NCBI RefSeq assembly: GCF_900313065.1 | Contig: NZ_OMPU01000005.1 | Span: 10,224-74,223, forward strand | Source: Kiloniella sp. EL199 | Lineage (GTDB): Bacteria > Pseudomonadota > Alphaproteobacteria > Kiloniellales > Kiloniellaceae | Length of the DNA stretch: 64,000 nt | Direction: 5' to 3' | In this document: positions 1-64,000 of the stretch, in pieces | How positions within the stretch are numbered: position 1 is the stretch's first letter | Layout: every line of letters starts with the position of its first letter | Notes under the pieces: generated by a model | The model's database searches: none | Seen by the model: only the letters and a program-made list of their open reading frames with translations | Told to the model about the DNA's origin: nothing | Made by a program: the position numbers and the translations under genes

Positions 1-410
1 GGGCCTGCCCTGACCATCTGTGACAGCGTGGAGTTTTGAGTTCAGGCCTCCCTTTGTCCGGCCAATACGCCGGGGAACATCCCCTTTTTTAGCAGACTGG
101 CTGCGGTGCGGTGAGCTCTGAGGTGTGTCGCATCAATCATGAGCGTATCCGGCTCTCCTGTCTCACTCGACAAGGTACTGAAAATGCGGTCAAAGACACC
201 CAGACGGCTCCACCGGACGAAACGATTGTAAAGCGTCTTGTGCGGACCATAATCCAGAGGAGCGTCACGCCAACGTAGCCCGTTGCGGATGACGTGAATG
301 ATCCCAGAAACAACTCTCCGATCATCAACACGCGGGACGCCATGGGATTGGGGAAAACAACACTCTATTCGAGAAAGTTGCCTTTCGGTAAGCCAAAAAA
401 GATCACTCAT
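1..410 (-). CDS. IS5-family transposase (OrfA plus start of OrfB, frameshifted), partial
   Basis: OrfA runs from 410 to 42 (122 residues) and has the DUF4096-type N-terminal domain of IS427-group transposases: an LTERQL start, then GLRWRDAP and the LYNRFVRW segment. Its end reads MIDATHLRAHRTAASLLKKG. A -1 shift at an A6G4 run (81-90) changes the frame to KKGDVPRRIGRTKGGLNSKL, the usual opening of OrfB, which carries the DDE catalytic domain. OrfB stays open to base 1 and continues outside the window. The canonical slip site and the absence of other damage suggest a functional, recently active copy. Confidence 0.85.
81..90 (-). other. Programmed -1 frameshift slippery run (A6G4) of the IS5-family transposase
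   Basis: On the minus strand this reads AAAAAAGGGG. Upstream the OrfA frame is conserved. Downstream conserved OrfB sequence appears only in the -1 frame, while OrfA would end some 13 codons later. Two-frame fusion by slippage on such a run is the known expression mode of IS427-type elements; that it works here is inferred. Confidence 0.7.
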
Positions 411-476
411 AGAACACCTCCAAAAGGAAGTGAATCACAAATTAAACTATATGGGTATCCCTAAAAATTAATAGGT

Positions 477-842
477 CCTGAGCCTAAATATCGTTTCAGG
501 GTTCTGCTAGGTGAGATGCGTGAGCGTTTAAGGGACATTATTCGCCAAAGCTGTGAGGAAATGGGTGTCTGTATTGTTAAAGGCGTTCTTTCCACGGATC
601 ATGTCCATATGTTTTTGTCGATCCCTCCACATCTGTTTCTGTCAAATGTTATGCAACGAATCAAAGGGCGCTCATCTCGTGAAATTCAGATGGAATTATC
701 CCGAGCTTGGAAAACGATACTGGGGACGACGTTTCTGGGCGAGGGGTATTTCTCTACAACAAGCGGAAATGTAACCGATGAGATCATATTACTGTATCTG
801 GAGTTACGCTCCTCACGCAAACCTACCGACATCTGTCAGTAG
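477..842 (+). pseudogene. Remnant of an IS200/IS605-family TnpA (Y1 HUH transposase)
   Basis: The translation from about 483 (PKYRFRVLLGE) enters the IS200/IS605 TnpA family without the first 20-30 residues, so the 5' end is missing. The HUH motif is present as DHVHMF, followed by the family segments QRIKGRSSREIQ and GNVTDEIILLYLE, the latter carrying the likely catalytic tyrosine. Between about 694 and 747 the homologous reading (YPELGKRYWGRRFWARG) lies in the +1 frame, so two compensating indels have scrambled an internal block. Truncation plus double frameshift make it a non-functional remnant. No TnpB partner is visible. Confidence 0.8.
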
Positions 843-970
843 CGGTTAGTATTATCTGGTTTTTGCAAATGTAGATACTGAGAATATAATGATTTAGGAT
901 TGTTGATACAATCTGGTTGGATGTCTATAAGTGAGAATAAGAATTATAGGAATTCAATTAGGAAATGAGT

Positions 971-1771
971 ATGCTGTCTTATCAGGTGAAAAACACACTT
1001 ACCCGGATGTTATTTAAGGGTGATTTTTTTGAGATCATTTCAAAAATTAAAAATCGCGTGCTCTATTCTAATACAGATAAAATTAGTAAAGAAAATGAGG
1101 TGTACTTAGAAAAGGAAGCTCAAAGTATTTCTAGCTTTATTGATGGAATTGACCCAGTTTTAGCAGAAGAAACCCAACAAAAAGTTGAAGAAATAAGAGT
1201 TAACGGCAAAAAGACCCTGGAAAAAATCTATTATGATCTCGGAGGTGGGGGGGCTTATGATCTTCTTTATTTCTTAATCCGATATCTCAAGCCTGCTGTC
1301 GTCGTAGAAACCGGTGTTGCTTCTGGGTATTCATCCTACGCTTCTTTGGAGGCATTAGAGGCCAACAAGTCTGGGATGTTATACAGTTCCGATTTTCCTT
1401 ATTTTCGGTTGAAAAATCCTGAACAATACATAGGTATTATTGTTCCTGAAAAGCTGAAAAAAAATTGGAAATTATATATCAAAGGGGATAGGCAGAATTT
1501 GCCCTCAATTTCATCTCAGATAAATAGGATTGATATATTCCATTATGATTCAGATAAAAGTTATAATGGGAGAAAATTTGCGATGTCCTCTCTCGATGAG
1601 AAATTCACTCAAGATTCTGTAATTATAATGGATGACATTCAAAATAATGATTTTTTCTTTGATTATGTTCGGGAAAGAAAAATTTCTGATGTGATAATAT
1701 TCGAGTTCGAGGGTAAATTTCTAGGGATGTGGATGGGAAATAACGTAACCCAGAAACTTATCAAAAAGTAA
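971..1771 (+). CDS. Class I SAM-dependent methyltransferase (Methyltransf_24/CmcI-like)
   Basis: About 266 residues. A SAM-binding Rossmann core begins near residue 105 (VVVETGVASGYSSY), and a later acidic segment (DIFHYDSDKSYNGRK, then VIIMDDIQ) resembles the metal-site region of the Methyltransf_24/cephalosporin-hydroxylase-like group. It probably O-methylates a sugar. Two ATGs are available, 965 and 971. AGGAA at 960-964 is contiguous with the first but 6 bases from the second, so 971 is chosen. It is the first of three plus-strand genes following the transposase remnants, and is AT-rich. The substrate cannot be told from sequence. Confidence 0.7.
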   Translation: MLSYQVKNTLTRMLFKGDFFEIISKIKNRVLYSNTDKISKENEVYLEKEAQSISSFIDGIDPVLAEETQQKVEEIRVNGKKTLEKIYYDLGGGGAYDLLYFLIRYLKPAVVVETGVASGYSSYASLEALEANKSGMLYSSDFPYFRLKNPEQYIGIIVPEKLKKNWKLYIKGDRQNLPSISSQINRIDIFHYDSDKSYNGRKFAMSSLDEKFTQDSVIIMDDIQNNDFFFDYVRERKISDVIIFEFEGKFLGMWMGNNVTQKLIKK

Positions 1772-1779
1772 TTCATATA

Positions 1780-2904
1780 ATGACAGCAATATTTCATGTG
1801 ATAACGAGTTTAGATGAGGGTGGCGCTGAAAGAATGTTGACGAGAGTTGCTGTAAATGGCGTCGCCGAATTAAGCAATCAAAAACAGGTTGTTATCTCGT
1901 TGAAAGGCTTGGGGATCTATGGAGAAGAGCTTGTTAAAAATGGTGTGGAAGTTTTTTCATTAAATCTTGATAAAGGAAATCGGGTCGCTGCACTTTGGAA
2001 ACTATATAAAATTTTTCAGAAATATAAACCAGTTATGGTTATGACTTGGTTGTATCATGCAGATTTTATTGGTTCGATATTTAGTATTTTCTTTGGTGTG
2101 AAGAGTATTATCTGGAACGTACGTTGTTCTAATATAGATTTTTCAAAATACTCAAAATTAACATGGTTACTTGTGATGATTCTGTCCTATTTTTCACATA
2201 TACCTAAAGCCATAATCGTCAATAGTAAAGTCGGTCAAAAAGAACATGAGAAGCTTGGATATCAACCGAAGGAATGGATTTACATTCCGAATGGCTTTGA
2301 TGTTGATGAATTTTCTCCCGACGCTAGTTTGAGACAACAAGTCAGGAAAGAACTGGGTGTTGGAGAAAATGCCGTAGTTGGTATTATCGCTAGGACGGAT
2401 CCTCAGAAAGATTACGATACTTTTTTAAAAGCATCTGTATTACTCGCTAAAAAAGAAAAATCGGTTAAATTTCTTTTAGTTGGAAAAGGCACTGATAAGC
2501 TTTTAATCCCTGAGGAGCTTAAAGATATTGTAATATGCTTAGGCGCCAGAAGAGACGTGGCAGCCTTGTTACAAGGCATGGATATTTTTGTTTTGAGTTC
2601 TGCCTATGGTGAGGGCTTTCCTAACGTTTTGGGAGAAGCTATGGCTGTTGGTGTTCCTTGTGTGACAACTGATGTTGGCGATGCTGCAGAGTTAGTACAA
2701 GGAATCGGCGAAATAGTTGAGCCTCAAAAAGCGGAAATGTTGAGCTCGACTATTGAGGATCTTTTAGCTGAAGGGAAAGACGGACTTTCAAGAAGGGTAA
2801 CTTTGGGGCGAGATAGAATTGTCAACTGTTATTCAATAAGTCATATTACAGACCAATACTTGAACGTTTATAATTCAGCTTTAGGCGATAGTAATGGTAA
2901 CTAA
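1780..2904 (+). CDS. GT4-family glycosyltransferase
   Basis: A 374-residue GT-B enzyme that would transfer a sugar from a nucleotide donor onto a glycan acceptor at the cytoplasmic face of the membrane. The N-terminal domain has the GGAERML acceptor-side motif. The C-terminal donor domain has the GT4 E-x7-E signature as EGFPNVLGE (Glu278 and Glu286). It starts 8 bases after the methyltransferase stop and overlaps the next gene by 11 bases, so the three plus-strand genes form one operon. Donor and acceptor are unknown. Confidence 0.88.
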   Translation: MTAIFHVITSLDEGGAERMLTRVAVNGVAELSNQKQVVISLKGLGIYGEELVKNGVEVFSLNLDKGNRVAALWKLYKIFQKYKPVMVMTWLYHADFIGSIFSIFFGVKSIIWNVRCSNIDFSKYSKLTWLLVMILSYFSHIPKAIIVNSKVGQKEHEKLGYQPKEWIYIPNGFDVDEFSPDASLRQQVRKELGVGENAVVGIIARTDPQKDYDTFLKASVLLAKKEKSVKFLLVGKGTDKLLIPEELKDIVICLGARRDVAALLQGMDIFVLSSAYGEGFPNVLGEAMAVGVPCVTTDVGDAAELVQGIGEIVEPQKAEMLSSTIEDLLAEGKDGLSRRVTLGRDRIVNCYSISHITDQYLNVYNSALGDSNGN

Positions 2905-3790
2905 TTATGAAAATATTGTGGGCCAGGCTCTTTATGCCAGTAACCAAAAGGGCATAAAGAAGTTTCTACCTTTAGATTATCGTTTGGCCATTAAAAAGGG
3001 CACTTTAATTTCCAGAACATACAAACAGTATTTTGATAGAAAAAAAGCCTTAAAAGCTTCTTCTCCCAGTCAAACTATTCCTGATTGCGGCGTGACTGCC
3101 TTAAAGGGTGAGAAACTACCCTACTGGGAAGAGCTTGTTGATTATTGGTCAGGCTGGACTGAAAAAGAAATTAATAAAAAGAAGAACTCCACGGGTAAAT
3201 ATCGTAGACACTTGGCTGAGGCAAAAGAGTTATTAGCACATGAAAATACCCGCAACTTTGCCCTTAGTGATGAACTTTTAAAGATTGTTGGAAAGTATTT
3301 GGGGACTGCAGCAAGCTTTTCTAATGCTGGATTATGGTGGGGTAAAAAACAAGAAAGGTATGCAGGGAGCCCTGGGTTTCATTTAGATTCTTTGGATACA
3401 TCTTGTGTAAGAATTTACGTTTATCTCAGCACCGTGGAGAAGGAAAACGGCCCTCTCTGCGTGATTCCCCAAGAAGAGTCAAAGAAGTTTGTTAAGCAGA
3501 CGGGCTACTTAGGGAATACGATACCCGATAATGATGTTTATCAGGTGATTTCTGAGGATAAGCTTGAAGTTCTTACGGGGGCTCGTGGCAGTGTTTTTGC
3601 TGCTGATACTACAAAGTGTCTTCATTATGGAAGTAGGTGTACAGGCGGAGATAGAATTGCGCTTATTTTCACCTATGCTAGTTATCATAATTTTGATGAT
3701 AACAGTAAAGTACTACGAGAAATCTCTTTACCCGAAAGACCCAGTAACTTGCAAAAGTTAGCCTTGAAACACTTTTCATATCCATCTTGA
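2894..3790 (+). CDS. Phytanoyl-CoA dioxygenase (PhyH)-like Fe(II)/2-oxoglutarate oxygenase
   Basis: 298 residues with the complete facial triad of the family: His163-x-Asp165 (GFHLDS), distal His244 (KCLHYG) and the 2-oxoglutarate-binding Arg254 (GGDRIAL). Such enzymes hydroxylate or otherwise oxidise small molecules; inside a glycan locus the likely target is a sugar or an acyl or amino-acid decoration. A second PhyH-type enzyme lies at 15487-16278. The 3' end overlaps the convergent glycosyltransferase gene by 15 bases, leaving no room for a terminator between the two operons. Confidence 0.8.
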   Translation: MVTNYENIVGQALYASNQKGIKKFLPLDYRLAIKKGTLISRTYKQYFDRKKALKASSPSQTIPDCGVTALKGEKLPYWEELVDYWSGWTEKEINKKKNSTGKYRRHLAEAKELLAHENTRNFALSDELLKIVGKYLGTAASFSNAGLWWGKKQERYAGSPGFHLDSLDTSCVRIYVYLSTVEKENGPLCVIPQEESKKFVKQTGYLGNTIPDNDVYQVISEDKLEVLTGARGSVFAADTTKCLHYGSRCTGGDRIALIFTYASYHNFDDNSKVLREISLPERPSNLQKLALKHFSYPS

Positions 3791-4879
3791 ATTTGGGTGT
3801 TTTAAGGACTTTAAAAAATGGGAATAGGCGTATTCCAAGGTGAATTCCTTTGGAATACTGTTTAACTGGGCTAGGTTTTTTTCCTTTGGCTGAATTGCAT
3901 TAACTTTAGTTATGAAATCGTCGCCAAAAGAGGCGATTTGGAGTTGGTTTTGATCTTCGAGTAGATCTTTAATATCCTGGACACCGCCAGATTCCTTTGT
4001 CGCAATGCAGGGAGTCCCGCAGCAAAGAGCTTCTAAAAGTGCATTTGGCATACCTTCCCAGCGGGAAGGCATAAGGAAGCAATCTGCTAACCTATAATAT
4101 GTCCAAGGATTGTCGGTATTCTTTAAGAAATGAACCCGATTGTTTTCTGAAAGTTCGTCAACACGAGATTTGAGGCTTGTCTCTTCTGGTCCATCGCCAA
4201 TGAAGAGAAAAGATATATCCTTTTTAATTAAGGGGATGATTTCTATAAAACGGTCAAATCCTTTTTGCTCAACAAAGCGACCAGAGAGAACAGCCAGAAT
4301 TTTTGATGATTTAATAAAATTATTTGATTTAAATGAGTACTCGCGAATCTTACGATCATCCACTGGATTGTAAAACAAAGTCAGAGAGTCTTTTGGAGTG
4401 TTCAACCGATCCTCAAACTCTTTTTTCATTCGTTTTGATGTCACAAAAACTTTATCGGCCCGTTTGTATAGAAGATTGTATAGGAAACGCTTCAGCCAAG
4501 GGTATTTCGAATTATCAATAAGCACTGAGAGGAGATTAGCTTCTCGTACAATCACTTTAGAAGAGAAAAAGTGCGACATAAAAAGAATGGCTAAGTTAAC
4601 ATAGCCTAAAGTTGATAAGACATAATCGCCTTCCAACTTTTTGATCGTCATAAGTAGAGGCAATAGTGCATATAATAAACGCGGCTTCTTTAACCGGATT
4701 ATTTTTATATTTTCATTAAGATCCCGAATTTCATTATCATCTTCCTGAATTACGACGAGTGTAACTTTTATACTATCTTCTGCTAACCTATTCATAAGAT
4801 TAACAGCCACTCTTTGTGCACCCCCGATTTTTAGGTTAGGTAAAATGACGATAAATTTTAATGTAGTTGCTTTTCTCAA
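3776..4879 (-). CDS. GT4-family glycosyltransferase
   Basis: 367 residues. The N-terminal GT-B domain opens with LPNLKIGGAQRVA. The donor domain carries the GT4 signature EGMPNALLE with Glu275 and Glu283, then GTPCIATKESGG. It is the last gene of the long minus-strand train. The start is a TTG only 6 bases after the upstream stop; there is no ATG before residue 28, which would remove the first beta-strand. Translation is therefore probably coupled to the preceding glycosyltransferase gene. Its 3' end overlaps the convergent PhyH gene. Confidence 0.87.
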   Translation of the reverse strand: MRKATTLKFIVILPNLKIGGAQRVAVNLMNRLAEDSIKVTLVVIQEDDNEIRDLNENIKIIRLKKPRLLYALLPLLMTIKKLEGDYVLSTLGYVNLAILFMSHFFSSKVIVREANLLSVLIDNSKYPWLKRFLYNLLYKRADKVFVTSKRMKKEFEDRLNTPKDSLTLFYNPVDDRKIREYSFKSNNFIKSSKILAVLSGRFVEQKGFDRFIEIIPLIKKDISFLFIGDGPEETSLKSRVDELSENNRVHFLKNTDNPWTYYRLADCFLMPSRWEGMPNALLEALCCGTPCIATKESGGVQDIKDLLEDQNQLQIASFGDDFITKVNAIQPKEKNLAQLNSIPKEFTLEYAYSHFLKSLKHPNSRWI

Positions 4880-4885
4880 TGAATT

Positions 4886-6022
4886 CTATTTTGCTAATTT
4901 ATTGTATATATTAGATATTTGTGAGATATGACTATCTAATGCGTAGTACTTTTGGGTGTGATTCTGGGCCTGTAAGATAATTTGTTCTTTAAGGGTGGCT
5001 TGTGTTTCTAGTTGGATGATTTTGGATGTAAAATCTTCAATGTTATCGACCTCGCAGAGTAAACCGGTCTCTGAGTCTTTTACTATTTCTTTATGACCAC
5101 CAGCATTGGCTGCAACAACAGGTAACCCTATCATCATTGCTTCTATTAAGGTCCGCCCAAATGCTTCTACGGCGCAAGGTGCGATCAGATAATTTGATTC
5201 TCTAAAAAGGGCTTCAACTTCAGAAGTAAAACCAAAGAAGTGTACGTTACTTGATACACCTAAGCTTGATGCGAGTTCTTTTAAATCCGGGGTAAGATGC
5301 TCTTGGTCAGGGCCGACAATAAAACCATGTATCGGTCTATCAATTTTCTTAGACAAAGAATGCACAATCTTAATAAATAAATCTGGCTTTTTATAAGAGA
5401 CCAGCCGCCCAATAAATGTAAGAACTATGGCCGATTTAGGGATATTTAGTTGTGATCTTAACGAGGTATTTTTTTTCTTTTTGGTAGGAGTGCGAACTTC
5501 AATCGGATTATGAATCGTTTGAATTTTTGTTCCTTTTCCACGCCTTATAGAAGTTTCAACGGCTCTGGATATAGAGATAATTTTATCGGATAAAAATGGA
5601 ACAGCATGCCAAAATGGAGAGTGGGATTTGGGAAGGGCTCTTTGGTGCCAGATAAACTTGTTCGGCATACAAAGACGGCTCAACGACCATGTCAAATTAA
5701 CCCGGATGTCATTGCCATGAATTATGTTTATGTTTGAGCTTTTTAAGTACTTTCTGATAGGTTTTGCTGACCTAGCTGCATCGGCCAGAATTTTTAGCGG
5801 AGACGGGGTGGTTCCAGCATAATGAGGAATAGGTAAGAGAGTGTATTCATACCCCTCCCTATCAAGAAAATCTGATAGAGGTCCTTCTTCGTGTACGACG
5901 ATAAAAGGTTTAAACTTTGTTGTGTCTAAATGCCTTATGAGGGTCAATGTAGAAATGTGACTACCGCCAACAGAATCCCCAATAAATGGAAATGCTATGT
6001 TGGTTACCATATTCTGACTCAT
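4886..6022 (-). CDS. GT4-family glycosyltransferase
   Basis: 378 residues with a GT-B fold. The N-terminal half contains VGGSHISTLTLIRHL and IHGNDIRVNLTWSL. The donor half has IVLTFIGRLVSYKKPDLF and the E-x7-E signature as EAFGRTLIE (Glu286 and Glu294), followed by GLPVVAANAGGHKEIV. It sits in tandem with the next GT4 gene, 6 bases apart, suggesting two consecutive sugar additions. AAGAG lies just upstream of the ATG. The sugar specificity cannot be predicted. Confidence 0.88.
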   Translation of the reverse strand: MSQNMVTNIAFPFIGDSVGGSHISTLTLIRHLDTTKFKPFIVVHEEGPLSDFLDREGYEYTLLPIPHYAGTTPSPLKILADAARSAKPIRKYLKSSNINIIHGNDIRVNLTWSLSRLCMPNKFIWHQRALPKSHSPFWHAVPFLSDKIISISRAVETSIRRGKGTKIQTIHNPIEVRTPTKKKKNTSLRSQLNIPKSAIVLTFIGRLVSYKKPDLFIKIVHSLSKKIDRPIHGFIVGPDQEHLTPDLKELASSLGVSSNVHFFGFTSEVEALFRESNYLIAPCAVEAFGRTLIEAMMIGLPVVAANAGGHKEIVKDSETGLLCEVDNIEDFTSKIIQLETQATLKEQIILQAQNHTQKYYALDSHISQISNIYNKLAK

Positions 6023-6049
6023 AGGCTCTTAGAACTGCATTTCAACACA

Positions 6050-6751
6050 TCAGCGTTTGGCAACAAAAAGATGTCGAGGAACTGGAGAGACACTGGTCGG
6101 GAATTCTCCTAAGTAATCTATTTCGGTGAACCCAATACCCTTTAAATGCTCTTCAATCCATGTCCGGCTGTCAGGAGCCATAAATTCTAATTCCTTTGCC
6201 CAGTTTTTGGACTCTTCCTCTGGTTGCCCTGTGTCAAAAACAAGTGCTTTTTTGGTACGTTTTGCCAAGGAGAACAGCATTTTTTCTGCCTGCTCTTGGC
6301 CATAAAACCTTACCCAGTGGTGAAAGATGGATAAGCAAACAGTCACATCTGTTTGAGGGAAATTTTCAATACTTTCAGCATCGAGAGTAAGTTCTGAAAA
6401 AGCGACGTTGTTGATACGGTTTATGGCAGCTTTTGCCTTTGCAGCCATGATCTCTGATCTATCATTATCAATGCCAATGCAATAACCTCCCTTTTCTGCA
6501 AGCCGGAAGGTGAAATAGCCTTGATTACATCCCAGATCTAGAGAGGAGGGCGTTTCAAGGCCTTCTAATGAACGCTTTATAGCCTCGTATCTGTCATGAC
6601 AGGCCCTTAGATCTTTAGCGCGATCGTCTTTGAAAGGGTTTGGTTGGTATTCATGGGTTAATTTCAGACAGGATTGGATACAGAGACGAACTCTTAAAAG
6701 AAGAAGGCTAGAATGGAACAGAAAATAGTTCGCAATATCTTTAAATTTCAT
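6050..6751 (-). CDS. Class I SAM-dependent methyltransferase
   Basis: About 233 residues. SAM motif I is LDLGCNQGYFTFRLAEKG near residue 71, followed by an acidic GIDND motif II; the rest is a compact Rossmann-like domain. An upstream TTG at 6766 is in frame, but the ATG at 6751 has AAGG at suitable distance (CCAAGGTTTCTTATG), so it is taken as the start. It lies between the P-loop kinase and the two GT4 genes. It probably methylates a glycan or its precursor. Confidence 0.75.
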   Translation of the reverse strand: MKFKDIANYFLFHSSLLLLRVRLCIQSCLKLTHEYQPNPFKDDRAKDLRACHDRYEAIKRSLEGLETPSSLDLGCNQGYFTFRLAEKGGYCIGIDNDRSEIMAAKAKAAINRINNVAFSELTLDAESIENFPQTDVTVCLSIFHHWVRFYGQEQAEKMLFSLAKRTKKALVFDTGQPEEESKNWAKELEFMAPDSRTWIEEHLKGIGFTEIDYLGEFPTSVSPVPRHLFVAKR

Positions 6752-6849
6752 AAGAAACCTTGGCAATAAGAGAGAATTCTTCGAATGTATATATTGATAG
6801 GGAGTTGTAAGGCAATGTTTAGTTACGCTTTAAGCTGGGAGATTCTAAA

Positions 6850-7503
6850 CTAAATACGCAAAAAATCGATCAGTTTTGTTTTGATTGGGTCACTTATTTC
6901 TACATTCAAGTTCAGTGAATGGATTTGAACATTTCTATTGAGTAAATACTCATGGATTATCTGCTGGATTTCATAGGCTTTCACATAGCTCTCTGATGAA
7001 ACTGAATAGTCAGATCTTCTGTCAGTTTTTTTTTGCCGCTCTAAATAACGTTCCAGCGCAGTCTCTATATCTACCGTTACAATCACAACTTTATCGGGAA
7101 GGGGGATTAAGTGTAATAGCGCTTTAAGGAGCGAAAGGTCTAACTTGGTACCGCCATATTCTGCTGGAAATGATAATAACGGTTGTAGGATACCAGAATC
7201 TCTTAACACAGCATTTTCTTTTGCGGGCCTGGAATTTAGACTAGCTAATCTGTAGGCGACTTTTGAAATTATCCACCAACTGTTTTTAAAGCTTTTAGGC
7301 TTGAGGAATAGGGATGGATAATAAACCAAGAACCCAAGGTAAAGCCTTGTTAAGGATGAGAAAAAGTACAGCTTTTGGGGCGCTTCAGGCCAGCGTTCAG
7401 CAATACCGGAACATTCTACTTGGTTTTCAATTGAATTTATTAAGGTACTTTTACCTACGCCGGGTAAGCCGATGATTTCTGTGTACGGTAAATTTGTTTT
7501 CAT
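6850..7503 (-). CDS. P-loop nucleotide-binding protein, kinase-like
   Basis: 217 residues beginning almost directly with a Walker A motif (EIIGLPGVGKSTLINSI). A later basic helix (ALERYLERQKKTDRRSDY) resembles the lid of nucleoside- or thymidylate-kinase-like enzymes, and a DxE pair follows VVIVTV. The fold points to phosphoryl transfer to a small molecule or carbohydrate; no family can be named with confidence. It is 21 bases after the asparagine-synthase-like gene and about 98 bases before the methyltransferase, one of the larger gaps in the train. Confidence 0.55.
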   Translation of the reverse strand: MKTNLPYTEIIGLPGVGKSTLINSIENQVECSGIAERWPEAPQKLYFFSSLTRLYLGFLVYYPSLFLKPKSFKNSWWIISKVAYRLASLNSRPAKENAVLRDSGILQPLLSFPAEYGGTKLDLSLLKALLHLIPLPDKVVIVTVDIETALERYLERQKKTDRRSDYSVSSESYVKAYEIQQIIHEYLLNRNVQIHSLNLNVEISDPIKTKLIDFLRI

Positions 7504-7524
7504 TTACTGAGTATTCCCCGCCCC

Positions 7525-9210
7525 TTAATTTTTGGGTGAGCCATCCCAATTCAAGTTATGGGATTTCAGATATAGAGAAGTTAACCAAGAGATGGCATTC
7601 CTATGAGGACGTGAAGTAGAGGCTACATCCCACCATGAGACTGCTGCATATTTTCTAAGGGAGTCCATTGAGTGGGCGAAAAATCTGTTCTCAAATCTGT
7701 GCCAGGCAGGTTTGCCAAAGGGAGAGCAGAATGCTTTACCAAGAAAGCGTAAAGGTCTGATATAACTAGGTGTGACCCAGGTTGGTGCTGGAAGTAAGCT
7801 GTTCCAAACGCCTCCCCAATTAGCTTCGATCATACTATTTTTGTATAGATTCTGATTTACTTTATATTCCAGAGGGACGCTCTCCCAGAATTCAATGAAT
7901 TCACTATCCCATAAAGGAAGGCGCCAACCAAAACCGTAATGTTCATATCCCCTTTGATTTCCAAGGACATATTTGGCTTGTCTGTTTACGAACTCGTAAT
8001 ATTCATAAAGAGAATAGGCATTTTCCTTGGTTAAGTCTGGGGCGTTAGCCTCAATTAGTTCTGCATTTATCTGCTTGATAAAATCCTGTTTTTCCAACTT
8101 TTCAAATAAACTGGGCCATAATCCAAAATGTTTAGAAAAAATCGAAGAAAATAGCTGGTTTTTGGCTTCTTGTGTGGACCCAAGGTCAGAGGGCGTTTGT
8201 AGCGCTTTAGGGATGTGGTTCCCACTAATAAAGTCGCCAGTTTGTCCGTTGACCACGATGCCATTTCGGGCCCAATCGCAATCTTTCATCATATGCAGAG
8301 TTACGACATCCTGCTCGACAGGTGTTGAGATAAGACTGTCAGATTTTTTCAGATATTCTTGGTAACTCTTAGTGTTTCGGATTTGACGAAAATTAGCTGT
8401 GGTCGTTGGTAAAAAATGCCAATTATACCCTAGCTTATCGGCAATTTTCTTGGCTGTATATGATTCATGGTTGCCTTTTCTGCCGTAAGAAAAGCATTCG
8501 AGATTACTAAAGCCCAGCTCTTTGAAGCCGGATATAATTACTCTGGAATCCATTCCCGCGCTAAGAGGTACAAGAATTTTTCTGCCTTTAGCACTATCAA
8601 TGGTTTTTTGCAGAACTTTGAGTGTTTGGGAAAGTAGAGTGTGCTTGTAGTCTTGGATTTCGCCTCTATTTTGCTCTCCTTTCCATGGAGAAAATTGGTG
8701 ATATTTAAATCGTAGGACCTCTTCTTTTGGAGAGATCGTTATATACTCACCCGGCAAAAATCCAGTGATGTTCTGGTATAAAGTTTTAGTGCCAATACAA
8801 AATCCGCTTACGGCAATTTCCAGTGCTGCGTTTTTGCTGATGTCATCGGAAGCTAGTTTCAGATGTTTCAGTATTGGGGCAGCGTGATCAGAGATTACCC
8901 ACTTATCTTCATCAGATTTTGCATAGAGTAGAGGAATACTTCGTACTCGATCTACTGAAGCAACAGTAAGATCTTTTCTTTGATAGATTAAGGCAAAGTG
9001 CCCATCTAATTGGTCTATAATTTTTGCTAAATTACTTTGCTCAGATATCTGGTCAAAGTGGTCCATTAATTGGGCTAGAAAATTTTTGCTTTTGTAGGCA
9101 GTATTATGTAAATGGCCTTTAAAAAACAATTGGCTAGAGTTGTTATCATGATGGGACCAGCCAAAACTTTCTGCTAAATAAATTGATGTATAGCCCATGA
9201 TATTAGGCAT
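7525..9210 (-). CDS. Asparagine-synthase-like protein without the glutaminase cysteine
   Basis: 561 residues. The C-terminal half is a PP-loop ATP-pyrophosphatase domain like that of asparagine synthetase, with a variant loop LSAGMDSR at about residues 217-224 in place of SGGxDS. The N-terminal ~180 residues resemble a class-II glutamine amidotransferase fold (DGHFALIYQRKDLTVASVDR), but the protein begins MPNIMGYTS, so the nucleophile Cys2 is absent. It should still adenylate a carboxylate but must use free ammonia or another amine, as beta-lactam-synthetase-type relatives do. Downstream of the PIG-L deacetylase. Confidence 0.75.
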   Translation of the reverse strand: MPNIMGYTSIYLAESFGWSHHDNNSSQLFFKGHLHNTAYKSKNFLAQLMDHFDQISEQSNLAKIIDQLDGHFALIYQRKDLTVASVDRVRSIPLLYAKSDEDKWVISDHAAPILKHLKLASDDISKNAALEIAVSGFCIGTKTLYQNITGFLPGEYITISPKEEVLRFKYHQFSPWKGEQNRGEIQDYKHTLLSQTLKVLQKTIDSAKGRKILVPLSAGMDSRVIISGFKELGFSNLECFSYGRKGNHESYTAKKIADKLGYNWHFLPTTTANFRQIRNTKSYQEYLKKSDSLISTPVEQDVVTLHMMKDCDWARNGIVVNGQTGDFISGNHIPKALQTPSDLGSTQEAKNQLFSSIFSKHFGLWPSLFEKLEKQDFIKQINAELIEANAPDLTKENAYSLYEYYEFVNRQAKYVLGNQRGYEHYGFGWRLPLWDSEFIEFWESVPLEYKVNQNLYKNSMIEANWGGVWNSLLPAPTWVTPSYIRPLRFLGKAFCSPFGKPAWHRFENRFFAHSMDSLRKYAAVSWWDVASTSRPHRNAISWLTSLYLKSHNLNWDGSPKN

Positions 9211-9245
9211 GTTTCTCGCAGTCTGACTATAGGTTTATGGTGAAG

Positions 9246-9932
9246 TTAAAAGGTCGTGCGAACTAGCTGAAATGCTTCAGCTAAAGGAACGCCAACATCG
9301 GTTCCACGCAAGACATTTCTGGCTTCGATGGCATTGTAAGATCTTGAATGGGGGAAGGGGCGCATCTCTAGATCATATGCCTTTAGAGCAGCCAATTTTT
9401 TATCTTTCTGTTTCGATATATCTACAAAAAAATTGGGTTGGAATTGAGTAGATGGACTTTGTTGAGACCAGTTTGTTGCTGAAGGAACTTCCATTGATAA
9501 TATGGTTTTAACGGCGTGGCCAGGCTGGGGCCTACAGGCCGTCATAACAGACCGATAAGTTATCTGGTGATCTATATTCAAGTCGGACTGGTGGTGGGTA
9601 ATAATTAGTTCTGGCTGGTGTTTTGAGATAAGTTTCTCAATGTGTTGTGCAATGGAAAGCAAAGGAACACTGTCCATTGAATTATCAGGGAAAGAAGCAA
9701 AATTTATAGACTGAGTACCAACGATTTTATTTGATTCTCGCGCCATTTCTTCGCGATCATTTTTCAATTTTTCGACGACAGTGCCTCTAGCTCCAACTCC
9801 GTCAGTCATAAAACAAACATGGACTTCCGTTCCTTGTTTACTTAAACGCGCCATCGTCCCGCCGCAACCGAGGATTTCATCATCAGCATGCGCAACGATG
9901 ACACAAGCTGTTTTGATTCCTGTAAAGGTCAT
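9246..9932 (-). CDS. PIG-L/LmbE family N-deacetylase
   Basis: 228 residues with both zinc-binding motifs of the family: AHADDE (His15, Asp17, Asp18) at the N-terminus and HHQSDLNIDH in the middle. Members hydrolyse the N-acetyl group of GlcNAc-type substrates, so it probably exposes an amino group on a sugar. It has a strong ribosome site (AAGGAAACC before ATG) and begins 7 bases after the acetyltransferase gene. An acetyltransferase beside a deacetylase suggests exchange of an N-acyl group. Confidence 0.85.
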   Translation of the reverse strand: MTFTGIKTACVIVAHADDEILGCGGTMARLSKQGTEVHVCFMTDGVGARGTVVEKLKNDREEMARESNKIVGTQSINFASFPDNSMDSVPLLSIAQHIEKLISKHQPELIITHHQSDLNIDHQITYRSVMTACRPQPGHAVKTILSMEVPSATNWSQQSPSTQFQPNFFVDISKQKDKKLAALKAYDLEMRPFPHSRSYNAIEARNVLRGTDVGVPLAEAFQLVRTTF

Positions 9933-9939
9933 GGTTTCC

Positions 9940-10401
9940 TTATCCGTAAGTTTTGAGGGTTGAAAAGTCAGCGTCTTCCTTGTCTAGAATAAAATCCAGT
10001 TTCCGGAAAAGCGAGAGAGAAGCTGTATTTGTTGTCTTAACTACCGCTACAAAGATCAGAGCTGAAGGAGCGTGGAGTTTCCGGAGCCTTTGCATGCCAG
10101 CAGTCAAGGCTTTGAATGCCAGATCGCGTCCTCGGAATACCTGTTCAATATAAATATCAATGACAAAGGATGCACTCTGTTGGCCTTGTTCCTGAAAACG
10201 CATTTGACCGACAGGTTGATCCTGATCCAGAATCATGAAGAGGTGTATATTGTCTGTCCCAAGAACGGACTCTAACCAGCGTTTGTGATCTGATTCGAGA
10301 ATGGTTTGAACCGTCAGCTTCTTGTTTGAGAGGCTCTCCGGGCTGTTAACCCATTCCAGAAGTTTTTCCCAGTCATCAAATACAGCTTCCCGGATTTCCA
10401 T
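9940..10401 (-). CDS. GNAT-family N-acetyltransferase
   Basis: 153 residues with the GNAT core: a mid-protein strand (SFVIDIYIEQVFRGRDLAFK), the acetyl-CoA pyrophosphate-binding turn near FRGRDLAFKAL, and a C-terminal NTASLSLFRKLDF segment typical of family ends. It is translationally coupled to the large fusion gene upstream (stop and start overlap as TGATG). It shares that gene's higher GC, so the two may have arrived together. The likely role is acylation of the amino sugar made by the fused aminotransferase. Confidence 0.75.
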   Translation of the reverse strand: MEIREAVFDDWEKLLEWVNSPESLSNKKLTVQTILESDHKRWLESVLGTDNIHLFMILDQDQPVGQMRFQEQGQQSASFVIDIYIEQVFRGRDLAFKALTAGMQRLRKLHAPSALIFVAVVKTTNTASLSLFRKLDFILDKEDADFSTLKTYG

Positions 10402-12488
10402 CAGGAACTCTTTCTGACCTGGAAGGTCGGTTGTATCAGTTCACCCCGCAGGAATGTGTCAGGTTTTTTGCTGTCAACGGCAGCCTTCAGAGTTTGCAGG
10501 GCCTTTTCAAATCTTGAGATTGTCTCGTCTGTTACCTCGGGAGCTGTGTGGGCCCAGGAGAGATTGAACGAAGCATTCAATAGAATTCCGTTTGCATTCA
10601 GTTCTTGTCGCAAAAGTGTTTTGAAAAGAACGTCCTCTGTTTCCAGTCCCTGGGCTTTGAGCAAGGGCCACCAGTCTTCAGCATATACTGACAGATTGTC
10701 TTGGAAGCCGTATTGTCTGAAAAGCGCATTGAGTTTTTCTTTCAGCAATTTACCGCAAGCAGAGATTTGTGACGGCACATCGTATTTGGTCAACTTGTCA
10801 ATTGTGGCGCAAGCTGCTGCAAGTGACAAGGTTTCTCCTCCAAAGGTGCCCGAGAAGAAAATATCCTCCATCAGGCGCATGACCCTTTTCTGTCCGACTA
10901 CGGCAGAAATCGGCATGCCGTTTGCCATGGCCTTTCCGAAACAGGACAGATCGGGTGTCACATTGTAAACGTGCTGTGCGCCCCGGACATCAATGCGGAA
11001 GCCGGTGATGATCTCATCAAAGATCAGAACTGTGCCCGAATGGTCACAGAGATCTCGAAGATGCTGAAGATAGCCTTCCGGAGGCTGTACAGCGCCACAA
11101 GGTTCAAGGATGATGGCAGCAATCTGATCGCCTTCGGACGTGAATAGGTCGCGGGCTTTTTCGAAGTCCCCAAAATCAAGCCTGAGAGAGAGTTCCTGAA
11201 CACTTGCGGGTACTCCGAGATTGCGAGTGGTCGTTCCAATGTACCAGTCGTGCCATCCGTGGTAACCGCACGCGACAACCTTGTCCCGTCCCGTGTAGGC
11301 TCTTGCCAGTCTGATCGCAGCCGAAGTGGCATCAGAACCATTTTTACCAAACCGGACCTGTTCGGCAGAGGGGATCAGCTCAACAAGCTTTTCCGCCAGT
11401 ATGAATTCGAGGTCAGAGGGAAGAGAGAAGGTTATACCCTTTTCAAGCTGACGGTGAATGGCCGCATCAATATCCGGATCACCGTAACCGAGAACGTTGG
11501 GGAGCAGGCCCATAACGTAATCAATGTAGCTGTTGCCATCGATGTCAAAAACCCGGGCACCTTTTCCACTGTCAAGGAACAGGGGGCCTGCGCCTTTGGA
11601 AACCTGCTGATAGCTTTTGCTGAAAGTCTGACTCGCCAGAGGGATGATTTTTTCAACCCTCTCAAAAAGCGAATTGGATTGCTCATAGCGACGGGGCAGA
11701 TTGCTCCGGTTTGAACGTTCGACATCCTGTCCGGTTTCGAGATCGGCCAGCGCGCTCGTTCTGGATTTGATGTCCCGGTTGTAGTGCAGAAGGTCGGGAT
11801 TGGTCATCAGGCATGAGAGACCGTCTTCCCATGAGAAGTCTTCCGGCAGAAGTGGGAGAAAACGTTGTAGGAAGCAGAGGTCTTCCTCGGTATCCAGCGT
11901 CCAGCGCAGATGGGAAAAATCACTTTTGTGTTTGAGATGACCGACGCGAAAGTCTCCTGTCATTTCGCGCGGGAAGAAGCCGGTTCTCAAATAAGGTGTT
12001 ACATGCTCGCGGAAGCGTTGGCTTGTTACCTTTTCATGAGCCTCTTCAAGAGCCTTGAACGAAAAGACCTCGACATCCAGCCCGTCTGGGTAGGTTCTGA
12101 GAAGAGCGTTGGAGTAGTAGTCATAGGCACCGGTTTCAAAGTTAGAGACTGCCTGATCGATCAAATCGGGATCAATGGCAGGGCAATCGGCTGTCAATCT
12201 GACAAGTGTTGTTGCTTCCAGTGTCTTGGCTGCCTTGTAAAACCTGTCCAGGACATCGGTTTCACTGCCGCAGAAAACAGGAATTTCAAGAGCCTTGCAG
12301 GCTTCTACTATCGCCTGGTCTGCCACTTCCTCACTTGTGGCAACACAAATTTGACCCAGTTTTTGTGCCTTTTTCATACGTGCGACCATGTAAGCCAGGA
12401 CGGACTGGCCATTTGTGATTTCCCTGAGAACCTTGCCCGGAAGTCTAGAGGACCCCATCCGGGCCTGAATAATTGCAACAGTTTTCAT
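10401..12488 (-). CDS. Fusion of SpsF-type cytidylyltransferase and class-III (GSA-like) aminotransferase
   Basis: 695 residues in two domains. Residues 1-240 match the SpsF/CMP-KDO-synthetase-like nucleotidyltransferase family (VAIIQARMGSSRLPGKVL, then RLTADCPAIDPDLI). After a linker, residues ~270-690 are a class-III PLP aminotransferase of the glutamate-1-semialdehyde aminomutase type (DGNSYIDYVMGLLPNVLGYG, LIFDEIITGFR, Schiff-base Lys519 in CFGKAMANGMP). It would couple amino-sugar or keto-sugar formation to nucleotide activation. The start overlaps the upstream dehydrogenase stop (ATGA). Sampled 60-base lines are about 47-57% GC against 37-50% in neighbours, suggesting separate ancestry. 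Confidence 0.85.
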   Translation of the reverse strand: MKTVAIIQARMGSSRLPGKVLREITNGQSVLAYMVARMKKAQKLGQICVATSEEVADQAIVEACKALEIPVFCGSETDVLDRFYKAAKTLEATTLVRLTADCPAIDPDLIDQAVSNFETGAYDYYSNALLRTYPDGLDVEVFSFKALEEAHEKVTSQRFREHVTPYLRTGFFPREMTGDFRVGHLKHKSDFSHLRWTLDTEEDLCFLQRFLPLLPEDFSWEDGLSCLMTNPDLLHYNRDIKSRTSALADLETGQDVERSNRSNLPRRYEQSNSLFERVEKIIPLASQTFSKSYQQVSKGAGPLFLDSGKGARVFDIDGNSYIDYVMGLLPNVLGYGDPDIDAAIHRQLEKGITFSLPSDLEFILAEKLVELIPSAEQVRFGKNGSDATSAAIRLARAYTGRDKVVACGYHGWHDWYIGTTTRNLGVPASVQELSLRLDFGDFEKARDLFTSEGDQIAAIILEPCGAVQPPEGYLQHLRDLCDHSGTVLIFDEIITGFRIDVRGAQHVYNVTPDLSCFGKAMANGMPISAVVGQKRVMRLMEDIFFSGTFGGETLSLAAACATIDKLTKYDVPSQISACGKLLKEKLNALFRQYGFQDNLSVYAEDWWPLLKAQGLETEDVLFKTLLRQELNANGILLNASFNLSWAHTAPEVTDETISRFEKALQTLKAAVDSKKPDTFLRGELIQPTFQVRKSS

Positions 12489-13441
12489 GAAAAAAACCTG
12501 TAAAGGGTTTCCCCGACAGTTTCAGATATAACCTGCTGAGCGTCGCGGGTTGAAGCAGCCAAATGAGGAGTAACTATAACTTTTGGATGTTCAAGGAGAG
12601 GGTGTGTGTAGTTGGATAAACCACTGGATTGAGTAAAAGGTGGTTCTGGATCCAAAACATCAACCGCAGCAGAGGACAATGTACCGTTATCCAAAGCGCA
12701 AAGCATGGCTTGCGTATCTATACAAGCAGCTCTGGCTGTATTGATAAGGATAGTTCCTTTTTTGATGTGAGTAAAAGCTTCGGTATTCAGAAAATGTCGA
12801 GTGTCTTCTGTCAGGGATAGATGGAGAGATATTACATCACTTTGAGAGTAGATTTCATTGATGTCTTCTGAAAACTGTCCACCAGCTGCATTGAGTTCTT
12901 TACCTTTGGCAGTGTCCTTATCCCACCCAATAACTTTACACCCGAAGGGGATCAAACGATTTGCTACTCGAGAGCCAACATTCCCTAAACCAATCACACC
13001 CACAGTCATTTTCGACAGCTCTCTGCCTTCCAATAGATGGCGGCGGAAGTCCCCCTTGCTGATTGCCGTAAGAGTTTCAGGGAATTTTTTACAGATGGCG
13101 AATATTAAGCCAATAGTGAACTCGGCTGCAGAAACAGAATTACCCGTTGGCACATTGAAATATTCAATTCCAAGTTCTTCAAGATCTTGGGTGTTGATAT
13201 TTTCCATACCTGTACCAGCACGTGCAACGATTTTAAGGTTGGGAATAGATTTTATGGTTTCCCGATTAATTGGTGTAACACTTTTGACTACAAGTGCATC
13301 TGCGTTGGAGCTCTCTATTAGAGCTTTCTCTGTTGCTATCTCAGTTAAGTCGATGACATTTGAGAATTGCTGTAATCTTTTCAAGCCCACCGGATGTATT
13401 TTTTCTAATATCGCGATGGTTGGTGTCATCTTGTGTGTCAT
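12485..13441 (-). CDS. D-isomer-specific 2-hydroxyacid dehydrogenase
   Basis: 318 residues. The NAD-binding motif is GVIGLGNVGSRVANRL, with the catalytic Arg in INTARAAC, Glu in LDPEPPF and His in VTPHLAAST, all as in the D-3-phosphoglycerate dehydrogenase-like family. It interconverts a 2-hydroxy acid and a 2-keto acid using NAD(H). In this train the substrate is more likely a carboxylated precursor or decoration (for example a lactate- or glycerate-like group) than housekeeping phosphoglycerate. It lies 2 bases after the ATP-grasp gene and overlaps the fusion gene by 4. Confidence 0.82.
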   Translation of the reverse strand: MTHKMTPTIAILEKIHPVGLKRLQQFSNVIDLTEIATEKALIESSNADALVVKSVTPINRETIKSIPNLKIVARAGTGMENINTQDLEELGIEYFNVPTGNSVSAAEFTIGLIFAICKKFPETLTAISKGDFRRHLLEGRELSKMTVGVIGLGNVGSRVANRLIPFGCKVIGWDKDTAKGKELNAAGGQFSEDINEIYSQSDVISLHLSLTEDTRHFLNTEAFTHIKKGTILINTARAACIDTQAMLCALDNGTLSSAAVDVLDPEPPFTQSSGLSNYTHPLLEHPKVIVTPHLAASTRDAQQVISETVGETLYRFFS

Positions 13442-13443
13442 GG

Positions 13444-14469
13444 TTATCGTTTAGCGAGCGCAGTGTAAGGGAAAATTATTTGATTATAAGACTGGTGAGT
13501 AGGTGCGATAGGTTCATCGCCATAAAGGGATAGCATGTCATCAAACAAAGGCATACCTGCTGCAATAGCTACAGACAAACTGCCACTGGCTCGTGGGTTA
13601 ATCTCAAGAACAGCAGGTTTCCCATCTTTGGTGGTCATAAAATCAATATCAAAAATCCAGCTGGTTTTAAGTTCCTGCGCGACTTTTCGGCCAATTTCAG
13701 CCATAGGCGTGTTTTCGATTAAAATATGCCCTTCATTTGGCAGAGCAGAGTTTAATCGTTTCCGAGGGATTAGATAGTGGCATTGCCCCTGCCATGATAG
13801 GATATCAAGATCATGAACAGGTTCAACTAATCGCTCCATGATCATTATTGGTTCAGAGGGGAGTTGAGATAGATGTTTCTCCATAAAGGTCTGTAAGTTC
13901 ATATGGAGTTCTCTACTGCCTTCGAAGGAAATCGTCTCTGTGAGACTGTTACTGATGACCAGCGTGCCTCTTCCTCCTCTTGCGGTTGGGAGCTTTACAA
14001 CAGCTTCTCCTGTTATGTCCATAATTTCCCTTACTGCAGACAGGGTGCTTTCCTGCCCGGTGGCTTCTTTCCAGATAGGTAATTCTATTCCCAGCTGGGC
14101 CAGTTTTTTATACGTCGTAAGTTTGTTTGTGAAAATTTGAAGAAGGTCGAGATCATTACAGGCAACTGTTGTTCCCGTGATTAATAATTCTGCTTTATGA
14201 GCAGCAAGTGTCAGAGCCTCTTCATCAGCGCAGGGAAAAATTAGATCGACACTTTCTTGGGCACAGATACTCTTAATTTTATCAAAATACTCAGGTGCGT
14301 CTCCCGAAGGAACTCTGTGAAAGGTGTCACAAAAATGTCTTGCAGCAGGAGTGTCATTTGTATCTACCCCAACTATTCTGAGATTGTGTCGTGAAGAAGC
14401 TTTAATCGACTGTATAAACTGTGCTGAAAGCCCCCCACCAATACAGGTGATCATTACCGTTATATTCAT
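13444..14469 (-). CDS. ATP-grasp domain protein (CarB-like)
   Basis: 341 residues. The N-terminus opens like carbamoyl-phosphate-synthase-type ATP-grasp proteins (MNITVMITCIGGGLSAQFIQ). The ATP-grasp fold follows with VVKLPTARGGRGTLVI and the metal-binding strand AVLEINPRASGSLSVA. Such enzymes form acyl-phosphates and ligate carboxylates to amines or thiols, which would fit addition of an amino acid or other acid to a sugar. Two bases separate it from both neighbouring genes. A second, dissimilar ATP-grasp protein lies at 18242-19456. Confidence 0.75.
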   Translation of the reverse strand: MNITVMITCIGGGLSAQFIQSIKASSRHNLRIVGVDTNDTPAARHFCDTFHRVPSGDAPEYFDKIKSICAQESVDLIFPCADEEALTLAAHKAELLITGTTVACNDLDLLQIFTNKLTTYKKLAQLGIELPIWKEATGQESTLSAVREIMDITGEAVVKLPTARGGRGTLVISNSLTETISFEGSRELHMNLQTFMEKHLSQLPSEPIMIMERLVEPVHDLDILSWQGQCHYLIPRKRLNSALPNEGHILIENTPMAEIGRKVAQELKTSWIFDIDFMTTKDGKPAVLEINPRASGSLSVAIAAGMPLFDDMLSLYGDEPIAPTHQSYNQIIFPYTALAKR

Positions 14470-14471
14470 GA

Positions 14472-15494
14472 TTAAATTGTGTCCTGTAAAATGGCGTCTA
14501 GTGCTTTCATGTCTTTACGGAGCGGGTGTCCGATTAGGTCACGAAACATGGAGGCATTGAGTGGTGCGTCGCTTTGTTTATTTAATCGGAAGAATAGGAT
14601 ATCTTCTTCTTGAAGAATATGCCCCTTTTTCAAATCTGTCGCAACGACCATGTAGCGGCTCATTTGATCTCGCATGTCTGATGTTTCTTTAGAAAGAACT
14701 TTGTCGTGAGTCCCCATGATCTTTTCTGTTTGTCGAATTGATTCGACCATGAGTGCGAATTCTTTGGGTTCAAGCGAGAGGCGATGATCGTATTCCGGGA
14801 GTTTTTTATCAAGCGTAAAGTGTTTCTCAATCATGACTGCTCCGGCTGCGACAGAAAGACTAGCAGCTGCAGTGCCGATACTGTGATCTGAAAAACCGAC
14901 AGGCAGATTAAACCGCTTTTCCATCCATGGAATGCTAGCCAAGTTTAAATCTTCATTTTCAGCAGGGTAGAGAGAAGTACATTGAAAGAGAGCGACTTGA
15001 TCGTTGCCAATGGATTTTACCGTGTCTAGAGCAGCTTGAATATTGGCTTCATCAGCCATGCCTGTAGACATAAGAATCGGTTTGGAAAAGGACGCTGCCT
15101 TCTTAATAATTGGAAGACAGCTTAAAAGGCCGCTTGAAACTTTAAAGCCGGAAGGATCAAGTTTATTGATCCATTCCAGGGTTTTGAAATCACCAGCAGT
15201 TGTGAAAGGTTCCATACCGAGTTCTTTGGTATATTCGAACATTCGGGCGGTTTCTTCCTGTGACAGAACAGCTTTGCTGAAGAGTTCGTAGCTATAGGTG
15301 TCCTTCGCGTAATTCCGCTCAGGATCAATAGTCTGTAGCTTGATGGAACTGGCTCCGGCTGTAGCCGCTTCTTCAATCATTTTTGCACAGGTTTCAACAG
15401 AACCTTCGTGATTGATACCAATTTCTGCAATCACGAAAACAGGATGGCCTTTGCCAATCAGTGTTTTTCCGAACTGTAGAGACATGTTAGCCAT
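14472..15494 (-). CDS. NeuB-family nonulosonic acid synthase
   Basis: About 340 residues. A TIM-barrel synthase condenses a hexosamine with phosphoenolpyruvate to make a nine-carbon acid. The two metal-binding histidines sit in GFSDHSIG (His204) and VMIEKHFT (His225), with the 21-residue spacing seen in sialic acid synthase. A C-terminal SAF/antifreeze-like domain follows (ATDLKKGHILQEEDILF). DHRLSLEP looks more NeuB/LegI-like than typical PseI, but this is weak. GTG 15533 and ATG 15524 would overlap the upstream gene by 38-47 bases; ATG 15494 with GAAGAG before it is preferred, and 15485 is also possible. Confidence 0.88.
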   Translation of the reverse strand: MANMSLQFGKTLIGKGHPVFVIAEIGINHEGSVETCAKMIEEAATAGASSIKLQTIDPERNYAKDTYSYELFSKAVLSQEETARMFEYTKELGMEPFTTAGDFKTLEWINKLDPSGFKVSSGLLSCLPIIKKAASFSKPILMSTGMADEANIQAALDTVKSIGNDQVALFQCTSLYPAENEDLNLASIPWMEKRFNLPVGFSDHSIGTAAASLSVAAGAVMIEKHFTLDKKLPEYDHRLSLEPKEFALMVESIRQTEKIMGTHDKVLSKETSDMRDQMSRYMVVATDLKKGHILQEEDILFFRLNKQSDAPLNASMFRDLIGHPLRKDMKALDAILQDTI

Positions 15495-16278
15495 TGACTC
15501 TTCGTAGTGTCGCCATTCTCTCATTATGATCACGTGGGACGATTGAATCGTGATGAAGCAACTGTCTGATTAGGGGGGTAAAACTCTGCATTTCTTCTTC
15601 ATTGAACATCTTATCAAAGCGATGATATGGTTTCATGAACCAAGGACCATAGGTATTAAAAACACCCCATCTACTTTTCCCAGATGCTTCACCAATTTTG
15701 TGCCATAAAGCTGTGTCGAAGATCACAATTGAGCCTTTGGGGGCTTCAAGGTATTCAAACTCTAGCTCGGCATTACGATCAGCAGGTCGTTCGTATCTTA
15801 AATGTGATTTAGGAATGTAATGTGTAGCGCCGTTATCTCTAGTAAAGTCATCAATACATAGAATTGACATATAGCACAAACTGGGATTAAGGCCTTGACC
15901 TTCCCCGATAAAGCGTGAGTCCGTGTGCCACCCGTGGCCAGAAGTTTTTCTTCCGAATTCTTGATCTTTAAGAATTCGTCTGTTTCTTGCGGAAGGAGAA
16001 ATGAGTACATAATCATTATCGATAAATTTCCGCATTACTTTGTCAGTAACGTCTTGGGTCAGAAGTTCAAGTAACTGAGGGGCGCCCATGAAGTAGTTGT
16101 CGAGAACTTGGTTTACTTCATTTCCACAATAGTGTCCGTCTTCGCGGCGTTTTTGCACCAACTGATCGAGTTCGGATTTTATCTGGTCGCAATATTCTTC
16201 AGATAAAACATCCTCTATTACCGCTATACCTTCAGATTTAATAGTTTGAACAATTTGATCTATATCGTAATTAGACAT
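15487..16278 (-). CDS. Phytanoyl-CoA dioxygenase (PhyH)-like Fe(II)/2-oxoglutarate oxygenase
   Basis: 263 residues with the intact triad: His118-x-Asp120 (GHGWHTDSRF), His193 (LWHKIGEASG) and the co-substrate Arg203. DNGATHYIPKSH, the usual family segment, lies between. It is probably a hydroxylase acting on a sugar or attached acid. It sits between an asparagine synthase and a nonulosonate synthase and overlaps both neighbours by 8 bases. It is clearly distinct in sequence from the other PhyH protein at 2894-3790, so the two likely have different substrates. Confidence 0.85.
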   Translation of the reverse strand: MSNYDIDQIVQTIKSEGIAVIEDVLSEEYCDQIKSELDQLVQKRREDGHYCGNEVNQVLDNYFMGAPQLLELLTQDVTDKVMRKFIDNDYVLISPSARNRRILKDQEFGRKTSGHGWHTDSRFIGEGQGLNPSLCYMSILCIDDFTRDNGATHYIPKSHLRYERPADRNAELEFEYLEAPKGSIVIFDTALWHKIGEASGKSRWGVFNTYGPWFMKPYHRFDKMFNEEEMQSFTPLIRQLLHHDSIVPRDHNERMATLRRVNG

Positions 16279-18211
16279 GTAGTTTGTCCTTGTCTTTTAT
16301 GCACTGATTCAAGCTTTCCCATGTTTTTGCAAGGCAATAAGCCATCCACGTGTATCTGCTTTTTTCAGGCCGCGAGAGAAATTCATGAGCTTCTTTACTG
16401 AATGGAAGAGATGTGAAAACTGAGCTTTCAGCAATTACCTCTTCCATTTTTAGCTTTTGAGAAATACTTTCGTAATTCCAACCAGGTTTAGAAAAACCAT
16501 ATTTGGAACGGTATGCAATCTCTTTGCTGACGTTTGTTTCTACGAGTTTCCGTAGTATATATTTTGAATATTTACCCATATTTGTTCGCCACTTTTCAGG
16601 TGTGGCGATCATTAATTCTACGAGATATCTCGCCTGAAAGGGGAGACGTGCTTCAATACTTTGTCTCATAATCCCGCGATCACTTCTGGTGTTTACATAT
16701 TCAGGAAGTGATGTACAGGCATATCCCAGCGCGACTCTCTGAGCTATGTCAAGATTCTGATAAACATCGTTATAAAAATCAGGAATACGGCCAAATGATT
16801 TGTAATCAAGGGGATTTATATCAGGACTGAATAAGTGCTGCAGTATTTGTGTACTCGTACCACCGTGATTAGGGCGAATAGCAAATGGTGTATCCTCTAA
16901 GTATGCCCAATTTAATAGTGTGCTTGATTTACCAGCCATATGTGATTGGTCGTATGCCCGTTTGATTAAGGTAGACCTAGCAGCTTGAGGATAGTGTGAA
17001 AATTTATGAAATACCTTTGTGGATCTTATATCTGTTGGATAGCCGTTTAATAATTCATCAGGGCCATCAGAGAGTACAAGAACACGTTTGTTTTGAGAGT
17101 TTAAGTAGGCAGCAAGTTGTCCAAAATCTGCGGTACCTTCACAGAAAATTCCATCAAATGAGTTTGCTGCGGCTTCTTCATATATTTTAGAAGCGTTTTC
17201 TTGATGCATCATCAGATAATGATGATGCGAATTTAGCTTCTTTGAGGTTAAACAACTGGCCTCATATTCACTTATATCTTCTCCCTTGGCAGGAGATACT
17301 GAGTGTGATTCCCCAAAGAGGGTCTCATGCCTTTTATCATGAGTTTGACTAATGAAGTAATTGATTAATGTACTGTCAATTCCCCCGCTAAGTGTTGCGA
17401 TATAATCAACTTCTTGTGGGAGCCGAATTGAACAGGATTTGTAGAGTAATTCAGAATACTTTTCGATTACTTGTTTTTCATTGGGGTCGTTCGCAAAAAA
17501 TTCCTGCGAAGTCTCAAAGCTAAATTTTTGTTGCTTAGCTATTCTGAGATCAGCCTCTCCTGGAGTTATAACTAAAGAGGCTCCTGGCTGTAATTTTTTA
17601 ATTTTCGATATGAGAGAGTGGCCAGGAAATGTAGCCCTATACTGAAATGAACAAATTACGGCTTTATAGTCTAATTCAATGGCCTCAGGTGGAAGGACTG
17701 AGAGTATTGGATTAATTTCTGAGGCAAAGTACAGTCGCCCATTGTGGATGGCATAGTACAGGCTTTTTTCGCCGAGTAGATCCCGTGATAGAATGACTTT
17801 GTTTTCGCTTTTGTCGTAAAAAGCAAAAGCCCAAAACCCATCCGTTTTATCTAAAAAATTAAGACCATTATATAGTACGCCATTTAGGAGTACTTCGGTA
17901 TCTGTCGAAGTTTGAAAAGCGCATCCCTGTTGCTGTAGGGAAAGGCGAAGCTCGTTATGATTAAAAAGCTCTCCGTTATAAGTGACACAAGCTCGATCAT
18001 GGATGTCATGTATAGGGAGATTAACGGTGTCTTTTGTCCCAACAATTGAAAGGCGAGTGTTTGTAAAGCACACAAAACGATTATGGGAAATAAAATGTCC
18101 AAGCTGGTCTGGTCCTCTGTGAGCAATGCAATTTGACATTTTATCAAGTGCCCAGCTGCAATTTTGAAGAGGTTCCCGATTTAGGCTTATTATTCCTGCA
18201 ATACCACACAT
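16271..18211 (-). CDS. Asparagine synthase (glutamine-hydrolysing), AsnB-like
   Basis: 646 residues. It begins MCGIAG with the processed nucleophile Cys2 of class-II glutamine amidotransferases (AHRGPDQLGH and VTYNGELFNH follow). The C-terminal synthetase domain has the PP-loop LSGGIDSTL and VLSDGPDELLNGY. It makes an amide from a carboxylate with ammonia channelled from glutamine. In polysaccharide loci such enzymes typically amidate uronic or nonulosonic acids, and that role is inferred here. It overlaps the downstream PhyH gene by 8 bases. Confidence 0.85.
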   Translation of the reverse strand: MCGIAGIISLNREPLQNCSWALDKMSNCIAHRGPDQLGHFISHNRFVCFTNTRLSIVGTKDTVNLPIHDIHDRACVTYNGELFNHNELRLSLQQQGCAFQTSTDTEVLLNGVLYNGLNFLDKTDGFWAFAFYDKSENKVILSRDLLGEKSLYYAIHNGRLYFASEINPILSVLPPEAIELDYKAVICSFQYRATFPGHSLISKIKKLQPGASLVITPGEADLRIAKQQKFSFETSQEFFANDPNEKQVIEKYSELLYKSCSIRLPQEVDYIATLSGGIDSTLINYFISQTHDKRHETLFGESHSVSPAKGEDISEYEASCLTSKKLNSHHHYLMMHQENASKIYEEAAANSFDGIFCEGTADFGQLAAYLNSQNKRVLVLSDGPDELLNGYPTDIRSTKVFHKFSHYPQAARSTLIKRAYDQSHMAGKSSTLLNWAYLEDTPFAIRPNHGGTSTQILQHLFSPDINPLDYKSFGRIPDFYNDVYQNLDIAQRVALGYACTSLPEYVNTRSDRGIMRQSIEARLPFQARYLVELMIATPEKWRTNMGKYSKYILRKLVETNVSKEIAYRSKYGFSKPGWNYESISQKLKMEEVIAESSVFTSLPFSKEAHEFLSRPEKSRYTWMAYCLAKTWESLNQCIKDKDKLHV

Positions 18212-18241
18212 AAAATTAAGTTACTCCAATGTATTTCAGGA

Positions 18242-19456
18242 CTATGTTGTGTAAATATTTTTCTCTAAATGATATAGCAAGGCTTCTTTTTCTTTTAACG
18301 AGCTATACTCACACCAAAAAAGGCCTAAGAGTTCTTTTCTATTATTGGAGTTATTAATTATGTCTCCTTCTTGTGAGAACAATTTATAACTACGTAAGTG
18401 CTTTTTAAATTGGTTGTCTTCCATTCCACAAATTGACTTGATCCTGCCCCTTTGAGTATGGAATTTCTGATAACAAAACATTCCATGGGTATGATTACGT
18501 GCTATGTATTTTCTGTAATCTCCAAGTGGATTTGCTAAATAACTAGCATAAGCTGCAATTGGAGAGCCATTACCTCTCAAGATTTCTGACTGAATACTAT
18601 GGAAGTGAGGACTTGCCTCAATGACATAAATTTTCTTTGAATCTGTTATGAGAAGATCAATTGTTAACGGCCCTGTATGGTAATCTAAGGTTCTTGCAGC
18701 CTGTTGTGCTATTCCAAATACGGTTTCCTGATAACCGTCCCATAACTCGGCTGGCTGTATCATTGCAGTACATATTTGGGCTGTGTCCGCGTCGTTAAGC
18801 CGTATTGTAGTTGAGATCGAGTGACTCTTTCCCTCCAAAACCAATACGTCTACGTTCCCAATCTGCCCTTCTATAAACTCTTCGATAAGTACCTGCGATG
18901 AATATTGAAATGCATCATGTAATCCATCTGTAAAAGCCTGCAAACTAGGTTCGTGTAGAATATGGATCCCTTTACTGTTATTCTGATCTACAGCTTTTAT
19001 CACGCATGATTTCAGTGGTTTTTGGGCGAATTCTTTAAGCAGACCAGGCAGTTCATTCCTTTCTCCATACCATATTGTTTCGGGGCAAAGGATACCTGAC
19101 CCGGAGATTGCCTGTTTTGTTATGTATTTATTATTCAGGGTTTTGTATTCAGTTTTTCGGATAGCTTTGATATCGAAGCATTTATGGATTGCTGCGACAG
19201 TTTTGTAAGCGTAATCAGCAACACCGTAGGCACCAATAATCTCATAATTCGTTAGCTTTTTGAGCTCGGTCAAAATTAGGGCGGTATCAGTTATGCTTGC
19301 TTTAATAAAAAGATCTGCAAAAGCTAGACATGGCGGAGCTTCAGACTGGTCAACCAGAATTATATAAAGATCGAGAGACTTTAATGATTTAACGGCTTCT
19401 ACTTGAGGAAAACTCCCGCCGAGGTATACAAGAGCTTTTTTGTGTGGAGTCATCAT
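18242..19456 (-). CDS. ATP-grasp domain protein
   Basis: About 404 residues. The N-terminal Rossmann-like domain (ALVYLGGSFPQVEAVKSL) is followed by an ATP-grasp core: CVIKAVDQNNSKGIHIL, VLIEEFIEGQIGNVDVLVL and the metal-binding TIDLLITDSKKIYVIEASP. It is a likely carboxylate-amine ligase acting on a glycan precursor. In-frame ATGs lie at 19468, 19462, 19456 and 19453. The one at 19456 makes the classic ATGA overlap with the preceding methyltransferase stop and is chosen. The C-terminal ~90 residues are not recognised. Confidence 0.7.
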   Translation of the reverse strand: MMTPHKKALVYLGGSFPQVEAVKSLKSLDLYIILVDQSEAPPCLAFADLFIKASITDTALILTELKKLTNYEIIGAYGVADYAYKTVAAIHKCFDIKAIRKTEYKTLNNKYITKQAISGSGILCPETIWYGERNELPGLLKEFAQKPLKSCVIKAVDQNNSKGIHILHEPSLQAFTDGLHDAFQYSSQVLIEEFIEGQIGNVDVLVLEGKSHSISTTIRLNDADTAQICTAMIQPAELWDGYQETVFGIAQQAARTLDYHTGPLTIDLLITDSKKIYVIEASPHFHSIQSEILRGNGSPIAAYASYLANPLGDYRKYIARNHTHGMFCYQKFHTQRGRIKSICGMEDNQFKKHLRSYKLFSQEGDIINNSNNRKELLGLFWCEYSSLKEKEALLYHLEKNIYTT

Positions 19457-20292
19457 TCGCATAACCATACAGGGCGGTTAGCTAAACCGGTTTGATGAGA
19501 CCCAACAACTTCTGAGTTAACTTTATAATCAACTAAACCTGTATCTAAATTCCGGTGGCATTTGTATGTCGTATAACTTTGAGGATCATTCAAAGAACCT
19601 AGCGTGTAAGTTAGGTTGTTTAGATTTTGAATAGTTCCTACTGACTTCACTTTCCAGCCAGCCTGAGACAAAATGTTTGCGAAATGACTTACTGCTTCTT
19701 CAGATGGGAAGAGTTGTATGTTTTCCTGACTGTTACCTGTTTGAATAAAAAGGTGTGAAGCTTTATCTCTCATAGCAGCCAGACGGTTAATCGCATAAGC
19801 CTCCCAACTGCTAAAACTCGCCACTTTTTCTTTATCGAAAATATTCCCAGCATGATGAAGAACATTAAGTTCAATGATCAAGTCACATGTCGGCAGGCTC
19901 CCAATATCATCAAACAGGACACCTTTAGAATGGAATGTACAATAATCATCAATATCAGTGAACTGAGACATAAGAGAAGCAGCCTGAGCGTATTCGGAAA
20001 TAGGCTCGTAACCAGTTACGACACACTTTTGTTCTTTGGCTAGGCGTAATAGGAAATATCCAAGATTTGCCCCGATTTCTGTCACACTAAGACTATTGCA
20101 CTCTAAACTGTTTTCCAAAAATTCATATCGAGCATGATCCAAATTTAGTTGTGATTTTTCATAGTGCTCAGTCGTGTCTATATTCTCTAATTTCTCAGTA
20201 ACAAATTGGGGAATATCCTGATAATTGCTGAACCTGACGCCCTTTGAGTTGAAGCTTTCCATAAGGCGTTTTTGCAAGATATTTTTGTCCAT
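19453..20292 (-). CDS. SAM-dependent methyltransferase
   Basis: 279 residues. SAM motif I is SVTEIGANLGYFLLRLAKE (residues ~75-95), then VVTGYEP (acidic motif II) and CDLIIELNVLHHAG, as in Methyltransf_23/25-like proteins. The C-terminal ~60 residues (NLDTGLVDYKVNSEVVG) have no clear match. It starts on a TAATG overlap with the preceding 613-residue protein and overlaps the ATP-grasp gene at its end, so all three are coupled. The substrate is unknown. Confidence 0.7.
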   Translation of the reverse strand: MDKNILQKRLMESFNSKGVRFSNYQDIPQFVTEKLENIDTTEHYEKSQLNLDHARYEFLENSLECNSLSVTEIGANLGYFLLRLAKEQKCVVTGYEPISEYAQAASLMSQFTDIDDYCTFHSKGVLFDDIGSLPTCDLIIELNVLHHAGNIFDKEKVASFSSWEAYAINRLAAMRDKASHLFIQTGNSQENIQLFPSEEAVSHFANILSQAGWKVKSVGTIQNLNNLTYTLGSLNDPQSYTTYKCHRNLDTGLVDYKVNSEVVGSHQTGLANRPVWLCE

Positions 20293-22133
20293 TAGAAAGA
20301 CTCATTCATTTTTGTTTTTAACCATTTATAACCATTCGGGCCTGATTTCGAAGAATGTAGGCCAAATAACTGTTTCAACATGGTCTCTCTTCTTTTGGTA
20401 TCTCTTTTCCAAACGCTAGAGAAATCTGTAAGAGGTTTTTTTAACTGAACTGCAAGATCTTCGTAGCAGTCGGGATTCCGTAGATCAAAATACAAATTTT
20501 GATTTTTGAAAAAAGCTTTTAGATCCTCGGAAAGACGATATCCCTCATAGGGTGAGTCAATATATAGGGTAGGTATGCCGGACATTAGACACCAGCTTAA
20601 AGTGCTACTGGCTCCACAAGTTATAATCAGCCCATATTGCTGAGCAATAAATCTAAAGTCATGTTCAGATGTAAGCAAAGTCATGTTCTTTGTTTCCATG
20701 ACTTTTCTTATCAAAGGGCTTTCGTCAGGATAACGTTTAGTTGGATACGGTTTATAATCTACAGAGTGAGGTATAGCAGAGAATACTTCGTTAACTAACT
20801 TTAGTTCACTTTGATAGTTTTTATAATCGTTTTGATAGACGCCGCCATTAAAGAAGTAGCCTGGTTGATTTAAACTGGCAGGATAAATAATTCGGTTAGA
20901 TTTGGTTTTCCACGTACTTCTTTTTGTATAATTGATAAAATCTGATACTGCTCCTAATGCAACAGTGTGTTCTCGCGATTTATGCTGCCGGTAAACGCAA
21001 TGATCGGAGATTGCCTTACCTTGTTGAGTTATGAAAGCAGCGTAGGGCGCTGAAACATTCTCATAATTTATTTTGTTTTGATGAGAACTGATAATCTCTC
21101 TGGTGACACCATGTTGAAAACCAACAAATGGAACTCTTTTCGCGTCACATACTCTGGCTAAGGCGGCACAGAAACCCGCCCATGGGTAATTTGTCAGAAC
21201 GACATCTTTTTGGGTTTTGATAGGGAAATTTTTATCAATAGATAGATATTCAAGATTGATTCTATAGGTTTCAATCTCTTGCTGAAAAAGTTTGCGTAAC
21301 TCATTGAACAAATAATGGTGTGAAGATTCTGTGTTGATTTTTTTGATATGGTTTAAAAGAATATCTTGCGAAGTTTGAATGGCAGTGTCTGCAATTCTTT
21401 TAGTGTTCTCTGAGAGTGTTTTCAGTGGTTTAGTATTTATTTTCGAAGCTGAGTAACCTTTAAGAATAAACTCGCTTGCTACATCACGTAATAATTCATT
21501 TTCCCGGAAATAATAAACAGTACCCCGGGATAGGCTATGGGGTAATTTGCTCCATAGTTTACATCCTAAACGCCATAACACATGACGCCAGCCCATGAGG
21601 CGAAGTTTTCTATAGTTATTACCTAAGGTGCTTTTTTCAGTTCTGAGTGTGAAATTTAAATCAATACTGATGGCGTGGGTAACGGCATTGGTGTTGTCTT
21701 TTAGAAGCTCAGTCCACGGTAAAGTCCAGTTTTGATCGAGGGCAGCATTTCCTGAGTTAGGATTTAGTATTAAACAAGGTTCTTTGAAATCGTCAGAAAT
21801 AAGAAAGCCCGATTGAATGATTTTTGTGTTCCAAAGCCATACCATTTGTGTAAGTAAGTGGGCATATTCATGAAGCTCTTCATTATCTTGAAATACATCA
21901 AAGCACTTCTTGCAAGTTAGGTCTATTCGATCGAAAAGAGACTGGAGTTCCTTAATATTTACTCTTTCGTCTAGGTTAATTGAGTTTATTTTTTTGTTAT
22001 CCAAGATTGCTGGAGACCGGCATAAAATTTTTGCATCTTTGGAAAGGCCCATTTCATAAGCCTTTTCTAGGGCACGAAGGCTTTCACAAAACACTTTTTT
22101 GTAGCCTGAAAACTCAATTTTATTTTGAAGCAT
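20292..22133 (-). CDS. Large putative GT-B-type transferase of surface glycan synthesis, family not recognised
   Basis: 613 residues. The first ~300 residues are not recognisable. The second half looks like a GT-B/CDP-glycerol-transferase-type domain: PFVGFQHGVTREI (an xQHG element), YKPYPTKRYPDESP, then ITCGASSTLSWCLMSGIP, which matches the nucleotide-binding GxSST...xGxP region of capsule and surface-carbohydrate transferases. No membrane segments are obvious. Its position directly after pseC suggests it may transfer a nonulosonic acid or work on the same glycan. Function is inferred only. Confidence 0.5.
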   Translation of the reverse strand: MLQNKIEFSGYKKVFCESLRALEKAYEMGLSKDAKILCRSPAILDNKKINSINLDERVNIKELQSLFDRIDLTCKKCFDVFQDNEELHEYAHLLTQMVWLWNTKIIQSGFLISDDFKEPCLILNPNSGNAALDQNWTLPWTELLKDNTNAVTHAISIDLNFTLRTEKSTLGNNYRKLRLMGWRHVLWRLGCKLWSKLPHSLSRGTVYYFRENELLRDVASEFILKGYSASKINTKPLKTLSENTKRIADTAIQTSQDILLNHIKKINTESSHHYLFNELRKLFQQEIETYRINLEYLSIDKNFPIKTQKDVVLTNYPWAGFCAALARVCDAKRVPFVGFQHGVTREIISSHQNKINYENVSAPYAAFITQQGKAISDHCVYRQHKSREHTVALGAVSDFINYTKRSTWKTKSNRIIYPASLNQPGYFFNGGVYQNDYKNYQSELKLVNEVFSAIPHSVDYKPYPTKRYPDESPLIRKVMETKNMTLLTSEHDFRFIAQQYGLIITCGASSTLSWCLMSGIPTLYIDSPYEGYRLSEDLKAFFKNQNLYFDLRNPDCYEDLAVQLKKPLTDFSSVWKRDTKRRETMLKQLFGLHSSKSGPNGYKWLKTKMNESF

Positions 22134-22141
22134 AATTTTAA

Positions 22142-23323
22142 TTAAAAGAAATTTGTTATATTTTTTAGCGTATTAGATATTGTTGAAACATCTTCCCTCG
22201 TTAATTGTGGATACAGTGGGATGGAGAGTGTCTCTAGGTAATATGCTTCCGCCCCAGTGAGAAAAGGATAGTTTTGTTGACGATACCAAGGCTGCCTGTA
22301 AAGGGGTATGTAATGAACTTGGGTTCCTATTCCCTTTTCTTTGAGTTTCGCCATAACCTGTCCCCTAGATAACCCAAGTTTATTAAAGTCAATTTTTATA
22401 GGGTAAAGATGCCAGGCGTGGTTAGATGGATGGGGGGGGAGTTGAGGGCCATTGATAAAATCTACTTCAGAGAATTCCTCATTATACCAAGAGGCAATTT
22501 TTCTGCGTTTTTCATTCGCAGTTTTTACACGTGATAATTGACTGCTGCCTAGGGCGGCTTGCATTTCAGTCAGCCTTAAATTGAAAGAAGGCTCAGACAT
22601 TTCATAATACCAAGGTGCGAGCTTTTCAGGCTGATATTGCCAATCGCTAGGGTTTCTTGTCGTTCCATGGTTTCTAAATGAAATCATACGTTCTTTGTAT
22701 TCAGGGTTTTGGGTGATACATGCTCCTCCTTCACCCATACTTAGATGCTTGATAGCGTGAAAACTAAAAACAGCGATGTCACTTAAATCTGCAGAACCGA
22801 GATATGATAGGGTATTTGATCGAGTTTCTGCCGTAGCCCCAAGAGCATGGCATGCATCCTCTACCAATGCGCAATTATACTTTTGGGTTACTTCTCTTAT
22901 GGCCTCTAATTCACCGCCCTGGCCAGCTAGATGTACCACGGTAACTGCTTTGATAGGAAAAGGAGCTTCCTCTAGGGCTTGTTTAACGGTTTCGGCTGTC
23001 ATTAATCCACTATTGGGGTCAACATCAGCAAAATATACAGGAGCATCTAACATTATCGCCATACTGGCCGTGGCAAGAAATGTTATCGGCGAAGTAATAA
23101 GGCCTGCTTTGGGGCCTAACTCAAGTGCCTTGTAAGCTAACCAAAGGGCTGATGAGCCATTGTTGCAGGCAATTGTAGAACAGTTTGGGCTGAGAAAAGC
23201 GCCTAACTTCTTTTCAAAAATTTCAAGTTGTGGTCCTTGAGTAAGGAAATCAGATCTAAGAGCATCACAAACTGCTTTCAAATCATCTTGATTGATACTT
23301 TGTTTGCTATAAGGATAAAACAT
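22142..23323 (-). CDS. pseC: PseC, UDP-4-amino-4,6-dideoxy-N-acetyl-beta-L-altrosamine transaminase
   Basis: 393 residues, a DegT/DnrJ/EryC1 sugar aminotransferase. The N-terminus YSKQSINQDDLKAVCDAL and LTQGPQLEIFE are typical of PseC. The PLP lysine is Lys192 in FSFHAIKHLSMGEGG, and the C-terminal IGTQVHYIPLYRQPWYR is family-conserved. It uses glutamate to aminate C4 of the keto sugar made by PseB, the second step of CMP-pseudaminate synthesis. pseG, pseB and pseH lie immediately upstream, spaced 10-15 bases apart or overlapping. Confidence 0.9.
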   Translation of the reverse strand: MFYPYSKQSINQDDLKAVCDALRSDFLTQGPQLEIFEKKLGAFLSPNCSTIACNNGSSALWLAYKALELGPKAGLITSPITFLATASMAIMLDAPVYFADVDPNSGLMTAETVKQALEEAPFPIKAVTVVHLAGQGGELEAIREVTQKYNCALVEDACHALGATAETRSNTLSYLGSADLSDIAVFSFHAIKHLSMGEGGACITQNPEYKERMISFRNHGTTRNPSDWQYQPEKLAPWYYEMSEPSFNLRLTEMQAALGSSQLSRVKTANEKRRKIASWYNEEFSEVDFINGPQLPPHPSNHAWHLYPIKIDFNKLGLSRGQVMAKLKEKGIGTQVHYIPLYRQPWYRQQNYPFLTGAEAYYLETLSIPLYPQLTREDVSTISNTLKNITNFF

Positions 23324-23333
23324 TATTGGCCCA

Positions 23334-24377
23334 TTAAATAGGGAGAGTTGGGTTCCCTAAGGAATTAAGTAATTGTTGAGCGATTCTTTGCGCCCCTCTT
23401 CCATCAATGATTTTCTGCCCATTAATAGTTAGGTATTCAAGCAAAGAGTCATTCTTGAGGAAGCTACAGAGCTGCGTGGTTAACCCGTCAGTATTATGTA
23501 TACTTTGAGTTTCTATCAAACCGAGTTTTACGGCTTCTTGAATTGTAAGGGATTGGTTATCGGCAGCTTGAACAACTATTGATGGTAAACCATAGGCGAT
23601 ACGTTCCAACATTGATACGCCTCCTGCCCCTAGAGCAACATCGTGATTTTGGTATAGATCCACCATAGAAGTAGGGTTGATGATAAGCCTACTTTCTGTG
23701 AATTTTTTTAGTTGTTCCCGAATAGTTTGGATATGAGGTGCATTGGGGCCGAGTACTACTGTTATCGGATTTTTTAATCTTATATCTGCACAAAGTGCCA
23801 ATATTTTTCCTGTGTTATTGATGCTATCAACGAAACCCATGCTTATTAGGATTTTTCTTGTGTGCGGTTGTTTTATCCGATGCAGGCGTTGTGAGGGGGG
23901 CGTAATTGGTAAAATGATGTTTTCTGGCCCATCAATAATATTTGGGTAGATATCATCTTTCTGCTGACTTTTGATAAGGGTTTGCCTAATTAAAAATTTT
24001 CCATGATTTTTATTTCTGAAATCATCAAAAGAAAGAATATTAAGTGTTGGAAAAAATTGTAAAAATCTTGATGGGCAGAGATCGTAACTGTCTAATATGA
24101 TGATATCATTTTTTTGGCTATGGGCGATTGCCTTATCACAATCAATGTTGGAATTTTCTTCGATCCAATCAATGCCATGACTATCTAGTGTACTGATCCA
24201 ATGTTCATTATGTTTTTGGGGGTCGGGGTCTAAGTAAAAGGTACAACTTTGTCCAAAGCTGGAGAGAGCTAAAGCTAGTTGGAGGGAGCGCTTTACATGT
24301 CCTCCCCCGACACCAGGGCGTGAGGCAACTCTAAATAGCCACTTAGGGCTATTCTTTAGTTTGGTGCCTGCGTTCAT
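23334..24377 (-). CDS. pseG: PseG, UDP-2,4-diacetamido-2,4,6-trideoxy-beta-L-altropyranose hydrolase
   Basis: 347 residues, a GT-B-fold hydrolase that removes UDP before the nonulosonate synthase acts. The N-terminal glycine-rich loop GVGGGHVKRSLQLA provides the catalytic-region His. The C-terminal donor-site motif GAGGVSMLERIAYGLPSIVV is diagnostic of PseG and related nucleotide-sugar hydrolases. The length is normal. It lies between pseB and pseC in one transcript. Confidence 0.88.
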   Translation of the reverse strand: MNAGTKLKNSPKWLFRVASRPGVGGGHVKRSLQLALALSSFGQSCTFYLDPDPQKHNEHWISTLDSHGIDWIEENSNIDCDKAIAHSQKNDIIILDSYDLCPSRFLQFFPTLNILSFDDFRNKNHGKFLIRQTLIKSQQKDDIYPNIIDGPENIILPITPPSQRLHRIKQPHTRKILISMGFVDSINNTGKILALCADIRLKNPITVVLGPNAPHIQTIREQLKKFTESRLIINPTSMVDLYQNHDVALGAGGVSMLERIAYGLPSIVVQAADNQSLTIQEAVKLGLIETQSIHNTDGLTTQLCSFLKNDSLLEYLTINGQKIIDGRGAQRIAQQLLNSLGNPTLPI

Positions 24378-24392
24378 TAAAGTGTTGTTCTA

Positions 24393-25421
24393 TTATAAAT
24401 CGATTGAATTTATGAGCTCTAGAATTTGGTCACCTGTCATCCAATCATCATTTGATCCACTGTCGTATTCGAATGGTTTAGATACCGGCTTTCCATACTT
24501 CTCTATTTTTTCCATAAAACCTTTTGTGTTCCACCAATGGAGCGTTGGTTGAAGGATATAGTAATCCCCCATATCTATTGCATTACGTGATTCTTCGTAG
24601 GGTATCATTACTTCATGTAACTTTTCCCCGGGACGGATACCAATAATTTTATAGGTTGCGTCTGCACATAAGTGAGGAATTATATCGGTTATTTTAACAC
24701 TTGGTAGTTTTGGAACGAAAATTTCGCCGCCTTCCATGCTCGCCATCGCGAGGTTCACCAGTTGTACGCCGTCCGCAAGTGTAATAACAAATCTGGTCAT
24801 GTCGGCGTGTGTAATTGGGAATTCGGTCTCACCATTTGCTGCCATCTGTTTGAAATGGGGAATGACACTACCTCTTGATCCCGCGACATTTCCATAGCGT
24901 ACAACAGAAAAGCGTGTTTTGGTTTTTCCTGATAAGTTATTACCTGCAATAAAAAGTCGGTCAGAACACAGCTTTGTCGCGCCATAGAGGTTTATGGGGT
25001 TTGCTGCTTTATCAGTAGACAAGGCAACAACTTGTTTCACATTGTTTTCTATCGCGGCATCGATAACATTCTGTGCGCCTAGGATATTTGTCGCAATACA
25101 CTCTGTAGGATTGTATTCGGCAGCTAATATATGCTTCATGGCCGCAGCATGAACGATAAGATCAATTCCATTACACGCCCGAATTAAGCGTTCGCGATCC
25201 CTTACATCCCCAATAAAATAACGGATAGGATATCTATCTTCAGGAAACTGTTGAGCCATTTCATACTGCTTCAGCTCATCACGAGAAAAAACTACGACCC
25301 TTGCAGGATTGGCATGCTCAAACAACGTCTGAACAAACTTTCGTCCAAACGAGCCTGTTGCTCCGGTTACGAGGATAGATTTCCCTGTGTAAATATCGAA
25401 ATACTTATCTTTTATGTTCAT
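24393..25421 (-). CDS. pseB: PseB, UDP-N-acetylglucosamine 4,6-dehydratase (5-inverting)
   Basis: 342 residues, an extended SDR. The NAD(P) site is ILVTGATGSFGRKF, followed by VVFSRDELKQYEMAQ, which is characteristic of PseB/FlaA1. The active-site region is LSTDKAANPINLYGATK with the YxxxK pair. It converts UDP-GlcNAc to the 4-keto-6-deoxy-L-arabino sugar, the committed step of pseudaminic acid synthesis. It is coupled to pseH through an ATGA overlap. Confidence 0.92.
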   Translation of the reverse strand: MNIKDKYFDIYTGKSILVTGATGSFGRKFVQTLFEHANPARVVVFSRDELKQYEMAQQFPEDRYPIRYFIGDVRDRERLIRACNGIDLIVHAAAMKHILAAEYNPTECIATNILGAQNVIDAAIENNVKQVVALSTDKAANPINLYGATKLCSDRLFIAGNNLSGKTKTRFSVVRYGNVAGSRGSVIPHFKQMAANGETEFPITHADMTRFVITLADGVQLVNLAMASMEGGEIFVPKLPSVKITDIIPHLCADATYKIIGIRPGEKLHEVMIPYEESRNAIDMGDYYILQPTLHWWNTKGFMEKIEKYGKPVSKPFEYDSGSNDDWMTGDQILELINSIDL

Positions 25422-25966
25422 AGGTTTTGCTCATATTGATTGAAACAAGCCACTTTATACACGTCAGTAAAGTGGCCATTAAATAACACATGGTCTTTTA
25501 ATGTCGCTTCAAGGTGATATCCGGCGTTTAGAAAGGCTTTATATGAGCCTTCATTAGGCATGTACATACCTGCAGTTATTTTGTGTAGTTTTAACTCGTT
25601 AAAGGCATACATCGTCGCCAGTTTTATTGCTTGAGTGCCTATACCCTTACCATGGAGATTTGTATTACCAATGATAAGGGCAAGTTCCCCACGTTGATGA
25701 GGTGAGCTTAAGCCTGAAAGGCGTATATTCCCTACGTGGCCGTGTGTTTCGGTGACAATGCGCCATAAAAACTCATCAGAAGAGCTGTTTGATTTCGTTA
25801 CATAATCTCTACAATCTTCTGCTGATTGTTTAGTTTTAGCTATTTCAGTGAATTGGGTGATTTCTTTATCGTTGAGCCAAGCTAAATAAATAGGAGTGAT
25901 GTCTAGAGGAAGAAAAGGCATCAAGTATGTCGGCTTATTTGGTATTTTAATTTCTGGTGCAATCAT
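25418..25966 (-). CDS. pseH: PseH-like GNAT N-acetyltransferase
   Basis: 182 residues, RimJ/RimL-type GNAT. YLAWLNDKEITQF near the N-terminus, the acetyl-CoA loop region NLHGKGIGTQAIKLA and the C-terminal NEGSYKAFLNAGYHLEATL are the usual family landmarks. In the pseudaminate pathway PseH acetylates the 4-amino group left by PseC. The assignment rests on the fold plus its place between pseB and the aldo/keto reductase; sequence alone would only support RimJ-like acetyltransferase. Confidence 0.78.
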   Translation of the reverse strand: MIAPEIKIPNKPTYLMPFLPLDITPIYLAWLNDKEITQFTEIAKTKQSAEDCRDYVTKSNSSSDEFLWRIVTETHGHVGNIRLSGLSSPHQRGELALIIGNTNLHGKGIGTQAIKLATMYAFNELKLHKITAGMYMPNEGSYKAFLNAGYHLEATLKDHVLFNGHFTDVYKVACFNQYEQNL

Positions 25967-25998
25967 TTAGGTATCTGAAGTTTCCAAGAAAAAGTAAG

Positions 25999-26868
25999 TT
26001 ATTTCCATAACCTAGGGTCAACGAGCTTTTCTGGTAGACCACTATTCTCCCACTGTTTTTTTTGAATTACCTCCCTTGAAGCTGAGATAATGGTATGTAA
26101 ATGAAGGCTCGTATGCACACCAAATACCGCCTCGTCAACCAAGGCGTTATCTCGAATGAAGGCCATACACGCTGCTTCGGTAGAGGTGAAATTCTCTCTT
26201 AAATCTTCTATGAAACTTCTTGCCTCAGTGAAAAAGGAAGGCAACTTAGAAGGGTTTGTCAGGAGAAGGCCTTGAAGAAATATTGAGCGTGCTTGAATTG
26301 TAATACCTAAGTTTTTCAATCGGTCTAAATGCCCTGAATGTATCAAGCGCTGATCAGCAATACTCACGGGTAATTGAATGACATCAGGTTTAAATAGCTC
26401 AAGGGTAAAGTCAATATCTTCGGCATCATAGACTGAAACGCCGATCCGTTTGGTGAGCCCTTTATCTTTGAGTGATTGCAGGAATTTAATCAGGCTTTTC
26501 CCCTCTGTACCTTTCAGCTGTTCGACACTATGAACAAGAAAGCTTTCAACTTCTGACGTTTGAAGGGCTTTGAGGGAGTTGCTGAACTGCTCTTCGAGCT
26601 GCTTTGGAGTAAGGTCGAGTTGCCCACCAAAGGTTTTGGTTTGGAGAGCAAAGGATCGAGCAGCATTGAACTGGCCTAGCCTCGTTTCTGAGGTGCCGTA
26701 AGCTGGAGAGGTGTCCAGCATCGCAATGCCTGATTTTTCTGTTTGCTCCAGGAGATGGCGCAGAGTTGTGTCATCCACATGATCATCTGTTCGGGTGACC
26801 CCATAAGGAAGGCCAAACTGCGCTGTTCCTAAAACAAGCTTTATTGGCTTAGATTTTTTGTTATTCAT
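25999..26868 (-). CDS. Aldo/keto reductase
   Basis: 289 residues, an NADPH-dependent (beta/alpha)8 reductase. The N-terminus LVLGTAQFGLPYGVTR is typical of reductases found in nonulosonate and deoxysugar loci. The catalytic Tyr lies in DTSPAYGTSETRLG and a family-conserved His in FLVHSVEQL. It may reduce a keto sugar or aldehyde. It starts inside the end of the ABC transporter gene (8-base overlap) and is 32 bases ahead of pseH. Confidence 0.82.
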   Translation of the reverse strand: MNNKKSKPIKLVLGTAQFGLPYGVTRTDDHVDDTTLRHLLEQTEKSGIAMLDTSPAYGTSETRLGQFNAARSFALQTKTFGGQLDLTPKQLEEQFSNSLKALQTSEVESFLVHSVEQLKGTEGKSLIKFLQSLKDKGLTKRIGVSVYDAEDIDFTLELFKPDVIQLPVSIADQRLIHSGHLDRLKNLGITIQARSIFLQGLLLTNPSKLPSFFTEARSFIEDLRENFTSTEAACMAFIRDNALVDEAVFGVHTSLHLHTIISASREVIQKKQWENSGLPEKLVDPRLWK

Positions 26869-28603
26869 CTAGCATATAGTGTTCTACTATTTGCCCATTC
26901 TCCATTTTAATTACCTCATCGACATCTTCTATTGTTGTGTCTCTATGAGTAATAATTATTACCAGAGCATTATAGGTTTGTGCATACTGGCGTATAGACT
27001 GGGTGATCTTTTGTTCTGATAGCCGATCTAGTGAACTAGTGGGTTCGTCAAGTATTAGTAATGGGCTTTTTCTTAAAAAGCATCGGGCAAGCGCAATACG
27101 TTGTTTTTGACCACCAGATAAGTTCTCCCCAGCTTCATCTAATTGGGTATCATAACCATTTGGTAATTTCTCAATGAAATGATTCGCATAAGCCATTTCG
27201 CAAGCTTTGATTAATTCATTATGATCTGCGGAGGGCGAACCTATTTGAATATTTTCTTTTACAGAGCCTCTAAATAGAAAAGGTTCTTGGGCCGCATAAG
27301 ATATTATATCCCTTAAACTTTCTTGATTTTCTTTTGAAATGACTTTTTCATCAAAAGAAACATGACCATTGGTTGGGGTAGCCAATCCAGACAAAATATC
27401 GACTAAAGTAGATTTTCCAGCCCCGGAGCTTCCTGTTATCGCGACTATTTTTCCGATGGATAGTTTAAGGTTTATGTTGTGTAAGGCTAATCTACTGTCA
27501 TTGTTATAAGAGTATGAAAGCGATTTTCCACAGATTGAATTTTTGAGGTGTACTTCAGTTCTTTGTCCGGAAGTATCGGGGTTCTGGGTGCAAGTGATAA
27601 TACTTTCCTTTAGTGCTTCTAAACTAACTATATGTTTTGCTAAGCCTTGTTGTTGTTTTGCAAATGCTTGTGCAGTTGGAGCTAACCTCAACATAATTAA
27701 TGCAAATAAAGTTATGGTATTGATAGTCATGTCGAGATAAGTGACTGAGATGTATAGGAAAGCCATTAGGATAGCAGTAATCGTGGGCGCCATAATTAAT
27801 GGAATTTTCCCACTGTTTTTTACTAAATTGAGATTCAACCTTGCATGTTTTTCATTAATTTGCTTGATACGCTTGATTTGCCGAGACTGTAGGCCGAAAA
27901 TTTTTACAGTTCTAAAGGCTTGATAAGCCTCTGTTAAAAAAGAGGCTAGTATTGTTTTATAAGTTATTAATTGATTGGAAACTTCACGAGTCTTTCTTAC
28001 ATAAAACTGAATAATAACTAATAAGCTTCCAAGGAGGAATATTGCTAGGCCGCTTGATAGCGGGGCTGTCATTATGATTAGGGTTACATAAACCGTAAAG
28101 GTAACTATATGTCTTATATATCTGATATAACCAACCAATACTTGAGACGTAGATTCTGTTTGATGGTCTAAGAGGTTTATAAATTTCCCACTACCCATTT
28201 TGTTTATGATATCAAGTCGAGTGGATTGTATTATGGAGTAACATTTAGTTCGAAGATTTTTTTGAAGAGTTACTTCGGTTAGGGTTAATTTAATTAAATA
28301 TATGTAGTCAAATAACTGCCTTAATACAACGGCAATAAGAACAAGAAGTGTAAGTGAAAAGAGATTTAACTCTAAATTAAGTTGGGAGAACGTGCTTGTT
28401 GTTATTGTCCAGAATTCATTGTTTTTTCTTAGATATTCTGTGTCTCCATTTGCGGATATGAAATCTAGTACTGGTAATATTAGGCCTAGCCCAAGAGCTT
28501 CAAAGAAAATTCCAATAATACTTAATAATACTAGGGTGATTATTTTGTTGAGTTTTGTGTCTCCATATTTGCCGAGAAATTTTAAGTTATTAGTTAGCCT
28601 CAT
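26861..28603 (-). CDS. ABC transporter, fused permease and ATPase, PglK/MsbA-like flippase
   Basis: About 580 residues. An N-terminal ABC type-1 transmembrane domain (first helix near IITLVLLSIIGIFFEALGLG, further hydrophobic segments to ~320) is followed by the ATPase domain: Walker A AITGSSGAGKSTLVDIL, signature LSGGQKQRIALARC, Walker B LLILDEPTSSLD. The length and half-transporter layout match PglK, which flips lipid-linked oligosaccharides. As no Wzx is present, this is the best candidate for moving the glycan across the inner membrane. ATG 28639 is in frame, but 28603 has a clear AAAGGTGG ribosome site. Confidence 0.82.
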   Translation of the reverse strand: MRLTNNLKFLGKYGDTKLNKIITLVLLSIIGIFFEALGLGLILPVLDFISANGDTEYLRKNNEFWTITTSTFSQLNLELNLFSLTLLVLIAVVLRQLFDYIYLIKLTLTEVTLQKNLRTKCYSIIQSTRLDIINKMGSGKFINLLDHQTESTSQVLVGYIRYIRHIVTFTVYVTLIIMTAPLSSGLAIFLLGSLLVIIQFYVRKTREVSNQLITYKTILASFLTEAYQAFRTVKIFGLQSRQIKRIKQINEKHARLNLNLVKNSGKIPLIMAPTITAILMAFLYISVTYLDMTINTITLFALIMLRLAPTAQAFAKQQQGLAKHIVSLEALKESIITCTQNPDTSGQRTEVHLKNSICGKSLSYSYNNDSRLALHNINLKLSIGKIVAITGSSGAGKSTLVDILSGLATPTNGHVSFDEKVISKENQESLRDIISYAAQEPFLFRGSVKENIQIGSPSADHNELIKACEMAYANHFIEKLPNGYDTQLDEAGENLSGGQKQRIALARCFLRKSPLLILDEPTSSLDRLSEQKITQSIRQYAQTYNALVIIITHRDTTIEDVDEVIKMENGQIVEHYMLDE

Positions 28604-28655
28604 AAAGTAAGTACCACCTTTATAATTATCAATTAACATGCAACTCTTTTACTAA

Positions 28656-29600
28656 CTATTTGCTCAGTTGTAAGGTCTTAAAGTCAGGTTTTAAAACCAT
28701 TGGTGACTGAGGGAAAGCTGCATTTGGATAATTCCATCCAGGTTGTCTTAATAGCTCTGCTGAGTGCATTTCGATGGTAATATTCATCTCGTTTTTTTTC
28801 ATTTCTGATTTAACACTCATACATAAGTGAGGACTTTTTTGATATATATATATGTTTGATAGTGGGTGCAGTTCGGAAAGTTGTTGATTGATATAGTTAG
28901 CTAGCGGACTTGGATCATCACCTAACATATAGGCTGAAACAGTATTTACTTCGTTATCTATGCAATCTCTATACTTTGACTTTAATGCGCTAATTCCTTT
29001 TTGTGCTCTTTTTGTATAGAGATGACCAATTTTAAGGTGTGAAAATAAAAAGCCCTTACCGTGAATATGTATTATAACAACTTGGCATGTATAAACACTA
29101 AAAGTGTATAAATGTTTGTCAGGGGAGTATTTAGTCTGTCCGGGAAAAACCGTCAGCTCTTCCCCTTCGTTAAACAAAAATGGTGTATTATTTGGAGAGT
29201 CAAATTTATTTGTTACCCAGTACATATATGGTAACAAATGTCCATTATCATTTAGGTGGATTAATGAAGATATTTTCTTTTGATATTGATGTTTAGCTAT
29301 AGAAAAGTTTGCCGCTTTCTCTAACCGTTTAGGGGATACTGGTAATTTAGTGTCTAGGGATAAGTTGAGGCGGTGGCAATAGATTTTTAATCGAGAAGAT
29401 TCTTTGTAATCAATGGCTTGGAATTTTTTTGCATAAGCTTGAGGCATAAATATAGCCAAATAGGCTTCAATGTATTGCTCTAGGTTACAGTCTATTGTTC
29501 TTTTCACATTGAAGCTTAAGGGGGATGGTATAAAGCTGCTAAAAAATGAGAGAATGATGTGAAGTATTTTGCTGAGTATATAGGTTATTTTCTTTATCAT
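28656..29600 (-). CDS. Unrecognised protein with N-terminal membrane anchor
   Basis: 314 residues; no family is recognised. Residues 1-30 (ITYILSKILHIILSFFSSFI) form one hydrophobic segment, so the protein is probably anchored in the inner membrane. The rest is soluble, with a histidine-rich strand pattern around CQVVIIHIHGKGFLF and a conserved-looking end (QPGWNYPNAAFPQSP). GC is low, like the ABC transporter gene next to it, 52 bases from that gene's preferred start. It may assist export or modify the glycan at the membrane; this is a guess from position. Confidence 0.5.
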   Translation of the reverse strand: MIKKITYILSKILHIILSFFSSFIPSPLSFNVKRTIDCNLEQYIEAYLAIFMPQAYAKKFQAIDYKESSRLKIYCHRLNLSLDTKLPVSPKRLEKAANFSIAKHQYQKKISSLIHLNDNGHLLPYMYWVTNKFDSPNNTPFLFNEGEELTVFPGQTKYSPDKHLYTFSVYTCQVVIIHIHGKGFLFSHLKIGHLYTKRAQKGISALKSKYRDCIDNEVNTVSAYMLGDDPSPLANYINQQLSELHPLSNIYIYQKSPHLCMSVKSEMKKNEMNITIEMHSAELLRQPGWNYPNAAFPQSPMVLKPDFKTLQLSK

Positions 29601-29676
29601 TGATTATTCTTAGTTAGGGCTGAAACTCTTAAGTGCAAATCTATAGGCCAATAGTTTAGGATTTAGGGGTGATATT

Positions 29677-30447
29677 TTAATCATTACCTAAACAAAATTT
29701 TATTTGACGCTTGTTTATTTCGCCTAGAGGTTTCTCTTTCAATTCTAATAAATGAACGTCTCCTTTTTCATTGTAGGTGTATTGCCACGGGCGTTTGAGG
29801 AAGTCTTTTAAGAATCTGGCATTGGTTGTCCGTCCGTCAATTACAATCAGTGTGCCTGGCAGAAGAAGGTATTCAATACTAATCAAATCGGATGATAGGA
29901 CAACTCTGTCATTATGCCTGAAGGATATGCCGTTTTTCTCCCCTTCAACGTCAAAAGGGTGTGGGGCATCTAGATAAACGAAATCAGGGCAGATGTTTGG
30001 TAATTTGTTGTAGCGATGACATATACGCCCTTGGTGTGTGGTTATTTCTACGTTGCTTTGGTGGTAAGTAATTATGCCTCTTAGGTGCTGAGGAATACGA
30101 TTTTTGCTAATCTCTATCCAATGTTGAGATACTTCTATACAATGAAGCTCGAATAAGTTGTTCCTTCTTAGATCCAATTTTAGGATGTCATCTTTAAAAT
30201 CAATGCTGTTTTTATACAGTGCATCTGCTAGAACAAGGTTTGAGTAGCCAACACCAAATTCCATAATCGTTGTAACTTTTCTGCTCCTGACTAGTTTGTG
30301 TAGTCTGGCAAGGTCATCAAGTTGTGGTGGATATGGTGTTGTATTTTCTGGTTTAGCCCGTTCATTTTGTGTTGAATGACTATCTACGATCTCAATCAAA
30401 TAAGGTAATAACTCTTCATTGGCTAGGTATTCTGCGGCTTCTTCCAT
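29677..30447 (-). CDS. Putative SAM-dependent methyltransferase-fold protein
   Basis: 256 residues. MEFGVGYSNLVLADAL at about residues 60-75 resembles SAM motif I. ELHCIEVSQHWIEISKNRI resembles the acidic second strand, and FVYLDAPHPFDVEGEK the DAP-type post-motif. Later, GTLIVIDGRTTNARFLKDFL matches the class-I fold's strand 5 region. No specific family can be named. It has the best ribosome site in the train (AGGAGAA, 7 bases before ATG). A 76-base gap without a gene follows it; I see no terminator there. Confidence 0.55.
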   Translation of the reverse strand: MEEAAEYLANEELLPYLIEIVDSHSTQNERAKPENTTPYPPQLDDLARLHKLVRSRKVTTIMEFGVGYSNLVLADALYKNSIDFKDDILKLDLRRNNLFELHCIEVSQHWIEISKNRIPQHLRGIITYHQSNVEITTHQGRICHRYNKLPNICPDFVYLDAPHPFDVEGEKNGISFRHNDRVVLSSDLISIEYLLLPGTLIVIDGRTTNARFLKDFLKRPWQYTYNEKGDVHLLELKEKPLGEINKRQIKFCLGND

Positions 30448-30464
30448 ACAGCAATTCTCCTATG

Positions 30465-31337
30465 TTATTTTTTTGCGATTGCAACTAAGGTATCAGTCGC
30501 GTCTATCATTTGTAGAGAGGCTTCATAAGCACTCTTTAATTGATCGTTATCTATACTGCTTAGGATATTTTTATGCCCACCAGGTCTTTTTTTACTCAAC
30601 CAAGTAAGATGATTTGATAAAGGATACCTCTGCTTTCCCTGTATTGTTATGTTATGGAAACCTGTAGATGTAAGAAATTTAAATAGCGATTCCCTTGTGT
30701 GAAGTATTAAATGTTGGCTCCAGAGAGTGAAATTTTTAAAATCATTGCAATTTAGTTGTTGTAATAAGAAATCTTTTGCATGGGGAACCTCAATTATTAT
30801 GGTTCCCCCTTCTTTCAGTATACGAAAAGACTCAGCTAACATCTTTAACGGCTCGAGAAAGTGTTCCAGAGAATGAAAGGCAAAAATTGTATCTATTGAA
30901 GAGCTCTTAACTGATACTAAATCATTAAAACAGTTGATTTTGTTCTTTCTTAAATGATCTAAGCATCGTTCTTCTAGTTCAATGCCGATACAACCTTTAA
31001 AGGAGTTGTAATTAGACAGTAAAAAGTCACCTGCACCGCAACCTAGGTCAAGTACAGTTTTTCCTTTGTAAAACTGTTTATAATCTTGAGTTCTACGATC
31101 TAAATCGGTTGATCTTTCTAAATCAGGTTGCCCCGTGGTTTCTGTTTTGATTTCCCGATATTCTCCAAGTTCATAAGTTTCTTCACCTGTATAAAAATCC
31201 TCAATAAATATGATGCCACTCATTCGGTCCTTGTAAACTTTGAGATTTGGGACGTCTCTAGTGCAGTCTGCATAAACTTCACAGGTTTCATCTTGTACTA
31301 AGTTTAATGATTGGAGAGTTTTTTTTATATTGCTCAT
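30465..31337 (-). CDS. SAM-dependent methyltransferase (Methyltransf_23-like)
   Basis: 290 residues. Motif I KTVLDLGCGAGDFLLSNY and motif II GIELEERCLDHLRKN are canonical, as is the FAFHSLEHFLEPLKMLAE block. The first ~95 residues contain a segment with IFIEDFYTGEETYEL like that of glycan-locus C-methyltransferases. There is no cysteine cluster. It starts 3 bases after the CMP-transferase gene ends, so it may methylate the same nonulosonate or a neighbouring sugar. Confidence 0.8.
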   Translation of the reverse strand: MSNIKKTLQSLNLVQDETCEVYADCTRDVPNLKVYKDRMSGIIFIEDFYTGEETYELGEYREIKTETTGQPDLERSTDLDRRTQDYKQFYKGKTVLDLGCGAGDFLLSNYNSFKGCIGIELEERCLDHLRKNKINCFNDLVSVKSSSIDTIFAFHSLEHFLEPLKMLAESFRILKEGGTIIIEVPHAKDFLLQQLNCNDFKNFTLWSQHLILHTRESLFKFLTSTGFHNITIQGKQRYPLSNHLTWLSKKRPGGHKNILSSIDNDQLKSAYEASLQMIDATDTLVAIAKK

Positions 31338-31340
31338 GAT

Positions 31341-32057
31341 TTATTTATCTAAGTTTTTATTAAGGTAAAAATTCGTCAGTTCAAGATCTAACTCAGTGTC
31401 AATACTAATGAAATTCCCAGGTGTAATAAGAGCGCCTGGATTATTGCCTTTTATAGATGCTTCTTCCATAAGTGTTTCTCTTCTAATGGCATAAGCGAGA
31501 CCATTCCGGTGATATACTGGCGAAAGCTGTTGCCGGGCGATAATCAGCGCACCTGTTTGATCATAATATTCGAACGATTTGGTATTGGTGTCTATGGATA
31601 GCTGCTTTAACGGATGAGATTTACTATCTGTTTCGGATAGTGTCCAAACAGCAGAATAATCATTTTCCGCCAGCATCTTTATACAATCTGCCACGTGCTG
31701 TATTTTTCTAAGTGGAGAAGTTGGTTGAAGCATGACTATGATGTCATATTGAGTTTGGTCAAACTCCTCAGTGGTAAGAAGGGCATGTTGGAGAACTTCT
31801 AAATCTCCAACTCTATCACCGGATAGCTTTTCTGGGCGTCTAAAAAAATTGTCCGCACCGTATGAGTTTGCAACAAGTGCAATCTCCTCATTATCAGTCG
31901 AAACAACTGTACGGTCAATTTCGTTAACTGAGGTAGATATATTTGCCGCCAAACCAACCAGTGGGACGCCCCCAACTTTACTTAAATTTTTCAGGGGTAT
32001 ACCTTTGCTCCCCCCTCGGGCTGGTATGACGGATAGAACTGATAGATTATTTATCAT
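31341..32057 (-). CDS. pseF: CMP-nonulosonic acid synthetase (PseF/NeuA type)
   Basis: 238 residues, an acylneuraminate cytidylyltransferase. The N-terminal CTP loop is SVIPARGGSKGIPLKNL, with VVSTDNEEIA and the MLQPTSPLRK motif, all diagnostic. It transfers CMP from CTP to a nonulosonic acid. It is named PseF because pseB, C, G and H are in the same transcript. It also sits directly behind the cupin-fused synthase and HAD phosphatase and could serve that product. It overlaps the HAD gene by 11 bases. Confidence 0.85.
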   Translation of the reverse strand: MINNLSVLSVIPARGGSKGIPLKNLSKVGGVPLVGLAANISTSVNEIDRTVVSTDNEEIALVANSYGADNFFRRPEKLSGDRVGDLEVLQHALLTTEEFDQTQYDIIVMLQPTSPLRKIQHVADCIKMLAENDYSAVWTLSETDSKSHPLKQLSIDTNTKSFEYYDQTGALIIARQQLSPVYHRNGLAYAIRRETLMEEASIKGNNPGALITPGNFISIDTELDLELTNFYLNKNLDK

Positions 32058-32742
32058 AGCAAAGTTGATTTGACTTTAAGAAGCATGAGTAGTCTGAAAT
32101 TTTATTTGGCACTTCTTGATTGAAATCGTTGTACTCATTCTTGAGAGCGACAAAAAAAATCTCATGATGAAGCGCAGCTTTTCGATCACTTTCACCGTCA
32201 CCAAATAGAATGAGTCTTTCAGGTGGAATTTTGTGGCTATGCATTAGCTGTAGAATATTTACTTCTTTCGTTTTTGGAGTGCCCAAAACTTCAGTAAAGT
32301 AATGTGACATTCCAAGTTTATTTATAAGACTTTGAAGGGCATTCTGAGGTGTTAGGGAGCAAAGAAAAACCTTCTTATTATGTTTTTGAAGCTCGCTTAG
32401 AAAACATTTAGCGCCATTTACTTCGGCAGCCGTCAAAATTTTTTCCTGACATATTGCTGCGTAAGTTTCTATTAGCAATTGTTTGTATTCGGGGGCTTTG
32501 AGTGTTTCTGTTAATTTTGCAAACACTTCTACTCTAGTCCCCCCCTTATTGGGTTGTGATAGGATTTCGTTTATTAAAGAGATAGAATCGGGATGGTTTT
32601 TACTAAAATTTGTTCTTTCAATAGTAAGTAAGAAGCCATCCCTTTTGATGTTATTCGATTGTACTATTGTGCCGTCAAAGTCAAAAATTACGCCAAGGCA
32701 GCTTTTGAGTTCATTGAATATTTCGGAAGAGATTTTATCCAT
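32047..32742 (-). CDS. HAD-family phosphatase
   Basis: 231 residues. The DxD nucleophile motif is Asp21/Asp23 in GVIFDFDGTIVQ. The motif-II serine or threonine lies near LCSLTPQNALQ, and motif IV is FGDGESDRKAALH. The helical cap after the first motif places it with phosphoglycolate-phosphatase/beta-phosphoglucomutase-like enzymes. It lies between a NeuB-type synthase and a CMP-transferase, overlapping both, which suggests it removes a 9-phosphate from the synthase product as in the Neu5Ac-9-P and KDN-9-P routes. Confidence 0.78.
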   Translation of the reverse strand: MDKISSEIFNELKSCLGVIFDFDGTIVQSNNIKRDGFLLTIERTNFSKNHPDSISLINEILSQPNKGGTRVEVFAKLTETLKAPEYKQLLIETYAAICQEKILTAAEVNGAKCFLSELQKHNKKVFLCSLTPQNALQSLINKLGMSHYFTEVLGTPKTKEVNILQLMHSHKIPPERLILFGDGESDRKAALHHEIFFVALKNEYNDFNQEVPNKISDYSCFLKSNQLCYDK

Positions 32743-34264
32743 CTGTAAGCTGGAAACGTCCCCAATGATCTACGATTGTTTTGCGTTCTTCGCGTTTCTT
32801 TTCATTAATCTTAGGGTCTTTATATATCGAATCATTATTAAAATGAGTAGTCGATACTTCTTCAAAAATCACACCCGTTTCGGTCCAGAAGCGATGCCAT
32901 ACACCAGGTAGTACGAGTGCAGTGTCTCCGGGGAGTAACTTTTGTACTCTTCCGTCGATTTCTGAATACATTTCGCCCCAAAGAACCTGAAATGTTTCTT
33001 CTTTCCTTTTGTGGAAATGAAATGGATGGCTTTGGTTGGGGAGCTGGACAAGGACTTTTTTGCAATACTCGCGGTTAATACAGTTGATAATAACCACGCC
33101 TGTTTTGGTGAAGTTCTCAATACCGTTGTGGTGAGAATATTCAACTTCAAACTCCGGCCCTAAAACAATATTAGCCTTATTAAGCATGGCTTTGACCTCG
33201 TAAATTGCTTTCTTGAGAGCCATTGCTTTTGGAGGTTGTGGGGCTTCAACATCACTCTGTGTAATTATTTCGTTAACCTTTAGGGCCCGCTTTAATTTTA
33301 TACCTGGTTTAAATAAGCCGCTATCAAGCTGCTCACCTTCACAAGGCATAGCAAAGAAAACATCCTCTGCTGATAGCACGGTGTCCTTTTTAAGTTGTCT
33401 CTTAGCAAATACGCCACGTTTTAAACCCTTAAGTGCATCAGCTTCTATAGGAGAAGCGGGTTTACGGGAATAACTTCCTGACATTAATATGCTTCGTTTG
33501 TAAGCAGAAATCCAATTATCAAGCTGATCTTCCCTTGAGGAATAAGCATTTAGCTTGATGTTATCAGTTTCGTGACCTATGTGTCGCTCAAACATTCTGG
33601 CCCCGTAGGCATAAGATACCTGAATAGGTGTGCAATCATCAGGATCTTCATGTGTCGACCAACCTATAATCCGTTTGGGGTAGCGTTGTCTTAGCATCGC
33701 TATGTTTGCCAAGTTCATTTCATCAAGCGGTGTGGGGTAAATTGATACGCAATGCATAATTGCGTAGTCGGCACATTTGTGATCGAAAAAGCTAACAAGT
33801 TCATCAATCTGTATAAGCTCTTGACCTCCTGTTGAGAAAATTACAGGAATGCCTTTGGATGCGACTTTCTCTATAAGTGGCCAGTCTGCCGCAGAACAAC
33901 TAGCAATTTTAATAATATCAAAACCCATTTCAGCAATTGCATCTACAGATGCTTCATCAAATGGAGTGCACATGCTCAATAAGTTATGTTTCCTCACTTC
34001 ATCAAGAAGCTCTTGATATTGTGGAAGGCTAAGTTCGGTGGATAAAAAACGTGGGATATGTTTGTTGTCACTAGCATCTTTATGTGATGGGTGAATAAAA
34101 GTTTTTAACTGTCTAAATTGAAATTTTATAGCAGCCTTAACTCCATGCTTTTTGACAACCTTTGCGGCATTTCGGATGACTGTTTTGCCGTGTTCTACTG
34201 ATCCCTGATGATTGTTAGCAAGGTCTAGAACGAAAAGGTCGGAGAAGTCGAATGTCTTTTCCAT
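32735..34264 (-). CDS. NeuB-family synthase with SAF domain and C-terminal cupin
   Basis: 509 residues, about 160 longer than ordinary NeuB. Residues 1-~265 form the TIM-barrel synthase (VLDLANNHQGSVEHGK; metal histidines His205 in STHEDPDD and His228 in FERHIG). Residues ~285-355 form an SAF domain (RGVFAKRQLKKDTVLSAEDV). Residues ~365-509 form a cupin with HPFHFHKRKEETF (His416, His418) and LPGVWHRF (His457). The cupin resembles sugar-isomerase-type cupins and may act on the same sugar. The EDPDDC loop and the 23-residue His spacing differ from PseI, so the substrate may be unusual. Confidence 0.85.
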   Translation of the reverse strand: MEKTFDFSDLFVLDLANNHQGSVEHGKTVIRNAAKVVKKHGVKAAIKFQFRQLKTFIHPSHKDASDNKHIPRFLSTELSLPQYQELLDEVRKHNLLSMCTPFDEASVDAIAEMGFDIIKIASCSAADWPLIEKVASKGIPVIFSTGGQELIQIDELVSFFDHKCADYAIMHCVSIYPTPLDEMNLANIAMLRQRYPKRIIGWSTHEDPDDCTPIQVSYAYGARMFERHIGHETDNIKLNAYSSREDQLDNWISAYKRSILMSGSYSRKPASPIEADALKGLKRGVFAKRQLKKDTVLSAEDVFFAMPCEGEQLDSGLFKPGIKLKRALKVNEIITQSDVEAPQPPKAMALKKAIYEVKAMLNKANIVLGPEFEVEYSHHNGIENFTKTGVVIINCINREYCKKVLVQLPNQSHPFHFHKRKEETFQVLWGEMYSEIDGRVQKLLPGDTALVLPGVWHRFWTETGVIFEEVSTTHFNNDSIYKDPKINEKKREERKTIVDHWGRFQLTDG

Positions 34265-34286
34265 GGTATAAATCGATATCCTTTGC

Positions 34287-35390
34287 TTAAGCCTGAGTTA
34301 ATGCTTCTGAATCAAAGCCAGATGAATAATTAATATTTACAACGTTCTTTGTGAAATGGCTTTTGTAAGCGGCGCTAATTACCATCATTGTTTCCAAACC
34401 TCGTTGGCCGGAAATTATTTGGGGGTTTGCACTTTTATTATTTAGAACTCTTTTTATGTGTGATAACTCCGCAATGAAATCATCTGGACGTGTTTTTGAA
34501 AAATGAAAAGCTTCAGTATTTTTGTCGTCTAGTTCTAAGTAGACAGTATCAGTACCAGGTTTGGAGCCACAAACCCACTCTATTGCACCCAGTGTTCCTT
34601 GAATTCTGGCCCATTTTCTGGTGGGTTTTGTTACTACGTCTTGTATAACTCGACCTTTAAAATCTCTTTCAGTCGTAAGATTGATTGCGGCTATTTTGTC
34701 ATATGCTAGTGTATCTTTTTCTATCATATCCATGGTAGCGGAAACCTCTGATACCTTACCTTTACAAAGTAAGTGAGCAAAATGCTGCCATAAATTGAGT
34801 GCGTGGCTGTGTTCCCCACACGCTCCGCCTCCTCGCTCCCAATAACCCAGATAGCTATCTTGAGGACCAGCAAGCCATGGATGTGCGTTGAAAATGCCCC
34901 CCCAATGTTCACGAAACTCAACATCCAATGTTTCAACGTTACCAATGATATTTTGTGCAATTAATTCGGCCACTTTTCTGGTGGCTAACCCAACAACGTG
35001 ATCGTAACCAACGAACAAAGAAACTCCTAATTTTTCAGCTTTTGAGCTGAGTGTTTGAGCGTCTTTTAAGGAAGGAGTGCAGAAAGGCTTTTCAACAAGG
35101 ATTGCTTTTGGGAGTTCCTCTAGGGCTGACAACGCCAGGCTATTGTGGTGATCGGGAGGGGTTCCGATGAATATAATATCAAAATTACCTTTTGGAGCAT
35201 CATCATTTAGGTGAAGTTTAATATCGTCATCCCACAGCCCGTATCTTGATGGGTAAATCTCTTCTTTTGTGCGTCTAAGTGCCTCGGGGTCAACATCGCA
35301 AATTGTCACGTCCCACCCCAATGACCGAGAAGCATTGGCTAGGTGATTGCCAATGGAGCCGGCTCCAAATATTTTTACTTTATAAGACAT
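34287..35390 (-). CDS. Gfo/Idh/MocA-family oxidoreductase
   Basis: 367 residues. The N-terminal NAD(P)-binding domain is KIFGAGSIGNHLANAS, with the family EKP motif in AILVEKPFCTP. The C-terminal alpha/beta substrate domain includes GGGACGEHSHALNLW with the usual catalytic-region histidine. These enzymes oxidise or reduce sugar hydroxyls or keto groups. It immediately precedes the cupin-fused synthase gene (22 bases) and probably prepares its hexose substrate. Confidence 0.83.
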   Translation of the reverse strand: MSYKVKIFGAGSIGNHLANASRSLGWDVTICDVDPEALRRTKEEIYPSRYGLWDDDIKLHLNDDAPKGNFDIIFIGTPPDHHNSLALSALEELPKAILVEKPFCTPSLKDAQTLSSKAEKLGVSLFVGYDHVVGLATRKVAELIAQNIIGNVETLDVEFREHWGGIFNAHPWLAGPQDSYLGYWERGGGACGEHSHALNLWQHFAHLLCKGKVSEVSATMDMIEKDTLAYDKIAAINLTTERDFKGRVIQDVVTKPTRKWARIQGTLGAIEWVCGSKPGTDTVYLELDDKNTEAFHFSKTRPDDFIAELSHIKRVLNNKSANPQIISGQRGLETMMVISAAYKSHFTKNVVNINYSSGFDSEALTQA

Positions 35391-35454
35391 GAATGTACTT
35401 TTACCTCTTCTTTTTTTTGGGGCGGCGGAGTGTATAGGAATCGTAAGGCAGTTG

Positions 35455-36831
35455 TTAGATTGTCAATTCGCTTAAGGTTTCAATTAGCCGATCTGTCGCG
35501 CAACCATCTGCAGCATAGGTGTACTTATTGAAAACATGAAAGCGGTTTGCCGAAACTGATTTTGTAAGTTTGTAATCATTGTTCATTGCATTTAAAATTT
35601 GTTGTTTAAACTCCAATTTCGAAGCTGCTATTTGATAAGTAGACGATTCATCTTTGAATGAGATACATTTCTCCCATTTAGGATCTTTTGCTTCTGCGAA
35701 AATAGGGATAATGACAGTTGGGCATAGGAGGCCTGCTTCGAGAAGTGTTGTTGAGTTAAAGCCGGCTACGATCCTACTTTTCGTTATCAAGTCATGAACA
35801 TTATGTTCAGCGTCAATCAATAAATTTTTAGGAGTATTTTGTTGTTTTACATTCACTATTTTTCGAATATTTTCTGTCCAGCGCCCTCCCCATTTAGGTT
35901 TGATGATAAAGGTCCAATCCGGATTTTCAGCCGCAAGCTCATAAATTGCTTTATGTGTCTCCTTACAGAAGTTGTATAGGTAATCTTTCGGGTTTTTAGG
36001 CCAGTGAGGAGGGCTGCTTTCAAGTATGCCAGTCATGGGGCCGAAAGAAAAAAGGGTGATAACCTTTGATCGGATATCGTAAGAGTTGTTTCTATGGGTG
36101 TGAACATAGTCATCCATGCGAGGGATCCCTGTTACATAACCCTGAGAATGAGAGATGTATCCTGTTTGCACAAATAAATCTCTTTGAATGTGGTTATGGA
36201 AGAGAATATGCGTTCCATGAAATTGGTTGTATTTTCTTAACCTTTCTACAAAAAAGTTCTGCATATAGAGTGAGGAAACATTGCTCTCACGCTGCATTAT
36301 AATAGCGGGTATTCCGATTTTTTTTGCTATGGCTAGGAATTCATAATCTTGTCTGTAATGAATTGCGGCGGCTATGACAGCTCTTATTTGATATTTTTTT
36401 TGTAGTTTAAGGAGTAAGATTCGAACTATCTTTTTGTATTTATGTTTGTTTCTCTTTGTCTTGTGGTCCTCAATTTGGGAGGTGAGTGGATTGTATTCGT
36501 TTTTTAGTATGTCATAGAAGTGAGCATATAAAAAGCATTGCCACTTAAACGACATCCTTGTTATCGAGAACTTTTTTGAGGAAACAAGTATTTCTAATTC
36601 ACCTCTGAAGCGATTTGGATTAAGGGCCAATAAATTTATTTTGTCTCTACTTCCCCCTTTGGTAATGCTGGAAAGAATAAGTGAGTAGAAGCAGGTGTTC
36701 GCTATTACCCAAGCTGGTAAAGGTGAAATTGATTTGTATATAATTGATTTAATTACAGGCACTGGGGTGATATGTTTGAAAATATTTAGGGCCACGCTAC
36801 CGCACTTTGGGTGAAACACTTTTTCACCCAT
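35455..36831 (-). CDS. Putative surface-carbohydrate transferase with GT-B-like C-terminus, family not recognised
   Basis: 458 residues. The N-terminal ~150 residues are basic and unrecognised. From ~165 the protein resembles capsule/surface-carbohydrate biosynthesis proteins: IPAIIMQRESNVSSLYMQ, a GIPRMDDYV strand, TFIIKPKWGGRWTENI, and the nucleotide-site segment GFNSTTLLEAGLLCPTVIIP, comparable to the one in the 613-residue protein at 20292. It is the first non-regulatory gene of the train, 32 bases after the NusG-like gene. It is predicted to be a cytoplasmic glycosyl- or phosphoglycosyl-transferase. Confidence 0.5.
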   Translation of the reverse strand: MGEKVFHPKCGSVALNIFKHITPVPVIKSIIYKSISPLPAWVIANTCFYSLILSSITKGGSRDKINLLALNPNRFRGELEILVSSKKFSITRMSFKWQCFLYAHFYDILKNEYNPLTSQIEDHKTKRNKHKYKKIVRILLLKLQKKYQIRAVIAAAIHYRQDYEFLAIAKKIGIPAIIMQRESNVSSLYMQNFFVERLRKYNQFHGTHILFHNHIQRDLFVQTGYISHSQGYVTGIPRMDDYVHTHRNNSYDIRSKVITLFSFGPMTGILESSPPHWPKNPKDYLYNFCKETHKAIYELAAENPDWTFIIKPKWGGRWTENIRKIVNVKQQNTPKNLLIDAEHNVHDLITKSRIVAGFNSTTLLEAGLLCPTVIIPIFAEAKDPKWEKCISFKDESSTYQIAASKLEFKQQILNAMNNDYKLTKSVSANRFHVFNKYTYAADGCATDRLIETLSELTI

Positions 36832-36863
36832 TTTTGTTGTAATCTATTGTTTCTAAATGATTT

Positions 36864-37355
36864 TTAAGTAACTGTCGTTACGCCAAATCTAGAAACAGAT
36901 GTATTTACTTCTCTTCCTAAGAGGTTGAGTAGTACTGAAATGCGCTCTCTGTCAATCATATGTGACAGGGAGCCGATGATATTTGCAAAAGGACCAGATA
37001 AAAACTTTACCTTTTGACCAGGTTTAAGGTCTGGGTCAGACAGTTCTTGGTCAATTTTTGCTTCGCGTAAGTTTGCCACAAAACCGTCAGGAAGGCTGGG
37101 CAGTTTGCTTCCCGCAGCGATAAGCCTTCTGACGCCGTAGGTGCTGTTTATAGAGCCCCAGTTGTCAGATGTGGGGTCCAGTTCGACAAAGATATATCCC
37201 GGGAAAAGGGCCTTTTTTACGATGTCGACCTTGCGAGCATGCTTCCTCGCTTTGAGAAAGTAAGGCAGATAAACTTGAAACCCTTGGCGGGTCAAATTTG
37301 CTTCAGCTCTTAGCTCTTGATTGGAGTGAGTATTAATTACATACCATTTTCGCAT
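36864..37355 (-). CDS. NusG-like transcription antitermination protein (RfaH/UpxY type)
   Basis: 163 residues, the length of RfaH. The NGN domain spans residues 1-~100 (WYVINTHSNQELRAE, FPGYIFVELDP, YGVRRLIAAG) and the KOW domain ~112-163 (LKPGQKVKFLSGPFANIIGS). Housekeeping NusG is longer and lies in the secE-rplK region, so this is a specialised paralogue. Such proteins bind RNA polymerase and prevent premature termination over long glycan operons. The gene is second in the train, coupled to the MarR-like gene through TAATG, so it probably drives its own transcript. Confidence 0.88.
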   Translation of the reverse strand: MRKWYVINTHSNQELRAEANLTRQGFQVYLPYFLKARKHARKVDIVKKALFPGYIFVELDPTSDNWGSINSTYGVRRLIAAGSKLPSLPDGFVANLREAKIDQELSDPDLKPGQKVKFLSGPFANIIGSLSHMIDRERISVLLNLLGREVNTSVSRFGVTTVT

Positions 37356-37987
37356 TATTCTGTTCCCGTTGAGTTATTGAGGGCTTCAGGCGAATGAATG
37401 CGAAGGAAATCTGGAACGATTAGCCGATCGTGGTCAAAGCACTGTACGGCGTTTTCATAGGTTTTTTGGGGGGCGTCTGAATCCGTGATTACAATGGCAT
37501 CAAAATCGGGAATATTACTCAAGGTTTTGATGACAGGTAAGTGGCCGACTTTTTCGCGGGATGTTTTCTCATCTACAACAGCAACAAGTTCAATTTGTGT
37601 ATCCCATGCTGCCATAATGGCGATTTCCGTTAACTCTCCGGCCCCAAGCAATGCTATTCTTTTTTGCCCATTGTTGGCTGCACGTTCGAAAATCTCTGAG
37701 TATTGATTTCGCGTGTTTTTGAAAAAGTATAAAGAGGTATCTAAATACTCAACAACCAACCGGCTTTTCTCGCTAAAGCCTCTTGGGGTTAGGTAGTAGG
37801 CATAGCGTTTATAGGGCGCAGATTTAGCTTTTACGTAGCCTTTGTGAATCGCTCTTTTTAGAAGAGCATTTGTAAGGCCTATGGATACACCAATGCGTTT
37901 TGAAAGCGTCATCTGTGAAATTACTTCACCCTCTTCTAAGGACTGAAGGAATTCAATGTCTGTTTTAATATCAGATTTTGACGGCAT
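37355..37987 (-). CDS. MarR/EPS-type winged-helix regulator fused to a Rossmann-like domain
   Basis: 210 residues. The N-terminal ~75 residues are a winged helix like the MarR_EPS family found beside exopolysaccharide NusG paralogues (ISQMTLSKRIGVSIGLTNAL, then YYLTPRGFSEKS). Residues ~108-200 form a nucleotide-binding-type domain beginning QKRIALLGAGELTEIA and ending IVITDSDAPQK...IVPDF, similar in shape to CoA-binding/PglD-N-like folds. This suggests sensing of a nucleotide, CoA or sugar-nucleotide ligand. A TTG at 38044 lies upstream of the promoter; ATG 37987 has AGGAA 5 bases before it. Confidence 0.75.
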   Translation of the reverse strand: MPSKSDIKTDIEFLQSLEEGEVISQMTLSKRIGVSIGLTNALLKRAIHKGYVKAKSAPYKRYAYYLTPRGFSEKSRLVVEYLDTSLYFFKNTRNQYSEIFERAANNGQKRIALLGAGELTEIAIMAAWDTQIELVAVVDEKTSREKVGHLPVIKTLSNIPDFDAIVITDSDAPQKTYENAVQCFDHDRLIVPDFLRIHSPEALNNSTGTE

Positions 37988-38012
37988 AGGTGTTCCTGTT
38001 GTTAGCGAGGGC

Positions 38013-38041
38013 ACTTTAGATAGATTTTTTCTAGAGGTCAA
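38013..38041 (-). promoter_or_regulatory. Sigma70-type promoter of the 32-gene glycan train
   Basis: On the minus strand: TTGACC (38036-38041), a 17-base spacer, and TAAAGT (38013-38018). This would start RNA near 38006, giving a leader of about 20 bases before the ATG at 37987. The spacing is ideal and both boxes match 4-5 of 6 consensus bases. Strength and start site are inferred. Confidence 0.65.
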
Positions 38042-38046
38042 CAATT

Positions 38047-38061
38047 ATTCACACTGTGAAT
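38047..38061. promoter_or_regulatory. 15-bp palindrome, candidate operator of the MarR/EPS-type regulator
   Basis: ATTCACACTGTGAAT, a perfect 7-1-7 inverted repeat, ends 5 bases upstream of the -35 box of the train promoter, within the divergent region shared with the epimerase gene. A site directly upstream of -35 suits an activator, or a repressor that blocks polymerase. The obvious candidate ligand is the adjacent winged-helix protein; binding is untested. Confidence 0.5.
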
Positions 38062-38221
38062 TTCAGTTTCTGAACGCCTTTCTCTGTGCCTGAAAGAGAT
38101 TTTTGTGCTTTAGCTGTTGGGTTCCTAAATCTAAGTGCTTGTTAGACGTAATAGTAAGGTGTTAATTAATCACGTCGTTTTGTCCGTGATCGTTAACTTT
38201 TCTGTGGAACATCATCTTCCC

Positions 38222-39247
38222 ATGTCAAAAAAAACTTATCTCATTACCGGCACGGCTGGATTTATTGGGTATCACCTTGCAGAGCTTTTACTTGATCTGG
38301 GACATGAGGTTGTCGGCGTTGATGTCGTAACGGACTATTATGACGTTTCTTTGAAAGAAGCTCGTTTAGTCAACCTCAATAAGCACGATGATTTTATAGA
38401 AAAGCGAATAGATCTTGCCGATTGGTCGGAGATTGAAGCAGTGTTCAAAGAGTATCGCCCAAACTACTGTGTGAATTTAGCAGCACAAGCAGGTGTTAGG
38501 TACAGCCTCGAAAATCCAAGAGCCTATCTCAAGTCAAACGTTGATGGCTTTCTTAATATTCTGGAGGCCTGTCGCCATTACCCCGTTGAGCATCTGGTTT
38601 ATGCTTCTACCAGTTCTGCCTATGGCGGGAATACTTCCATGCCTTTTAAAGTTAGTGAAAGCGCGGAACATCCTATGACGCTCTATGCTGCGACCAAAAA
38701 ATCAAATGAGATGATGGCCCATTCCTATTCCCATCTCTTTAATATTCCCAGCACTGGTATGCGCTTTTTTACGGTCTATGGCCCTTGGGGGCGTCCGGAT
38801 ATGGCGCTCTTTATGTTCACCCGGGATATCCTTGCGGGTAAACCGATCAATGTTTTTAATAATGGCAACATGCAGCGTGATTTTACCTATGTGAAGGATA
38901 TTGTTGAGGGCATACGCCGTTTGGCCGAGGTTCCATCAGCCATTGATCCAAACTGGGATAGTAACAACCCGAATCCGAATACCAGCGGCATTGCCCCATA
39001 CAGGGTTGTAAACATCGGTAACACCCGTTGTGAAAAGCTAATGCGCTACATTGAAGTGCTGGAAGAGAAGTTAGGTGTAAAGGCCGAGTACAATATGTTG
39101 CCAATGCAAGACGGTGATGTCCCTGCAACCTGGGCAGATGTTACGGAATTAACCGAAATTACCGGATACAAACCCTCTGTCACGATTGAGGAGGGGATTG
39201 GCCACTTTGTTGATTGGTATAAGGCCTATTACAAGATTAATTCCTGA
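38222..39247 (+). CDS. UDP-glucuronate 4-epimerase-like NAD-dependent sugar epimerase
   Basis: 341 residues from ATG 38222, an extended SDR. The NAD site is YLITGTAGFIGYHLAELLL, with the substrate-site STSSAYGG and catalytic YAATK. The segment MRFFTVYGPWGRPDMALFMF is characteristic of UDP-GlcUA epimerases of the GAE/CapI/LspL group. It would supply UDP-galacturonate. An in-frame GTG at 38135 adds 29 unrelated residues and is rejected. It is transcribed away from the train and converges on the asparagine synthase gene 26 bases later. Confidence 0.85.
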   Translation: MSKKTYLITGTAGFIGYHLAELLLDLGHEVVGVDVVTDYYDVSLKEARLVNLNKHDDFIEKRIDLADWSEIEAVFKEYRPNYCVNLAAQAGVRYSLENPRAYLKSNVDGFLNILEACRHYPVEHLVYASTSSAYGGNTSMPFKVSESAEHPMTLYAATKKSNEMMAHSYSHLFNIPSTGMRFFTVYGPWGRPDMALFMFTRDILAGKPINVFNNGNMQRDFTYVKDIVEGIRRLAEVPSAIDPNWDSNNPNPNTSGIAPYRVVNIGNTRCEKLMRYIEVLEEKLGVKAEYNMLPMQDGDVPATWADVTELTEITGYKPSVTIEEGIGHFVDWYKAYYKINS

Positions 39248-39273
39248 TATTCCAGGGTGAAGCTGTCTAGAAT

Positions 39274-41208
39274 TTAATTGTGCTCCAGCCAGCTTTGTAA
39301 CATAAGCACCGCCCATAGCTTGTATTGCCAGTTACGGGAGCCAGCTTGGTGTTGCTGGAGCTTTTCTTGTATTTCTTTGCCGTCTATTAACCCTGATCGG
39401 TCAAGCCTTTCCTGTGAAAGAAGATCCTGTGCCCATTCTTTTAATGGGCCGCGTAGCCAATGGTCTATTGGAATTCCAAAGCCCATTTTGGGGCGATCTA
39501 TCAACTTAGCTGGAACATATTTATCCAGTACTTTACGTAACACCCATTTCCCCTGGCCATCTCGAATTTTCATATGCATGGGAAGAGACCAAGAGAATTC
39601 GACAACGCGATGGTCAAGAAGAGGTACGCGGGCTTCTAGAGATGCAGCCATTGAAGCGCGGTCAACTTTGGTTAATATATCATCAGGTAAGTAAGTGAGG
39701 GTATCAAGATACTGCATTCTTTCGACATTGTTCGGGATAAATTGTTCGATCGTTTGATCCCATAGGATGCCGTGATATTCGTGCCCGCTCCTCAGGATAC
39801 TGTCAGGGTTCTGCCAATTACTAACGAGTTTTCTATAATAGCCATCACTTGTTTCTCCAAGAACGCTTGCCAGTTTGTATAGAGTATCACCCGAATGACT
39901 GGGTCTTTTATGGTCAGGAACAATTTTGAAAATTTTATCCCAGGCTTGAGGAGAAAGACTTTGAATTATTCCAGAAGACAAAGCTCCTATAAAACGAGGT
40001 AATTTACGGATATTATTTCCGTATTTATGGGCTGTGATATGGCGCCGATATCCCCCGAATAATTCATCCCCACCATCACCGGACAAGGCAACGGTCACAT
40101 GATCTCTTGTCAGTTTTGAAACGAGATATGTTGGAATTTGTGATGAATCGGCAAAAGGTTCATCGTATATGTCTGCGAGATTGGGGATTGTTGCTCTGGC
40201 TTCCGCAGGTGTTACATATAATTCTGTATGCTCTGTGCCGAGATGCTTTGCAATTTGAGCTGCATGTTGAGCTTCGTTGTAAGCTTGATCCTCAAAGCCA
40301 ATGGAGAAGGTTTTAATTGGAGAGGATGATTGCTTTTGCATGAGTGCGGCAACGGTACTGGAATCTATACCGCCTGATAGAAATGCGCCAAAGGGGACAT
40401 CCGAAATCATGCGTTTTGCGACGGCATCTTCTAATAGCTCTTCGAGTGTTGTTATGGCTTCATTCTCTGTTCCGGAGAAGGCTACATTTTGACCCTGTCT
40501 TACGGCTTGATCTAAAGACCAATAGGTTGACAGTTTAGGTGTTTTATCGCCATCCACGTCAAAGGTTAAAATGTGTCCTGGAAGTAATTTTTGCACATTC
40601 TGATATATGGAATGAGGGGCTGGAATATAGTTAAATCGTAAGAAGGATGCGATAGAATTTTGATCGATTTGCGTGGGGCATTTAGGGTGTTTTTTCAAAG
40701 CTTTGAGGATGGATCCAAAAATAAAAGCACCCTTGTTATAACTCCAATAGAGTGGCTTTATGCCCACTCGATCTCTGCAAAGAGTCAGTCGTTTGAGCTT
40801 TTTATCCCAAACGGCAAATACAAACATCCCGATCAGGTGATCCAAGGTGTCTTTAATACCCCAGTTTGCGATTGCTTCTAATAAGACTTCTGTATCAGAG
40901 TATCCCTTAAAATTTATGCCATATTGGGAGATTATTTTAGCTCTTATCTGGGCCGCATTATATATTTCACCGTTGTAAACGAGAACATAGCGGCCACAAG
41001 ATGATATCATTGGTTGCTGACCTGCTGAAGAGAGATCTATGATAGATAGGCGTCTGTGCGCAAAGGCTACGCCATTATCTGGGCCAATCCATACTTCACC
41101 ACCATCAGGGCCACGCCTGTACATAGCTTCGCCCATAGCATGCGCGATACTTTGTTTTTTGTTAGTGTCGTTTATGGTGCCGTCAATAAATCCAGCGATG
41201 CCGCACAT
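39274..41208 (-). CDS. Asparagine synthase (glutamine-hydrolysing), AsnB/WbpS-like
   Basis: 644 residues. It begins MCGIAG with nucleophile Cys2, followed by YRRGPDGGEVW and VYNGEIYNA of the glutaminase domain. The synthetase domain has AFLSGGIDSSTVAAL and LSGDGGDELFGGYRRH. It is complete and closer to canonical AsnB than the other two in the window. In O-antigen loci these amidate uronic acids; here a galacturonate from the adjacent epimerase is a reasonable but unproven substrate. It is separate from the main train and ends facing the epimerase gene. Confidence 0.87.
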   Translation of the reverse strand: MCGIAGFIDGTINDTNKKQSIAHAMGEAMYRRGPDGGEVWIGPDNGVAFAHRRLSIIDLSSAGQQPMISSCGRYVLVYNGEIYNAAQIRAKIISQYGINFKGYSDTEVLLEAIANWGIKDTLDHLIGMFVFAVWDKKLKRLTLCRDRVGIKPLYWSYNKGAFIFGSILKALKKHPKCPTQIDQNSIASFLRFNYIPAPHSIYQNVQKLLPGHILTFDVDGDKTPKLSTYWSLDQAVRQGQNVAFSGTENEAITTLEELLEDAVAKRMISDVPFGAFLSGGIDSSTVAALMQKQSSSPIKTFSIGFEDQAYNEAQHAAQIAKHLGTEHTELYVTPAEARATIPNLADIYDEPFADSSQIPTYLVSKLTRDHVTVALSGDGGDELFGGYRRHITAHKYGNNIRKLPRFIGALSSGIIQSLSPQAWDKIFKIVPDHKRPSHSGDTLYKLASVLGETSDGYYRKLVSNWQNPDSILRSGHEYHGILWDQTIEQFIPNNVERMQYLDTLTYLPDDILTKVDRASMAASLEARVPLLDHRVVEFSWSLPMHMKIRDGQGKWVLRKVLDKYVPAKLIDRPKMGFGIPIDHWLRGPLKEWAQDLLSQERLDRSGLIDGKEIQEKLQQHQAGSRNWQYKLWAVLMLQSWLEHN

Positions 41209-41319
41209 AGATGTTCTATCCAGAATAACTCAAGCCATTTTTTTCATCTATAAACAGTCAGAAAGAGAAATGCACGCTCGTTTCTTGAAAGGAGAGTACT
41301 ATATTTATAATGCAGACGC

Positions 41320-42135
41320 TTACATCTTTTTGATCTTGGCCAAAGCAATATCCAACCAGCCTTTGGGGATCATGTGTCCATAGTCGTGCAGGCAAATGGA
41401 TGTTTCCTTGCCGCTGTTACATCCTGTCCAGTGATGACAGGTGAAGATATTTATTTTCTCTACTGTATCAGGCTCAATTTGGCATTCATTTGTACGGCGC
41501 CATAATTCGATGCCTTTGAGTGGATTATTGCTGTTGCCTCTGGGCAGAGACATCACGTTATCTTTGAGGCCGTGAACATGGGTAATGTTAATAGGGCCTG
41601 CTTGGCATTCAATATCTTCTTGCTGCCATAGGGTTCCCGCTATTGCGAGAAGGCCAGCAAAATCTTGTCCGCTTTCACAGGCCAGGCGCCATGCCATGGC
41701 GCTGCCGTAAGAAAATCCTGAGAGATAAATTTTGTTCTCATCAATGGGCCATTTGGTTTTGAGGTTTTTGAGGATTGCTTGTGCGAAAGGTGTGTCTCTT
41801 GATGCCTTACCCCAAAAATCCCAACTTTTCCCGAGGCCATCCGGGGCCACAAGTAAAAAGCCGTGTTTATCCGTTGCTTCGGTTATTCTTGGGTTGTTGA
41901 GAACATTTCTTCCTGTTCGGCCCCAACCGTGAAAATGCATCAGAACAGGCAGAGGTGATTTTCCATCCCAACTGGATGGTGTTTTGACCTGATAACTTCG
42001 CCCATCCAACTGGCAGCTTGTTCCATGCTCACACCCATTTTCTACTTCCAATGCTGTTGTGCTCCAAACGGGCTTTGCAAAGAAGCACGTAAGAAGCATA
42101 AACATGAGATAGCGTGAGTGAAAAAATCTGGCCAT
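41320..42135 (-). CDS. Secreted alpha/beta-hydrolase, polyhydroxybutyrate-depolymerase/feruloyl-esterase-like
   Basis: About 271 residues from ATG 42135. A Sec signal peptide (basic start MARFFHSR, hydrophobic core YLMFMLLTCFFA, probable cut after KPVWS) precedes an esterase domain. VLMHFHGWGRTGRNVL carries the oxyanion region, YLSGFSYGSAMAW the nucleophile Ser in GxSxG, and HDYGHMIP the catalytic His. The paired cysteines (NGCEHGTSCQ, CHHWTGC) fit an exported enzyme of the LpqC/PHB-depolymerase group. Upstream in-frame ATG 42174 and TTG 42201 would bury the signal peptide, so 42135 is chosen. Confidence 0.78.
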   Translation of the reverse strand: MARFFHSRYLMFMLLTCFFAKPVWSTTALEVENGCEHGTSCQLDGRSYQVKTPSSWDGKSPLPVLMHFHGWGRTGRNVLNNPRITEATDKHGFLLVAPDGLGKSWDFWGKASRDTPFAQAILKNLKTKWPIDENKIYLSGFSYGSAMAWRLACESGQDFAGLLAIAGTLWQQEDIECQAGPINITHVHGLKDNVMSLPRGNSNNPLKGIELWRRTNECQIEPDTVEKINIFTCHHWTGCNSGKETSICLHDYGHMIPKGWLDIALAKIKKM

Positions 42136-42272
42136 GATGGAGATTATTATCCTGATATGTGTTGGTAAGCGCATCGTAAGGATAAAGTTGCTCACCGCCA
42201 ATTCAGGGAATTGTGATCACAAAGCCATTGCGAGAGACAAATGGATCTAAATCATCTGGAAGGAGCTTTGCT

Positions 42273-43058
42273 CTATTCAGTAAGCTTTTTATGCACATGC
42301 TCCAGAGCTTGATTCCAGGCGGTAAACCCCTGTTGTTTTTTCAGGAGATTCAGACCTTCAAGGGTAAAGGTTCCTTCTGTCGCAATTTCACGGGTGATGT
42401 CGGCGAGCTTTTGATCTTCTTTTTGCAACGCGTAAGCGGTTGCACCTCTTATATTGTGTAAAATGACATTTCTAGCCTTGTCATGAGGAAGGCCTTTTTC
42501 TTCCAGCCAGTTTGTCATTGTTCCAAAAAACTCATAGAGCCATCCATTCATACAGGATGTGGTTAAAGCCAGATCGAAATCATGCTCGGAATCAAAGCTG
42601 ATTGGTGTGCCTGTAAAGTTTGCAAGCTTTTCCACCTGTGGATTGGGAGGGTAGATGGGAACAACACCTTCACCTGCTTCGATACTACAGACCGGGATCA
42701 TTCGTATAAGTGTTTTGGGTAAGTGGTTTGCTGCTGCATAATGTTCTGTGATGGTTTTGCCAGCAACGGCGGTGATCACAATCTGATGGTCCCGAAAGGT
42801 TAGCGCTTCCAACAAACCGGATAGCTGCTCGGGCCTGACAGAGAGAAGAACAATATCGGATTTATCTATAAGATCCTGATTATCCTTTGCGATCAAGCAA
42901 CGATGTCTCTGTGAAAGCCGCTCCGCAGTTTTGGTATTTCTTGGTGATAGATAAATTTCTCCCTCATACCCACCGTTCCTTAGGGAGCTTGTGAAATAAG
43001 AGGCGAAATATCCAACGCCCAAAATACCAAGCACAGGGTTTGTTATATCTTTGGTCAT
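42273..43058 (-). CDS. ProC-like NAD(P)-dependent oxidoreductase
   Basis: 261 residues. A Rossmann N-terminus (VLGILGVGYFASYFTSSL) and SDIVLLSVRPEQL match the pyrroline-5-carboxylate reductase superfamily, and VITAVAGKTI and RMIPVCSIEAGEGVVPI follow in the right places. The P5CR signature (PGGTT-type) is replaced by TEGTFTLEGL, so it is probably not a true proline-synthesis enzyme but a paralogue acting on another imine or keto acid. It is divergent from the M20 peptidase gene across 276 bases. Confidence 0.72.
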   Translation of the reverse strand: MTKDITNPVLGILGVGYFASYFTSSLRNGGYEGEIYLSPRNTKTAERLSQRHRCLIAKDNQDLIDKSDIVLLSVRPEQLSGLLEALTFRDHQIVITAVAGKTITEHYAAANHLPKTLIRMIPVCSIEAGEGVVPIYPPNPQVEKLANFTGTPISFDSEHDFDLALTTSCMNGWLYEFFGTMTNWLEEKGLPHDKARNVILHNIRGATAYALQKEDQKLADITREIATEGTFTLEGLNLLKKQQGFTAWNQALEHVHKKLTE

Positions 43059-43334
43059 CCAGTTATTTCTCTCTGCAAGTGTCTGGTCATATCTTTTGTA
43101 AATCCAGATGACTGTAAGCGGATTAATCTTGTTTGCCTATTATAGAATTCGCGGAATATCTTTCGGAAACACAACTTGCCTAGTCGAGTTAGGTTCTGTT
43201 AGCTTGATGCAACTGTTCTTCCCGTTATTTCGTGCTCTCTGAATATTAGATAGATGATTACAGGATGTTTTGGCGGGACCCAACGTGCCTTGTTGGGGCT
43301 AACAAATAAAAACTAAAACGCTAGGAGCATAAGA
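43059..43334. other. Divergent intergenic region between ProC-like and M20 genes
   Basis: 276 bases without a gene. It must hold promoters for both genes. A TATTATAG-like -10 is visible near 43140. A CCCAAC/GTTGGG hairpin lies about 43280-43300, just ahead of the M20 ribosome site AGGAG (43323-43327), but without a T-run. No operator is convincing. Confidence 0.3.
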
Positions 43335-44726
43335 ATGAGCGCTCTGGATCAAGTGTTGTCCCACGTGGACGATCATCTGGAAGAATCTATCGACAGATTG
43401 TTTGAGCTTGTCAGAATTGAAAGTATTTCAACAGACCCTGCCTACAAAGCAGAATGCCAGAAAGCGGCAGAATGGTTAGAGCGCGAACTCACAGAGCTTC
43501 AATTCGATGCATCTGTGCGACCAACCCCCGGTCACCCAATGGTCGTTGCCCATACGCCGGATCAGGATACTGGACCACATGTACTGTTTTACGGGCATTA
43601 TGATGTTCAGCCTGTTGACCCGTTGGAACTATGGGATAACCCACCTTTTGAACCGACAGTCAAGGAATTACCCGATGGCAGTAAAGAACTGACAGGTCGC
43701 GGTACGTCGGATGACAAGGGACAGCTTTTGACCTTTGTTGAAGCTTGTCGCGCCTGGCGTGCTGTAACAGGTAAGTTACCTTTGAATGCGTCGATGATTC
43801 TGGAGGGCGAAGAAGAAACAGGTAGCCCAAGTCTGGACGATTTCCTCGCGACACACAAAGATGAACTAAAGGCCGATCTGGCGCTGGTCTGCGATACCGG
43901 CATGTGGGACAAGAATACGCCCGCGATTACAGTTCGCCTTCGTGGAATGATGAAAGAGAACCTTGTGATCAAAGCTGCTGATCGTGATTTGCATTCTGGC
44001 GGTTATGGCTCTGCAGCGCGAAATCCGTTACATGTTTTGTCCAAGATTATTGCTGATCTTCGTGATGACAAGGGGCGCGTTCAAATCCTTGGGTTTTATG
44101 ATGGTGTTGGCGAACTGCCTGCAGATATCAAAAAACAATGGGACGAGTTGGGTTTTGATAGCAAAGAATTTTTGGGTGAGGTCGGGCTTTCGGTGCCTGC
44201 TGGGGAAGAGGGCTATTCTGTTCTTGAGCAACTGACGTCTCGTCCAACCTGCGAAGTAAATGGTATTTGGGGCGGATATAATGGTGAAGGCTCCAAAACA
44301 GTTATTCCGGCCGAAGCGAATGCCAAGTTCACTTTCCGTTTAGTGGATCAGCAAGAGCCAGCCAAAATTCGTGAGGCATTCCGTAGTTTTATTGAAGCTC
44401 GTTTACCTGCTGATTGTTCGGTTGAATATGAAACCGTCGGGGGAGAGTTTGGTCCCTTGGTTGTGGATACGGATATGCCTGAGACACAAAAAGTGATCAA
44501 AGCGCTTTCTGATGAATGGAATAAAGAAGCAGCCTTGATCGGGTCTGGTGGCTCTATTCCTATTACAACTGAATTCCGTCGCGTATTGGGGATGGAAACT
44601 CTTTTGGTTGGTTTTGCGTTGGAAGATGATCGTATTCATAGCCCCAACGAGAAATATGACCTTAAAAGTTTTCACAAAGGAATACGATCCTGGGTGCGAA
44701 TTATTGCGGCACTGGGCAATTCATAA
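43335..44726 (+). CDS. M20-family metallo-dipeptidase
   Basis: 463 residues. The di-zinc site residues are seen as FYGHYDVQP (His88, Asp90), GRGTSDDKGQ (bridging Asp), ILEGEEETGS (general-base Glu pair), and a late SGGSIPITTEF block. An inserted dimerisation domain starts near PAITVRLRGMMKENLVIKA. It is a cytosolic hydrolase of dipeptides or related amides, close to the carnosinase-like M20F group. A clear AGGAG precedes the ATG and a strong terminator follows the stop. Confidence 0.9.
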   Translation: MSALDQVLSHVDDHLEESIDRLFELVRIESISTDPAYKAECQKAAEWLERELTELQFDASVRPTPGHPMVVAHTPDQDTGPHVLFYGHYDVQPVDPLELWDNPPFEPTVKELPDGSKELTGRGTSDDKGQLLTFVEACRAWRAVTGKLPLNASMILEGEEETGSPSLDDFLATHKDELKADLALVCDTGMWDKNTPAITVRLRGMMKENLVIKAADRDLHSGGYGSAARNPLHVLSKIIADLRDDKGRVQILGFYDGVGELPADIKKQWDELGFDSKEFLGEVGLSVPAGEEGYSVLEQLTSRPTCEVNGIWGGYNGEGSKTVIPAEANAKFTFRLVDQQEPAKIREAFRSFIEARLPADCSVEYETVGGEFGPLVVDTDMPETQKVIKALSDEWNKEAALIGSGGSIPITTEFRRVLGMETLLVGFALEDDRIHSPNEKYDLKSFHKGIRSWVRIIAALGNS

Positions 44727-44736
44727 GATGACAATG

Positions 44737-44759
44737 GGGCGGCTGATTAGCCGCCCTTT
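44737..44759 (+). terminator. Rho-independent terminator after the M20 dipeptidase
   Basis: GGGCGGCT, a 4-base loop GATT, then AGCCGCCC form a perfect 8-bp GC-rich stem followed by TTT. It lies 10 bases after the stop and between convergent genes, so it may also serve the YeiH gene. Confidence 0.8.
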
Positions 44760-44782
44760 CGTTACTCGTTGCGTAAGCCTTT

Positions 44783-45790
44783 TTAGTGTATCAGATAGAT
44801 ACTGCCTATAATCAGGCCGGCAATAATTAAGGTTTCAACCACAACTAGTATCAGGGCTTGGTGCCCAATTTGCAGAACATCGCGTAAAGATGTTTTTAGG
44901 CCGACTGCTGCAATTGCTGTGATGAGGCACCAGCGAGAGAGTTCTGAGAGTTGCGTAATTAAAAAGTCTGACAACAATCCTGTTGAGCGCAATCCCGTGA
45001 AGACGATGAAGCCGATTAAAAACAGCGGGGGCAAATAGGCCTTCATCTTATTTGGATTTGATTGTTTGAATAGTGTTGTGACAAAAAGTGTAATTGGAAC
45101 AAGAAGGGCAACACGAAATAGCTTGGCCACAGTGGCGGCGTCGCCTGCTTCGGGAGAGATTGAATAACCAGCCCCAACAACCTGCGCAACATCGTGAATA
45201 GTACCACCGATAAAGAAGCCTGATTCTTCCGGTGTCATTTCCATCCATAAGGCAAGGGGTGGATATAAAATCATGGCCAGAGTGGATAGTGTTGTTACTG
45301 CAACGACAGCAAAGAGTGTTGAGCGTTCTTTATTCGGGGAGTTCGGCATTGCCGCAGAAATTGCAAGAGCTGCTGATGCGCCGCAGATTGCTGTCGCCCC
45401 ACCAGTTAATAATCCAAATCTTTTATCAAATCCAAAAAAACGAGCCAGCAAAACACCGGATATGATGGTGATAATGACTGCAACCACCAGAATACTGGTT
45501 GAGCTAAGACCTAGCTGTGTGATTTGGTCCAGACCTATTCGTACACCCAAAAGAGCAACGCCGATACGCAAGACAGATTTACTGGTGAATTCAATACCTG
45601 GCTTGGCCGATGATCCTTCGATAAGAGAATTGAGGCTCATGCCAAAAAGCAGAGCATAGAGAAGGGTGGGGCCGCCATGGTGATCAGATATAAAGGTGGC
45701 GGCAAAAGCCAAAATGACGGCCAGCATAACACCGGGTAGTAGCGATTTTAGATGGGCGTACTTTTTAGCCCCCAAAACGAGAACAGGCAT
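44783..45790 (-). CDS. YeiH/UPF0324-family membrane transporter (putative sulfate exporter)
   Basis: About 335 residues, mostly hydrophobic, with roughly ten membrane helices. Family landmarks are LLYALLFGMSLNSL, LLGVRIGLDQI, LTGGATAICGASAALAIS and GGTIHDVAQVVGAGY. Members are annotated as putative sulfate exporters, some linked to taurine or sulfoacetate breakdown; that substrate is not shown here. ATG 45790 gives a start immediately before the first helix region; a TTG at 45802 adds four residues. It is convergent with the M20 gene. Confidence 0.85.
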   Translation of the reverse strand: MPVLVLGAKKYAHLKSLLPGVMLAVILAFAATFISDHHGGPTLLYALLFGMSLNSLIEGSSAKPGIEFTSKSVLRIGVALLGVRIGLDQITQLGLSSTSILVVAVIITIISGVLLARFFGFDKRFGLLTGGATAICGASAALAISAAMPNSPNKERSTLFAVVAVTTLSTLAMILYPPLALWMEMTPEESGFFIGGTIHDVAQVVGAGYSISPEAGDAATVAKLFRVALLVPITLFVTTLFKQSNPNKMKAYLPPLFLIGFIVFTGLRSTGLLSDFLITQLSELSRWCLITAIAAVGLKTSLRDVLQIGHQALILVVVETLIIAGLIIGSIYLIH

Positions 45791-45976
45791 TGTTTTGCTC
45801 AATATGTCTTTGGTGATTGCATTGCGCTGAAGACGCGACGTGTATTGGCGAAGATCCTAGAGGAATATCAACCTGAAATCTCAAAAAAAATTATCTTTTA
45901 AGCAAAACTAATGACAGAGCATGCGTTTTATTAAACAGACGCCATAATTATGAAGATTGCTGTAGGATAAAAAATA

Positions 45977-46246
45977 TTAGGCGCGTTCTGTTTCCGTGTT
46001 TTCAATTAGTGTGTCTTGTTTTGCCTGATGCCGCATACGGTTTTGAACCATTCGATCATAGAGTTTTGTAACCAATTGGCTGCCTGTCTTTTCAAAAGCG
46101 CCAGGAATAAAGGCATGACAGAGGCAGACAAAAAAACCAATACACATATTAAATGAAAAATACAGAGCCTGCCCCATGTGCTCAAAATAGGTTTCGTTCA
46201 CCGATTGAGGATGGTTGATAAAAAGGTTGTCGATAATTTTTTTCAT
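45977..46246 (-). CDS. DUF6356-family small membrane protein
   Basis: 89 residues. The opening HPQSVNETYFEHMGQALYFS and GFFVCLCHAFIPGAFEKTGS match the small DUF6356 proteins common in alphaproteobacteria. One central hydrophobic segment suggests a single membrane span or pair of half-spans, with a charged tail. Function is unknown. It is divergent from the Lrp-type regulator gene across about 130 bases; a 174-base gap towards the YeiH gene shows no feature. Confidence 0.7.
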   Translation of the reverse strand: MKKIIDNLFINHPQSVNETYFEHMGQALYFSFNMCIGFFVCLCHAFIPGAFEKTGSQLVTKLYDRMVQNRMRHQAKQDTLIENTETERA

Positions 46247-46379
46247 TTAATTCACCAAGATTTAGTTATTTTTTTTGCCTCTTTCTTTTAGTATAAATCA
46301 ACATTGCAGATAATTTTTTCTCATTTTACGTGGTAATGTGATTTGATATTGAGAAAATATCCCAACAAAGAGAGTTTTG

Positions 46380-46844
46380 ATGAAGCTAGATGATATTGAT
46401 TTAAGAATTTTGAAAGAACTCCAACGTGATGCCAGTCGTCCGGCATCGGAAATTGCTGAACTGGTCAATCTGTCGACTAACGCTTGCTGGCGGCGCATAA
46501 AGTTGCTGCAGGAATCCGGTGTTATAAAAAAGCAGGTCGCGTTGGTTGATCCGACGATGGTGGGGAAGGAATTAACGGTTTTTGTTGAGTTGAGGACGGC
46601 GCATCACGGAGATGGTTGGCTGGAAAATTTTTCCGAAGGTATCAGCAGGATTGATGAGGTTGTCGAATTCCATCGTCTTAATGGAAATGTGGATTACCTC
46701 TTGAAAATTCTGGTATCCAGTATCGAAGATTATGACCGGGTTTATAAGAAGATTATTCGAACGGCGCCACTGCATGATGTGACGTCTTACTTTTCTATGG
46801 AAAAGATCAAAGAAACCACAGAGGTGCCACTGGATAAAAGATAA
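46380..46844 (+). CDS. Lrp/AsnC-family transcriptional regulator
   Basis: 154 residues. The N-terminal winged helix (LDDIDLRILKELQRDASRPASEI, with recognition region LSTNACWRRIKLLQESGVI) is followed by the RAM/AsnC ligand domain (ELTVFVELRTAHHGDGW, GNVDYLLKILVSSIEDYDRV). These bind amino acids and control local transport or catabolic genes. The FAD oxidoreductase, LysE exporter and aminotransferase that follow are likely targets. ATG 46380 has AGAGAG ahead of it; the preceding TTG is disregarded. Confidence 0.87.
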   Translation: MKLDDIDLRILKELQRDASRPASEIAELVNLSTNACWRRIKLLQESGVIKKQVALVDPTMVGKELTVFVELRTAHHGDGWLENFSEGISRIDEVVEFHRLNGNVDYLLKILVSSIEDYDRVYKKIIRTAPLHDVTSYFSMEKIKETTEVPLDKR

Positions 46845-46977
46845 GTGTACGAAGGAAAAATCGCGTTATTTTGCAGTGAGATCCCGTTTTCAACTTCCTA
46901 AGTATTCATCGTCATGACAGCATGTTGTCTGTCTATGAATTCTATCTTCTTTCCTCTCTTCGTGCAGAGCCGTGACC

Positions 46978-48279
46978 ATGACTGGATCTGAAAATTTTAC
47001 GCATCAACCCTTTTGGTGGACAGATGCTCGTTTCCAACCAGACAATTACGTTCAATCAGACTTGCCGCCACAAAAGGCCGATGTTGTCATCATTGGCGCT
47101 GGATATACCGGACTTTCTGCAGCACTTACGCTGGCGCGTGCGGGACGGTCAGTTGTGGTTTTGGAGGCAGAGCGTCCGGGGTGGGGCTGTTCGGCACGAA
47201 ACGGCGGGCTGTTGGGGCCTAGTTTTCATAAACTCGGGCTTAAGGGGCTAGAGCATGCCTACGGAAAAGAAAAAGCACGCGCCATCATGCTTGAAAGTCT
47301 GGACTGTATGCGATCCTTGATTTCTTTTGTCGAAAAGGAAGAAATTGACTGTGAAGTGGTAATGCGCGGACGGTTCAGAGGTGCCGTTCGACCTACACAT
47401 TATGACAATCTCGCCCGACAAGTAGAGATCATGCAAAGAGACCTTGGTCTCAATGCACATATGGTACCTAAATCTGAGCAACATGATGAAATAGGATCTG
47501 ACCTTTATCATGGTGGGGCTGTTTATGAAGACGACGGAACACTACAGCCTGCATTATTGTTGCAAGGGCTTTTGCGAAAAGTCACTGAAGCTGGAGCCAG
47601 GATATATGGCGGACAGGCGGTACAGGATATTTCTGGTTCGGAAGGCAAGTTAACCGTTAGCACAAAAAATCATTCTTTGATCGTGCGTGACATTATCGTG
47701 GCAACAAATGGTTATACACCTAAAAATCTACAATGGTTCCGTCGACGTCTTATTCCGATCCGTTCTGCCGTAACTGCAACGGAAGAGTTGCCCCCGGAAA
47801 AAATTCTCGAATTATCGCCTAAATCAAGAGGCCATGGTGATACACATCGACTGGTTTTTTATTACCGTCCATCAGCTGATGGAAAGCGAATGATTTTTGG
47901 CGGTCGGGCTAAAGACCTTAAGGATAATCCACAAGAATACGTTACTTATCTTAGAAACGCGATGCGACGGATATATCCGCAGTTACAATCGGTGAGGATT
48001 GAATACGCCTGGTCCGGAGTTGTGGCCTATACCTTTGATCATACACCCCATGTCGGGAAAGTTGACGGTGTGCATTATGCCATGGGGTATTGTGGATCGG
48101 GTGTTGGACGTGCCGTTTATTTTGGTCGGAAAACAGCCTTGAAAGTGTTGGGCGATCCAGAGGGGCGAACTGAACTGGATGATCTGCCTTTTGAAGGTCG
48201 TCCCCTTTATACGGGGTCTCCCTGGTTTATGCCTTTCATGATTCGTTGGCATGCTTTCGCGGACAGGATGGGATGGTAG
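46978..48279 (+). CDS. FAD-dependent amine/amino-acid oxidoreductase (DAO family, PuuB-like)
   Basis: About 433 residues. The FAD-binding motif is DVVIIGAGYTGLSAALTLARAG, followed by ECSARNGG-like GCSARNGGLLG, which is typical of gamma-glutamylputrescine oxidase-like enzymes. The C-terminal EYAWSGVVAYTFDHTPHVGK and YCGSGVGRA close the FAD site. It oxidises a secondary amine or amino acid. GTG 46972 and ATG 46978 are both in frame with no clear ribosome site; ATG is preferred. It probably belongs functionally with the neighbouring Lrp regulator. Confidence 0.82.
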   Translation: MTGSENFTHQPFWWTDARFQPDNYVQSDLPPQKADVVIIGAGYTGLSAALTLARAGRSVVVLEAERPGWGCSARNGGLLGPSFHKLGLKGLEHAYGKEKARAIMLESLDCMRSLISFVEKEEIDCEVVMRGRFRGAVRPTHYDNLARQVEIMQRDLGLNAHMVPKSEQHDEIGSDLYHGGAVYEDDGTLQPALLLQGLLRKVTEAGARIYGGQAVQDISGSEGKLTVSTKNHSLIVRDIIVATNGYTPKNLQWFRRRLIPIRSAVTATEELPPEKILELSPKSRGHGDTHRLVFYYRPSADGKRMIFGGRAKDLKDNPQEYVTYLRNAMRRIYPQLQSVRIEYAWSGVVAYTFDHTPHVGKVDGVHYAMGYCGSGVGRAVYFGRKTALKVLGDPEGRTELDDLPFEGRPLYTGSPWFMPFMIRWHAFADRMGW

Positions 48280-48280
48280 C

Positions 48281-48901
48281 TTACCTTTGGGCCGAAGCGA
48301 GCAGGGCACCAAAGCTGACAAAAGTAACGCCAAGCACACGTCGAACAAGGCGAATACGTTTCACACTACTCATGAAATTCTTTAACCGACCGCCCATCAA
48401 GGCAATTGTCAGGTGATTCAAAAAGCACAGGATTGCATAGGTTGCAGATAAGACTGTCGCCTGAAATAAGGCAGAGCCTTCTGTGCTCATAAAGGGAGGA
48501 AACAGGGCAAGAATAACAACGATCGCCTTTGGGTTGGTAAGCGATACAATCAAGGCAGTTGAAAAGAGCTTATGTTTTTGAGGGGGAAGTGTGTTTTGAC
48601 CTTCTTCTACCAGGCCGCTTTTATCTCTCCAGGTTTTAATACCGAGCCAGATGAGATAGGCAGCGCCAATAAATTTCAGAACTGTAAATGCCAGCGCTGA
48701 TGTTTCCATAATCGTACCCAAACCCAAAGCTGCTCCAAAGCCGAGAATAAATAAACCCAGTGCATTACCTGTTGCTGACCAGATCGTTGCGCGTCCCCCA
48801 AACTTGAGTGTGTTGGAAAGGGCCAGAAATACTGCTGGGCCGGGGCTGATTGCAGGCGCAAGGCTAACGGCAATAAAAAGAAGCCAAACTTCTAATGTCA
48901 T
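48281..48901 (-). CDS. LysE/RhtB-family amino-acid exporter
   Basis: About 206 residues with the family opening LEVWLLFIAVSLAPAISPGP, where the SPGP motif is highly conserved, GLGTIMETSALAFTVLKFIGAAYLIWLGI, and SLTNPKAIVVILALFPPF. Six membrane helices are expected. It exports amino acids or derivatives, perhaps preventing build-up of substrate for the adjacent oxidase. A TTG 69 bases upstream gives a basic N-terminal extension without family match; ATG 48901 is used. It is convergent with the oxidase gene, one base between. Confidence 0.85.
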   Translation of the reverse strand: MTLEVWLLFIAVSLAPAISPGPAVFLALSNTLKFGGRATIWSATGNALGLFILGFGAALGLGTIMETSALAFTVLKFIGAAYLIWLGIKTWRDKSGLVEEGQNTLPPQKHKLFSTALIVSLTNPKAIVVILALFPPFMSTEGSALFQATVLSATYAILCFLNHLTIALMGGRLKNFMSSVKRIRLVRRVLGVTFVSFGALLASAQR

Positions 48902-49098
48902 GGGAAAACTCAATTTAGGGATGTTATTGATTAGGTATAAGATCCTGCGCTTCTTTTTTAATTCGTGCAAGTTTGTTGAAAGAAAAAGATGATTTTTGCG
49001 TTTTCGTCACAATTCCTAGTCCGAATTGATCCTTTTTGTCCTGTCGCTGTTTGCGTAATCTCAGGGAAATTTATTTTAAGATACTGCTTAAGGATTTA

Positions 49099-50268
49099 AT
49101 GATGGCTGGTCGTAATTCACTTTTCATCCCCGGACCAACAAATATGCCGGAACGTATTCGCTTGGCGATGGATGTAAATACGGAAGATCACCGCGCTATG
49201 TCTGCACCAGATTTCATGGTGCCCTTGTTTGAAGATCTGAAGAAAATCTTCCGGACAGACAAAGGTGAAGTGATTGTTTTTCCTTCATCCGGGACAGGTG
49301 GATGGGAGGCGGCTATTACCAATACTCTTTCTCCGGGTGATAAAGTGCTTACAGCCCGTTTCGGGCAGTTTTCAAGTCTGTGGATTGATTCGTGTCGGGC
49401 GCTTGGCATTGAGGTTGAAGATATTGATGTGCCGTGGGGTGAGGGTGCCCCCGCGGGACAAATAGCTGAACGTCTGGCTGCAGATACACAGCGTGAAATC
49501 AAAGGAGTTATTGTTTGCCACAATGAAACGGCGACAGGTGTCACATCCGATATCAAGGGGGTTCGTGATGCTTTGGACGCCTGTGATCATCCGGCGTTGC
49601 TGTATGTAGATGGGATCAGCTCGATTGGGGCCATTAAGTTTGAAATGGATGACTGGGGCGTTGACCTTGCCGTCGCTGGTTCACAAAAGGGTTTCATGTT
49701 GCCGACGGGTCTCGGCATCATTGGTGTGAGCCAAAAGGCCCTCCAAGCTGGTGAAACAGCATCCTGTCCGCGATTTTATTTTGATTTCAGGCTGATGATT
49801 AATCAAACCCGCACCGGCCTAGGGCCCTATACACCCGCTATGGGACTCTTGAGAGGTTTGCGTGCTTCTGTTGATGTCTTGTTGGAAGAGGGCATGGAAA
49901 ACGTGTGGCAAAGACATCATCGTTTGGCAGAGGGGGTCAGGCAGGCTGTTGCAGCATGGGGATTGTCAACTTGTGCGAAAACGGCTGTATGGCAATCAGA
50001 CACCGTTACGGGGGTTATGGTCCCTGAAGGGATTGATGGACAGGAAATTGTGAAACGGGCCTATCAGAATTATAACCTTTCTCTCGGCGGTGGACTTGCC
50101 CAGGTTGCAGGAAAGCTATTTCGGATCGGACATCTTGGCGATTTGAACGAATGCATGTTGTTTAGCGCGCTTGGCGGTGCCGAGATGGTTATGCGTGATC
50201 TTGGAATGGACATTGAGCCTGGTAAAGGTGTCGGGGCTGCTATTGAATATTGGCATAAAAATAAATAG
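49099..50268 (+). CDS. Serine-glyoxylate/alanine-glyoxylate-type aminotransferase (class V)
   Basis: 389 residues from ATG 49099 (ATG 49102 also possible), with AAGGA at 49090-49094. Family landmarks: FIPGPTNMPERIRLAM at the N-terminus, VFPSSGTGGWEAAI around the phosphate site, YVDGISSIGA, and the PLP lysine in VAGSQKGFMLPTG. It moves the amino group of serine (or alanine or aspartate) to glyoxylate. Followed by a GlxA-type regulator that probably controls it. An in-frame TTG further upstream is rejected. Confidence 0.88.
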   Translation: MMAGRNSLFIPGPTNMPERIRLAMDVNTEDHRAMSAPDFMVPLFEDLKKIFRTDKGEVIVFPSSGTGGWEAAITNTLSPGDKVLTARFGQFSSLWIDSCRALGIEVEDIDVPWGEGAPAGQIAERLAADTQREIKGVIVCHNETATGVTSDIKGVRDALDACDHPALLYVDGISSIGAIKFEMDDWGVDLAVAGSQKGFMLPTGLGIIGVSQKALQAGETASCPRFYFDFRLMINQTRTGLGPYTPAMGLLRGLRASVDVLLEEGMENVWQRHHRLAEGVRQAVAAWGLSTCAKTAVWQSDTVTGVMVPEGIDGQEIVKRAYQNYNLSLGGGLAQVAGKLFRIGHLGDLNECMLFSALGGAEMVMRDLGMDIEPGKGVGAAIEYWHKNK

Positions 50269-50289
50269 CCTAATAACGCATCTGGTTAC

Positions 50290-50318
50290 GAAAGGCTGTC
50301 TGCTTCAGGTGGCCTTTC
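50290..50318 (+). terminator. Possible weak terminator after the aminotransferase
   Basis: GAAAGGC and GCCTTTC form a 7-bp stem around a 15-base loop, followed by only TT. It lies 22 bases after the stop and ahead of a gap before the regulator gene. The poor T-run makes it uncertain. Confidence 0.35.
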
Positions 50319-50432
50319 TTGCTTCTGCTATTGAAACCTCGGAAAAGGCCGCTTAGAAGAGATGCATGTCGTTTTATGTGAAAAGCGACAGAATTCAGTC
50401 ATTCATACCTGACATTCATAAGAGAGAATAAA

Positions 50433-51416
50433 ATGTTTCCAGAACCCAAAGAAGGCAAGACCCGATGTGTTGGCTTTTTGCTCTTGCCGGGGTTTTCAAT
50501 GAATTCTTTTACCTTTGCGATGGAGCCTTTACGCGTCGCAAATAAAGTTGCGCGTGAAGAACTTTATGACTGTCCGGTTTTTTCTCTGGATGGAAAGAAT
50601 GTTGAGGCGTCGAATGGATTGCGTTTGGAAGTGCAGGGGGATTTGGCCTCTGCGAGTGAACCTGAAAATATTATTCTCTGTGGGGGCCATAATATATCCG
50701 GCTTTGACGCTAGCGACTTTATGCCATGGTTAAGAGCTGTGGGGCGTCAGGGCAGGATGATTGGCGCGCTTTATACGGCATCATATTATTTGGCTAAGGC
50801 AGGGTTGGTTGATAAAACCAAATGTGCGGTTCATTGGGAATATTTGTCGGCTTTCAAGGAAACATTTCCAGAAATTGAAACATCCAACGAACTGTTCGAG
50901 GTTAGTGCAAAGGGCTTTACCTGTGTTGGGGGGACCGCTGGTCTGGATATGATGTTGAACTTTATCTCTGACCTGCACGGTTTTGAGTTGGCGAGAATGG
51001 TTGCGGATCAGTTTGTGCACGAGCGTATTAGGGATCGGCGTGAATTTCAGTACTTTGGCCTTTCCGCACGGTACTCTATTCAGGATCAACGTTTATTGCG
51101 GGTGATCCAAATTATGGAAGATCATTTAGAAGAGCCTTTGAGCCTTGAGGAGCTGTCCAAGATCGCGGGGTCATCGCGCCGTCAGTTGGAACGCATGTTC
51201 AGCAAGCAGTTTAATAAATCTCCGGCTAGATATTATAGCGAATTGAGGCTCTATCGGTCACGACAGTTGATCATGCAAACCAAGATGCGAATTATCGAGG
51301 TTGCCCTGGCTTGTGGGTACAATTCATCTGCGCATTTCTCACGCTGTTATCGCAATTTCTTTGGTTGTACACCGCTTTCAGAACGTAAGCTGCCAAGCCA
51401 AAACCAGAAGTTATAA
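50433..51416 (+). CDS. GlxA-family (DJ-1/PfpI plus AraC) transcriptional regulator
   Basis: 327 residues. Residues ~12-190 form a DJ-1/PfpI-like domain (GFLLLPGFSMNSFTFAMEPL, LCGGHNISGFD) in which the usual nucleophile cysteine position reads YTASYYLAKAG, so it is a sensor rather than an enzyme. Residues ~215-325 form an AraC-type double HTH (LSLEELSKIAGSSRRQLERM, ACGYNSSAHFSRCYRNFFG). Relatives (GbdR, ArgR-type) activate catabolism of betaines, arginine or similar compounds. The adjacent class-V aminotransferase is the likely target. Confidence 0.87.
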   Translation: MFPEPKEGKTRCVGFLLLPGFSMNSFTFAMEPLRVANKVAREELYDCPVFSLDGKNVEASNGLRLEVQGDLASASEPENIILCGGHNISGFDASDFMPWLRAVGRQGRMIGALYTASYYLAKAGLVDKTKCAVHWEYLSAFKETFPEIETSNELFEVSAKGFTCVGGTAGLDMMLNFISDLHGFELARMVADQFVHERIRDRREFQYFGLSARYSIQDQRLLRVIQIMEDHLEEPLSLEELSKIAGSSRRQLERMFSKQFNKSPARYYSELRLYRSRQLIMQTKMRIIEVALACGYNSSAHFSRCYRNFFGCTPLSERKLPSQNQKL

Positions 51417-51511
51417 TCAGTATTATTATAACTACGTAATTTTACGCTGATCCAATTTTTGCCTTTTTTCGCTTATACTGTTCCTCAACGAACAAGAGAT
51501 GAGGTTATGTT

Positions 51512-51982
51512 ATGAAGCGACTAATCAAAAAAAGTTTTGCGGCAGCAATCGTGCCAACTATTCTTAGTCTTGGTGCCGTGAGCCTTGTATTTTTGTCGCC
51601 TGCCTCTGCGGCTCAGAGTTCTCAGGAACAAGTCATCGAAGATGTGATCAATGAGATTGAGCGCACAGTGATTAATCGCTATTTCCATAAAGATGATCAG
51701 ACGACTCAAGGTCACAAAAAGAATAAAGGGAAGGGCAAGAAGAAAGGTCTGCCGCCAGGTTTGGCAAAAAAAGGGTCTCTGCCTCCTGGACTACAAAAGC
51801 AGCTGGATGAAAAAGGATCTTTACCACCGGGCTTAGCTAAGCGCGATTTGCCTGATGATTTGCAAAGCAGATTGCCACGCCGAAAAAACAGTAAATTTGT
51901 CATTGTCGATGACGACGTTGTTCTGATCGACATTCTTACCAATAAAGCCTTGGATGTTCTCGAAAACGTTTTGAAGAAATAG
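51512..51982 (+). CDS. CigR-like secreted protein with LPPGL repeats
   Basis: 156 residues. The signal peptide (KRLIKKSFAAAIV basic start, hydrophobic to SPASAAQS) is followed by a lysine-glycine-rich stretch, three LPPGLAK/LPPGLQK repeats between about residues 80 and 112, and a C-terminal KFVIVDDDVVLIDILTNKALD segment. This layout matches the anti-virulence regulator CigR/RcnB-like family of exported or inner-membrane-associated proteins. Function in this organism is unknown. It is convergent with the metal permease gene, 10 bases apart. Confidence 0.7.
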   Translation: MKRLIKKSFAAAIVPTILSLGAVSLVFLSPASAAQSSQEQVIEDVINEIERTVINRYFHKDDQTTQGHKKNKGKGKKKGLPPGLAKKGSLPPGLQKQLDEKGSLPPGLAKRDLPDDLQSRLPRRKNSKFVIVDDDVVLIDILTNKALDVLENVLKK

Positions 51983-51992
51983 ATTTCCGAAT

Positions 51993-52958
51993 TTAAAGCG
52001 GCGTAGGTTCCTGAAGCGCTTTGCGTTGCTTCAGGAAGCGTCCGAGTGTTCCGTGGTTTGGGGCGAATATCATTGAGAATGCCTGTAACAGGCAAGCGAC
52101 AACTGCAATCATACCGGCTGCGTTTAACGCGTAATTTTCACCGAGTAAAAACGGACCAAAAGCAGCGATCAAATATCCTAAACATCCGGATAAAAGTGCA
52201 AAGATGGATGATAGGATGATTTGAGTACTCAGTTTATCCGTCCACATCCGTGCCGTTGCAGCAGGGCAAATGAACATTGCAATGACGAGGATAGATCCAA
52301 CAGCATCAAAGGCCGCGACGGCTGATGTTGCGGTTATGATGATCAGGCCTATGCTGATATAACGCGCGTTGAATCCCAGCGAAGTTGCCATGGCAGGATC
52401 AAAGGTTGATATCTTCAGTTCTTTGAAAAATAGGATAATGACAAGCAGGACCACAAGGGTGACGCCGCCAAGTCGGCTGATGCTTCCCGGCATCTGTGCC
52501 AACCCGTCTGCTGAGAGAATATCAGACCAGTCGTTCAAACCGAACCAAAGGGTAGATTCCAGGTTTCCATAAAGAGCGTGTTCGACATCAAGGTGTACGC
52601 CTGATGTGCCTGTCTGTTCCAAAATAAGCACGCCAAGGGCAAACATAGATGTAAAAACCACGCCCATGGCTGCTCCGGGCTCTACATTGCCCAAGCGGCG
52701 AATAATTTCGATCAATAGTGCTGATATAAGGGCAGCACCCAAAGCCCCGAGGAGCATCGGTAAAGTATCCAAAGTTCCAGACAGGAGATACCCGACAACA
52801 ATACCGGGTAGAACCACGTGGCTCATCGCATCACCGATCAGGCTTTGCCGCCTGAGAACTAGGAAATTGCCGGGTAGGGCACAGCAAAGTCCCGCAAGGG
52901 ACGCAACAAGAAGTGCCGGGAAGTCGATTTGTAGAAAATCTGCGAGAGGTAACTCCAT
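51993..52958 (-). CDS. Metal ABC transporter permease (TroD/YtgD/ZnuB type)
   Basis: 321 residues, ABC-3 family permease with about eight to nine membrane helices. LLCALPGNFLVLRRQSLIGDAMSHVVLPG is the conserved coupling region (split here: RRQSLIGDAMSHVVLPG), and AAFDAVGSILVIAMFICPAA the late motif. It is last in the SBP-ATPase-permease-permease operon and starts on a TAATG overlap with the first permease. It forms the channel for Mn, Fe or Zn together with that protein. There is no regulatory extension, unlike its partner. Confidence 0.88.
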   Translation of the reverse strand: MELPLADFLQIDFPALLVASLAGLCCALPGNFLVLRRQSLIGDAMSHVVLPGIVVGYLLSGTLDTLPMLLGALGAALISALLIEIIRRLGNVEPGAAMGVVFTSMFALGVLILEQTGTSGVHLDVEHALYGNLESTLWFGLNDWSDILSADGLAQMPGSISRLGGVTLVVLLVIILFFKELKISTFDPAMATSLGFNARYISIGLIIITATSAVAAFDAVGSILVIAMFICPAATARMWTDKLSTQIILSSIFALLSGCLGYLIAAFGPFLLGENYALNAAGMIAVVACLLQAFSMIFAPNHGTLGRFLKQRKALQEPTPL

Positions 52959-54172
52959 TAGCCGATTTCCTTCTTTGGATGGTCAATCGACATTTCCAGC
53001 TCTTTTATCAAATCGCGGGGGAGAATGTCGGTAATCATGGCGAGTGACCAGCGGTTTTGGGCGAAAGCTTCTTCCGGGTAGTCACTGAGGTATTGATTCC
53101 AAAGTGCTTGATCTCTGGACATAGAGCTAACGGTTCTTTTGCCTTTTTCTGTCAGGGTGAGATCGCTGTTCAGAACGCCTTCACGCTTTAACATGAAGGA
53201 AGCTAAAAGAGATAGATCCTGTTTATTTTTGCCGAGGGATAAAAGGGCACGGCGTCGTGTGATTTTGAGCCTGAAGGAAAACTGTCGTAAGGCAGTGGCA
53301 ATCACGCCTCTTTTCGGAGCGAAGAGAAGAGATAGTGTAAAGAGGGCAGTGGCTGTCAATACTATTGTTGCCCCAGATGGTAAGTCAGGGGTGAGTGCGG
53401 ATAATGCTGCACCAAGATAACAACTCATTCCACCCGTAAAAGCAGAAATTGCGACCATAACACCTAAGCGGTCGGTCCAAAAACGGGCGGCAACAGGTGG
53501 AATGATGACTAATGCAATAATCAGAATAAGACCAACTGTTTTAAGGCCAATGACAACTACGGCAAGCAATAGTGCCATCATAAGAAGGTCGACTTTGCTT
53601 ACTGCCCAGCCACGTGATGCGGCATAGTCAGGGTCGAAGCATACCAAGCCAAATTCTTTCATGAACAAGACAGCGAGCACGGTTATGACAAGAGCAAAAA
53701 GGGCAATTATTTCGGCTTCGCTTTGTAACATGCTGGCTGTTGAGCCTAGCAAATAGCTTTCCAGGCCGGCCTGGCTACCGCTTTTTAAAGTTTGGATGTA
53801 GCTCATCAAAACGACCCCAAGGCCAAAGAAAGAGCTAAGTACAGTACCAATTGCTGAATCTTCCGGAAGGCGTGTATTGTCCTTGATCCATTGAACCAAT
53901 AAGACGCCAAGAATACCGCTTAGAGTTGAACCGACCATCAGGAAAGGAAGGCTCTTGCCTGTTCCTGTAAGGGCAAGGGCAACGAGAAAACCCAGTGTGA
54001 TCCCGGGAAGGGTTGCGTGGCTGATCGCATCACTGATTAAGGCACGTTTGCGCAAAAGAGAGAATACACCGACAACTCCCCCTGCGGTGCCCAGTAAGCC
54101 AGCACCGAGAAGGACAACATTTGTGTTGTAACCGCTCTGGAAAGTTAGGATTTCAAAAAGTTCCTGAAGCAC
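52958..54172 (-). CDS. Metal ABC transporter permease with C-terminal DtxR-like domain (YtgC-R-like)
   Basis: 404 residues, about 110 longer than a plain ABC-3 permease. Residues 1-~290 are the membrane part (RKRALISDAISHATLPGITLG, VGLILIIALVIIPPVAARFW). Residues ~300-404 look like the wing and dimerisation part of DtxR/MntR-type repressors: LTLTEKGKRTVSSMSRDQAL followed by WNQYL, then ITDILPRDLIKELEMSIDHP. Chlamydial YtgC-R has the same order of domains. The start is GTG 54172 with AAAGG upstream; no ATG is available. Whether the tail regulates DNA or the transporter is unknown. Confidence 0.82.
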   Translation of the reverse strand: MLQELFEILTFQSGYNTNVVLLGAGLLGTAGGVVGVFSLLRKRALISDAISHATLPGITLGFLVALALTGTGKSLPFLMVGSTLSGILGVLLVQWIKDNTRLPEDSAIGTVLSSFFGLGVVLMSYIQTLKSGSQAGLESYLLGSTASMLQSEAEIIALFALVITVLAVLFMKEFGLVCFDPDYAASRGWAVSKVDLLMMALLLAVVVIGLKTVGLILIIALVIIPPVAARFWTDRLGVMVAISAFTGGMSCYLGAALSALTPDLPSGATIVLTATALFTLSLLFAPKRGVIATALRQFSFRLKITRRRALLSLGKNKQDLSLLASFMLKREGVLNSDLTLTEKGKRTVSSMSRDQALWNQYLSDYPEEAFAQNRWSLAMITDILPRDLIKELEMSIDHPKKEIG

Positions 54173-54253
54173 GATTCTGCCTTTGGTGTTTCTGGTGGTG
54201 TTTATTGGTTTTCAAAGTGTTCTGAGTATTTGTCTCTGCAGGCGCAAGTTAAG

Positions 54254-55066
54254 TTACTGGCCCGCGAGTGACATTAGTCCTGACAACTCCGAAGGTGCGA
54301 GGCGGCCACCGTAGGCACGTTGCAGGTTTTCAGAGGTAAAGGCCTCGTGCATTGGGCCACTGGCCACTGATCTTACGTTGAGAATAAGCGCGTGATCGAA
54401 ATAATCTGGTGCGGATTGCAGATCATGATGAACGCAGATTACAGTTTTACCTTGGTCTTTTAGCTTTTTCAAAACGTTGATAATGGCACGCTCAGTTGCG
54501 GCATCGACGCCGACAAAAGGTTCATCCATGAAATAAAGTGATGCGTCTTGTGCCAGAGCGCGGGCAAGGAAAACACGTTGTTGTTGACCGCCTGATAGCT
54601 GTCCGATTTGCCGATCTGCAAAATCGACCATCCCGACTTTGTCCAGATAAGACAGAGCCTGTTCTTTGTGATTTTTTCGAACGGGTTTGAGCCAGCCAAT
54701 CTCGCCATAAAGACCCATGGTGACAACATCCAGTGCAGACGCTGGGAAATCCCAGTCCACACTGCCTCGTTGAGGAACGTATCCGATAAGCTTGCGTTGT
54801 TTATCTACTGGCTTGCCGTAAACTGTGATTTTTCCGGATAATTTAGGGATCAAGCCAAGGGCGGCCTTGATAAAAGTTGATTTTCCTGCGCCATTGGGGC
54901 CGACAACCGCGACCAAACCCTTTTCAGGGGCAACAAACGAGAGATCCCATACCACTGGCTTGTGGTGGTAAGAAACTGAGAGGCCTTCGATTGCCAAAGG
55001 GGCTTTCTTGGCAGTATCTGTGCTGAGGGAAGTACTCGGTTGCAGTTTCAATAGCTTCGCGATCAT
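54254..55066 (-). CDS. Metal ABC transporter ATP-binding protein (TroB/YtgB/ZnuC type)
   Basis: 270 residues. Walker A VAVVGPNGAGKSTFIKAAL, signature QLSGGQQQRVFLARALAQD and Walker B LYFMDEPFVGVD are intact, with the H-loop in VICVHHDLQ. GLYGEIGWLKPVRKN is typical of the manganese/zinc group. It energises import by the two permeases. It starts 21 bases after the binding-protein gene and is followed by an 81-base gap before the permease. Confidence 0.9.
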   Translation of the reverse strand: MIAKLLKLQPSTSLSTDTAKKAPLAIEGLSVSYHHKPVVWDLSFVAPEKGLVAVVGPNGAGKSTFIKAALGLIPKLSGKITVYGKPVDKQRKLIGYVPQRGSVDWDFPASALDVVTMGLYGEIGWLKPVRKNHKEQALSYLDKVGMVDFADRQIGQLSGGQQQRVFLARALAQDASLYFMDEPFVGVDAATERAIINVLKKLKDQGKTVICVHHDLQSAPDYFDHALILNVRSVASGPMHEAFTSENLQRAYGGRLAPSELSGLMSLAGQ

Positions 55067-55087
55067 CGGAAAATTTCCTATACAGCC

Positions 55088-56071
55088 TTAGTTAGCTGTG
55101 TGTTGCGTCAAGGTCAATTGTTTGCTCATGCCTGCCAGTGGTGCTTCACCACCAAGGGCGCGACTAATTACAGTTGCATTATGATCGAGCATGCCAATGT
55201 AAGTACCTTCGTAGGTTCCCTCAGGCCCCATAGCATCCGAAAACAATGTTCCACCGATTGTTATGTTATGACCGCGTGCTTCAGCACCTTCAATCAAAGC
55301 TTTCACATTGCGATCCGCTACCGAGCTTTCGACAAAAACGGCTCTGATCTTGCGGGTGACAATTAAATCAACCAGATTTTCTATCTTTTTCAGACCTGCT
55401 TCACTCGCCGTGCTTAGCCCCTGGATGCCGACAACTTCAAAACCATATGCTTCACCAAAATAGTTGAAAGCATCGTGGGCCGAGATAACAACACGTTCGT
55501 TTTCAGGGACACTCGCAAGGACGGTTTCTACATACCCATTAAGCTGTTCCAGTTTGATCAGATACTCTGCAGCATTTCTATCGTAAAAATCCGCATTTGC
55601 AGGATCGTATTCTTTGATGACGTTGAGCGCTTGACTTGTGACGGCCATCCACTTTCTAACATCCATCCAGACATGCGGATCATTCTTGTCCTCGTAATCC
55701 TGACTGGTTAACAGCAGAGATTTGTTGATTGTTTCTGCCAAGGGAACCACGGGCTTTTTTGCTGCCATGCGTTCAAGAGCATCTTCCATCTGTGCTTCCA
55801 GATAGAGGCCGTTGTAGAGAACTATATCTGCTTTTGTCAGGGCGGCGACATCATATCTGTTCATCCGATAGGTGTGGGGGTCAACACCTTCACCCATAAG
55901 ACTATCTACTTCCATCTTGTCCCCGACGATGTGGCTAACGACATCTGCGATCTGTGCGATTGTTGTCATCACGACAGGTTTGTCAGCTCTGGCTGACTGG
56001 CTAGAAGCGATAAGAATAACAGCAACCAGAATAGTTTTGACTATGGAGGTAAAGGATCTAAATAACATCAT
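55088..56071 (-). CDS. Metal ABC transporter substrate-binding protein (TroA/YtgA type)
   Basis: 327 residues, exported: signal peptide MMLFRSFTSIVKTILVAVIL ending near SQSARA. Metal ligands expected in cluster A-I proteins are visible: His in GEGVDPHTYRM, His in NDPHVWMDV, His in VISAHDAFNYFG and Asp in TLFSDAMGP, the His-His-His-Asp pattern of TroA. There is no histidine-rich loop as in ZnuA, so Mn(II) or Fe(II) is more likely than Zn(II), though TroA can bind zinc. First gene of the operon under the MntR-type operator. Confidence 0.88.
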   Translation of the reverse strand: MMLFRSFTSIVKTILVAVILIASSQSARADKPVVMTTIAQIADVVSHIVGDKMEVDSLMGEGVDPHTYRMNRYDVAALTKADIVLYNGLYLEAQMEDALERMAAKKPVVPLAETINKSLLLTSQDYEDKNDPHVWMDVRKWMAVTSQALNVIKEYDPANADFYDRNAAEYLIKLEQLNGYVETVLASVPENERVVISAHDAFNYFGEAYGFEVVGIQGLSTASEAGLKKIENLVDLIVTRKIRAVFVESSVADRNVKALIEGAEARGHNITIGGTLFSDAMGPEGTYEGTYIGMLDHNATVISRALGGEAPLAGMSKQLTLTQHTAN

Positions 56072-56165
56072 CAGTTTCTTTTTATCTGCTCTATTTCTGA
56101 AACGTTAGGTGGTTGGTGGAATCGAGTCGTGGTTAAGTATGGCAACATTGATGTCGACAGGTAAA

Positions 56166-56194
56166 TTTGTAGCCTAGGCTACATTTGGTGTCAA
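56166..56194 (-). promoter_or_regulatory. Promoter of the manganese ABC operon
   Basis: Minus strand TTGACA (56189-56194), a 17-base spacer, then TACAAA (56166-56171). The -35 is perfect and the -10 matches 4 of 6. The predicted leader is about 88 bases. The spacer and -10 are covered by the MntR-type palindrome, as expected for a repressed promoter. Confidence 0.7.
56168..56183. promoter_or_regulatory. MntR operator (16-bp perfect palindrome)
   Basis: TGTAGCCTAGGCTACA is a perfect inverted repeat with the TAGC-N4-GCTA core that E. coli MntR recognises. It overlaps the spacer and -10 box of the ABC operon promoter and lies about 180 bases from mntR. Repression by Mn-loaded MntR is the natural reading; control of mntR itself is possible but less clear. 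Confidence 0.78.
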
Positions 56195-56361
56195 TGGCAT
56201 AATGTTTCAAGCGTATCTTATTTGTTTCGCGGGTAATAATTTGATGTTGATTTTTGGAGATACATAAGTGTGCTTGCTCTTTTACATTCGGGATTCTTTC
56301 AGGTAAGTAAGGCGAAGCAGAGTTAATATTAGATGAGTGGCGGAAGGTTATATTTAAGCCC

Positions 56362-56886
56362 ATGACATCAGTGACTGACCCAAAGATTGAGCCAGAGAGC
56401 GATCTAGAAACTGGCCCAGAAGTTGCCCCGGAAATTGGCTCGGAAAATTCTGGACAGAATATAGAGTTGGAAGATGCTGAGCAGCAGGCTGCAAAGTTTG
56501 AGCGTGTGCGTGAAGCCCATAAAACAGAGGTTGCAGAAGATTATGTCGAGTTGATCGATGATTTAATCAATGCGAACGGGGAAGCACGTGTTGTTGAGTT
56601 GGCAGAACGTATGGGGGTTAGTCACGCAACTGTTAATAAAATTATCCAGCGTCTTCAACGCGAAGGTTTGGTTATTTCAAAACCTTATCGATCAATATTT
56701 CTGACCGATAATGGGCGAGCTTTGGCACAGGCTGCGCGACGTCGGCATGAAATTGTGGTTCGCTTTTTAAAGGCGGCTGGTGTGAGTGATGCAACGGCAG
56801 AGATTGACGCCGAGGGTGTTGAACACCATGTGAGTGAAGAGACACTGGAATGTCTTTCCGCTTTAACACTTAAGATCGAGAAATAA
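56362..56886 (+). CDS. mntR: MntR, manganese-responsive DtxR-family regulator
   Basis: 174 residues. After a charged, low-complexity N-terminus of about 45 residues, it follows E. coli MntR closely: FERVREAHKTEVAEDYVELI, helix-turn-helix VVELAERMGVSHATVNKIIQ, wing SIFLTDNGRALAQAA and the C-terminal DAEGVEHHVSEETLECL containing metal ligands. There is no SH3-like third domain, as usual for MntR. It is divergent from the ABC operon, whose promoter holds a matching operator. Confidence 0.92.
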   Translation: MTSVTDPKIEPESDLETGPEVAPEIGSENSGQNIELEDAEQQAAKFERVREAHKTEVAEDYVELIDDLINANGEARVVELAERMGVSHATVNKIIQRLQREGLVISKPYRSIFLTDNGRALAQAARRRHEIVVRFLKAAGVSDATAEIDAEGVEHHVSEETLECLSALTLKIEK

Positions 56887-56995
56887 GCCGCTAGTTCTTT
56901 TAAATTTCCTGTTTGTTTCCTGACTTATCGCGAGCAAATTTTCTTTTCTTTTTATCTATTCGGAACTGAAAATCATTTAGATGCGATTTTCGCTT

Positions 56996-57023
56996 TTGAT
57001 ACAGGGGGGAAACGGGCTAAAGT
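56996..57023 (+). promoter_or_regulatory. Predicted sodB promoter
   Basis: TTGATA (56996-57001), 16-base spacer containing a G6 run, TAAAGT (57018-57023). It lies about 50 bases before the sodB start codon. No palindrome resembling the MntR site is visible nearby. Confidence 0.5.
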
Positions 57024-57073
57024 GCGGCAGAAATTCTAACACTGAAACGAAACTAAAGAATTGGGGAAATCTC

Positions 57074-57679
57074 ATGGCTCTTGAATTACCAGCCCTTCCA
57101 TATGCTTATGACGCTCTGGGACCATACATGTCTGCAGAAACTCTTGAGTTTCACCACGACAAACACCACAACGCTTATGTTGTGAACGGCAACAAACTTC
57201 TCGAAGGTTCTGACCTGGAAGGTAAATCTCTGGAAGAGATCGTGAAGGGTTCTTTTGGTGATGCGTCTAAAGCGGGTATTTTCAACAATGCTGCACAGCA
57301 TTGGAACCACATCGAGTTCTGGAACATGATGAAGCCGAACGGTGGCGGCGCTATACCTGGTGAACTTGAAAAGAAAATCATCGAAGATTTCGGTAGTGTT
57401 GATCAATTTAAAGCCGATTTCGTAAATGCTGGTGTTACACAGTTTGGTTCCGGTTGGTGCTGGCTGGTACTTGACGACAGTGGCAAGCTTGCTGTGACTA
57501 AAACTGCAAATGGCGAAAACCCACTGGTAGCTGGTGGTCACGCGCTTCTTGGCTGTGATGTTTGGGAACATTCTTACTACATCGATTACCGCAATGCGCG
57601 CCCAGACTATGTAAAAGCTTTTGTTGATAGCCTGGTTAACTGGGAATACGTTGCAGAGCGCTTTTCAAAAGCCGGGTAA
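57074..57679 (+). CDS. sodB: Superoxide dismutase, Fe/Mn family (Fe type)
   Basis: 201 residues from ATG 57074, which has GGGGAA upstream; an in-frame start 93 bases earlier is unrelated and overlaps the promoter. Metal ligands are in LEFHHDKHH (His27), AAQHWNH and the CDVWEHSYYIDYRN signature. The FNNAAQHWNHIEFWNMM and GSGWCWLV pattern favours an iron enzyme, though metal choice cannot be settled by motif alone. Its position beside mntR and a manganese importer fits an oxidative-stress and metal module. Confidence 0.93.
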   Translation: MALELPALPYAYDALGPYMSAETLEFHHDKHHNAYVVNGNKLLEGSDLEGKSLEEIVKGSFGDASKAGIFNNAAQHWNHIEFWNMMKPNGGGAIPGELEKKIIEDFGSVDQFKADFVNAGVTQFGSGWCWLVLDDSGKLAVTKTANGENPLVAGGHALLGCDVWEHSYYIDYRNARPDYVKAFVDSLVNWEYVAERFSKAG

Positions 57680-57736
57680 TATTACGAAAATTCCCGGTTA
57701 GAATTCTATATCAGAATTTTTGGCAGGAATTAATGC

Positions 57737-57764
57737 AAAACGGTCCGATTGTCGGGCCGTTTTT
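57737..57764 (+). terminator. Rho-independent terminator after sodB
   Basis: AAAACGGTCCG, loop ATTGT, CGGGCCGTTTT form an 11-bp stem with one T-G pair and a T tail. It lies about 58 bases after the stop. From here to about 57920 I see no further feature. Confidence 0.85.
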
Positions 57765-57943
57765 GTATGCAATATGATGTAGCACTTGTGTGTTTTCTTG
57801 TTGATTGCATCGAGATTCTGACGTGATTTTTGGCACAATTTCATGGGAATCTTGATCTGAATTTCAGTGAGACGATCAAGGCGGTTTTCTTTATCTGATC
57901 TTCCTGTTATTTTGCCAATGCTTTTATAAAGTATGTTTGATCA

Positions 57944-57958
57944 ATTTGGTGACCAAAT
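57944..57958. promoter_or_regulatory. 15-bp palindrome before the secreted-protein gene
   Basis: ATTTGGTGACCAAAT is a perfect 7-1-7 inverted repeat, 36 bases before the start codon and about 14 bases after a TATAAA (57925-57930) that could be a -10 box. A second small hairpin (AATAGG/CCTATT, 57956-57973) overlaps its end. Placement fits a repressor site at the transcription start; the regulator is unknown. Confidence 0.4.
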
Positions 57959-57994
57959 AGGCAACGACCTATTTGAAATGGGGAAAGAAGTCGT

Positions 57995-59722
57995 ATGAGA
58001 GCATTAGGGCGTATTGCCGGAACGATGGTGGCTATTGTCGCTGGTTTCAGCTCTTTGGCAGAAAAAGTTTATGCCCAGGATTTGGTTGGTGAACCGGCAC
58101 CAAATCAACTCATTGCTTTTGATAATTCTGAATATTCTGGTGCTGCAAAGATTTTTGAGCTTTCTGCTGACCAACTCTATTCTTTTGTTCCTTCTCTTGG
58201 TGATTTTTCTGGACGCATTTCATCGCTGAAGCTTGGCTCACAAGTTGGGGCGATATTTTTTGAGGGGCCACTGTTTCAAACAACTGACAAATCTTGTGCA
58301 CCTCTTTTAGGAAGTAAAGAAGAGCCACATTTGTTGTGGCAGGGGCCTTCAGCTGATCTTGTTCCGTTGAAACGGGTAAATGATGCGCCGATATCAATGG
58401 CTGCTCCGCAAGATGATACCTATTCATCAATGATTATCTATCGTCGTGACATGGGGCCTCCGCCCGGGGTTCTTATGTTGCAACGTTTGAACACCTACAG
58501 CCGTGGTTGCGCAAATGTTCTTGAGCAGTTGAATTACCGACGCGCCTTTATCCCGGCATGGGACAAAGGGCGGACAGGCTATTGTCAGAATTTAGTTGGT
58601 CCGACGACCTACGCTGGTGAACGCGGTACCTTCCGGTTTAATGATAGCGATCAGTTGGTCTTCATGCATCCGGATGGAATGGATCGTACCTATCAATCTG
58701 TTCATCATCGTGTACGGGCAACGCTATATGACTTCCCTGATTGTCAGGGGAATCATGTTACTTTTCCTTTTAAAGCGGAAAGTATTCGCAAGTTTAATCT
58801 TGCGGATTATGGATACAAGGGGCGCGCACGTTCTGTAAAGGTTGAGTATGTATCTGGCCCTGCATCTGCTTTATCTGCATTGGCAGTAGCAAGCGCATCA
58901 CCTAAAGCTGTTGTTGCAAAAGCATCTGAAGCCCCAGCCCCTGCTAAAGCTGTCGCATCTCAAACTGCTGCTGTAGAGCCAAAGACAGTGCCACAAGCTC
59001 CTCAGACTTTTGTTGCGCCAGAGCCAGCCACCACGCAAGAAGCTCCTGTAATTAAAAAGAGTGTAGAGGCCCCGCAATCTGCTGTAGTACAGAAGCCTGC
59101 ACCACAGGCATCGACTGAAACACAAGTGTTTGTTGCTCCTGAACCTCAAGTGTTTACAGCTCCGGCACCTGCTGAGACGTTTCAGGCACCTGCTTACAGT
59201 CCGGCAGATTCAGATTTGCTTGCGGCGGGTATAACACCTGCTGGTGATGATGCGTTAATCCCTCAGCCTACACAGGCCACTGAGGGAGAATTGGAACGCC
59301 AAGCGATCACCTCGCAATCGGAAAATCCACTTTTTACGCCATCATACCAACTGTTCGAAGCACAACCTGCTGAAAATGTTGATAGCCAACCCCTGAATTC
59401 TGATGGCTCGGCGGATTCTGCAAATCAAGGAAGCTTACCGACGGAAACGGCAGAACGTTTTGTGAGTCCTTCAACAGGGGGAATAACTTATGAGTTTCCT
59501 GTTTTTGATGCCTATCGCTTGAATTATTGCTTAACACCGGGAACAAACTGCGGAGAACCAGCCGCACGTGAGTGGTGCAAGAAAAAAGGACATGAAACGG
59601 CCGTTGCGTGGGTCAGAGATGATAACATTGGTTCGCTCTTCCCGACGATTAACATGGGATCAAAAGAGATTTGTTCAAATTATCGCTGTGATGGTTTTAA
59701 AGAACTGACGTGCTCGAACTAA
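57995..59722 (+). CDS. Secreted protein: beta/gamma-crystallin-like region, Ala/Pro linker, Cys-rich C-terminal domain
   Basis: 575 residues. The signal peptide ends near KVYAQ. Residues ~40-290 have repeated crystallin-like elements (GRISSLKLGSQVGAIFFEG, YDFPDCQGNHVTF ending RARSVKVEYVS). Residues ~295-480 form a long Ala/Pro/Val/Gln-rich linker with repeated FVAPEP, VFTAPAP-type units. The last ~70 residues hold six cysteines (YCLTPGTNCGEPAAREWCKK, then KEICSNYRCDGF and LTC), a compact domain of unknown role. It may be surface-exposed or periplasmic. A perfect terminator follows. Confidence 0.7.
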   Translation: MRALGRIAGTMVAIVAGFSSLAEKVYAQDLVGEPAPNQLIAFDNSEYSGAAKIFELSADQLYSFVPSLGDFSGRISSLKLGSQVGAIFFEGPLFQTTDKSCAPLLGSKEEPHLLWQGPSADLVPLKRVNDAPISMAAPQDDTYSSMIIYRRDMGPPPGVLMLQRLNTYSRGCANVLEQLNYRRAFIPAWDKGRTGYCQNLVGPTTYAGERGTFRFNDSDQLVFMHPDGMDRTYQSVHHRVRATLYDFPDCQGNHVTFPFKAESIRKFNLADYGYKGRARSVKVEYVSGPASALSALAVASASPKAVVAKASEAPAPAKAVASQTAAVEPKTVPQAPQTFVAPEPATTQEAPVIKKSVEAPQSAVVQKPAPQASTETQVFVAPEPQVFTAPAPAETFQAPAYSPADSDLLAAGITPAGDDALIPQPTQATEGELERQAITSQSENPLFTPSYQLFEAQPAENVDSQPLNSDGSADSANQGSLPTETAERFVSPSTGGITYEFPVFDAYRLNYCLTPGTNCGEPAAREWCKKKGHETAVAWVRDDNIGSLFPTINMGSKEICSNYRCDGFKELTCSN

Positions 59723-59765
59723 GACGTCGTTTGGTTGGATTCCGAATAGAAACCTTGGATTAATC

Positions 59766-59796
59766 AAACAGGGTTGGCTATGCCAACCCTGTTTTT
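59766..59796 (+). terminator. Rho-independent terminator after the secreted protein
   Basis: AAACAGGGTTGGC, loop TAT, GCCAACCCTGTTT: a perfect 13-bp stem followed by five Ts (59792-59796). It sits between convergent genes and may work in both directions. Confidence 0.9.
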
Positions 59797-59802
59797 GTAT
59801 AT

Positions 59803-60162
59803 TTATGGCGCAGGGAAAGAGCTGTAAATTTCTTCTAGCAAGATATTGTGCTTTTTTATTGCTTCAGGACCTTGGTCAGGGCCGTCATAAAGGCCGAGTT
59901 CTCTTAACAGAATGAAAAAGCCACTACGCGGAATTGCTGGTTCACCGCGACTGACAGCAAGAGGTACCAGCGAGAGATCTCCGGCATTATGATCTGTTCG
60001 CATGATGTCTTCGAGTTTATGTGTCAGTTTGTGAATGATTTGAGGCCCAGGAATTTCGGCTTCTATAGCCAGCATGCGATAAGTGATCGTTTGGTGTTTC
60101 TTAGCTGTGTTTCTGAGTATCGTTCTGATTTTTTGTTCTGTGTCGGCATTCACGAAACGCAT
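59803..60162 (-). CDS. Conserved-looking hypothetical protein (119 residues)
   Basis: 119 residues, no signal peptide or membrane segment. The N-terminal IRTILRNTAKKHQTITYRML followed by AIEAEIPGPQIIHKLTHKLE resembles the helix-turn layout of alkyltransferase-like or MGMT-type DNA-binding domains (ITYxxLA), but the PCHR catalytic motif is absent. RGEPAIPRSGFFILLRELGLY looks structured and conserved. Function unknown. It is divergent from pgk and convergent with the secreted-protein gene. Confidence 0.6.
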   Translation of the reverse strand: MRFVNADTEQKIRTILRNTAKKHQTITYRMLAIEAEIPGPQIIHKLTHKLEDIMRTDHNAGDLSLVPLAVSRGEPAIPRSGFFILLRELGLYDGPDQGPEAIKKHNILLEEIYSSFPAP

Positions 60163-60338
60163 TTCCTCTGTTGTGATCCGCTTTTGATTTCAGACTTAAT
60201 GTAAAGCCCACTTCGGACTTGAATTTGAGCGAGCGACTCTGTACCACTTCCTTTAAGTAACAAGCTAGTTGTAAATAAGAAACCATTTGGGCGCCAGAAG
60301 TCTCATTAGAAATTTCATAAGAACCACAGGAAGTAATT

Positions 60339-61541
60339 ATGACCCAGTTTCAAACGATCGACGATCTTCAATTGAGCGGAAGGCGTGCGCTTGTCAGAGT
60401 AGATTTTAATGTGCCTATCAGAGATGGGAAAATCACTGATAACAGTCGTATTATTCGGGTGTTACCAACAATACGTGATCTAAAAGCGCAAGGCGCCAAA
60501 ATAATTCTGATGGCCCATTTTGGCCGCCCAAAAGGAAAGGTCGTTCCTGAAATGAGCTTGGCCCCGGTCGTTAAAGGGCTTTCAGATGCTTTGGACGGTG
60601 AAGAAATCGCTTTTGCAAAGGATTGTATTGGTGCTGAAGTTGTTGCTCAGATTGATACCCTTTCAAATGGTGAAATATTGCTGCTTGAAAATCTCAGGTT
60701 TCATGCCGGAGAAGAAGGGAATGATGCTTTCTTTGCACAGGAACTCGCGAAGCTTGGCGATGTTTATATTAATGATGCTTTTTCTGCTGCTCACCGCGCA
60801 CATGCCTCAACCGATGGATTGGCCCGCTTACTTCCTGCGGCGGCTGGCCGATTGATGCAGACGGAACTTGAGCATTTAACGCAGGCATTGGCGCACCCCA
60901 AACGCCCTGTTGCTGCCTTGGTTGGCGGAGCAAAGGTATCAACGAAGCTGGATTTGCTTGGTAATCTCGTGAGCAAGGTAGATGTACTGGTTATTGGCGG
61001 TGGTATGGCCAACACTTTTTTGAATGCACAGGGGATCGAAGTCGGACGTTCACTTTGTGAACACGAAATGGCGGATACTGCGCGTTCTATCCTGAAAGAA
61101 GCTGAAGCACAAAATTGTAAAGTGATGTTGCCTTGTGATGTAGTTGTCGCGGAAACACTGGCTGAAAACGTTCCGACTTCAACTGTCGAGACATCATCGG
61201 TTCCTGATAACCAAATGATTTTGGATGCAGGTAATCAAACGGCACAGGAGATAATTTCCGAGTTGAAAGATTGTAGGACACTCGTTTGGAATGGCCCGCT
61301 TGGATGTTTTGAAACAGAGCCGTTTGATGCGGCGACAAATTCTGTTGCTCAGGCTGCGGCTCGTCTGACCACATCTGGAGAATTGCTTACTGTTGCTGGT
61401 GGCGGTGATACTGTTTCTGCCTTGGCTCACGCCGGAGCTGAGAGTGATTTTTCCTATATTTCAACTGCGGGTGGTGCCTTTCTGGAGTGGTTGGAAGGAA
61501 AGACTCTTCCCGGGGTTAAAGCCTTGGAAGATGCGGCTTAA
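60339..61541 (+). CDS. pgk: Phosphoglycerate kinase
   Basis: 400 residues, full length. The N-domain has [29 protein letters not shown] and [15 protein letters not shown] (3-phosphoglycerate site). The C-domain has [41 protein letters not shown] and the ATP-site [11 protein letters not shown]. It makes ATP and 3-phosphoglycerate in glycolysis, or runs backwards in gluconeogenesis. AGGAAG precedes the ATG. No gap or fba gene lies in the window beside it. Confidence 0.97.
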
Positions 61542-61572
61542 TACAGCTCAATCAATCTAGTTTAAAAAAGCG

Positions 61573-61602
61573 AACTGGGGTCTTTAGAGAGGCCCCAGTT
61601 TT
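61573..61602. terminator. Bidirectional terminator between pgk and azlD
   Basis: AACTGGGGTC, loop TTTAGAGA, GGCCCCAGTT, with TTTT on the plus side and TTTTTT on the minus side. The stem is 10 bp with one G-T pair. It overlaps the last codons and stop of azlD. Confidence 0.8.
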
Positions 61603-61943
61603 GCCATTAAAACCAGTGCAGTTGCACCTGCTGTGACGCCTGCGAGTAAATTTTTTCTTGTGAGAAAGAAGACGGCGAGAGAGATGATTGTTGCTCCCGC
61701 GCGTTGTCCCAGGCCGAGTTCTGCCAGTGGTCCGATGGGAAGGAGGATCATGCGGGCGATTAATCCGGCGAGTAAGGCGTAAGCAACACAGGTAACCCAG
61801 CGGAAAACAGCACTGTCTTTATCCATTTTCCCTGATACAGCAACGCCTAGTCCTCGCCAAAAGTAGGTAACAGCAGCTGCAACCCCCAAGGCAGCCATTG
61901 GTGCCATGAAATCTGAATTTAGAAAGCTGTCCAATTCGCTCAT
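61584..61943 (-). CDS. azlD: AzlD-family membrane protein (branched-chain amino-acid export, small subunit)
   Basis: 119 residues with about four membrane helices. ALGVAAAVTYFWRGLGVAVSG and ALLAGLIARMILLPIGPLAEL are typical of AzlD. It works with AzlC as a two-component exporter of branched-chain amino acids and analogues. ATG 61943 overlaps the azlC stop as TAATG; a GTG at 61970 would overlap azlC by 28 bases and is not used. Confidence 0.85.
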   Translation of the reverse strand: MSELDSFLNSDFMAPMAALGVAAAVTYFWRGLGVAVSGKMDKDSAVFRWVTCVAYALLAGLIARMILLPIGPLAELGLGQRAGATIISLAVFFLTRKNLLAGVTAGATALVLMAKLGPL

Positions 61944-62677
61944 TACGATTGCGCTTTCCTGAGCTTGCACTCGCTGATCAGGAAGGCGATTGTTCCGGCA
62001 ATAAGCCCCGTGATAAGTAAGCTCCAGTTGGGGGTGAACAAAAAGGTTAATGGCCCAAGAATGGCCCCGAGAATTAGAGCTGTCGGACGTCCCGGTTGGG
62101 TAAAGTCAGCAAGAAAAACCAGCATAAAGTAAACCGGGTTCAGGAAGACCAACCCCATTGTTACCTCTACTGGTAACAGGCCGGGAAGGTGATATCCAAT
62201 ATATGTGGCGAACATACAAACCGACCATAGAGGAACAACAAAGCCGGTAAAGTATGGCAGGCGTTGTTCTTCTGGTAATTTTGGGCACTGTTTCATTGCC
62301 GCTGCCCATCCCGTAACGGCGATGAAGTTGCTCATGAAGTAATAAACAATTTTGGGCGTTGTTTTATTTCGGATAAAGGGCATTAAAACAATAGTCATGG
62401 GCATCAGACGGCAATTAATCAAAGCAACTGCCGCGGCAATTACGAACAGGGATGCGTTGATTGCGTAGAGTTCCATCGTGGCGATTTGCCCGGGCACGGC
62501 CCAGTTAACGGCCGTTGAAATAAGGGCGTGCCAGACTTGCAACCCGGTTTCACTGACCAGAGCACCAAACCCCATATAGGTGCTGCCCAATATGAGTGCT
62601 GGTATTGTGAGAGCATCTTTTGCTCCCTTGATATAAGCGGCTTGTCTAGAGCCAAAATCATCAGGTGTGTCGTGCAT
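61943..62677 (-). CDS. azlC: AzlC-family branched-chain amino-acid exporter, large subunit
   Basis: 244 residues, six to eight membrane helices. AYIKGAKDALTIPALILGSTYMGFGALV is the family opening (seen here as KDALTIPALILGSTYMGFG), and AINASLFVIAAAVALINCRLMPM and FMLVFLADFTQPGRPTALIL are also present. It is translationally coupled to azlD. Regulation is not evident in the short gap (122 bases) towards the kinase gene. Confidence 0.85.
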   Translation of the reverse strand: MHDTPDDFGSRQAAYIKGAKDALTIPALILGSTYMGFGALVSETGLQVWHALISTAVNWAVPGQIATMELYAINASLFVIAAAVALINCRLMPMTIVLMPFIRNKTTPKIVYYFMSNFIAVTGWAAAMKQCPKLPEEQRLPYFTGFVVPLWSVCMFATYIGYHLPGLLPVEVTMGLVFLNPVYFMLVFLADFTQPGRPTALILGAILGPLTFLFTPNWSLLITGLIAGTIAFLISECKLRKAQS

Positions 62678-62799
62678 ACCCGGCTTTAGACTCCGGATTA
62701 AAAAGAAGAGACCAAAAGCCTAGCACAGAGGATGGAATGAAAGCATCTGTTTTGTGCGGTGCAAAATATTTCAGGTAAAATAGTACGTCGTCGAGGGGA

Positions 62800-64000
62800 T
62801 CAAGAGGGTAATATTCTGGAGCCTGGTAGAACACATTTAACCGAGGTTCCTTTGCCTGGATCGCTCGTCATTTCCAGCTCACCGCCGTGTAGTCTGACTA
62901 ATCCTTGTGCCAAGGGGAGGCCAAGACCTGTGCCATCGAACTGTCGACTTAGGGTGCTATCAATCTGTGCAAAGGGTTCAAAGGCTTTTGGTATGTCTTC
63001 TTCAGACATCCCAATGCCGGTATCCATGACGATAAATTCGAAATCGCCATCATCATTAACCCCACCAGCAAGTTCTACGATGCCGCCAGATGGTGTGAAC
63101 TTGACTGAATTGGCGAGCAAATTGATAAGAACTTGCTTGAGTTTGCGCTGGTCTGCATGAAGCATTGGCAGTTTCGAGGGCAGGGAAAGTTTAAGTTTCA
63201 ATCCTGCATTTTCAGCGCGCTCAATCATCAGGCGTTGAACGGATACGGCCAGCTTCAGCGGGTCCGTTGCATCCTCCAGTAACTCTAGCTTGCCAGCTTC
63301 AATTTTTGCCACGTCAAGGATATCATTGATCACGCTTAGAAGGTGGCGGGCAGAAGTATGAATGTCGTGAGAATATTCGTGATATTGCTTGTTCCCAAGA
63401 GGTCCCAAAAGCTGTGATGACATCATCTCGGAAAAGCCGATAATGGCGTTAAGAGGCGTACGAAGTTCGTGGCTCATATTCGCCAAAAACTCTGATTTTG
63501 CCCTGTTGGCTACTTCTGCTGTTTCTTTGGCTGTTCTAAGGGCACCTTGTTGATACTGTTGCTCGGTTACATCTCTGGCGCTACCCCGGTAACCTGCATA
63601 AGCCTTGGTTTCGTTGGTATAAAAAGCAAGGCCACTTACTAGAAAAACACGCTCTTCACCTGATCTGCTCAGAACTGTCAGTTGTTCATCTCTAAAAGGT
63701 TTATGGGGCCCTGTTGCTTTGGTGTTTGCAAATATATGATTCGGTTCTTCTACAATGAGATCTTTGATACTGCGACCCAAAAGCTCACTTGGGTGATACC
63801 CCAGGGCCTTTTGGACCTGTGGTGAAACATAGGTAAAGTTTAGATCTTTGTCTGTTTCCCATGTCCAGTCAGAAACCAGTCGACTCATGTCATTCAGGCG
63901 ATTTTGCACAGAGTCCAGAATTTTCTTGAGTTGAGCATTTTCGTCATGAGGGCGTAAAACGACGGCAGTTGCACCGGGGTGTACGTTTGTTGCACTTATA
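62800..64000 (-). CDS. PAS-domain sensor histidine kinase, N-terminus beyond the window
   Basis: At least 399 residues; the frame is open from 62800 to the right edge, so the protein starts outside. A PAS domain (DWTWETDKDLNFTYVSPQVQ, GYRGSARDVTEQQYQQ) is followed by HisKA (FLANMSHELRTPLNAIIGFS, phospho-acceptor His in the SHELRTP motif) and HATPase_c with NLLANSVKFTP (N-box), DTGIGMSEED (G1) and GTGLGLPLAQGLV (G2). It is complete at its C-terminus, without a receiver domain. A GTG at 63909 is probably internal. Cognate regulator and signal unknown. Confidence 0.9.
   Translation of the reverse strand, partial: ISATNVHPGATAVVLRPHDENAQLKKILDSVQNRLNDMSRLVSDWTWETDKDLNFTYVSPQVQKALGYHPSELLGRSIKDLIVEEPNHIFANTKATGPHKPFRDEQLTVLSRSGEERVFLVSGLAFYTNETKAYAGYRGSARDVTEQQYQQGALRTAKETAEVANRAKSEFLANMSHELRTPLNAIIGFSEMMSSQLLGPLGNKQYHEYSHDIHTSARHLLSVINDILDVAKIEAGKLELLEDATDPLKLAVSVQRLMIERAENAGLKLKLSLPSKLPMLHADQRKLKQVLINLLANSVKFTPSGGIVELAGGVNDDGDFEFIVMDTGIGMSEEDIPKAFEPFAQIDSTLSRQFDGTGLGLPLAQGLVRLHGGELEMTSDPGKGTSVKCVLPGSRILPS

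Follow-up and report, generated by a model that had tools for sequence, protein, structure and literature searches.

Long glycan operons with JUMPstart leaders are preceded by a hairpin followed by a GGCGGTAGCGTG-type sequence (PMC2864571, PMC7819879), and RfaH is described as being recruited at ops sites (PMC7593976, PMC7819879). Other specialised NusG proteins, UpxY of Bacteroides and LoaP, are encoded at the head of, or beside, the glycan or antibiotic operon which they serve, and in CL4, an RfaH cluster described by Wang et al. (2020), an RfaH-like gene stands beside a helix-turn-helix (HTH) regulator and envelope genes (PMC7593976). For CL4 no loading site is named in the accessible text of this paper, which states that the recruitment of specialised NusG factors encoded within their own operons is unknown (PMC7593976).

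Our window, the whole 64-kb stretch of DNA analysed here, belongs to a 4.18 Mb genome (99.9% complete) and contains a minus-strand train of 32 open-reading frames running from 37987 to 3776. We propose, with fair confidence, that a portable head cassette controls this operon, consisting of gene 1, gene 2 and then a hairpin with an ops-like sequence (together, the element) as loading site. The features are as follows:

38047..38061, minus strand: palindrome ATTCACAGTGTGAAT of the form TTCAYnnnRTGAA, a candidate operator for gene 1, from sequence
38013..38041, minus strand: promoter-like TTGACC-17-TAAAGT, 9/12 of the consensus
37355..37987, minus strand: gene 1, winged-helix and Rossmann regulator, from its MarR_EPS-like N-terminal half, AlphaFold and fold matches
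36864..37355, minus strand: gene 2, RfaH-like NusG paralogue, from Pfam NusG, TIGR01955, alignment and AlphaFold
36808..36830, minus strand: hairpin TGGGTGAAA-AAGTG-TTTCACCCA with 9 pairs, from its fold and arm covariation
36793..36804, minus strand: ops-like 12-mer TGCGGTAGCGTG, 11/12 letters of E. coli ops
3776..36831, minus strand: genes 3 to 32, the thirty genes of the cargo, a nonulosonic-acid glycan set

The initial annotation had described 32 same-strand genes with largest gaps of 76 and about 98 bases and no terminator inside, and our analysis agrees on each point. All 32 frames lie on the minus strand with intergenic gaps of -47 to +83 nt, the next largest being 76 and 64 nt, and the 83-nt gap grows to about 98 when gene 30 is started at its first ATG. 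Every minus-strand terminator-like match inside the train falls within coding sequence and none between genes, and the totals on both strands are near chance (21 vs. a shuffled mean of 16.9 at 20001-39500, and 21 vs. 17.3 at 1-20000).

The cargo includes a pseudaminate-type set, in which PseB passes its cut-off (496 vs. 408), while PseC-, PseG-, PseH- and PseF-like proteins and two NeuB-family synthases are recognisable, each below cut-off; an ABC transporter, glycosyltransferases and methyl-, acetyl- and amidotransferase-type proteins are present besides. The open-reading frame of gene 3 starts at 36831 and overlaps the element in its first codons, and its true start may lie further inside, where alternative start codons are found at 36795, 36762 and 36555. 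Weak ribosome sites were rejected as a mark of RfaH targets, as the Shine-Dalgarno strength of 30 operon genes did not differ from that of 24 non-operon genes in the window (p 0.33 and 0.41). Of the 30 proteins of the cargo, 8 and 9 were matched (E <1e-10) in two relatives from the genus (G001 and G002, 40 kb each), at 24-55% identity and in positions that differ from the window, and genome G007 matched 4. G001 and G002 have largely different glycan genes, but the head is conserved in them (gene 1 71%, gene 2 66%, element present), and the head cassette seems to persist while the glycan cargo is exchanged.

Gene 1 and its candidate operator

Gene 1 likely starts at the ATG at 37987. It had been called a MarR/EPS-type regulator. 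It resembles MarR_EPS (TIGR04176) in its N-terminal half only, at 54.5 bits, below the cut-off of 88, and the protein is not a plain MarR, as it carries a Rossmann domain and is associated with a conserved promoter palindrome. Its AlphaFold model consists of a winged helix, a long helix and a Rossmann domain (pLDDT 84), the winged helix being the weaker part (pLDDT 53-75). Structural matches are at the level of single domains only, and include the Rex family, a WbaP domain and a UDP-quinovosamine 4-dehydrogenase; the Rossmann part resembles sugar-nucleotide proteins (2g6t, 8t53 WbaP, 3nkl) just as closely as it does Rex, and the top Foldseek rows are O-methyltransferases at a TM of about 0.3. 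PADLOC gave no match for genes 1 and 2. A gene-1 homologue precedes gene 2 in 24/30 RfaH-like loci, and two of the six loci missing it offer ≤108 nt of upstream sequence.

The palindrome TTCAYnnnRTGAA, allowing ≤1 mismatch, was found ahead of 38 of 43 non-redundant gene-1 homologues (filtered from 59), and was perfect in 25, whilst shuffles gave 2.3% and six permuted palindromes 0 to 4 of 43. Genome-wide it is not enriched (3 sites vs. 5 for the control), one of the three sites (window 61048-61062) sits inside an open-reading frame, and the palindrome is informative by position only. The copy at 38047-38061 lies five bases ahead of the weak promoter-like site, which on its own is at chance level (1 found vs. 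0.9 in shuffles). Two Chelatococcus plasmids carry a gene-1 homologue (55-57%) directly 5' of GDP-mannose/GDP-fucose genes; two perfect palindromes are present in these plasmid stretches, and neither a NusG-family gene nor the element was found in the parts examined.

Gene 2 and the element that follows it

Earlier annotated as an RfaH/NusG paralogue, gene 2 keeps that assignment: it passes Pfam NusG (PF02357) with 75.6 bits against a gathering cut-off of 22.2, and reaches 117.7 bits against the RfaH equivalog TIGR01955, though below the cut-off of 144.5. Scores for UpxY (NF033644, 62.9 bits vs. a cut-off of 100) and LoaP (NF033641, 43.3 bits vs. 125) also fall short, and a 2g-type alignment to E. 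coli RfaH spans residues 1-155. The NusG-family proteins of the genome are NusG and gene 2 only, making gene 2 the sole RfaH-like protein. A genome-contig scan with gene 2 returned one distant locus.

The autoinhibitory E48 of E. coli RfaH is absent from gene 2, which has K at this position, and 47 of 48 homologues carry A, R, V, S, T or K there. AlphaFold predicts beta strands only for the C-terminal domain (pLDDT 89.8), and gene 2 is predicted to be NusG-like and is probably not autoinhibited. Across the 48 homologues L142 is invariant, as is R138, the partner of E48 in E. coli-type autoinhibition. Most homologues lack the residues with which E. coli RfaH reads ops: K10 is retained by 3, R73 by 6 and H20 by 15. 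In the gene 2 alignment the H39-A40-R41 stretch and W66 are near-invariant.

The first base of the 12-mer falls 60 nt past the stop of gene 2, three bases separate it from the hairpin, and it matches 11 of 12 letters of the E. coli ops sequence, which we take to be GGCGGTAGCGTG. The strict element pattern occurs once in the whole genome, directly after gene 2, whilst a second genomic GCGGTAGCGTG (C8:263467) stands without the TCACCC arm. The sole RfaH-like gene and the sole strict element of the genome thus both lie at this locus, which supports the idea of a private RfaH-type factor tied to the operon. Scanning the window loosely for ops, with 2 mismatches allowed, was uninformative (103 matches vs. 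97 expected). Rfam gave nothing at gathering level over the window, the JUMPstart model (RF01707) scored 18.4 bits on a 201-base stretch (gathering 35), and in 20 loci it gave no match at E up to 1.

The element across relatives

We searched 143 relatives with gene 2, taking matches over 55 bits as RfaH-like. Such genes are patchy, being present in 4/9 genomes of the genus, and 30 of the 45 listed were fetched and inspected. CGGTAGC was found ≤320 nt downstream of the RfaH-like gene in 16 of these 30 loci, all 16 of which have TCACCC at an equal offset, and two of the other 14 loci stop within 40 nt of the gene. Whole genomes were scanned with the strict pattern TCACCCNNNNKGCGGTAGC, using the reversed pattern as control; as TCACCC and GCGGTAGC are fixed by this pattern, independent support for them comes from the 16 inspected loci. 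In the order there were 24 strict matches in 20/61 genomes (reversed control 0), and in an even draw of 385 genomes from the class 46 matches in 44 genomes (control 4 in 4 genomes). An RfaH-like gene was present in 22/61 order genomes and 89/385 class genomes (class: E at most 1e-12), and in 20/20 and 40/44 (10.2 expected), respectively, of those positive for the element. The Fisher values for co-occurrence, 4e-14 (order) and 6e-25 (class), are optimistic as the genomes are related.

With distances measured to TCACCC from where the protein match ends, same-strand copies lie 47-243 nt past the RfaH-like match in 18/24 cases in the order and 24/46 in the class, the remaining 22 class copies not adjoining an RfaH-like gene. 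The two sets comprise 68 distinct copies (24 order and 46 class, two common to both), and in no case does a copy directly precede an RfaH-like gene on the strand of that gene. Three copies are found 0.9-3 kb upstream on the opposite strand, and further copies 1.7 to 650 kb from an RfaH-like gene on a shared contig; 12 are on contigs without such a gene, and 4 in genomes in which none was detected, a number at the level of the 4 control matches. Two genomes possess two RfaH-like genes apiece, every one with its own copy of the element. The strict pattern was absent from 49 of the 89 RfaH-like-positive genomes in the class draw, and was found after the gene in none of seven plasmid stretches (five with a NusG-like gene, two with a gene-1 homologue). 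Judged by sequence, the element shows conservation, and its presence follows that of RfaH-like genes.

The hairpin was analysed in 50 non-redundant copies out of 52 with loci. The two arms of a copy pair better with each other than swapped arms do in 40/50 copies, and than shuffled arms do in 47/50, and the summed pairing energy is -588 vs. -508 (sd 10.6) for permuted arms (0/10,000 permutations), showing that the hairpin covaries. Compared with E. coli ops, six of the 50 copies are identical (12/12), eleven are one base off and the rest two to four, and ops position 11, which is outside the search pattern, is T in 40/50.

For the genes that follow, we took the longest open-reading frame starting -60 to +700 nt from 20 hand-chosen copies of the 52, ten in loci lacking both genes 1 and 2 and ten near either. 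Seventeen of the 20 had a Pfam match, all to families of sugar, glycan-modification or transporter proteins. In five cases a copy comes after a gene-1 homologue while the 3 kb locus contains no gene 2, which suggests that the gene-2-type factor may act also in trans.

The accessible text of PMC7593976 describes DNA contacts and autoinhibition as arising together in RfaH evolution, and an element linked to a gene 2 that lacks E48 does not fit this published coupling. Either other residues, such as H39-A40-R41 and W66, would read ops, or the element would be mainly a pause. Gene 2 might board polymerase in cis without any sequence signal, as has been proposed for monomorphic RfaHs, with the element just a pause or leader structure. 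This would sit well with the predicted beta C-terminal domain and the missing E48 and E. coli ops contacts, and a 2026 preprint, in the parts available, reports ops-independent activity of monomorphic homologues and expects cis-encoded ones to be ops-independent (PMC13015549). We nevertheless consider signal-free boarding unlikely, as ops core and hairpin are both conserved and, even where a copy stands far from the gene, occur together with RfaH-like genes.

Proposed control of the operon and related systems

In the head-cassette reading that we prefer, gene 1 would bind the promoter palindrome and set initiation, and a leader of about 1.1 kb would be transcribed, giving the products of genes 1 and 2. 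Polymerase would then meet the hairpin and ops-like pause sixty nt beyond the gene 2 stop, where gene 2 would board it and, going by RfaH biology, exclude NusG/Rho. The modified polymerase would traverse the remaining about 33 kb, gene 2 serving the downstream genes and, in some genomes, other element-bearing glycan operons.

RfaH works on polymerase from its loading site onward, and therefore gene 2 would not be expected to raise its own transcription via this site; the layout should be feed-forward and not a loop, because the factor is encoded upstream of where it would load. The initial annotation had gene 2 acting on its own transcript from the start, in a positive, all-or-none loop over 34 kb. 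Gene 2 is indeed promoter-proximal, a factor without autoinhibition might bind polymerase anywhere, and if gene 2 were always active it could reach its own message, which might create some loop. The self-reinforcing loop as drawn was however rejected, as the only element in the genome lies 3' of gene 2 and relatives have no same-strand copy just upstream (0/68), and we regard action from the start of the transcript as improbable. More improbable still is that the element belongs to gene 1 instead of gene 2: its arms GGGTGA/TTCACCC do contain GTGA and TTCA, the half-sites of the operator with their order inverted, and five copies directly follow a gene-1 homologue in loci without gene 2, but four of those five genomes encode an RfaH-like gene elsewhere, the ops core lies outside the palindrome, and the element is missing from the two Chelatococcus plasmid stretches, where gene 1 and palindromes are present.

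A broader version of the head-cassette reading, which we hold possible rather than likely, is a mobile three-layer switch in which gene 1 on TTCAYnnnRTGAA gates initiation and a non-autoinhibited RfaH, produced from the leader shared with gene 1, gates elongation at a JUMPstart-type ops directly 3' of its gene, forming a feed-forward AND gate. If true, gene 1 would sense a nucleotide or sugar-nucleotide, the switch would be widespread, and ops-directed recruitment would not depend on the autoinhibition and fold switching of RfaH and may predate both. If gene 2 does load at the element, this would by itself separate ops recognition from autoinhibition.

An ops site after a cis-encoded RfaH gene was not reported in the titles or abstracts found by our literature search. 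A conserved ops-type site right after the gene of the factor, with copies before other glycan genes in some genomes, is a concrete candidate recruitment site, and a likely landing site in this position suggests how built-in elongation factors find their targets. The element also provides a DNA signature for finding targets of RfaH-like factors, and the palindrome a candidate operator for a glycan regulator on which a search by its NCBI name found one paper.

Amongst known systems, the locus resembles E. coli RfaH/ops/JUMPstart in having a NusG paralogue and a hairpin followed by an ops-type sequence; it differs in that the site follows the gene of the factor itself, TCACCC forms part of the hairpin arms, gene 2 has another residue in place of E48, and the C-terminal domain is predicted to be beta. 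As with UpxY and LoaP, gene 2 is encoded at the head of the glycan operon which it would serve, but it falls far below their NCBIfam cut-offs, an ops-type site is present, and, unlike UpxY, its partner is a winged-helix/Rossmann protein and not UpxZ. CL4, compared by its description, shares the RfaH-like gene adjoining an HTH-type regulator and envelope genes. Gene 1, as modelled, combines a winged helix with a Rossmann domain as in the Rex-family redox repressors, but aligns with them by single domains (VIA Z 9.6-8.4), the rmsd across both being about 17 Å. We regard the locus as a variant of RfaH/JUMPstart control, in which gene 2 would load at the element.

Element arms and hairpin

The half-sites TTCA and TGAA of the palindrome (window 38047-38061, minus strand), the candidate operator for the gene 1 regulator, recur in inverted order in the arms GGGTGA and TTCACCC of the hairpin (window 36808-36830) in the element just downstream of gene 2, the RfaH-like NusG paralogue, and both element and palindrome might be contacted by the gene 1 product. 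When 36808-36830 is read on the plus strand, TTTTTGTTGT comes after the hairpin, and the two together look like a terminator against antisense transcription.

Cargo genes

10401-12488, minus strand: gene 25, cytidylyltransferase and class-III aminotransferase fusion
32735-34264, minus strand: gene 5, NeuB-family synthase

Gene 25 has a G+C content of 0.51, well above that of its neighbours (about 0.40-0.45), and the gene 5 product ends C-terminally in SAF and cupin/lyxose-isomerase-like domains.

Loci in relatives and plasmids

The L100 locus of the related genome G035 carries two divergently oriented gene 1 homologues: downstream of one come gene 2 and an asparagine-synthase-like gene, downstream of the other the element and PseB. 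On two Roseobacter-group plasmids (L108:2806 and L110:2809, both minus strand) a hairpin is followed immediately by GCGGTAGC; the NusG-like gene lies on the opposite strand, and the site precedes pseB and a MarR_EPS gene.
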